Shown piece after piece: positions 1-23,185 of a stretch of DNA of 23,185 bases. The notes under the pieces were generated by a model that made no database searches, had not been told where the DNA came from, and saw nothing but the letters and a program-made list of their open reading frames with translations. Source of the DNA: a virus. Made by a program: the position numbers and the translations under genes. Every line of letters starts with the position of its first letter. Position 1 is the first letter of the stretch. Location of the stretch: positions 1-23,185 of IMG/VR virus record IMGVR_UViG_3300024262_000255. The stretch is one strand, 5' to 3'.

Positions 1-99
1 AATCCTCTGCGATCTTTAATGCAAATTTATGTAAAGCATTGGAACATAGTGGCCTTGATAGGGAACTTCATAAATTTGCATTAAAGATCGCAGAGGATT
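1..99. repeat. Terminal fold-back inverted repeat, left end
   Basis: Positions 1-31 are the exact reverse complement of 69-99, separated by a 37-nt loop (32-68). The right arm lies inside the coding sequence of the first gene and has a clear counterpart in the paralogue near 730-765, so it is the genuine copy. The left arm begins at the first base of the window. I infer a chimeric or fold-back contig end. A covalently closed hairpin telomere would be expected to have little or no loop. Confidence 0.9.
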
Positions 100-482
100 T
101 TTTGAGATTCCATGAGAAACAAGGGGGCCAAGTTTTTAAAAAATCTTGGGATCTCTTGGGAGTAAAGAGAAGGTGGATAGAGGGGGAAATTTCGGATGAA
201 GAGTTAGCGAAGGCCAGGAATGTATATTGGGTTGCAAATTGGGCTACAGATTGGGCTGCCAATGGGGCTGTATATAGGGCTGTATATTGGGCTGCCAATG
301 GGGCTGCAGATTGGGCTGCAGATTCGGCTGCATATTCGGCTGCATATTCGGCTGCATATAGGACTGCAGTACAAAAGAAGCAGTTGGAGTTACTGGGGGA
401 TATACTGGAGGATTCGGTAGGTATCCAAAGGGGGTTTGAGGGGGAAAGTTTAGAGTCTAAATTTTTAGAAGGAGGTTTATGA
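3..482 (+). CDS. Alanine-rich tetrapeptide-repeat protein (Imm5-like), 5' partial
   Basis: The frame is open to the window edge, so the gene is 5' truncated; its first codons (3-31) lie in the inverted fold-back arm and are probably not native. A TTG at 39 is the first possible internal start, but I do not think it is the real one. The protein has an amphipathic helix region (LHKFALKIAEDFL), a WIEGEISDEELAKAR segment, then eleven tetrapeptide units of the type Ala-Ala-(Asp/Tyr/Asn)-(Trp/Ser/Arg/Gly), and a closing VQKKQLELLGDIL helix. This layout resembles alanine-rich helical proteins often annotated in phages and bacteria as putative immunity (Imm5-like) proteins; I recognise this by pattern only. 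Its stop overlaps the start of its downstream paralogue (ATGA). Function unknown. Confidence 0.75.
   Translation, partial: SSAIFNANLCKALEHSGLDRELHKFALKIAEDFLRFHEKQGGQVFKKSWDLLGVKRRWIEGEISDEELAKARNVYWVANWATDWAANGAVYRAVYWAANGAADWAADSAAYSAAYSAAYRTAVQKKQLELLGDILEDSVGIQRGFEGESLESKFLEGGL
231..362 (+). repeat. 12-bp tandem repeat, 11 units, coding
   Basis: Eleven in-frame 12-bp units follow the pattern GCT-GCA-(GAT/TAT/AAT)-(TGG/TCG/AGG/GGG). Units at 327-338 and 339-350 are identical. Variation is concentrated in codons 3 and 4, with GCT nearly fixed. The array encodes the alanine-rich helical stretch of the first gene. Perfect neighbouring units suggest recent unit gain by slippage or unequal recombination. 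Confidence 0.9.
445..466. repeat. Dyad element copy 1 (GTTTAGAGTCTAAA core)
   Basis: Near-palindrome with arms TTTAGA/TCTAAA around a central G at 455, in the reverse orientation relative to copies 3-7. It lies inside the last codons of the first gene, encoding ESLESK. It is related to copy 2 by the tandem gene duplication and so is not an independent occurrence. Confidence 0.85.
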
Positions 483-1468
483 TGGTATCTAAAATAACGA
501 TTGGAGATGTTCGTGGGGTATTGATGGATTCTGACAAGCGACCAGTGCTACGTTTATTGCCTGAACTGGACGAAGTATCCCGTGGGTATGCACTGGCTCA
601 TTTGGGGGATGCCGAGGACATTGCGGATCAAGTGTGGTTATTGAATGCCACTGATTGGATTAGGGGGGGAGATTATCTAACTGGGTATTTATGTGAAGAC
701 TTGGTATTTACTGGGTTTTCTAGGGTGCTCCATGAGTTTGCATTGAAAGTCGCAGAGGATTTTTTAAAATCCCGTGAGAAGCAGGGAGGGGAGATATTAA
801 AAAAATCTTGGGATCTCTTGGGAGTAAAGAGAAGATGGCTGGAAGGGGAAATCTCCGACAGAGAATTAGAGAAGGCCAGGGATGCAGAAGGTTATACATA
901 TTGGACTGTAGGTTGGGCTGCAGATAGGGATGCAGTTTCGGCTGCAGATATGACTGCATATAGGTCTGCCGATATGACTGCAGCTGAACTTGTATCAAGG
1001 GCAGCAGTTGGGACTACATCAACGGCTACAGATTGGGCTGCATATAGGGCTGCAGTACAAAAGAAGCAGTTGGAGTTGCTGGGGGATATGCTGGATGATT
1101 CGGTGGGTATTCAAAGGGGAGTGAAGGAAGAAAGTTTAGAGTCTAAAGTAAAGAAGGGGGATTATGAAAAATCAATTGAATATGTTTATTCAAAGACTAT
1201 TAAAGAAAGGGTGAGGTATGCAATGATTTCAAATTTCGTCGACGGACAGGGTGGAGATATTATTGTATTGGAGGAAGACTCTTACCCTGTCTTGAAGTCT
1301 TCAAATTTATCGGTAGACACTGCTTTTGACTTTATCGCCAATGCAGATGGATTTAGTGCGATTGAACAGGAGTTGTCTGATTTATTCGCTCCAGGAGAAC
1401 TGTATGAGGCTTTACATTTCGCATCAAAGTTTTTCTTTCCTAAGGATCCCCCCGAGGTCAAAAGTTAA
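482..1468 (+). CDS. Alanine-rich tetrapeptide-repeat protein (Imm5-like), full-length paralogue
   Basis: About 328 aa. Adjacent ATG codons lie at 479 and 482; I prefer 482 because GGAGG at 471-475 then has a 6-nt spacer. Three parts are visible. An N-terminal segment of about 80 residues (MVSKITIGDVRG onward) has no counterpart in the truncated upstream copy. The central helical repeat domain matches the upstream gene, including the WLEGEISDRELEKAR segment, twelve degenerate tetrapeptide units and VQKKQLELLGDML. A C-terminal region of about 100 residues, starting after ESLESKVKKG, is unique to this copy. The repeats here are much more diverged than upstream. It forms an overlapping pair with its paralogue. 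The role is unknown; an immunity, superinfection or host-interaction role would fit the family resemblance but is only inference. Confidence 0.8.
   Translation: MVSKITIGDVRGVLMDSDKRPVLRLLPELDEVSRGYALAHLGDAEDIADQVWLLNATDWIRGGDYLTGYLCEDLVFTGFSRVLHEFALKVAEDFLKSREKQGGEILKKSWDLLGVKRRWLEGEISDRELEKARDAEGYTYWTVGWAADRDAVSAADMTAYRSADMTAAELVSRAAVGTTSTATDWAAYRAAVQKKQLELLGDMLDDSVGIQRGVKEESLESKVKKGDYEKSIEYVYSKTIKERVRYAMISNFVDGQGGDIIVLEEDSYPVLKSSNLSVDTAFDFIANADGFSAIEQELSDLFAPGELYEALHFASKFFFPKDPPEVKS
905..1048 (+). repeat. 12-bp tandem repeat, 12 degenerate units, coding
   Basis: Twelve in-frame 12-bp units related to those at 231-362 but more diverged (for example GCT-GCA-GAT-ATG and ACT-GCA-TAT-AGG). The reading frame and 4-residue period are kept although codons 1, 3 and 4 vary, which suggests selection on helical periodicity rather than on exact sequence. 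Confidence 0.8.
1131..1152. repeat. Dyad element copy 2
   Basis: GTTTAGAGTCTAAAG core at 1134-1148, the exact reverse complement of the CTTTAGACTCTAAAC core. It encodes ESLESK in the paralogue, so it descends from the same ancestral insertion as copy 1. About 330 bp further on, just after the stop codon, a half-copy GACTCTAAAAG occurs near 1474. Confidence 0.85.
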
Positions 1469-1545
1469 TGATTGACTCTAAAAGGATTCACCGATAGAAT
1501 CGGGACAGAGGTCATAGTCTTTTATGGGTCAAGGAATGTCATATT

Positions 1546-2073
1546 ATGTGTAATTTGGGCCAAAAAATCTACTTTTGGAAGTGCTCAAAGGCAGACTCCC
1601 TTGAAGGTTTTACTAATGGGTGGACTTGTGTCAATTTTAGTTCCGATTCCGAGGTGATGTTTTTGGTGAATTCTTGGCTACGTTCTCAGGATTTAAAGAA
1701 AAGGGCATATCTTAGTAATATTAGTTCATGGATGATACATTCCTCCTTACAGAAGCCTATGCAAGATAGGATTCAAGAGTTGGGATGGTCCTATCACGAG
1801 ATCCGTCCTCTAATCCTCAAAGAAGATCCAGTATATCGAGCAAGACATAAAAAGACTCATAACTCTAGAGTCAATTTTGCTCCATATGTGTCAAAGGGGA
1901 TCTCTGATGCGTGCAAGGTTCTTTATATCTCCCATGACGCACCTAAAGAAGTCGTGGATGCTGCATATAAGGTAATGATGTCAATGAATCATCCAGACAA
2001 GGGTGGTGATGCTGAGATGTGCGTGAAAATAAATAATGCAAAGGATTTTATTTATAAGGAGCGAGGATGGTAG
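1546..2073 (+). CDS. J-domain (DnaJ-like) protein
   Basis: 175 aa. The C-terminal 60 residues look like a J domain: helix (VLYISHDAPKEVVDAAYKV), the diagnostic HPD at residues 149-151 within HPDKGGD, then a final helix (NNAKDFI). J domains bind DnaK/Hsp70 and stimulate its ATPase through HPD. The N-terminal 110 residues are unrecognised, with a few cysteines (MCN, WKC, WTC) that do not form a clean zinc motif. ATG 1546 is the only standard start in this frame after the stop at 1495, preceded by AAGGAA. The stop overlaps the next gene by 7 nt. Its place two genes before a DnaB-type helicase suggests recruitment of host DnaK to the replication complex, as bacterial DnaJ does for lambda. That role is inferred. 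Confidence 0.75.
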   Translation: MCNLGQKIYFWKCSKADSLEGFTNGWTCVNFSSDSEVMFLVNSWLRSQDLKKRAYLSNISSWMIHSSLQKPMQDRIQELGWSYHEIRPLILKEDPVYRARHKKTHNSRVNFAPYVSKGISDACKVLYISHDAPKEVVDAAYKVMMSMNHPDKGGDAEMCVKINNAKDFIYKERGW

Positions 2074-2774
2074 AACGAAATACGATCCCAACGCCGATGG
2101 CTATTAGGGAGAGGCAAATACAGGAAAAGGAGAAGAGGGTTAGAAAGAAAGGGGGGTCTCTGTATTTTATTCAGAGGGAAAAAGAAGAATTGATACGGGC
2201 TGTTTGCTCTAACCAAGTGAAATCCAAGTCGCTGGGCAGTGCAGCAAAGGGTAAAGAGGCTGAGCAGTTTGCTGATGAATATGCCAGGATATATGCGTAT
2301 TATAAGAAAACAAGGGTATTCGATTGGCGTAAAGCATCTATCGAAGGGACCTTCTCGCTGGTTTTATGCTCGCGATCTGTGGCGCAGGCAGGTCTACTGA
2401 ATGCCACGTATGAAGACTATATAAAATCGCAGTTCTATTGGTTTAATGATTATTTTGAAAGGGCTCCGCGATTGGCAGAGATGGCCAGCGCAGGCGCGAT
2501 TATTCGCTACCAGAAGTGGAAAGAATTGAATGATAAGGGGTCTATTGTGCCTGATGTGGTGCATCCGGCCTTGGCTGGGACCAAGGTCAATACGAAGGAT
2601 ACTTCTAATCTTCACGTTCTTAAGTATGAAACAATGGTTCTTGAAAGGATGATTAAGGTCTGGGGAAGCGAAGAGGATGTGTGGGATATATGTGGGGAAC
2701 TTGGGGACGAAGAAGTTTTTTCTGATTCATTTAAAATGACTCGATACGTTTGGAAAAAAATGCAAGATCAGTAA
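2067..2774 (+). CDS. Unknown protein between J-domain protein and helicase
   Basis: 235 aa, not recognised. The first 35 residues are highly charged and basic (RERQIQEKEKRVRKKGG), which could contact nucleic acid. The rest is predicted mainly helical, with aromatic-rich segments (YIKSQFYWFNDYFERAP) and an acidic C-terminus. AAGGAG at 2056-2061 with a 5-nt spacer supports the ATG at 2067, which overlaps the J-domain gene by 7 nt; the helicase start follows 18 nt after its stop. Position and translational coupling make a helicase loader or helicase partner a reasonable guess, but no AAA+ Walker motif is present, so a DnaC-type loader is unlikely. Confidence 0.65.
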   Translation: MVERNTIPTPMAIRERQIQEKEKRVRKKGGSLYFIQREKEELIRAVCSNQVKSKSLGSAAKGKEAEQFADEYARIYAYYKKTRVFDWRKASIEGTFSLVLCSRSVAQAGLLNATYEDYIKSQFYWFNDYFERAPRLAEMASAGAIIRYQKWKELNDKGSIVPDVVHPALAGTKVNTKDTSNLHVLKYETMVLERMIKVWGSEEDVWDICGELGDEEVFSDSFKMTRYVWKKMQDQ

Positions 2775-2792
2775 TTGATCAAAGGAGCGCAC

Positions 2793-4199
2793 ATGAGCGA
2801 CAAAGATGAGTACAACTTTGACATTGAAGTACAAGAAGATATTTTAAGATTAATGGCTCAGGATAATGATTTTATATCAGCGGCATCGCATTGGGTTAAA
2901 CCGGAGTATTTCACTGATGACACCTTGAGGAAAACAGCTTCCTTTCTTCTTAGTTTTCATGAGAAGTATCAGATGGCTCCCACGCTTGGGCAATCTAAGA
3001 CTGAACTAATGAGACAATCCGAACTTGCTAATTCAAACTGGGATGAATTTAGAAAGAGACTTGACTCATTTTATAAGGGGATTTCTCAGAACAGAGACTA
3101 CACCATTGACGTTGTTTCCCATTTTGCCCAGGCTCAGGCATGGAAAGCAGCAACGCTTGAGGCGCTGCCATTCATAAAGAAGGGGGATTTTGACAAGGTG
3201 AATGAGTTGTGGGCGAAGGCGTCAGGCGTTGGCGGGGTGATGGATGCAGGCGGATATTGGTTTTTCGAGACCGTTGATGAGCGTATCCGAAGAAGGGGGG
3301 ACGCAGAGGATGTGGAATCTGATGTTATCCCGACGGGTATCTTAGAATTGGATGATTGCTTTCGTCTTAAAGGAATTGGACGAGGGGAGATTGGATTGGT
3401 ATTGGCACCCACCAACGGTGGAAAATCGATTGCCTTAGGGCAATTCGGGCGTCGAGCCATTTGGGAAGGGTACAACGTAGCATTGCTGTCGTTTGAAATG
3501 TCAGAGCATAAAATGGCAGATCGGATGGATGCTGGATTTACTTTCACGAAGATGAAGGATTTGGTAAATAATCAGGAGGCACTATTAAAGAGTTTGAAAA
3601 AAATGGCGATTCGGTTCAAAGAGAAACTATGGATAAATAGATATCCGACGAAAGGGGCTAGCCTTTCGGATATTAAAAGGAACTTAGAAGGACTGAGAAA
3701 GAGAAAGGGATGGATCCCTGATTTGATTATCCTGGATTATGCTGCTATTGTGAAGCCAAATAGACCTCGAGAGAAAAAGCATCTCGAACTCCAAGAGATC
3801 TTGGAGGATTTTCGTGGGCTCTGCGTAGAGACAAATGCTGGTGGATGGACAGCGGCGCAGGCCAACAGGGAAGGAGCTGAAGCAGCAATTGTGCGTGGTA
3901 CACACGTAGCGGGTTCGTGGGACTCTCTTGGCATCTGTGACTATATTCTGACTGTGAATGCAACGGAAGAGCAGATGAAGAATAATGTCATTCGATTATT
4001 TTTGGAAAAGAACCGAGATGGGATTGCGAAGGTGGACATTTTTCCTTTGCGTTCTGACTTTGAAAGAATGGTAATTGTAAGGCACAAAGATGCCCCTGGA
4101 TCCACAGCATACAATATTGGGATTGGTAGTGTGGGGGAGAATAAGGTGGACAGTTTGAGTGCTTCGATGGGCCTTAAAAGTTACACTTTAAAAAAATAA
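2793..4199 (+). CDS. Replicative DNA helicase, DnaB/gp41-like
   Basis: 468 aa from the ATG at 2793, which has AAGGAG at 2782-2787; an upstream TTG at 2775 lacks this support. The N-terminal helical domain (about residues 1-130) precedes a RecA-type ATPase domain. Walker A is APTNGGKS at about residues 203-210, Walker B is LIILDYA at about 311-317. A motif-4-like segment AAQANREG and the terminal arginine segment EKNRDG are where DnaB has SQLNR and KNRNG. The length matches the family. Such hexamers translocate 5'-3' on the lagging strand ahead of the fork. No primase zinc finger or TOPRIM motif is fused, and no primase gene is visible in the window, so primase must come from elsewhere in the genome or from the host. 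Confidence 0.9.
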   Translation: MSDKDEYNFDIEVQEDILRLMAQDNDFISAASHWVKPEYFTDDTLRKTASFLLSFHEKYQMAPTLGQSKTELMRQSELANSNWDEFRKRLDSFYKGISQNRDYTIDVVSHFAQAQAWKAATLEALPFIKKGDFDKVNELWAKASGVGGVMDAGGYWFFETVDERIRRRGDAEDVESDVIPTGILELDDCFRLKGIGRGEIGLVLAPTNGGKSIALGQFGRRAIWEGYNVALLSFEMSEHKMADRMDAGFTFTKMKDLVNNQEALLKSLKKMAIRFKEKLWINRYPTKGASLSDIKRNLEGLRKRKGWIPDLIILDYAAIVKPNRPREKKHLELQEILEDFRGLCVETNAGGWTAAQANREGAEAAIVRGTHVAGSWDSLGICDYILTVNATEEQMKNNVIRLFLEKNRDGIAKVDIFPLRSDFERMVIVRHKDAPGSTAYNIGIGSVGENKVDSLSASMGLKSYTLKK

Positions 4200-4211
4200 A
4201 GGACTCTGTTG

Positions 4212-5417
4212 ATGAAGTTTATCGTATTCTCTGACTTGCATGCTCATTCATTTGATAAGTATTCAAAAAAGACAAAAGATGGCAGGAATACTCGACTGGA
4301 TGTCATCCTTCAATGCCTTAAGAATATTCGAGATCTCTCGATCGAAACGGGAATCAGGGATATCTTGTTTGCCGGGGACTTATTTGACGCAAAGAATAGG
4401 GTTCCAATGATTGTGCTTAATGAAGTATATCGAGAGTTCTCTGAGTGGGAAAAACTAGGGTTAAATGTTTTAATGATTCCTGGAAATCATGATTTTGCTA
4501 TCAGGACAGGCGAAGAACATGGTTTAACAGTGTTGAGCCAGTTGAATCGATTTATGATTGTGGATAAAGTATCTAAGTTCAGGTGGACGTTGGATACTGG
4601 GGAATCTGTCAGAGTCATCGCGATCCCGTATAGGGAACGAATCGATGCGGATTGGTTTGTTTTCGACGAGGAACCCGAAGTCCCGACAATCTTACTGGGT
4701 CATGGATTAGTAGAAGGTGCTTGCTATATTCCTTCAGGTATGGCATTGGGTCAGAGTGAGCCTGTGATTGATCACGAAGGTATTTCGACTCGTGACTTAA
4801 TTATGCTTGATTGGCTAAACAAGGTAGACATTGCTGTGATTGGACATATCCATTACCCACAAAAATTGGGTTTAAATAAACATGTGTTAATCCCAGGGAT
4901 GCCATGGATTCAGTATCCTCATGAGAGAAATCAGAAAAGAGGAATTTGGATCGCTCAATTAGACAAGAGAAAAGGTGTTAGTTTTGAGCAGCATTGTTAT
5001 GGGAATATTCCGAGTTTTATTAAGGTGCAGTTAAAAGAAGACGGTGGATTCTCTATGATTGAATCCCCTGTGAATGAATTAGATTTATTAAGTGGACAGA
5101 TGGTATTGCTGCAGCCTGAGAGCATTGATGTGAACCCGCAGCGAATCATCGATGCTTCAAATTATCTTTATAATGATTGTGGGGTCGTGTTTGTCGATGT
5201 CGTAAAGTGTGAACAGGCGTCTTCATTATTGAATGCTCCACGAATTGATGTGTCTTCTATGCAGGACTCGAAAAAGGTATTGGAAAAAGTTTTAAAATCT
5301 GGTTTATTAGAGACTGGATCGGAAGACATTGATGAATTGATTAAACTTGGTTCTTCAATTTTAAATGAGGTTATTGAGAATAAGAATATGGGAAATAAAA
5401 ATGTATTAAGAGAGTGA
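4212..5417 (+). CDS. SbcD/gp47-like recombination endonuclease subunit
   Basis: 401 aa from ATG 4212 (a TTG at 4209 is less likely). It is a calcineurin-type metallophosphoesterase with the ligand motifs in order: DLHAH (Asp8, His10), GDLFD (55-59), GNHD (91-94), LLGHG and GHIHYPQ. All expected metal ligands appear present. This fold plus the C-terminal extension matches SbcD/Mre11 and T4 gp47, which with an SbcC/gp46 ATPase resect DNA ends and cut hairpins during recombination-dependent replication. Its ATPase partner is encoded at 7083, three genes downstream rather than next to it. The C-terminal 140 residues are probably the ATPase-binding and capping region. It follows the helicase by 12 nt, in the same transcription unit. 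Confidence 0.9.
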   Translation: MKFIVFSDLHAHSFDKYSKKTKDGRNTRLDVILQCLKNIRDLSIETGIRDILFAGDLFDAKNRVPMIVLNEVYREFSEWEKLGLNVLMIPGNHDFAIRTGEEHGLTVLSQLNRFMIVDKVSKFRWTLDTGESVRVIAIPYRERIDADWFVFDEEPEVPTILLGHGLVEGACYIPSGMALGQSEPVIDHEGISTRDLIMLDWLNKVDIAVIGHIHYPQKLGLNKHVLIPGMPWIQYPHERNQKRGIWIAQLDKRKGVSFEQHCYGNIPSFIKVQLKEDGGFSMIESPVNELDLLSGQMVLLQPESIDVNPQRIIDASNYLYNDCGVVFVDVVKCEQASSLLNAPRIDVSSMQDSKKVLEKVLKSGLLETGSEDIDELIKLGSSILNEVIENKNMGNKNVLRE

Positions 5418-5423
5418 ATATTT

Positions 5424-5774
5424 ATGCCTACTTTATTATTGCAGATTGACAGAATTATATCAAAGGGAAAGATTCCGGTGAAGTATCCCGATGGCTTTAG
5501 GCTTTTGGATATGATGCAGTTGGAGTTAATGAGAAAAAGAGCCGAGGAGTTGGATAGTAACTACCTTGGCTTGCTTGAGTTATCGAGGAGAAGTCAGGGC
5601 GAACTTGATAAACTGGATAAAGAGAATTCTGTTTTGATGAATGATAATAAGAGGCTCAAGTTTAGCCTCATGGAGCAAGAGGCTGAACTTAAGGGATTGA
5701 GAAGTGAGAACCTCGACTTAAAAGGGCAGTTGGATGCACTAAAAAAGAACAAGAGAAAGAAAGACAACGACTGA
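5424..5774 (+). CDS. Small coiled-coil protein
   Basis: 116 aa, not recognised. From about residue 35 to the end it is strongly charged with leucines in heptad-like spacing (ELDKLDKENSVLMNDNKRL and SENLDLKGQLDALKKNK), predicting a long coiled coil that ends in a basic Lys/Arg tail. The first 30 residues (PTLLLQIDRIISKGKIPVKY) are more globular. It starts 6 nt after the SbcD-like stop, with only a weak purine-rich site. Its place between the two nuclease genes suggests it could be an accessory to the complex, but a regulator or structural adaptor is equally possible. Confidence 0.65.
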   Translation: MPTLLLQIDRIISKGKIPVKYPDGFRLLDMMQLELMRKRAEELDSNYLGLLELSRRSQGELDKLDKENSVLMNDNKRLKFSLMEQEAELKGLRSENLDLKGQLDALKKNKRKKDND

Positions 5775-5793
5775 TGCTTTAAGGAGTTTTGTG

Positions 5794-6396
5794 ATGATTA
5801 TCAATGACAGGTTAATTTCTTCGTTTGCTTTACAGGGTAACATGATTGAGCCTTTTGTAGGAAACCAAGTCCGGTTCAAACTTATTGATGGAAATAAGAT
5901 TGGCGTCATTTCTTACGGACTGGGCTCATATGGGTATGATATTAGATTGTCTAAATCGGAGTTTTATATTTATGAAGCCTCAGAAGGATATGTGGATCCA
6001 AAGGCATTTGATAAAGGCAAACTTCTTAGAAAAATCGAAATCTCCCAAGATGAGAATGGGTTTTTCTTTGAAATCCCTGGAAATTGTGGAGGGGTTGGAG
6101 TGGCTCTTGAGAAACTTAAGATGCCAGAGAATATCACCGCGCTCGGGTTTGGGAAAAGCACCTATACGAGGAGCGGTCTTTTTGCGAACATACCGCCGAT
6201 TGAGGCTGGCTGGGAGGGCCACCTGACCTTATCTTTTACTAATACGAATAAGGTGCCAGTCCGGATTTATGCGGACGAAGGGGTGGCACAGTTGGTGTTC
6301 TTTGAAGGAGAGAGTTGCACGATTGCCTACGGGGATCGCGATGGAGGAGGAAAATACCAAGGGCAAGGAGAAGAGGTAACAATCTCCAAGGTGTAA
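5794..6396 (+). CDS. dcd: dCTP deaminase
   Basis: 200 aa from ATG 5794, which sits 7 nt after AAGGAG (5781-5786); a GTG at 5791 is too close. Key family motifs are present: SYGYDIRLS near residues 45-53, GKSTYTRSG (120-128) for triphosphate binding, catalytic Glu137 in IEAGWEG, GVAQLVFFEG, and a C-terminal KYQGQ that closes over the nucleotide. The enzyme deaminates dCTP to dUTP; some relatives are bifunctional and also hydrolyse to dUMP, and I cannot decide which applies here. It feeds the thymidylate synthase encoded at 14106. Its stop codon (6394-6396) runs directly into dyad element copy 3. Confidence 0.92.
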   Translation: MIINDRLISSFALQGNMIEPFVGNQVRFKLIDGNKIGVISYGLGSYGYDIRLSKSEFYIYEASEGYVDPKAFDKGKLLRKIEISQDENGFFFEIPGNCGGVGVALEKLKMPENITALGFGKSTYTRSGLFANIPPIEAGWEGHLTLSFTNTNKVPVRIYADEGVAQLVFFEGESCTIAYGDRDGGGKYQGQGEEVTISKV

Positions 6397-6418
6397 AAAC
6401 TTTAGACTCTAAACTTTT
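6395..6418. repeat. Dyad element copy 3
   Basis: Core CTTTAGACTCTAAAC at 6400-6414, flanked by A5 and T4. It begins within the stop codon of the dCTP deaminase gene and fills the whole 24-nt gap to the next ATG at 6421. The flanking C/C pair is mismatched. It could act as a weak terminator-like hairpin (A-run, dyad, T-run) or as a protein-binding site. Confidence 0.9.
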
Positions 6419-6420
6419 CA

Positions 6421-7086
6421 ATGCCGGGGATCCCATTGGACAATCAATTAAACCTTGAAGACGAACTTTTACGGCAGTGCGCTAAATTGAAAGGACATGA
6501 GGAATTGTCATTTCATTTCCTTTTAGATTGTGCATTGAGAACATTGGAGTTCACGAAGGCTATTCTTGGAATAGATGATTTCCATGAACTTAATGGTATT
6601 CTCAAGTGCCAGCGAGATCTCCTAATTGGGAACCCTGTGTCTACTTTGGATTTTTCTTCTATCGATAATGAGAAATCTGATATATATGCATTGATTGACG
6701 ACAGGTATCCAACTCCAAAATCCAGAAGATCAAGGAATGATTGCTTGAAGTCTGTAATTGAACGGCTTCATGTTATAAACGGTGACTTGGAAAATATACC
6801 GATCGAGTTTTATTGTAATTTCTTTTCAACTTTTATTTGTTATTTTATCAGAGACTTAAGTTTGTCGAATTCTCAGCATGACAATGAGTTAATTTGGCAG
6901 ATTAGGAGAATTCAATGGTTATTAGAGTCCTCTAGTAAAGTAAGCCGCTTATGGTTGCTGTATGGTTCTCCTCCTGTTTTTCGTGCTCCTTATAGCGCAC
7001 AGATACATTGGAGATTGCCAGAGTTGGTTGAAATGTCTTGTTCTTATGGGTGGGGCATACTGAAGATTAAAAGGAATTTAATATGA
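6421..7086 (+). CDS. Unknown protein between dCTP deaminase and SbcC-like ATPase
   Basis: 221 aa, not recognised; helical, with hydrophobic stretches around FYCNFFSTFICYFIRDL that look more like a buried core than a membrane segment. No Shine-Dalgarno is visible: the ATG follows the T-run of dyad copy 3 directly (CTTTTCAATG), so initiation may be weak, leaderless or depend on coupling, or a later start may be used. Its end overlaps the next gene in an ATGA arrangement, which supports it being translated. Codon use looks like its neighbours. Confidence 0.6.
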   Translation: MPGIPLDNQLNLEDELLRQCAKLKGHEELSFHFLLDCALRTLEFTKAILGIDDFHELNGILKCQRDLLIGNPVSTLDFSSIDNEKSDIYALIDDRYPTPKSRRSRNDCLKSVIERLHVINGDLENIPIEFYCNFFSTFICYFIRDLSLSNSQHDNELIWQIRRIQWLLESSSKVSRLWLLYGSPPVFRAPYSAQIHWRLPELVEMSCSYGWGILKIKRNLI

Positions 7087-9014
7087 TTCAGTTGATTGAG
7101 ATGGAAGGTCGAGACTTCTTAAGTTTCGGCAAGTTCTCCATGAAGTTAGAAAATCTTGGATTGGTCTCTATTAAGGGGGAGAACATTGATTCTTCTGCGG
7201 CGAACTCGAATGGAGCGGGTAAGTCTTCGATCTTCGAGTTTATCCATTGGGTTATTTATGGAAATTCACTGAGGGGTATAAGCAAGAGTGAGATTGTACG
7301 CAGAGAGTCTGACAATGGTTGTTGGGGGAAGTTAAAGTTCAGGTGTTATGATAGTTCAGTTTTTGTTATCGAGCGATACTATAAAGATTCTGAGTATCGG
7401 AATAATTTATATCTGTATGAGGAAGGTGTAGAGGATAGAGAAGCTGAAAATTTAAGAGGCGAGTCTAAGGCCGAAACACAGGGAAATGTACTGAAGAAAG
7501 TCGGCATTTCTTCGGATTTATTCAGGCAGATTTGCTTATTTGGGCAGGGAGGGCTCTCCAGGTTCTCTTCATTGGGAGACAGCGAGAAGAAGAAGTTATT
7601 GGAGGAGATTCTTCAGATCTCTGTATATGATGAAGCCGCTGTGTTATCCAGAAAAAAAGCAGCGGAATGCAAGAGAAAGGTGGATGTGCTTACACTGGAT
7701 TCCACAAGAAACCTCGATGAATTATCCAGGATTAAAGAATTATATGAAAGTTTCCTTGCTGAGAAGGACGAGTGGGCAGCAAAGATCATGAAAGATAAAG
7801 AGACTCTCCTATTAAAGATACAAGATAAAGAGAGAGAATATCATACGATAGGAAGGGGCATTGAGGCGTCATTGCCAGATATAGATGAAGGCAAGTTAGA
7901 CAAGGCGAACAAAGAACTAAAGGGGGTTGTTGAAGAGAGACATGGGATAATGACTCGATTTGAGGGGAAGAAGCATGAACTCTTATTCGCTAAACAAAAA
8001 GAGGGGATGCTCAGAGACCAGAAAGAAGAACAGTTAAAAGAATTGGACCAATTACTTTTTGATGAGACTTGTCCGACTTGCAAGCAATCAGTGGACTCAA
8101 AAACTCTTCCTGATTTTGATGCCTTAAGAGGTCAGGCGTTCGCTCACAAACAAAAGATTGCAAAATTAGACAAGGTATTGTCTGATTTAGAGTCTGCGAA
8201 GACGGGGATATTCCAGGAACTGGATGAGCGCAAGGAATCACTGGAGTCTATGATTGAGTCTATGAATACAATGATGATTCGAAAGAAGCGACAGGACAAA
8301 ATGCAAGAGTCGAAGATTAAAGAAAGAGATCAATGTTCTTATGAGTTGAATAAACTTAAAGAATTATTGACAAATTGGAAAGATACAGTGTATCCTCATC
8401 TCGAGAAAATAGACGAATTGAACAAGTATGTTATGGAACTGAAAGTCAAATGCAAGAGATTGAGTGATGACTTATTCAAGGCGAAGCGGCAAAGTGACCA
8501 ATTGGGAGTCTTAGGGAAGGTGTTTGGCCCCCAAGGGATTCGATCTTTCCTGTTTGAGAACTTGATACCAGAGTTTAATGTGTACCTAAAGAAGTATTCG
8601 GATATTATTTCATCGGGTCAGTTGGTTGCATCTTTGAGGTCTCAAAGCGAGACTGCTAAGGGAGAGTTAAGGGAAAAGATAAATTTAGTTATTGAGACAA
8701 CAACGAGTGAAGTGTCTTATGACTCGTGTTCTTTTGGTGAAAGACGAAGACTTGATTTACCTATTGCATTCGCCCTTCAAGACATCGCTGCAGCAAGGGG
8801 TGTGGGTTTGGGTGTTTGCTTGCTTGATGAAGTATTTGAGCATGTGGATGAGTCAGGTATTTTTGGAATGATGGAGTTATTAAAAGAAATATCAAGAAGA
8901 CCATTTACAAATACGGTATTATTGATTACACATGATATAGACCTTGCGTGTTCTTTGCCTTCTTCAATTAGAGTGCAAAAGGTAAATGGTGTTTCTAGTG
9001 TATTATTGGAGTGA
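7083..9014 (+). CDS. SbcC/gp46-like recombination nuclease ATPase
   Basis: 643 aa with an SMC/Rad50-like layout. An N-terminal ATPase half carries Walker A NGAGKSS at 43-49, preceded by an extended loop (GENIDSSAANS), and a Q-loop region LFGQGG. Two long coiled-coil arms flank a zinc hook CPTC at 330-333. The C-terminal half has the ABC signature-like SFGERRRLDL, Walker B LLDEV at about 580-584 and the ITHD switch at 615-618. It would pair with the SbcD-like nuclease at 4212 to process DNA ends. The size is close to T4 gp46 and much shorter than E. coli SbcC, as is usual for phage versions. The start overlaps the previous stop (ATGA) and the stop overlaps a possible GTG of the next gene. Confidence 0.93.
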   Translation: MIQLIEMEGRDFLSFGKFSMKLENLGLVSIKGENIDSSAANSNGAGKSSIFEFIHWVIYGNSLRGISKSEIVRRESDNGCWGKLKFRCYDSSVFVIERYYKDSEYRNNLYLYEEGVEDREAENLRGESKAETQGNVLKKVGISSDLFRQICLFGQGGLSRFSSLGDSEKKKLLEEILQISVYDEAAVLSRKKAAECKRKVDVLTLDSTRNLDELSRIKELYESFLAEKDEWAAKIMKDKETLLLKIQDKEREYHTIGRGIEASLPDIDEGKLDKANKELKGVVEERHGIMTRFEGKKHELLFAKQKEGMLRDQKEEQLKELDQLLFDETCPTCKQSVDSKTLPDFDALRGQAFAHKQKIAKLDKVLSDLESAKTGIFQELDERKESLESMIESMNTMMIRKKRQDKMQESKIKERDQCSYELNKLKELLTNWKDTVYPHLEKIDELNKYVMELKVKCKRLSDDLFKAKRQSDQLGVLGKVFGPQGIRSFLFENLIPEFNVYLKKYSDIISSGQLVASLRSQSETAKGELREKINLVIETTTSEVSYDSCSFGERRRLDLPIAFALQDIAAARGVGLGVCLLDEVFEHVDESGIFGMMELLKEISRRPFTNTVLLITHDIDLACSLPSSIRVQKVNGVSSVLLE

Positions 9015-9022
9015 GGTTTGTT

Positions 9023-9646
9023 ATGTCGTTATATATTCGTGGTGATGAAGTGTCTATGGATATCCCGGGTTTGACTTTCATAGGGGAAGTCTTTGACCTT
9101 CCTTTATCACATTTCTCAGAGGGAAGCACAGCGCAAGTATTCTCAATTGAAGGACAGGGTGGAGGGATCACTCGAGTCCGATTGAAAATTTTAAATGGTC
9201 GCGCCCTTCCTCGTGCGAATCGAATTGCTTCTCATCCCTCTGAAACTCCGGCCTCTCAATCCCCTGCAACGCCTCCATCTGGTTTTTCCACTCCCAAAGA
9301 TAGATTCATGAATGGAACCGAAGTGCTTCTTCAAGAGGGCGGAGATGCTATGTTCTCTAACATGGACCCACGTCCTCGCACGGGAGAAGATAATCAGGTG
9401 GTAGAAGTTCAAGAGGAGAGGGTCGAGCAACCTCTCTTGGGGATGTTTACGGTTTCCATGGGCACGAAGGAGCCTGAGCACACAGAGGCCCCTGAGGAAT
9501 ATGTTTTCTTAAATCAGAGAAAACTGAGTCAACTGGAGGGTGGTGGAGTGGACGAGGAGCCGTCGAAGATGCCCTCTCGCGTTAATCGCAGGAAAAGTCG
9601 ATACATTAATAAGCATAGTCAGTCGGGCTTTTCTGGGGGCGAGTAA
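9023..9646 (+). CDS. Unknown protein with Pro/Ser-rich linker
   Basis: 207 aa from ATG 9023, which has GAGG at 9013-9016; a GTG at 9011 overlapping the upstream stop is an alternative. The first 60 residues look like a small beta-rich domain (SLYIRGDEVSMDIPGLTFIG, then a turn and TRVRLKILNG). Next comes a low-complexity Pro/Ser/Thr linker (HPSETPASQSPATPPSG), an acidic middle and a basic tail (RVNRRKSRYINKH). The shape suggests a flexible adaptor with a nucleic-acid-binding tail. It is not recognised and no function is claimed. It abuts the resolvase gene with no gap. Confidence 0.6.
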   Translation: MSLYIRGDEVSMDIPGLTFIGEVFDLPLSHFSEGSTAQVFSIEGQGGGITRVRLKILNGRALPRANRIASHPSETPASQSPATPPSGFSTPKDRFMNGTEVLLQEGGDAMFSNMDPRPRTGEDNQVVEVQEERVEQPLLGMFTVSMGTKEPEHTEAPEEYVFLNQRKLSQLEGGGVDEEPSKMPSRVNRRKSRYINKHSQSGFSGGE

Positions 9647-10192
9647 GTGATAAAATTCAGAACATATATTCATCCTCAGCCCAAAGGACGTCCTCGTTTC
9701 AATTCGACGACAAGGAGGACTTTTACCCCGGCCTCGACATCTAAGTTTCAAAAGGCGTTTCAATTTTCTGTGTTAAATTTATTAGATGTAGAGAAAGTGG
9801 CGCTGCCTATTTTTGGCGAGGGAGTTCCCTTGATTCTCTCTGTGGATTTTGTTTTTTCTAGGCCCAAGCGATTAATGAGAAAGAAGGACCCTGATGGGTT
9901 TTTATGGAGACCGAACTCTGAGGATTTAGACAATCTTGAAAAATCGGTAATGGACTCTCTTAATGGTATTCTTTGGCTTGACGATCGACAGATATGTAAA
10001 ATTAATTCTAGAAAGTTGTACGGCCCCAAGGGATCGGAGTCTTTTATCAGTGTGTGCGTGAGGCGATTAGGTGAACCGCCAGTTTTTTTATGTGATAGCC
10101 GGAATAATGCTTTATTTATAAAAGAAAATGAATTAGACTCTCAGGAAGAGGACCTGGAAAAAACTTTAGATTCTAAAGTTTTCAATAAATAG
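9647..10192 (+). CDS. rusA: RusA-type Holliday junction resolvase
   Basis: 181 aa from GTG 9647, placed directly after the previous TAA, with a GGGGGCGAG site upstream. RusA signatures are PKGRPRF at residues 12-18 and the catalytic block SEDLDNLEKSVMDSLNG with Asp93, Asp95 and Lys99, followed by LWLDDRQI, which supplies the further acidic residue. RusA dimers cut four-way junctions symmetrically, here probably to debranch replicating DNA before packaging. It is longer than E. coli RusA (about 120 aa): an extra C-terminal 40 residues follow the VRRLG strand and end with the peptide encoded by dyad copy 4, consistent with a 3' extension gained with that element. Confidence 0.92.
   Translation: MIKFRTYIHPQPKGRPRFNSTTRRTFTPASTSKFQKAFQFSVLNLLDVEKVALPIFGEGVPLILSVDFVFSRPKRLMRKKDPDGFLWRPNSEDLDNLEKSVMDSLNGILWLDDRQICKINSRKLYGPKGSESFISVCVRRLGEPPVFLCDSRNNALFIKENELDSQEEDLEKTLDSKVFNK
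10160..10182. repeat. Dyad element copy 4 (perfect, C:G version)
   Basis: Perfect palindrome with 11-bp arms AAAACTTTAGA (10160-10170) and TCTAAAGTTTT (10172-10182) around a single T. It differs from most copies by having C paired with G at the position flanking TTTAGA. It lies in the last codons of the resolvase gene (KTLDSKVF), 8 nt before its stop codon. Confidence 0.9.
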
Positions 10193-10204
10193 AAGGGAAA
10201 TGTT

Positions 10205-10333
10205 ATGGATGATAAAAAAAACAAGAGTGAGGCTAAGCCTCCGGTAGAGAAGGAACCTGTTATCCCTAAATGTAAAACTTGCGGACAACTGCTGACTCAG
10301 TGCAGATGTACGCACAATGATTTAAAGAAGTGA
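10205..10333 (+). CDS. 42-aa mini zinc-ribbon-like protein
   Basis: Small gene with ATG 10205 preceded by AAGGGA (10193-10198) and a 6-nt spacer; its stop (10331-10333) lies 3 nt before the next ATG. The N-terminus is charged and Pro-rich (KPPVEKEPVIPK), followed by CKTCG and CRC, with cysteines at residues 23, 26, 33 and 35. The spacing could bind one zinc. The good ribosome site and exact fit between two genes make translation likely. Function unknown. Confidence 0.65.
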   Translation: MDDKKNKSEAKPPVEKEPVIPKCKTCGQLLTQCRCTHNDLKK

Positions 10334-10336
10334 AAA

Positions 10337-10813
10337 ATGAACGTAGAATTGTTTGTAGACACTCAAAGTTTGTTTTATGATGTCCGAAAAAATTATGGTA
10401 CTTCTTCTCGCCTTGACTTCTTGCGCCTTAAAGACAACATCTGCAAAGAATGTGATCTTGATGCAGATGATGTCTCCATGGCTACGGCATTTATTGTGAA
10501 TAAAGGGAACACTTTCCAAGCCTTTTTTAACATGTTGTCATCTTTTGGATACAATGTTTCAATGGTTAATAAGGGTTCTCAGGATATGGAATTTGCGATG
10601 TCTGTTGCAGGATCTATAGAGAGAGCAGATACCATTGTCCTGGTGACAGGTAATCGCAAACTCAACCCAGTGATTGATAGATTGCTGCAATCCGGAAAAA
10701 AGGTTTATATCGTTTCATTTAAAGAGTTCTTTTCTGAAAATTCAACATATGAATCCAATGAGAATGTGACCCAGGTTGAAATTACAGACGAGTGGATGTG
10801 GTCTCAGGGGTAA
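10337..10813 (+). CDS. NYN/PIN-like domain protein with altered active site
   Basis: 158 aa, resembling the NYN (LabA/DUF88) branch of PIN-fold proteins. It has an N-terminal strand ELFVDTQSLFYDV with Asp8, a middle AFIVNKG, the segment KGSQDMEFAMSVAGS with Asp83, and the strand TIVLVTGNRKLNPVIDRL. In active members the last motif reads like SGDGDF.P with two aspartates; here the matching residues are Asn106 and Lys108, so RNase activity may be lost or changed. NYN proteins usually cleave RNA using these acids. The gene sits directly before the terminase; its stop is 5 nt before the terminase ATG. Fold assignment is by pattern only. Confidence 0.75.
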   Translation: MNVELFVDTQSLFYDVRKNYGTSSRLDFLRLKDNICKECDLDADDVSMATAFIVNKGNTFQAFFNMLSSFGYNVSMVNKGSQDMEFAMSVAGSIERADTIVLVTGNRKLNPVIDRLLQSGKKVYIVSFKEFFSENSTYESNENVTQVEITDEWMWSQG

Positions 10814-10818
10814 TTTAT

Positions 10819-12534
10819 ATGTCTGAGTTGAATGGGCTGAGTTTGCCTCCAGGGGTAACCCCGCAAGTCTTAAAAAAATTAATGGAAAGAAGGCTTACCC
10901 TTTGGTCCCAATACAGCGGGGTCCAAGTTGACAAGCATGCTTTCTCATTTGGGCATCATAATTATCTATATCCCATCTATGACTGCAAGAGCGAGAACAT
11001 GGTGATTATGAAGGCTGCACAGATGGGCCTCACGATCTATATGCTTCTCAAAGCCTTTCACATGTCCTTATTCCCAAAATCATGGGGGTTCAGCAGCCCT
11101 ATTAAAATCGGGTTCTACTTTCCAGAGGCTAAGGGTATCGGGCGAATTGTAAAAGACCGCGTCACTCCTTTAATGATGTCCTCGCCCGATTTGATGCCTT
11201 ACTCCAGAGAAGTTCGTCAGGACTTGAAGCCCATAGGCGAGTCTTCTGTATACTTTTTGTATATGGGAGGAACCTCTACTAAGGACTCCGTGCCCCTGAA
11301 TGCATTGTTTTTTGATGAGGTCCGCCTTGTCGACTTGAACGACATTGAGCAAGCATATCACCGGGTTCTCCACTCCACTCCCTTTAAATATAAGACACAT
11401 ATCTCGACAGCTGGATTGCCAAATGGGGACATCCATCGGCTCTTTATGGAATCAGATCAACGTTGGTTCCATACCGTATGCCAGGGGTGCAAGCATGAAC
11501 AGATATTGGCATTGGATTTCCCCGACTGTATTGCGATACACCCAGAGCACAGCCCCAGAGCAGGTCAGAGTTATTATCGCTGCAAAAAGTGTAAAGGAGA
11601 GATTAGATATTCCAATCTAGGATACTACATTGCTGAGAATCCAAAGTCGGATTCTGCGGGATTCCAAATCAGCCAATTGATTAGCCAGCAAAACACCCCT
11701 AAGGACATCCTCACCAGTTTTGACCGAACCACCAATAAGAGTGAATTTTGGAACTCTGTACTTGGACTTCCTTATGTAGACAAGCAGAATAAACCTGTAT
11801 CAGAAGAAGAACTGGACTCCAATGTCAGCCCCATGCTTGAATGGGGAGAGTCCATTGGCGACAACTACATGGGCGTCGATCAGATGATGGGGCTTAATTA
11901 TGTCTTTATCATTAATAAGAATGGTAAAGAAAAGAGAGTCGTATGGTTTGAAATCATAGAAGATGAAGATCCATGGAGAAGAACTGGACAGTTGTTTGAA
12001 GAATATAATGTTAAATGTGCTGTCGTCGATGCATTACCGAACGCCAACGAAGCTATGAGGTTTGCCAATTACTACGGAAAAAGAGTTTTCCTTGCATATT
12101 ATGGCGCATATAAAGATCAAGTGCGATGGGAAGATGATCATCAAGTAAAGAAGACTTTGAAAAGGGCGACAAAAGAGACGTATCATAAGTATAAGGTGTT
12201 TCTCGATACATACAGAAGCATTGAATATACATTGGATTGCGTCGTCGAGAAAATCTTCCGATGGCCAGATCCGGAACAACATCTTGTCAGGTGTCGTCCC
12301 TATAATGGTGGTATCCTTGCTGCTTATCCTATAATGAGGACGCATGCCTACCCGATGCTTGCGTGCCCTATTCGAGAGCATACAGAGTCTGAGGGAAAGG
12401 GAATGAACGCAGGGCTAAAGAAGCCAAAAACGCGCTGGAGATTCGTGGGAGTTGACCCGCATGCACTGGATGCTTTGAATTACGCCAACTTTGCCTCAGA
12501 GCGAGTTGAAAAAGGCTTCACTTTTTCATTCTAA
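10819..12534 (+). CDS. terL: Terminase large subunit, GpA family
   Basis: 571 aa from ATG 10819, with AGGGGT seven nt upstream; an in-frame GTG at 10792 lies inside the previous gene. It has the lambda gpA-like plan. The deviant Walker A is KAAQMGLT (65-72), with lysine at the front rather than in GKT, as in lambda gpA. Walker B is FFDEV (164-168). A zinc finger has cysteines at 221, 224, 255 and 258. A nuclease domain begins at about residue 350 (GVDQMMG) and continues through CAVVDALPN, and the C-terminal PHALDALNYANFA is typical of terminases. It packages and cuts concatemeric DNA. No small subunit or portal gene is recognisable nearby. Dyad copy 5 follows the stop codon. Confidence 0.9.
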   Translation: MSELNGLSLPPGVTPQVLKKLMERRLTLWSQYSGVQVDKHAFSFGHHNYLYPIYDCKSENMVIMKAAQMGLTIYMLLKAFHMSLFPKSWGFSSPIKIGFYFPEAKGIGRIVKDRVTPLMMSSPDLMPYSREVRQDLKPIGESSVYFLYMGGTSTKDSVPLNALFFDEVRLVDLNDIEQAYHRVLHSTPFKYKTHISTAGLPNGDIHRLFMESDQRWFHTVCQGCKHEQILALDFPDCIAIHPEHSPRAGQSYYRCKKCKGEIRYSNLGYYIAENPKSDSAGFQISQLISQQNTPKDILTSFDRTTNKSEFWNSVLGLPYVDKQNKPVSEEELDSNVSPMLEWGESIGDNYMGVDQMMGLNYVFIINKNGKEKRVVWFEIIEDEDPWRRTGQLFEEYNVKCAVVDALPNANEAMRFANYYGKRVFLAYYGAYKDQVRWEDDHQVKKTLKRATKETYHKYKVFLDTYRSIEYTLDCVVEKIFRWPDPEQHLVRCRPYNGGILAAYPIMRTHAYPMLACPIREHTESEGKGMNAGLKKPKTRWRFVGVDPHALDALNYANFASERVEKGFTFSF

Positions 12535-12557
12535 AAACTTTAGACTCTAAACTTTTT
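12533..12557. repeat. Dyad element copy 5
   Basis: Core CTTTAGACTCTAAAC at 12538-12552 with A5 before and T5 after. It overlaps the terminase stop codon (12532-12534). The arrangement of A-run, dyad and T-run is the most terminator-like of the family, although the stem is AT-rich. It opens a 100-nt non-coding stretch before the next ATG in which I see no convincing promoter. Confidence 0.9.
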
Positions 12558-12635
12558 CAAAAAAATATGTCAGTTTTGAATTTTGGTACTCATCATTATC
12601 CATGAGCAGATGTTGTTGAATTGGAGGAGTTTTTG

Positions 12636-12899
12636 ATGCAGATGAAAAAGATGTTTAGCCTCACCGCAGATTTAACGAAAGAGGCCCTGGTGGGGCGAAA
12701 AATATACAAATTAAGTTGCTGCGAGAAGCCCATGAGGCAAGTAGACCTCAAGACTCATTTACCGAAAGAGAGTCGACCTTTTGGGGTATCTGCAATGACC
12801 TTGAAGTGCGTTGTCTGCCATCGACATGTTTCACTTGATACATTCAATGGAGTAATGAGGGAGTATGACGTATTGGGATATATGAAAGGAGATCGGTAA
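12636..12899 (+). CDS. Small zinc-finger-like protein
   Basis: 87 aa from ATG 12636, chosen because GGAGG (12623-12627) is 8 nt upstream; another ATG follows at 12642. Cysteine pairs SCCEKP and CVVCHRH are separated by about 30 residues, which could form a zinc ribbon. It is not recognised as a known family. It ends two nt before the next gene and probably shares its transcript. Confidence 0.6.
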   Translation: MQMKKMFSLTADLTKEALVGRKIYKLSCCEKPMRQVDLKTHLPKESRPFGVSAMTLKCVVCHRHVSLDTFNGVMREYDVLGYMKGDR

Positions 12900-12900
12900 A

Positions 12901-13167
12901 GTGCCAGTGTATGAAAAGAGTCCATATGGAACGGAGTATAATTCTTTTGCCGAAGACGGTGAACCTATCGTAAAAGTATTGGCTCCAGATGATCTATTGG
13001 AGCAGATGGCGAAAGGAATGACTCCTGAGGAGTTGTCTGCTCATTTTAATGCTCCCATTCCGGCGATTGAAGATGCTATCATGTCTATTCCCTTAATGAT
13101 GTCTTGGAGACGAACTCAAATGACCTCGTCGAGTTTGCAAAAACTTCCGGAAGTTCCCATTCTTTAA
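12901..13167 (+). CDS. Small protein with helix-turn-helix-like segment
   Basis: 88 aa from GTG 12901, with AAGGAG about 9 nt upstream. Residues around MTPEELSAHFNAPIPAIEDAI read like a compact helix-turn-helix of the kind that binds DNA. The tail (RRTQMTSSSLQKLPEVPIL) is not informative. HTH proteins near a terminase are often small terminase subunits, but those usually lie upstream and are longer, so I leave the function open. Confidence 0.55.
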   Translation: MPVYEKSPYGTEYNSFAEDGEPIVKVLAPDDLLEQMAKGMTPEELSAHFNAPIPAIEDAIMSIPLMMSWRRTQMTSSSLQKLPEVPIL

Positions 13168-13180
13168 AAAGAGGTGAGTT

Positions 13181-13687
13181 GTGAAAATTGCGTTATTGGG
13201 ACAGTCTGTAATTAACCCAAACTGGAAATCACTTATCAGCGAGTCCTTTAAGACTTCGCTACTAAACTCGATCCGGGATGAAGAATGGAGAAATTCTCTT
13301 GAAGTCTTCTCCACTCGAGTTGAGATGGCTTGCTCCAAATATAAAATCAACTACCCGGAGTTCTTGGAATCAAAGTATCCAATGGATCCATTGTATTTTT
13401 CATTAGATCGGAGTATCCAAGAGTCCACTTATGAATCCCACATGTTGCTGACAGCCGCTCAATCAGACATTATTGTTTTCTATGACGATGAGTCCTTAAG
13501 TTCTACTAAAGAATCTCTCCTAGATAAGTTAAATGATGCGTCAACAGTCTTTGTCGTATGGCTCCCAGCAGATGAAAACCTGAGAAACGAAGACATTGAA
13601 GAACCAGGGATGATTCTGATTAATGGGAACCATGAGAGTTTAATTAGTGTTCTATTGCACTTGTGTGTCAAGTCGGAGATGGAGTAA
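13181..13687 (+). CDS. Unknown Rossmann-like protein
   Basis: 168 aa from GTG 13181, with GAGGTGAG just upstream. It starts with a strand and glycine turn (MKIALLGQS), has a second strand AAQSDIIVFYDDESLSS followed by a helix (TKESLLDKL), and a third strand STVFVVWLP, suggesting an alpha/beta Rossmann-like or nucleoside deoxyribosyltransferase-like fold. No catalytic residues can be assigned with confidence. The stop overlaps the next start (TAATG). Its place just before thymidylate synthase fits a nucleotide-related role, but this is a guess. Confidence 0.6.
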   Translation: MKIALLGQSVINPNWKSLISESFKTSLLNSIRDEEWRNSLEVFSTRVEMACSKYKINYPEFLESKYPMDPLYFSLDRSIQESTYESHMLLTAAQSDIIVFYDDESLSSTKESLLDKLNDASTVFVVWLPADENLRNEDIEEPGMILINGNHESLISVLLHLCVKSEME

Positions 13688-14121
13688 TGGATTCTCAATT
13701 TAATGTATTGCATCTAGGTAGGTTTTTTAATTTAAATAAATCTACATATTTGGATGCTCGATCTAGTATTTTTCGACTAGGTGATGAAGATATTTTCATC
13801 GATTTGCAATCTCGCGTGAATTATGATGTCGTCTTTATAGAAGTGGATTATTTTAATCCACTTCTTGATCATTTTTCGAAAAATCCGAAAGATCTTCTCA
13901 GGCATCGTCTTTATTGTCTTTATAGTTTTAATGATCCAGAGAATGAACGCATTGCATTAAGGCGAATGAATCCTGATAATCACGGGCTATTATTGAAGAA
14001 TGAAAAAAACAAGTTTTTAGATGTTATGGGGTTTAATGATCCGCTGTTTTTTCTTTCTCGCTCAAGTATCTCCTCGGCTCTTAAAATTATAAAGGAATTT
14101 GGAGAATGCAAGTTTATTTAA
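13687..14121 (+). CDS. Unknown alpha/beta protein upstream of thyA
   Basis: 144 aa from ATG 13687 in a TAATG overlap with the preceding stop; GGAG lies at about 13677. A central strand YDVVFIEVDYF and a final helix after LFFLSRSSISSAL resemble the ordering in the preceding protein, so the two may be diverged relatives, though sequence identity is low by eye. No motif identifies an activity. The end overlaps thyA by 16 nt, so the three genes are probably translated together. Confidence 0.55.
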   Translation: MDSQFNVLHLGRFFNLNKSTYLDARSSIFRLGDEDIFIDLQSRVNYDVVFIEVDYFNPLLDHFSKNPKDLLRHRLYCLYSFNDPENERIALRRMNPDNHGLLLKNEKNKFLDVMGFNDPLFFLSRSSISSALKIIKEFGECKFI

Positions 14122-14909
14122 ATCTTCTCCAGGAAGTGATGGCAGATGGTACAGACCGCCCAGATCGAACAGGGACAGGCCGCAGGAGTATCTTTGGCCC
14201 CCAGGTGAAGTACGACCTCCGCAAAGGGTTCCCTGTCCTCACAACGAAGAAGGTGTTCTTTAAAGGGGTGGTCGTGGAACTCCTTTGGTTTCTTCGAGGC
14301 GACACCAATGTGAAGTATCTCAACCAAAATGGTGTTAGCATCTGGGATGAGTGGGCAGATGACAATGATAACCTGGGGAAGGTGTATGGACACCAGTGGA
14401 GATCATTTGGCGAAAACTTGGAGCGCGGGGAGCCCGGGGTTGACCAAATTGAAAGAGCAGTGCGATTAATTAAGAATTTTCCGGATAGCCGTAGAATAGT
14501 AGTGACGGCATGGAACCCTGCCGAACTTGAGGAGATGGCGCTTCCCGCTTGTCATTGCTTTTTTCAGTTTTATCCAGATGGCGAATATTTGGACCTGAAG
14601 TTATACCAGCGTTCTTGCGATGCATTTCTTGGAATGCCCTTTAATATAGTCTCTTATGCGTTGCTGCTCTCGATGGTTGCGCAAGTTACAGATTTAAAAC
14701 CGCGTTATTTTATACATTCTTTCGGAGATCTTCATATATACCATAACCACTTCGAACAGGTGGAGGAGATTCTAACCAGGGAGCCCTTGAGCCTGCCTAA
14801 TTTGTATTTGAATAAAGGGAATAGAACGCTTGACAATTGGTCTCTAGATGATATTAAATTGATTGGCTATGTCTCCCATCGTGGGATTCGAGCCCCAATC
14901 GCTATTTAG
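14106..14909 (+). CDS. thyA: Thymidylate synthase (ThyA type)
   Basis: 267 aa, the usual ThyA length. Catalytic Cys149 is in ALPACHCFFQFY. Phosphate-binding arginines are in the SRR segment at 128-130 and in QRSCD (Arg169), which leads into LGMPFN with Asn180. The C-terminus GIRAPIAI matches the family ending. It methylates dUMP to dTMP with methylene-tetrahydrofolate, producing dihydrofolate that the DHFR encoded at 17656 would recycle. ATG 14106 is preceded by AAGGA at 14092-14096 and lies inside the previous gene. The middle of the gene looks somewhat richer in GC than its neighbours, which may reflect separate acquisition. Confidence 0.96.
   Translation: MQVYLNLLQEVMADGTDRPDRTGTGRRSIFGPQVKYDLRKGFPVLTTKKVFFKGVVVELLWFLRGDTNVKYLNQNGVSIWDEWADDNDNLGKVYGHQWRSFGENLERGEPGVDQIERAVRLIKNFPDSRRIVVTAWNPAELEEMALPACHCFFQFYPDGEYLDLKLYQRSCDAFLGMPFNIVSYALLLSMVAQVTDLKPRYFIHSFGDLHIYHNHFEQVEEILTREPLSLPNLYLNKGNRTLDNWSLDDIKLIGYVSHRGIRAPIAI
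14830..14857 (+). promoter_or_regulatory. Possible internal sigma70-like promoter
   Basis: TTGACA at 14830-14835 and TATTAA at 14852-14857 with a 16-bp spacer, inside the 3' end of thyA. The -35 box is perfect but the -10 box is a partial match. It would start transcripts about 50 nt before the membrane-protein gene at 14923. Chance occurrence in AT-rich DNA is quite possible. Confidence 0.3.
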
Positions 14910-14922
14910 GAGAGTTGTTGAT

Positions 14923-16557
14923 ATGAATGAAGTTGCAAGTTTCTTGACATCAGACGTCGCAATGAAAATCGGGATTGTATTTATTGGACTTTGGGCTTCC
15001 TGGGCTCTCTTTCGATTTTTTATAGCAATGAAGGAGTTCTCTTTTCGGATTTCGAAGGAATTTGAGTTCACTAAAAAGCCAAAAGATCCTCAGATGGAAA
15101 TATTTACTGAAGCATTGAAAGAATTTAAAGATGATTGTTCCGAAGATGGGGAGTATGATGACGAGTATGAGGACGATGATGAAGAAGTATTCGTAGTTCA
15201 GTCATACATGGAACATTACGTAAAGGCAAAGGCGATTAGCGTATTTGATCAGATTTCACCATCTATTGATAATATTAATATTAAAATAGATGAGTTGGCT
15301 GAGTTAATTGCACGCACTCATGAACACGCATGTGCAGTTGGTTCAAATGTGCATGCAGCGATGGCTTCGACTGCGGACGCTATCGAATATGTAGATGAAG
15401 TTGATAGAAAAGTGGACTCTCTTTCAGCGTGTATTAATAAAAGGCAAATTTCAACTCCTGTAAATTATGATTTATGGGAGCATATTATTGAATTGGGTCT
15501 TTTATCTGCTCTTGAAAAACTAAAAACACCATCAGAGCATGATAACGTGACGGATAAGAGTTCTAGCGCGATGAAGGAATTGGATACTCTTGCTTTCACT
15601 CTTGCGAAAAGCATTGAGAGGAGTCAGAAGAGAAATGGCGATGCCTTTTCTTCTGTTCCTTTTGATAAATTGAACGAGAAAGAAAACCGAAACAACTTTG
15701 GGATGATTCAGGAAGAACCTCAGGTTGAATCCGAGAACAAGGTGGATACTAAAGTTCCAGTCACTCCTGAGGCTACCTCTCCCAAGGATGAAAAGATTGG
15801 CGTGGTTAGTCCTCAATCAGGCATTATGTTTGATTTCTCCCACTTGGATAAGCGTGTGAGAGAGAATGTCCCTTCATTTCGTGCGTATGCTGACGATCTG
15901 GATACCCCGGAGAAAGTTAATCGATATTTGGCTACTTTGAATGAGCAGGAAAGTCTTAAGCAGTATATTTCTGTGGAGAGAGAATTCTCTGATGTTCAAT
16001 GGCAAAAAATAACGAAAGAAGGATATCGGCCTGATCTCGACAGGGGGCAAAAGGCGAAGGCAATGGTTGACGCTGAAAATAAAATTAACGAAAAAGAATT
16101 CAAAAAGGGGTTCTGGCTTGAGCCTCTGAGAATGAAAAAGGTTTATCAGAATAATTCAGACTCTCCAATGAATGATTCATTGTATTTCTGTAACAAGGAG
16201 GGTCGCATTATTAGCGCTGGTGTGTCAAGAGGTGAGGGGGTTATTCCAGTAGACGCGACCCATGTATTAATCATCACCAAAGAACGTTTGTCGATCAATG
16301 GTTCTGATAAATTCAATGTAAAGATTCAATGGGAAACTCTTGCTCAGGGGGATTCTCTTCCTTCTAAGAAATTTCTATGCTCACTGTCTTACCCTGTTGC
16401 TAATATTTCATTTGGAATTCACCATCTTATGCACACAGTAAAGACAAAGATTCAGAATAAAAACGACATGGAATTCATTCTCTTGCGCGAATTTATCGAC
16501 AATGACACTAGACCCGCTGTGGGATCGTTCTTCGATGTGAATACTGACAAGAAATAG
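14923..16557 (+). CDS. Membrane-anchored protein with acidic and coiled-coil regions
   Basis: 544 aa from ATG 14923, with GGAGAG (14909-14914) 8 nt upstream. There is one predicted membrane helix at about residues 12-34 (IGIVFIGLWASWALFRFF), without a cleavable signal. A very acidic run follows (EDGEYDDEYEDDDEE, about 75-92), then a helical region (NINIKIDELAELIARTHEH) likely to form a coiled coil, a charged low-complexity linker (about 230-310) and a C-terminal domain of about 230 residues containing SGIMFDFSHLDKRV and strand-rich segments. It is not recognised. An inner-membrane anchor for phage replication or lysis control, or a virion protein, are both possible. It is the last gene before a strong terminator. 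Confidence 0.65.
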   Translation: MNEVASFLTSDVAMKIGIVFIGLWASWALFRFFIAMKEFSFRISKEFEFTKKPKDPQMEIFTEALKEFKDDCSEDGEYDDEYEDDDEEVFVVQSYMEHYVKAKAISVFDQISPSIDNINIKIDELAELIARTHEHACAVGSNVHAAMASTADAIEYVDEVDRKVDSLSACINKRQISTPVNYDLWEHIIELGLLSALEKLKTPSEHDNVTDKSSSAMKELDTLAFTLAKSIERSQKRNGDAFSSVPFDKLNEKENRNNFGMIQEEPQVESENKVDTKVPVTPEATSPKDEKIGVVSPQSGIMFDFSHLDKRVRENVPSFRAYADDLDTPEKVNRYLATLNEQESLKQYISVEREFSDVQWQKITKEGYRPDLDRGQKAKAMVDAENKINEKEFKKGFWLEPLRMKKVYQNNSDSPMNDSLYFCNKEGRIISAGVSRGEGVIPVDATHVLIITKERLSINGSDKFNVKIQWETLAQGDSLPSKKFLCSLSYPVANISFGIHHLMHTVKTKIQNKNDMEFILLREFIDNDTRPAVGSFFDVNTDKK

Positions 16558-16602
16558 GTTCAGAACAGACACTCCCTTCATTTCACTTGAAAAGATTTAT
16601 AT

Positions 16603-16669
16603 AAAAACACAATGACCCATTCAAATTAATACGGTTATCGAATGGGTCATTGTGTTTTTTTTTATCCAA
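16603..16669. terminator. Strong rho-independent terminator, probably bidirectional
   Basis: Perfect 20-bp inverted repeat: arms 16603-16622 and 16640-16659 around a 17-nt loop, followed by a T-run (total about nine T from 16655 to 16663) on the + strand. The other strand also has A-rich flanks giving a T-run, so it could work in both directions. It closes the transcription unit ending with the membrane-protein gene, 45 nt after its stop. Confidence 0.92.
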
Positions 16670-16690
16670 CGAGCAGAAGCAGGATAATCG

Positions 16691-16939
16691 ATGATAGATT
16701 TCGAAGATGGCTCAAGGTGTATGATCTGTTGCGGTGGTTTGCTTAGAAAAACCACTGTTGATGAAGTTATTCGATACAAAGGACAATCAAAAGAATTAAA
16801 TAATTTAACAGCATATCTTTGCATTGAATGTGGTGATGGATTTTTCGACAAAGATTCTGAAGAGTATATGAGTGAGCAGTTTGAATCTCTTAAAAGAAAA
16901 GTAGACAACTCTGAGACATGTTTATCCCCAAAAGTTTAG
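16691..16939 (+). CDS. Orphan MqsA/YgiT-like zinc-domain protein
   Basis: 82 aa. Cysteines at 10, 13, 44 and 47 form CxxC-x30-CxxC, the same spacing as the zinc ligands in the N-terminal domain of the MqsA (YgiT) antitoxin, and neighbouring features agree (VIRYKGQSKELNNLTAYLCIECGDGFF). MqsA has a C-terminal helix-turn-helix that binds its own promoter; this protein stops after the zinc domain, and no MqsR-like toxin is next to it. In MqsA the zinc domain neutralises the toxin, so a stand-alone version could act as an anti-toxin against a host toxin. That is inference. The ribosome site is weak. The stop codon (16937-16939) is supplied by dyad copy 6. Confidence 0.7.
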   Translation: MIDFEDGSRCMICCGGLLRKTTVDEVIRYKGQSKELNNLTAYLCIECGDGFFDKDSEEYMSEQFESLKRKVDNSETCLSPKV

Positions 16940-16952
16940 ACTCTAAACTTTT
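16930..16952. repeat. Dyad element copy 6 (perfect, G:C version)
   Basis: Perfect palindrome with 11-bp arms AAAAGTTTAGA (16930-16940) and TCTAAACTTTT (16942-16952) around a single C. It keeps symmetry with G:C at the position where copy 4 has C:G. Its TAG is the stop codon of the preceding small gene. Confidence 0.9.
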
Positions 16953-16982
16953 TTCACCCTCTAAACTCAACAGGATTAAATC

Positions 16983-17696
16983 ATGGATAATTATTACTCA
17001 TTGTATCAGGGAGATGCAGTAGGATTCATGAAGTCATTGGATGACGATACTGCGGACTTAATTATTACGGACATTCCCTATGAGTCAATGGAAAAACATC
17101 GAAAAATAGGAACAACCACAAGACTAAAAAAAAGCAAATCATCCAGCAATGAATGGTTTGAAGTTTTTCCAAATAGTAGATTTAAAGAATTTACAGATGA
17201 ATGCTATAGGGTTCTTAAGAAGAATCGCCATTGTTATCTTTTCAGTGATTCTGAGACTATGTTTGTTTTAAAGCCCCAGGGCGAGGAATCTGGTTTTAAA
17301 TTTTGGAAACCAATTGTATGGGACAAGATGGCCATCGGAACTGGTTATCATTATAGGGCGAAGTATGAATTTATACTTTTCTTTGAGAAAGGGAAGTTGA
17401 ATTTAAACAGCAAGTCCATTCCGGATATCTTAAGTGTGAAGAGGGTATGGAGAGGGTATCCGACGGAGAAACCTGTTGACTTGATGAAAATATTGATTGA
17501 GCAGAGCACGACGCCTGGAGCGCTTGTAGTGGATCCATTCATGGGTTCAGGGGCAACAGGCGTTGCTGCATTGGAGTGTGGCCGTTCTTTCTTGGGAAAC
17601 GACATAAGCACCAACGCTACGGATGTTGCTGCAAAGAGAATGGAGCAGTTAGTTAATGAAAGAATTGAGATTAATCGTTGCGATGACAAAGAATAG
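16983..17696 (+). CDS. DNA methyltransferase, beta class (N6-adenine or N4-cytosine)
   Basis: 237 aa. The catalytic motif IV DIPY (residues 30-33) comes before the AdoMet-binding motif I DPFMGSG (184-190), the order of beta-class amino-methyltransferases. The following FLGNDI matches motif II/III features. The region between holds the target-recognition part, so specificity cannot be read. DIPY is a variant of the usual DPPY or SPPY. No restriction endonuclease is next to it, so it is a solitary enzyme, which phages commonly use to protect their DNA or to regulate genes. ATG 16983 starts 30 nt after dyad copy 6. Its 3' end overlaps the DHFR gene by 41 nt. Confidence 0.88.
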   Translation: MDNYYSLYQGDAVGFMKSLDDDTADLIITDIPYESMEKHRKIGTTTRLKKSKSSSNEWFEVFPNSRFKEFTDECYRVLKKNRHCYLFSDSETMFVLKPQGEESGFKFWKPIVWDKMAIGTGYHYRAKYEFILFFEKGKLNLNSKSIPDILSVKRVWRGYPTEKPVDLMKILIEQSTTPGALVVDPFMGSGATGVAALECGRSFLGNDISTNATDVAAKRMEQLVNERIEINRCDDKE

Positions 17697-18165
17697 AGTG
17701 ATTGGCAAGGGCAATAAGATCCCATGGAGTTTTCCAGAGGATCTTGCAAGATTCAAAAATCTAACGATGGGGCATCCAGTGATTATGGGTAGGCTTACGT
17801 ATGAATCGATTGGGCACCCATTAAAGAATAGGATGAATATCATTGTATCTAAAAGTGATGATTTTAGTCCTGAAAATTGTATTGTGTGTCCTAATTTCAA
17901 AGCAGCATTAAATGTTTCATATTTATTCTGCAAAAATGAGCATGAGGTCCCTTATGTGATTGGTGGATCTCGTTTATATAAAGAGGCATTGCCATATGCG
18001 ACAGAGTTATACATCACTCATATTAAGGGTGATTACGATGGAGATGTCTTTTTCCCTGAGTATGATGAAGATGAATGGGCACCCATGATGCGTTATGAAC
18101 ATCTCTTAAATATTGATAATGATAATCTGCGGACTCAGACATACGCTCGAGTTGTAAAACTTTAG
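17656..18165 (+). CDS. folA: Dihydrofolate reductase
   Basis: 169 aa, close to typical bacterial length. Motifs are NRVIGKGNKIPW near the N-terminus, active-site Asp29 in PEDLARFK, PVIMGRLTYESIG for NADPH and folate contacts, NIIVSKS, and the glycine-rich VIGGSRLYKEALP with ELYITHIKGDYDGD toward the C-terminus. It regenerates tetrahydrofolate from the dihydrofolate made by thymidylate synthase. The start at 17656 inside the methyltransferase gene is needed because the later ATG at 17686 would remove the first beta strand (LRLIVAM). The stop TAG (18163-18165) lies within dyad copy 7. Confidence 0.95.
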   Translation: MKELRLIVAMTKNRVIGKGNKIPWSFPEDLARFKNLTMGHPVIMGRLTYESIGHPLKNRMNIIVSKSDDFSPENCIVCPNFKAALNVSYLFCKNEHEVPYVIGGSRLYKEALPYATELYITHIKGDYDGDVFFPEYDEDEWAPMMRYEHLLNIDNDNLRTQTYARVVKL

Positions 18166-18177
18166 ACTCTAAACTTT
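18156..18177. repeat. Dyad element copy 7
   Basis: Core CTTTAGACTCTAAAC at 18160-18174. Its TAG is the stop codon of the DHFR gene. It marks the left edge of the 229-bp non-coding region before the tail-fibre operon and could help end upstream transcription. Confidence 0.9.
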
Positions 18178-18197
18178 CACACTCTCTGATTTTCGTC

Positions 18198-18227
18198 TTA
18201 TCCCCCCTTATCCCCCCTTATCCCCCC
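18198..18227. repeat. Three tandem 10-bp C-tract iterons
   Basis: Three perfect copies of TTATCCCCCC at 18198-18207, 18208-18217 and 18218-18227, so one per DNA helical turn. Each resembles the DnaA box TTATCCACA at 7 of 9 positions. The lower strand has three G6 tracts with 4-nt spacers. An AT-rich stretch follows (about 18230-18280). Possible roles are iteron-type protein binding, origin function or a structured regulatory site upstream of the fibre promoter. Confidence 0.85.
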
Positions 18228-18279
18228 TTGATGTCCTGTATTTCTATTTTAAAACCAGACAAATAAACCAAGAAAAGCA

Positions 18280-18307
18280 TTGAACGATATCTCGTTGTTG
18301 TTATAAT
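18280..18307 (+). promoter_or_regulatory. Strong extended -10 sigma70-type promoter for the tail-fibre operon
   Basis: TTGAAC at 18280-18285, a 16-bp spacer and a perfect TATAAT at 18302-18307, with an extended -10 TGT directly before it. Transcription would begin near 18314, giving an 80-nt leader before the first fibre gene at 18395. It is the best promoter match I found in the window and lies between the DHFR and fibre genes. Confidence 0.8.
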
Positions 18308-18394
18308 AAAATCATTGATAGATGTTCTGTTTTGTGCAGAATATAAAAATGTTTAGATGTGATTTTATTGCAATGGCATAGTGGAGACATTGAA

Positions 18395-18718
18395 ATGTCT
18401 GTGAATTGTGGTTTCTCTGGAAATCTATTTATCAATGGGTTGCCTGCTGATATTGCAACTGGTGGTGGAGGAGGAGGGGCAACTGATCATGGGGCTCTTA
18501 CGGGTCTTCTGGACGATGACCATACTCAATATCATAACGACACTCGTGGTGACGTTCGCTACCACGTAAAGACCAATGCACCTCGATTATTTAGTGGTGT
18601 AGCCAACCCTAATGGATCTGTGTTGCCGGATAAGGCAGGAGATCTATATCAAGATACTGACGATAAAATTCTATACAGAGCATCGGATGCGACTAACTCG
18701 GGTTGGGTTGCTATCTAA
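18395..18718 (+). CDS. Short tail-fibre-like protein
   Basis: 107 aa from ATG 18395, with GGAG (18383-18386) 8 nt upstream; a GTG at 18359 is too close to the promoter to be favoured. After a short N-terminus and a glycine run comes the phage-fibre motif DHGALTGLLDDDHTQY, then YHNDTRGDVRYHVK and a C-terminal segment (PDKAGDLYQDTDDKILYRA, ending SGWVAI). This C-terminal 75 residues reappear at the end of the next protein. It may be a fibre tip or connector. First gene of the operon. Confidence 0.75.
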   Translation: MSVNCGFSGNLFINGLPADIATGGGGGGATDHGALTGLLDDDHTQYHNDTRGDVRYHVKTNAPRLFSGVANPNGSVLPDKAGDLYQDTDDKILYRASDATNSGWVAI

Positions 18719-18772
18719 TAGTGTTCTGCGTGAAAATATTGATTATCATACTTTTCCAAGGGAGTAAAAATC

Positions 18773-19753
18773 ATGCCATTAGTTACACCAGGACCTCATG
18801 GTCAACAACGTTATGTAGGAGAATATGCAAACGACGGTGCTGCAGATGCCGCAATTACCGGAGTTGGATGGGCCATCGCCAACGGGATGGAATATCTAAA
18901 CACCACCACCAATAAGATCAGAGTTCGCTTGTCTGGTGCATGGACTGATAGCGCTTCGGGGACAATCGATCACGGTGCGTTGAGTGGTCTTGCGGACGAT
19001 GACCACACTCAGTACACCAAGGCAGATGGAACCAGAGCCTTCACGGGGGCGGTTGGTGGTGTTTCAGCCGCTGGAAATAATGCAAACTTGGCTACCTTGG
19101 GCGATGTTAAATCAGAGATCCAAGGACTTAGTTATAAATCACCAGATCCTATTGCTGCCACAGTTGCAGCATTACCCGCAAATACTCGTTCTGGAGATGT
19201 ATTGACCGCAAGCGCGAATGGTGCATTCCCTGCTCAAGATGGAGTTGCCTCTGTACTCAGCCAAGAATACTTAGTGAAGAATGAGGCGACCGCTGCAAAT
19301 AATGGTATCTACGTGTTGAGCGCGATTGGTGATGGATCTAACCCATGGACCTTAACGAGGCGTGCAGACTTGGCAGGAGGTTCTTCTGCTAATGGTGCTG
19401 TCGTGAGCATTGATCAAGGCACGGTGAACGGAGAAAAAACATTTAGGTGCTCTTCGGATGCAGGTTCCGACGTTGTAAACACTGATGCTATCACATGGAA
19501 TTTCTGGGGGGAGTCTGTAGACCATGGCCAACTTCTGGGTCTTTCAGATGATGATCATACCCAGTATCACAATGATACCCGTGGGGATGCTCGTTATCAT
19601 GTAAAAGCTAATAGCCCTCGATTGTTTACGAATGCTGGCAATCCAAATGGCGTGGTGACTCCTGACAAAGCAGGAGATGTCTGCTTTGATTCTACTAATA
19701 CTCTTCGCTATATGAGCAATTCTACAGCGAATACATCCTGGGTCGTTATTTAA
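18773..19753 (+). CDS. Tail-fibre protein with repeated modules
   Basis: 326 aa, ATG 18773 with AAGGGAG 8 nt upstream. Modules in order are: an N-terminal QQRYVGEYANDGAADAAI segment shared with the next gene; a DHGALSGLADDDHTQY motif at about residue 65; a middle domain with NNGIYVLSAIGDG and WTLTRRADL, typical of fibre proteins; a second motif DHGQLLGLSDDDHTQY; and the same C-terminal domain as the short fibre protein (PDKAGDVCFDSTNTLRY, ending TSWVVI). Repeating DDDHTQY modules are common in host-recognition fibres. It is probably a virion tail component that trimerises; adhesion to the host surface is inferred. Confidence 0.85.
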   Translation: MPLVTPGPHGQQRYVGEYANDGAADAAITGVGWAIANGMEYLNTTTNKIRVRLSGAWTDSASGTIDHGALSGLADDDHTQYTKADGTRAFTGAVGGVSAAGNNANLATLGDVKSEIQGLSYKSPDPIAATVAALPANTRSGDVLTASANGAFPAQDGVASVLSQEYLVKNEATAANNGIYVLSAIGDGSNPWTLTRRADLAGGSSANGAVVSIDQGTVNGEKTFRCSSDAGSDVVNTDAITWNFWGESVDHGQLLGLSDDDHTQYHNDTRGDARYHVKANSPRLFTNAGNPNGVVTPDKAGDVCFDSTNTLRYMSNSTANTSWVVI

Positions 19754-19769
19754 TGGAGTTTAAAGTCAA

Positions 19770-22028
19770 ATGAGTTTTCAGCCATCTTATGCACAGCATA
19801 ATTATTTAGGTGAGCATGCTAATGATACCGCTGCGCTGGCGTTTATTCAGGCGACAAAGTGGGATTCATTAGGGAACGGAACGGGCACCCCTATTAATGG
19901 GATGTGGTATTACGACAACACGCTTCACTTAGTGAAATATAGACAAAATGGAGTTTGGACCAGTAATGGCTCCCATGGGGTGCAACTTGTCACCTCTTCG
20001 GGGACTTTTGCGTTTTCAAACATTGCATTGGCATTGGCAGCATCCTCCAGTGGCAATATTGTCTTATGTGGACCGGGTGTGTATGTGGAGGCAGTGCCAT
20101 TAGTGATTCCTGGTGGAGTTACCCTGGTTTCCAGTGGAGGGTCTCAAAGGACCACTATTACAGGAACAACCACCACAGGGACTCGGGTTAAATTTGGTGG
20201 ACACTTGGCGCGTTTCTTTGGATTCACAGTGACAGTGCCTGAGGATGCTGTTCCTGCAGTGCTTAGCGATATTGCTGTTCAAACATATTGCGAGTCGATT
20301 AGCACTGCAGGTTCGGGCACATCATTAGGCTGGTCTATCGAACAAAACAGTGCAGGCGCAATGCAATGTCTAAGCTCTTCTCACTTGGCAGGGAATAGCA
20401 AATCTTTATTTAAGGTCTCTGCTGGGTATATGTTAAACTCTGTGGCTGGTATTTTTGGGACCGGGACAGTAGAAAAAGGAGTGGATGTCGTTGGAGGGAC
20501 CATGGACCTTGATAGTTACATTTGCTTTAATCCGAATGTGACTGATGGGATTAGTGTAGGGGCTGGTTCCATTGTGGCAAACTCTTGTGAGTTGAGATTG
20601 GCTACAAATGGTGTCCATATAACTAGTGGATCTGCAGTTATGTCTGCTCGAGGGATTAGGGGGAGTTCTGGAACATGGGATTTCTTGGTGGACCCAGCAG
20701 CAGCGGCAGCAAATGTTGTCATTTCTGGTAAAATGAACAGGGAAAAAATTAGTTACCCTGCGTCTTCTACGAAGATCTTGTTGTCGTACTTGGACACCTT
20801 TGAGGGAGATTTAGCGCACATCATTGAAGGCGAGTTGGCTATTGGACGCCCTGAGAGTGGAAGAGAAGCAGTATTTGGAGAAGGTGACTCTTATTTTAGA
20901 GGGATGAAAGTTGTTACTTCAGATTCCACTGCCACTGGCACAACCGAAGGTGGAAACTTGACAGATGTCTCCGCAGAGGCTATTTCACCGTCGGGATCCA
21001 CATTCGGTTTTCAGGGAACTGCAGCCAATCATACGATTATGATGGGGACAGATTTATCGGATGAGACGGATAAATTGAAATTCTGGGGACTGAAAATATC
21101 ACAAACAGTTGCTGCTGTTGAGGCCACCAAGAGATCTTTTGCTTTTGAGATTTGGAATGGGTCTGCTTGGGTTGAAATACAAGCGATGGCAATTGAAAGT
21201 TCTCAATTATATAGATATGCAAATGAAGTTTTTTTACGAGCAAACTCTTCGGAGCATGTTCGTTTTGGAATTGATACAACTACAACATGGGCGAAGAAAA
21301 CCATTGATGGACTTGAGACGTTTTGGGTCAGAATTCGAATAAAAACAGCATTAACGACTGCGCCCACATTTGAACAATTTAAACTAAGTTCTTCACGATT
21401 TGAAATAAATCCACTGGGATCCACAGAACGTCATGGTCTCTCACGCTACAGGCTCTCGTTGCTGTCAGCAGGGAATGTGTTTGGTGAAACGGGTGGAGTT
21501 GTGTCTTTTAACACCACTGTTGGAACAGGGGCGGACCCTGCAAGTTGGCTTCACGAATATAAGAATAGTCTTTTAAATGGAGACGGCGATGCTATTTTTA
21601 TCCAGACGACTATTCCGCAAGGAACAGATACATCATTTCCTCTTCAGGTTGAATTATATTGGACCGTAGATTTTTCGAATGGAACAGCTACAGATGTCTC
21701 CTTAACAGCGTCTATTTTGCCTCTTGAAATCATAGGCGTTCTTGAAGCAGATCCCGCAGGAGGTAAAACTCCTGTTGCAAGAACTGCAGCCAATACTGAA
21801 GTATATACTGCAAATGCGGCACAAAGCGTCAATATCTTGGTAAGTTCAGAAGACAATAATAAAGAAAATGTCACGAAATTTGGTCCGTTTGATGTTTCGG
21901 ATTACTATGAGAACGATGTTTTGAAAATTCGCCTTTTAATGAATGATGATGGTGTGAATATTGCCAATATTGGCGTAGCATCGCTTTCCTTGCTTGGCGT
22001 AAAATGGACTGCGGGGGAGCGATTATAA
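19770..22028 (+). CDS. Large tail-fibre/tailspike-like protein, probable beta-helix
   Basis: 752 aa, the largest gene here; ATG 19770 with GGAG at 19755-19758. The N-terminus (QHNYLGEHANDTAALAFI) repeats the N-terminal module of the preceding protein and may be the attachment domain. Residues about 75-320 carry short repeating strands and turns (GNIVLCGPGVYVEAVPLVIP, then SSGGSQRTTITGTTT) like the parallel beta-helix of pectate-lyase-fold tailspikes. The later half contains strand-rich domains (FAFEIWNGSAWVEIQ; KTIDGLETFWVRIRI) and a C-terminal section with SLTASILPLEIIGVLEADP. No catalytic residues can be assigned, so enzyme activity is not claimed. Likely receptor-binding. Confidence 0.85.
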   Translation: MSFQPSYAQHNYLGEHANDTAALAFIQATKWDSLGNGTGTPINGMWYYDNTLHLVKYRQNGVWTSNGSHGVQLVTSSGTFAFSNIALALAASSSGNIVLCGPGVYVEAVPLVIPGGVTLVSSGGSQRTTITGTTTTGTRVKFGGHLARFFGFTVTVPEDAVPAVLSDIAVQTYCESISTAGSGTSLGWSIEQNSAGAMQCLSSSHLAGNSKSLFKVSAGYMLNSVAGIFGTGTVEKGVDVVGGTMDLDSYICFNPNVTDGISVGAGSIVANSCELRLATNGVHITSGSAVMSARGIRGSSGTWDFLVDPAAAAANVVISGKMNREKISYPASSTKILLSYLDTFEGDLAHIIEGELAIGRPESGREAVFGEGDSYFRGMKVVTSDSTATGTTEGGNLTDVSAEAISPSGSTFGFQGTAANHTIMMGTDLSDETDKLKFWGLKISQTVAAVEATKRSFAFEIWNGSAWVEIQAMAIESSQLYRYANEVFLRANSSEHVRFGIDTTTTWAKKTIDGLETFWVRIRIKTALTTAPTFEQFKLSSSRFEINPLGSTERHGLSRYRLSLLSAGNVFGETGGVVSFNTTVGTGADPASWLHEYKNSLLNGDGDAIFIQTTIPQGTDTSFPLQVELYWTVDFSNGTATDVSLTASILPLEIIGVLEADPAGGKTPVARTAANTEVYTANAAQSVNILVSSEDNNKENVTKFGPFDVSDYYENDVLKIRLLMNDDGVNIANIGVASLSLLGVKWTAGERL

Positions 22029-22029
22029 G

Positions 22030-22671
22030 ATGGCACAGAACACAAATATTAAAAAAAATATCAAATTTTCAAATTCGGATAACATTCTAATTGATTTAGG
22101 TGTTGGGGTATCACAACCTGGGTTTCAGGTTGTGATAGGTGGTATAGTACGACCCGACTTAATTGATCGAGTTGTTTTAGATGATGTAAGTCCTGACCAG
22201 AAATTCACAATATATTTAAAGTCTTCTCAGAGTGGTAGGGTTCAGGTTTTTGAGGATGATCGTATGTTTGTGGGGCTCCCTACGCCTGCCCAGTCTTTAG
22301 AGTTAAAAAACGGGCGTGTTGGCTGGTCTTACTCTCGATCTTTTGGGGATAGTGATAGAGATTACTCAGAAGGTAGATATACATCGTGGAGCGTATTGGC
22401 TTCTTTTATTTTCCCCGGGACTGCTGAAGTGACGCCAGCAAAATTATCTGCTGTGTTATCCCGGAGTCATTCTTCTGGAACGTCATATGTTCGAATGATT
22501 GATATGGGAACCGGGTTGGAAATTTGTAGTTTAAATTACACAGAAAAAGACAAATCTACGTATTTATCAACAACCCTTTCGAATCTGCCTATTGGTGAGT
22601 CTATTTTTGAGATCCAAGGCAAGAGATCAGGTTCTGGACGGGCACGTATTCACTTTATTGGATTAAAGTAA
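22030..22671 (+). CDS. Unknown structural protein of fibre operon
   Basis: 213 aa, ATG 22030 one nt after the previous stop, with GGGGAG about 10 nt upstream. Predicted mostly beta: two halves with alternating strands (GFQVVIGGIVRPDLIDRVVL; TSYVRMIDMGTGLEICSLNY) and a closing strand RARIHFIGLK. There are no catalytic motifs. The composition and place between fibre genes suggest a virion component such as a fibre-associated jelly-roll or carbohydrate-binding domain. Not recognised. Confidence 0.65.
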   Translation: MAQNTNIKKNIKFSNSDNILIDLGVGVSQPGFQVVIGGIVRPDLIDRVVLDDVSPDQKFTIYLKSSQSGRVQVFEDDRMFVGLPTPAQSLELKNGRVGWSYSRSFGDSDRDYSEGRYTSWSVLASFIFPGTAEVTPAKLSAVLSRSHSSGTSYVRMIDMGTGLEICSLNYTEKDKSTYLSTTLSNLPIGESIFEIQGKRSGSGRARIHFIGLK

Positions 22672-22690
22672 TTTTTGGGAGTATTTAAGT

Positions 22691-23185
22691 ATGTCGGATT
22701 TGATTAAATATAGAATACACTGTGACACAGATGACGTTGAGGAATTTGTGTGGCTTGAGGACTCAGAACCTGTACCAACAACGTGTCCTACGAATACAGC
22801 ACACACCGTAACGCAGACGGCTGTAATCGAAGAAGTTCAGACAAAGGAACTCCGAAAAACTTCTGACAATCGTCAAATTGTGGCCATTGAGAAATCTGAA
22901 GGTTCCAGGTTAACCCAAGTATCTCATGATTGGATCGATAGAACGACATGGTATGGGTCTGCGGTGAGAAGGGTTGACCAAGCAGGAGTGGTATTAACTG
23001 AGTTATCAGCGCCTCCAGGGTCTCCTTCGGTGCGCGATGCATATCATGTGGGCGCAGGGGCCACGGGGGCTTGGGCAGGTCAGGATGGAAAGATTGCTCA
23101 GTGGATTTCAGGGGCTTGGAAGTTTATAACGTTGCCAGAGGGGTGGACATTTGCGGCAGATAAGGCTTATGTCCACCCCTCTGGC
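22691..23185 (+). CDS. Tail protein with DUF2793-like C-terminal region, 3' partial
   Basis: At least 165 aa, open to the window end. ATG 22691 follows GGGAG. The N-terminal half has TCPTNTAHTVTQTAVIEEVQ, resembling segments of other phage tail-associated proteins. The second half (PPGSPSVRDAYHVGAGATGA, then WAGQDGKIAQW and WKFITLPEGWTF) matches the pattern of DUF2793 fibre domains, in which glycine- and tryptophan-rich strands repeat. The final 17 bases (VHPSG codons) belong to the right fold-back arm and are probably not native, so the true gene continues beyond. No later gene can be assessed. Confidence 0.75.
   Translation, partial: MSDLIKYRIHCDTDDVEEFVWLEDSEPVPTTCPTNTAHTVTQTAVIEEVQTKELRKTSDNRQIVAIEKSEGSRLTQVSHDWIDRTTWYGSAVRRVDQAGVVLTELSAPPGSPSVRDAYHVGAGATGAWAGQDGKIAQWISGAWKFITLPEGWTFAADKAYVHPSG
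23134..23185. repeat. Terminal fold-back inverted repeat, right end
   Basis: Positions 23134-23150 and 23169-23185 are exact reverse complements (17 bp) with an 18-nt loop. The left arm fits a DUF2793-like domain (PEGWTF), so it is the native copy. The window stops exactly at the arm's end, mirroring the left end. I infer a chimeric contig end. Confidence 0.9.

Follow-up and report, generated by a model that had tools for sequence, protein, structure and literature searches.

The palindromic repeat and its gene context

The DNA analysed here, referred to as the window (W), is a 23-kb IMG/VR fragment of 23,185 nucleotides, in which seven copies of a short palindrome are dispersed among genes for a terminase large subunit (terL) and several other proteins. 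All copies share an identical 13-bp odd-centred core, TTTAGA-N-TCTAAA, and the exact core TTTAGANTCTAAA starts at the first coordinate of each site listed below. Being palindromes, the sites carry no strand.

449..461, no strand, site 1, GTTTAGAGTCTAAAT: exact core some 13 nt short of the stop codon of ORF 3-482
1135..1147, no strand, site 2, GTTTAGAGTCTAAAG: exact core in ORF 479-1468, at a place homologous to site 1
6401..6413, no strand, site 3, CTTTAGACTCTAAAC: A-tract beside the core overlaps the TAA of a dCTP deaminase-like gene
10165..10177, no strand, site 4, CTTTAGATTCTAAAG: last codons of a RusA-like gene
10819..12534, plus strand, terminase large subunit (GpA family)
12539..12551, no strand, site 5, CTTTAGACTCTAAAC: directly past the terL stop
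12901..13167, plus strand, small HTH-like protein with conserved counterparts in G004, G005 and G006
16935..16947, no strand, site 6, GTTTAGACTCTAAAC: provides the TAG stop codon of ORF 16691-16939
18161..18173, no strand, site 7, CTTTAGACTCTAAAC: provides the TAG stop codon of the DHFR gene

The number of exact cores expected in the window is 0.004 (observed: 7), and a reversed control pattern had no match there. With three mismatches allowed, 15 matches were observed, compared with at most 3 in dinucleotide shuffles. The initial annotation had described seven near-identical copies of a 22-25 bp dyad at these places; the exact core is present in 7/7. The length of the dyad is only partly borne out, because the flanking bases at +/-7 form no Watson-Crick pair in most copies, so that the perfect dyad found throughout is the 13-bp core. 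An A-tract precedes this core and a T-tract comes after it.

The reported relation to stop codons is accurate. Copies 3, 5, 6 and 7 overlap a stop (the TAG within TTTAGA in 6 and 7, a TAA in 3 and 5), copy 4 ends 8 nt before its TAG, and copies 1 and 2 lie in a C-terminal coding region, the first near the stop of its ORF and the second at the homologous place. The flanks of these two sites are duplicated (D1/D2), in agreement with the proposed origin by gene duplication. Site 2 is followed by an RBS-like sequence and an ATG just downstream, inside the longer ORF, and site 6 is located upstream of the DNA methyltransferase gene.

Distribution and spacing in related phages

The word of the window is present in 52 copies in a 161-kb phage, where CTTTAGANTCTAAAG is exact in 52/52, and in 16, 8, 4 and 4 copies in four further contigs; a lack of further copies in relatives, which the initial annotation had named as grounds for refutation, is thus not what is seen. 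In several large soil and sediment phages the near-identical palindromes number in the dozens and are distributed almost evenly. In a pattern scan of about 85,000 bacterial and archaeal genomes the flanked word never occurred several times per stretch, which identifies it as a phage feature. A host repeat was also considered and rejected: the scan gave 26 stretches that carry one site each, a result consistent with chance in AT-rich genomes.

Two relatives that were found through the terminase large subunit of the window, G005 (58%) and G006 (50%), lack its word and carry sister words instead. G005 has 28 copies of GTTAGG-W-CCTAAC, and G006 has 32 copies of GTTYAGT-S-ACTRAAC when up to 2 mismatches are allowed, against 0-2 in a mono-shuffled control. 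The three word groups have the odd-centred architecture in common, and each phage group has its own spelling. The half-site core is constant, reading TTAG at positions -5 to -2 in the window group and G005 and TYAG in G006, and the switch between words affects the innermost base (-1), which is A in the window group, G in G005 and T in G006. None of these words was found in phage SPbeta. The G005 and G006 words also lack GANTC, and a GANTC methylation switch was rejected.

The larger contigs G004 to G007 contain one site per 3-5 kb. Their spacing is more regular than random in G004, G005, G007 and the relaxed set of G006 (CV 0.44-0.52 versus 0.91-0.97 for uniform placement; p<=0.001), and 98% of the G004 genome is located within 3 kb of a site. 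Across the relatives the sites are intergenic and enriched at 3' ends, as the initial annotation had noted for the window, but they occupy tandem, convergent and divergent junctions and occasionally lie inside genes. Even spacing and intergenic location are stronger regularities than 3'-end placement. Comparison of distant relatives showed junction occupancy to be conserved no more than expected by chance. The exception follows terL, where site 5 marks the one 3'-end junction that is occupied in W, G004, G005 and G006. Gene-specific regulation was rejected on the same grounds, as site-gene associations showed no conservation above chance between distant relatives in a test whose power is low because only 10-31 orthologue pairs were available per comparison.

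Candidate ParB-family proteins

Among the three large terminase relatives, two have a gene for an orphan protein of the ParB/KorB/Noc family, namely, G004 gene 96 and G006 gene 47. Sequence matches of both proteins are to ParB/Spo0J/Noc/KorB (Noc 6e-8). Their TIGR00180 matches have E-values of 1e-12 and 1.7e-10, the former scoring below the curated cut-off (48.1 versus 58.45 bits). G006 gene 47 has a Pfam KorB match of 0.0044, and KorB itself is matched only weakly at best (E 0.025). For the G006 protein the predicted structure is of low confidence (mean pLDDT 51.5), and the top fold matches of this model are all ParB, Noc or KorB. The candidate protein displays a ParB N-terminal fold, nucleotide-binding boxes and a central HTH; the motifs are ISGFxR and, in the G004 protein, ENLQRKDLSP, with the HTH VGKSEAWVS. 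The G004 gene has a site about 219 nt upstream, and the G006 gene a diverged site, ATTTAGTCACTAAAC, about 110 nt upstream.

No ParB gene was found in the incomplete contigs W, G001, G002, G003, G005 and G007, including the 143.9 kb of G005, which is open at both ends and in which none was detected despite its 28 sites. A search of IMG/VR for further relatives of the protein returned no contig besides the two already known. Phages commonly encode orphan ParB-like proteins, whose roles are largely open according to a 2025 survey (PMC12704722), and two co-occurrences of protein and sites are therefore modest evidence.

The operator OB of KorB from plasmid RK2, TTTAGC(C/G)GCTAAA (PMC2680271), has the same architecture as the phage words. 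The predicted target of the G004 gene 96 protein is CTTTAGASTCTAAAG. The half-sites of TTTAGASTCTAAA and of OB TTTAGCSGCTAAA match except for the innermost base, in line with a KorB-like consensus. Both systems have a 13-bp odd-centred palindrome with a TTTAG half-site and a G/C centre, and KorB is a ParB-type protein that has several operators on one plasmid and acts at long range as a sliding clamp (PMC2680271, PMC11790492). Unlike OB, whose innermost base is C, the phage words have A, G or T; the sites lie in phage genomes at one per 3-5 kb, whereas the OB sites of RK2 are upstream of promoters, and no KorA partner was identified for the phage proteins. Residue 173 varies along with base -1 in G004, G006 and KorB, being E (GKSE), K (GRSK) and P (GKSP), respectively. 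In ParB/Noc, residue 173 reads position 1, where one of the two base differences between parS and NBS lies (PMC7383237). This covariation is the basis of a proposed one-base/one-residue specificity switch between word and protein.

A proposed clamp-loading model

We consider it probable that a ParB/KorB-type clamp encoded by the phage is loaded onto DNA at the palindromes and serves to coat, silence or organise the genome. Each palindrome would be bound by a dimeric phage-encoded ParB/KorB-family protein, which by analogy with KorB and ParB may read the site with its helix-turn-helix, bind CTP, close as a clamp and slide onto the adjoining DNA. With a spacing of about 3-5 kb and a location mostly between genes, the sites would bring a clamp within range of most of the genome. 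A genome-wide role, rather than gene-by-gene regulation or partition, is suggested by the even spacing, and the likely purpose would be genome-wide silencing or organisation of phage DNA, neither control of particular genes nor ParA-driven partition. Of the four options in the initial annotation (terminator-like hairpin, regulator binding site, RNA-processing site and mobile miniature element), the "regulator binding site" is supported in a broad sense, as the sequence-specific site of a predicted dimeric DNA-binding protein.

NBS, the sites of Noc, differ from the phage sites in being even-centred, chromosomal and engaged in division control, and the phage case shows no sign of membrane binding. 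The common ground is a ParB paralogue without its own ParA and many genome-scattered sites, in Bacillus subtilis, with a specificity that shifts with few residues and two bases (PMC7383237). The SPBRE/MrpR system of SPbeta, a 134-kb phage, likewise relies on a conserved 15-bp phage-wide motif to which one master regulator binds (PMC10516654), but SPBRE has another sequence and is spread unevenly over the promoter regions of about ten genes, and its protein is tyrosine-recombinase-like. The 13-bp matS target of MatP, with 23 repeats, organises an 800-kb DNA domain in E. coli (PMC3330122); it differs in its unrelated protein family and a spacing of about 35 kb. We found no published report of a genome-wide use of the KorB/ParB family in phages. 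Among recorded phages with ParB-like genes, VarioGold has 3 sites, Agrobacterium phage 7-7-1 has 5 promoter-linked sites and Gordonia BBQValindra has no clear sites.

A more specific version, which we put forward tentatively, is that a group of large, possibly virulent phages uses an orphan ParB-type sliding clamp, loaded from evenly spaced sites, to coat the entire genome, with word/protein pairs switching at one base. If true, such a coat would amount to a phage chromatin by which the phage DNA in the cell is insulated, silenced or protected, and the one-base switch would prevent cross-loading between co-infecting phages. The DNA targets of phage ParB proteins can now be predicted, as a definable word per phage group with copies mapped along the genome, and these targets make phage ParB function directly testable.

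Alternative explanations

A stoperator-like immunity system is unlikely. A phage repressor, not necessarily ParB-like, would then block transcription elongation in lysogens from dispersed sites as in cluster A mycobacteriophages, whose 20-30 stoperators have group-specific consensus sequences and a phage-encoded repressor (PMC6550527). The 20-50 dispersed intergenic sites near gene ends, with their group-specific words, fit this scenario, with which a KorB-type silencer would overlap. However, stoperators reside in genomes of about 50 kb and follow the direction of transcription, and their known repressor is unrelated and binds its asymmetric site as a monomer (PMC9283540). An asymmetric, one-orientation site was not observed here: the core is a perfect palindrome, and it occurs at genes of either orientation as well as in divergent junctions. 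Moreover, a motif scan of G004-G006 revealed no integrase-like motif, and the scanned G004 and G006 proteins include no integrase or phage repressor family.

Two further proteins or systems are each very unlikely. The first is the small HTH-like protein whose gene (12901-13167) closely follows terL, and for which the palindromes might be sites of packaging or late regulation. Its gene lies close to the one conserved site in W, G004, G005 and G006, and the model of the protein has a tri-helical HTH-like fold, albeit with no significant fold match. Its third-helix segment is nearly identical across phages with three different words, and the protein thus fails to track word specificity. The second is a set of parS centromeres of a ParABS plasmid-prophage, which would account for the ParB-family protein and recalls the record Yong-DA, where ParA/ParB accompany five dispersed GTTCAGACRTCTGAAC sites. 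Against it, no contig contains an ORF with a deviant Walker A motif (KGGxGK[ST]-type), the ParA-binding motif (pattern from PMC12704722) was not seen in the G004 and G006 proteins, and 52 evenly spread sites far exceed the need of a centromere.

The least credible explanation is an intrinsic terminator acting in both directions, or an RNA hairpin, at the 3' ends of genes, despite the A- and T-tracts, the 3'-end enrichment and an arm complementarity in G004 of 4.63-4.71 versus 3.55 in shuffled arms, since the window copies fold no better than random window sequence (mean -4.8 versus -5.6 kcal/mol; 0/7 below -8), the stem is AT-rich, where an intrinsic terminator would have a stable GC-rich hairpin ahead of a U-tract, the loop has just a few nucleotides with mostly no pair at +/-7, arm covariation is absent in W, G001, G005 and G006 and complementary-arm excess in the G005 and G006 words, divergent junctions are occupied, and an ordinary strong terminator-like hairpin of other sequence is located at 16598-16664 of the window. 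The mobile miniature element, also suggested initially, is dismissed by a logo that is flat outside about +/-12. The small arm-complementarity excess at the G004 sites is superfluous to the clamp model.

The palindromic word in the window and in other phages

The exact core TTTAGANTCTAAA occurs at positions 449, 1135, 6401, 10165, 12539, 16935 and 18161 of the window, so that the seven copies of the initial annotation were all recovered (0.004 expected). A reversed control pattern had no match in the window, and shuffled window sequence gave at most three, even with three mismatches tolerated. The pair at +/-7 is less constant than the core (C:C, G:G or G:T in most window copies). The relation to stop codons described for individual copies was confirmed: the TAG of the stop lies within the word in copies 6 and 7, a TAA is overlapped by copies 3 and 5, and copy 4 ends 8 nt 5' of a stop codon. 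Copies 1 and 2 are related by gene duplication, as had been proposed, and occupy equivalent places in the duplicated gene. The two tandem duplicates (220-1050) contain a repetitive segment in which GCTGCA-type units are abundant (Ala/Trp/Tyr-rich short repeats).

Further copies in other phages, which the initial annotation had suggested searching for, were found by a pattern scan of IMG/VR for the word of the window group, TTTAGA-N-TCTAAA, with multiple copies confined to few contigs:

G004, 161 kb: 52 copies
G007, 65.9 kb: 16 copies
G001, 40.8 kb: 8 copies
G008, 25.4 kb: 7 copies; near its sites almost identical to part of G007
G002 and G003, 17.4 and 21.5 kb: 4 copies each; GC 60%; shared proteins nearly all 100% identical

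The 15-mer CTTTAGANTCTAAAG is exact in all 52 copies of G004, two of which (10042 and 66827; stretches L014 and L017) lengthen into perfect 41-bp palindromes. A host repeat was rejected, because the flanked word is present in 26 stretches from ~85,000 bacterial and archaeal genomes with a single site in each.

Sister words in contigs linked by the terminase

The large relatives G005 (143.9 kb) and G006 (104.7 kb), whose terminases are 58% and 50% identical to that of the window, harbor no words of the window group. An unbiased scan for over-represented palindromes documented words of the same design, namely GTTAGG-W-CCTAAC in G005 (28 copies) and GTTCAGT-S-ACTGAAC in G006; with up to two mismatches, GTTYAGT-S-ACTRAAC is found 32 times in G006 compared with 0-2 times in shuffled sequence. 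At its centre the G005 word has solely A or T (16 A, 12 T; L087-L094), unlike the TTTAGA and G006 words, in which this base is mostly C or G. Directly 3' of the stop of terL, the gene of the terminase large subunit, the respective word is present in the window, G004 and G006, and G005 has its own ~56 nt farther beyond this stop. The presence of an individual word of the same design in each relative, including the terL position, thus indicates that the recognition specificity was switched and the system retained. When the words are aligned at the centre, positions -5 to -2 of the half-site are TTAG in the window group and G005 and TYAG in G006; at position -1 the window group has A, G005 has G and G006 has T.

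Placement and spacing of the sites

According to approximate gene calls from our own simple caller, 45 of 52 sites in G004 and 26 of 28 in G005 are intergenic (9 and 4 expected). The placement at gene 3' ends emphasized in the initial annotation holds as an enrichment that persists once the intergenic location is taken into account (just 3' of genes: 21 vs 10.5 expected in G004, 16 vs 7.8 in G005, 8/8 in G001), but it is not exclusive, with G004 sites located in divergent as well as convergent junctions. This preference for gene gaps and nearby 3' ends may be a simple avoidance of coding constraint.

Sites are spaced much more evenly than at random in G004, G005, G007 and the relaxed set of G006 (CV 0.52, 0.45, 0.44 and 0.44), compared with a CV of 0.91-0.97 for uniform and higher values for random intergenic placement (p <=0.001); on their own, the window and G001 are too short for a good spacing test. 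In G004, 98% of the sequence is no more than 3 kb away from a site. Site positions at orthologous genes of distant relatives are shared at chance level with the exception of terL, at low power, and the closer pair G001/G007 has more positions in common (p ~0.02-0.03). Between relatives the spacing is conserved and the positions mostly are not.

A candidate ParB-type protein

A protein scan of subsets of the G004 and G006 proteins retrieved one ParB-type gene:

G006 gene 47, L097:726-1808: Pfam KorB E 0.0044, weak ParB_N
G004 gene 96, L018:12532-13884: orthologue of G006 gene 47

The G004 protein matches Noc (6e-8) as well as Spo0J and ParB chains, and the G006 protein matches Spo0J (0.0018) and KorB (0.025). 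The NCBIfam ParB model TIGR00180 scores 1e-12 and 1.7e-10, respectively, both below the curated cut-off. AlphaFold modelled the G006 protein with low confidence (mean pLDDT 51.5), and the top Foldseek matches of this model are all ParB, Spo0J, KorB or Noc. A site is located ~219 nt upstream of G004 gene 96, and a diverged one, ATTTAGTCACTAAAC, ~110 nt upstream of G006 gene 47. Both proteins look like orphan ParBs, because a ParA-like deviant Walker A motif was found in none of the contigs. The window, an IMG/VR record of 23,185 bp, contains no ParB gene, and none was detectable in the incomplete contig G005 despite its sites. Elsewhere in G006, L096:851-1612 shows a weak match to sigma-70 region 2 (E 0.0016) and possibly encodes a phage sigma-like factor.

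Comparison with KorB and proposed role

The KorB operator of plasmid RK2, TTTAGC(C/G)GCTAAA (PMC2680271), resembles the window word in its 13-bp length and its odd G/C centre and differs at the innermost base alone. Including KorB, the four systems exhibit all four bases at -1 next to a constant TTAG/TYAG core. The ParB and Noc sites, parS and NBS, are told apart by their bases at two positions, 1 and 6, and HTH residue 173 reads position 1 (PMC7383237). The segment around the equivalent residue is GKSE in G004, GRSK in G006 and GKSP in KorB, and this correlation with base -1 across three protein sequences is suggestive of a link between word and protein, not proof of it.

Both KorB and ParB form clamps that depend on CTP, load at their own site and slide; promoters as far as 1.5 kb away are within the reach of KorB (PMC11790492). 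Clamps of this type would load at the phage sites and slide along the DNA; with one site per 3-5 kb they could reach most of the phage genome and may serve its silencing, insulation, organisation or protection. We infer that such a genome-wide role fits better than the control of particular genes or partition, because of the even spacing, the turnover of positions and the lack of ParA. No report of genome-wide ParB/KorB use by phages was found in the open-licence literature.

Stoperators are comparable in number and word divergence, but they are oriented and asymmetric, unlike these palindromes. SPBRE/MrpR of SPbeta represents a similar idea and differs by its promoter sites and another protein fold (PMC10516654). 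RNA hairpins or terminators are disfavored, the folding energy of the window copies being at background level; an excess of arm complementarity beyond the core relative to shuffled arms is seen in G004 alone among the phages and is not called for by the clamp reading. A small HTH-like protein encoded near terL is disfavored as the cognate factor, its recognition segment being kept while the words change.

ParB genes with dispersed palindromes also occur elsewhere at lower density, as shown by the records of Aphanizomenon phage Yong-DA (ParAB and five dispersed GTTCAGACRTCTGAAC) and VarioGold (three GTGCAGANNTCTGCAC, one within parB). Yong-DA (L108) may be a plasmid, since its record lacks capsid, tail and terminase annotations and contains polysaccharide genes, ParA/ParB, a replication protein and dispersed parS-like sites.

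Other features of the window

At megablast sensitivity, the recorded-phage collection contains no relative of the window. Its genes are tailed-phage replication and terminase genes:

DnaB-like helicase
SbcCD-like proteins
dCTP deaminase
RusA
GpA-type terminase
ThyA
DNA methyltransferase
DHFR

At 16598-16674, 3' of the ORF 14863-16557, a strong hairpin (arms of 25 nt, 92% complementary) is followed by a T-run; in contrast to the palindromes, it resembles an ordinary intrinsic terminator. The perfect 31-nt inverted repeat at the extreme contig start (1-31 and 69-99) is possibly an assembly artefact of the contig end. Three direct copies of CTTATCCCCC at 18198-18232, in the long intergenic region 3' of site 7 and adjoining an AT-rich stretch, could represent an origin or iteron-like region. 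Finally, a 56-nt repeat occurs three times in neighbouring putative tail-fibre genes (18476-19566) and encodes DHG-x-LxGLxDDDHTQY-like segments.
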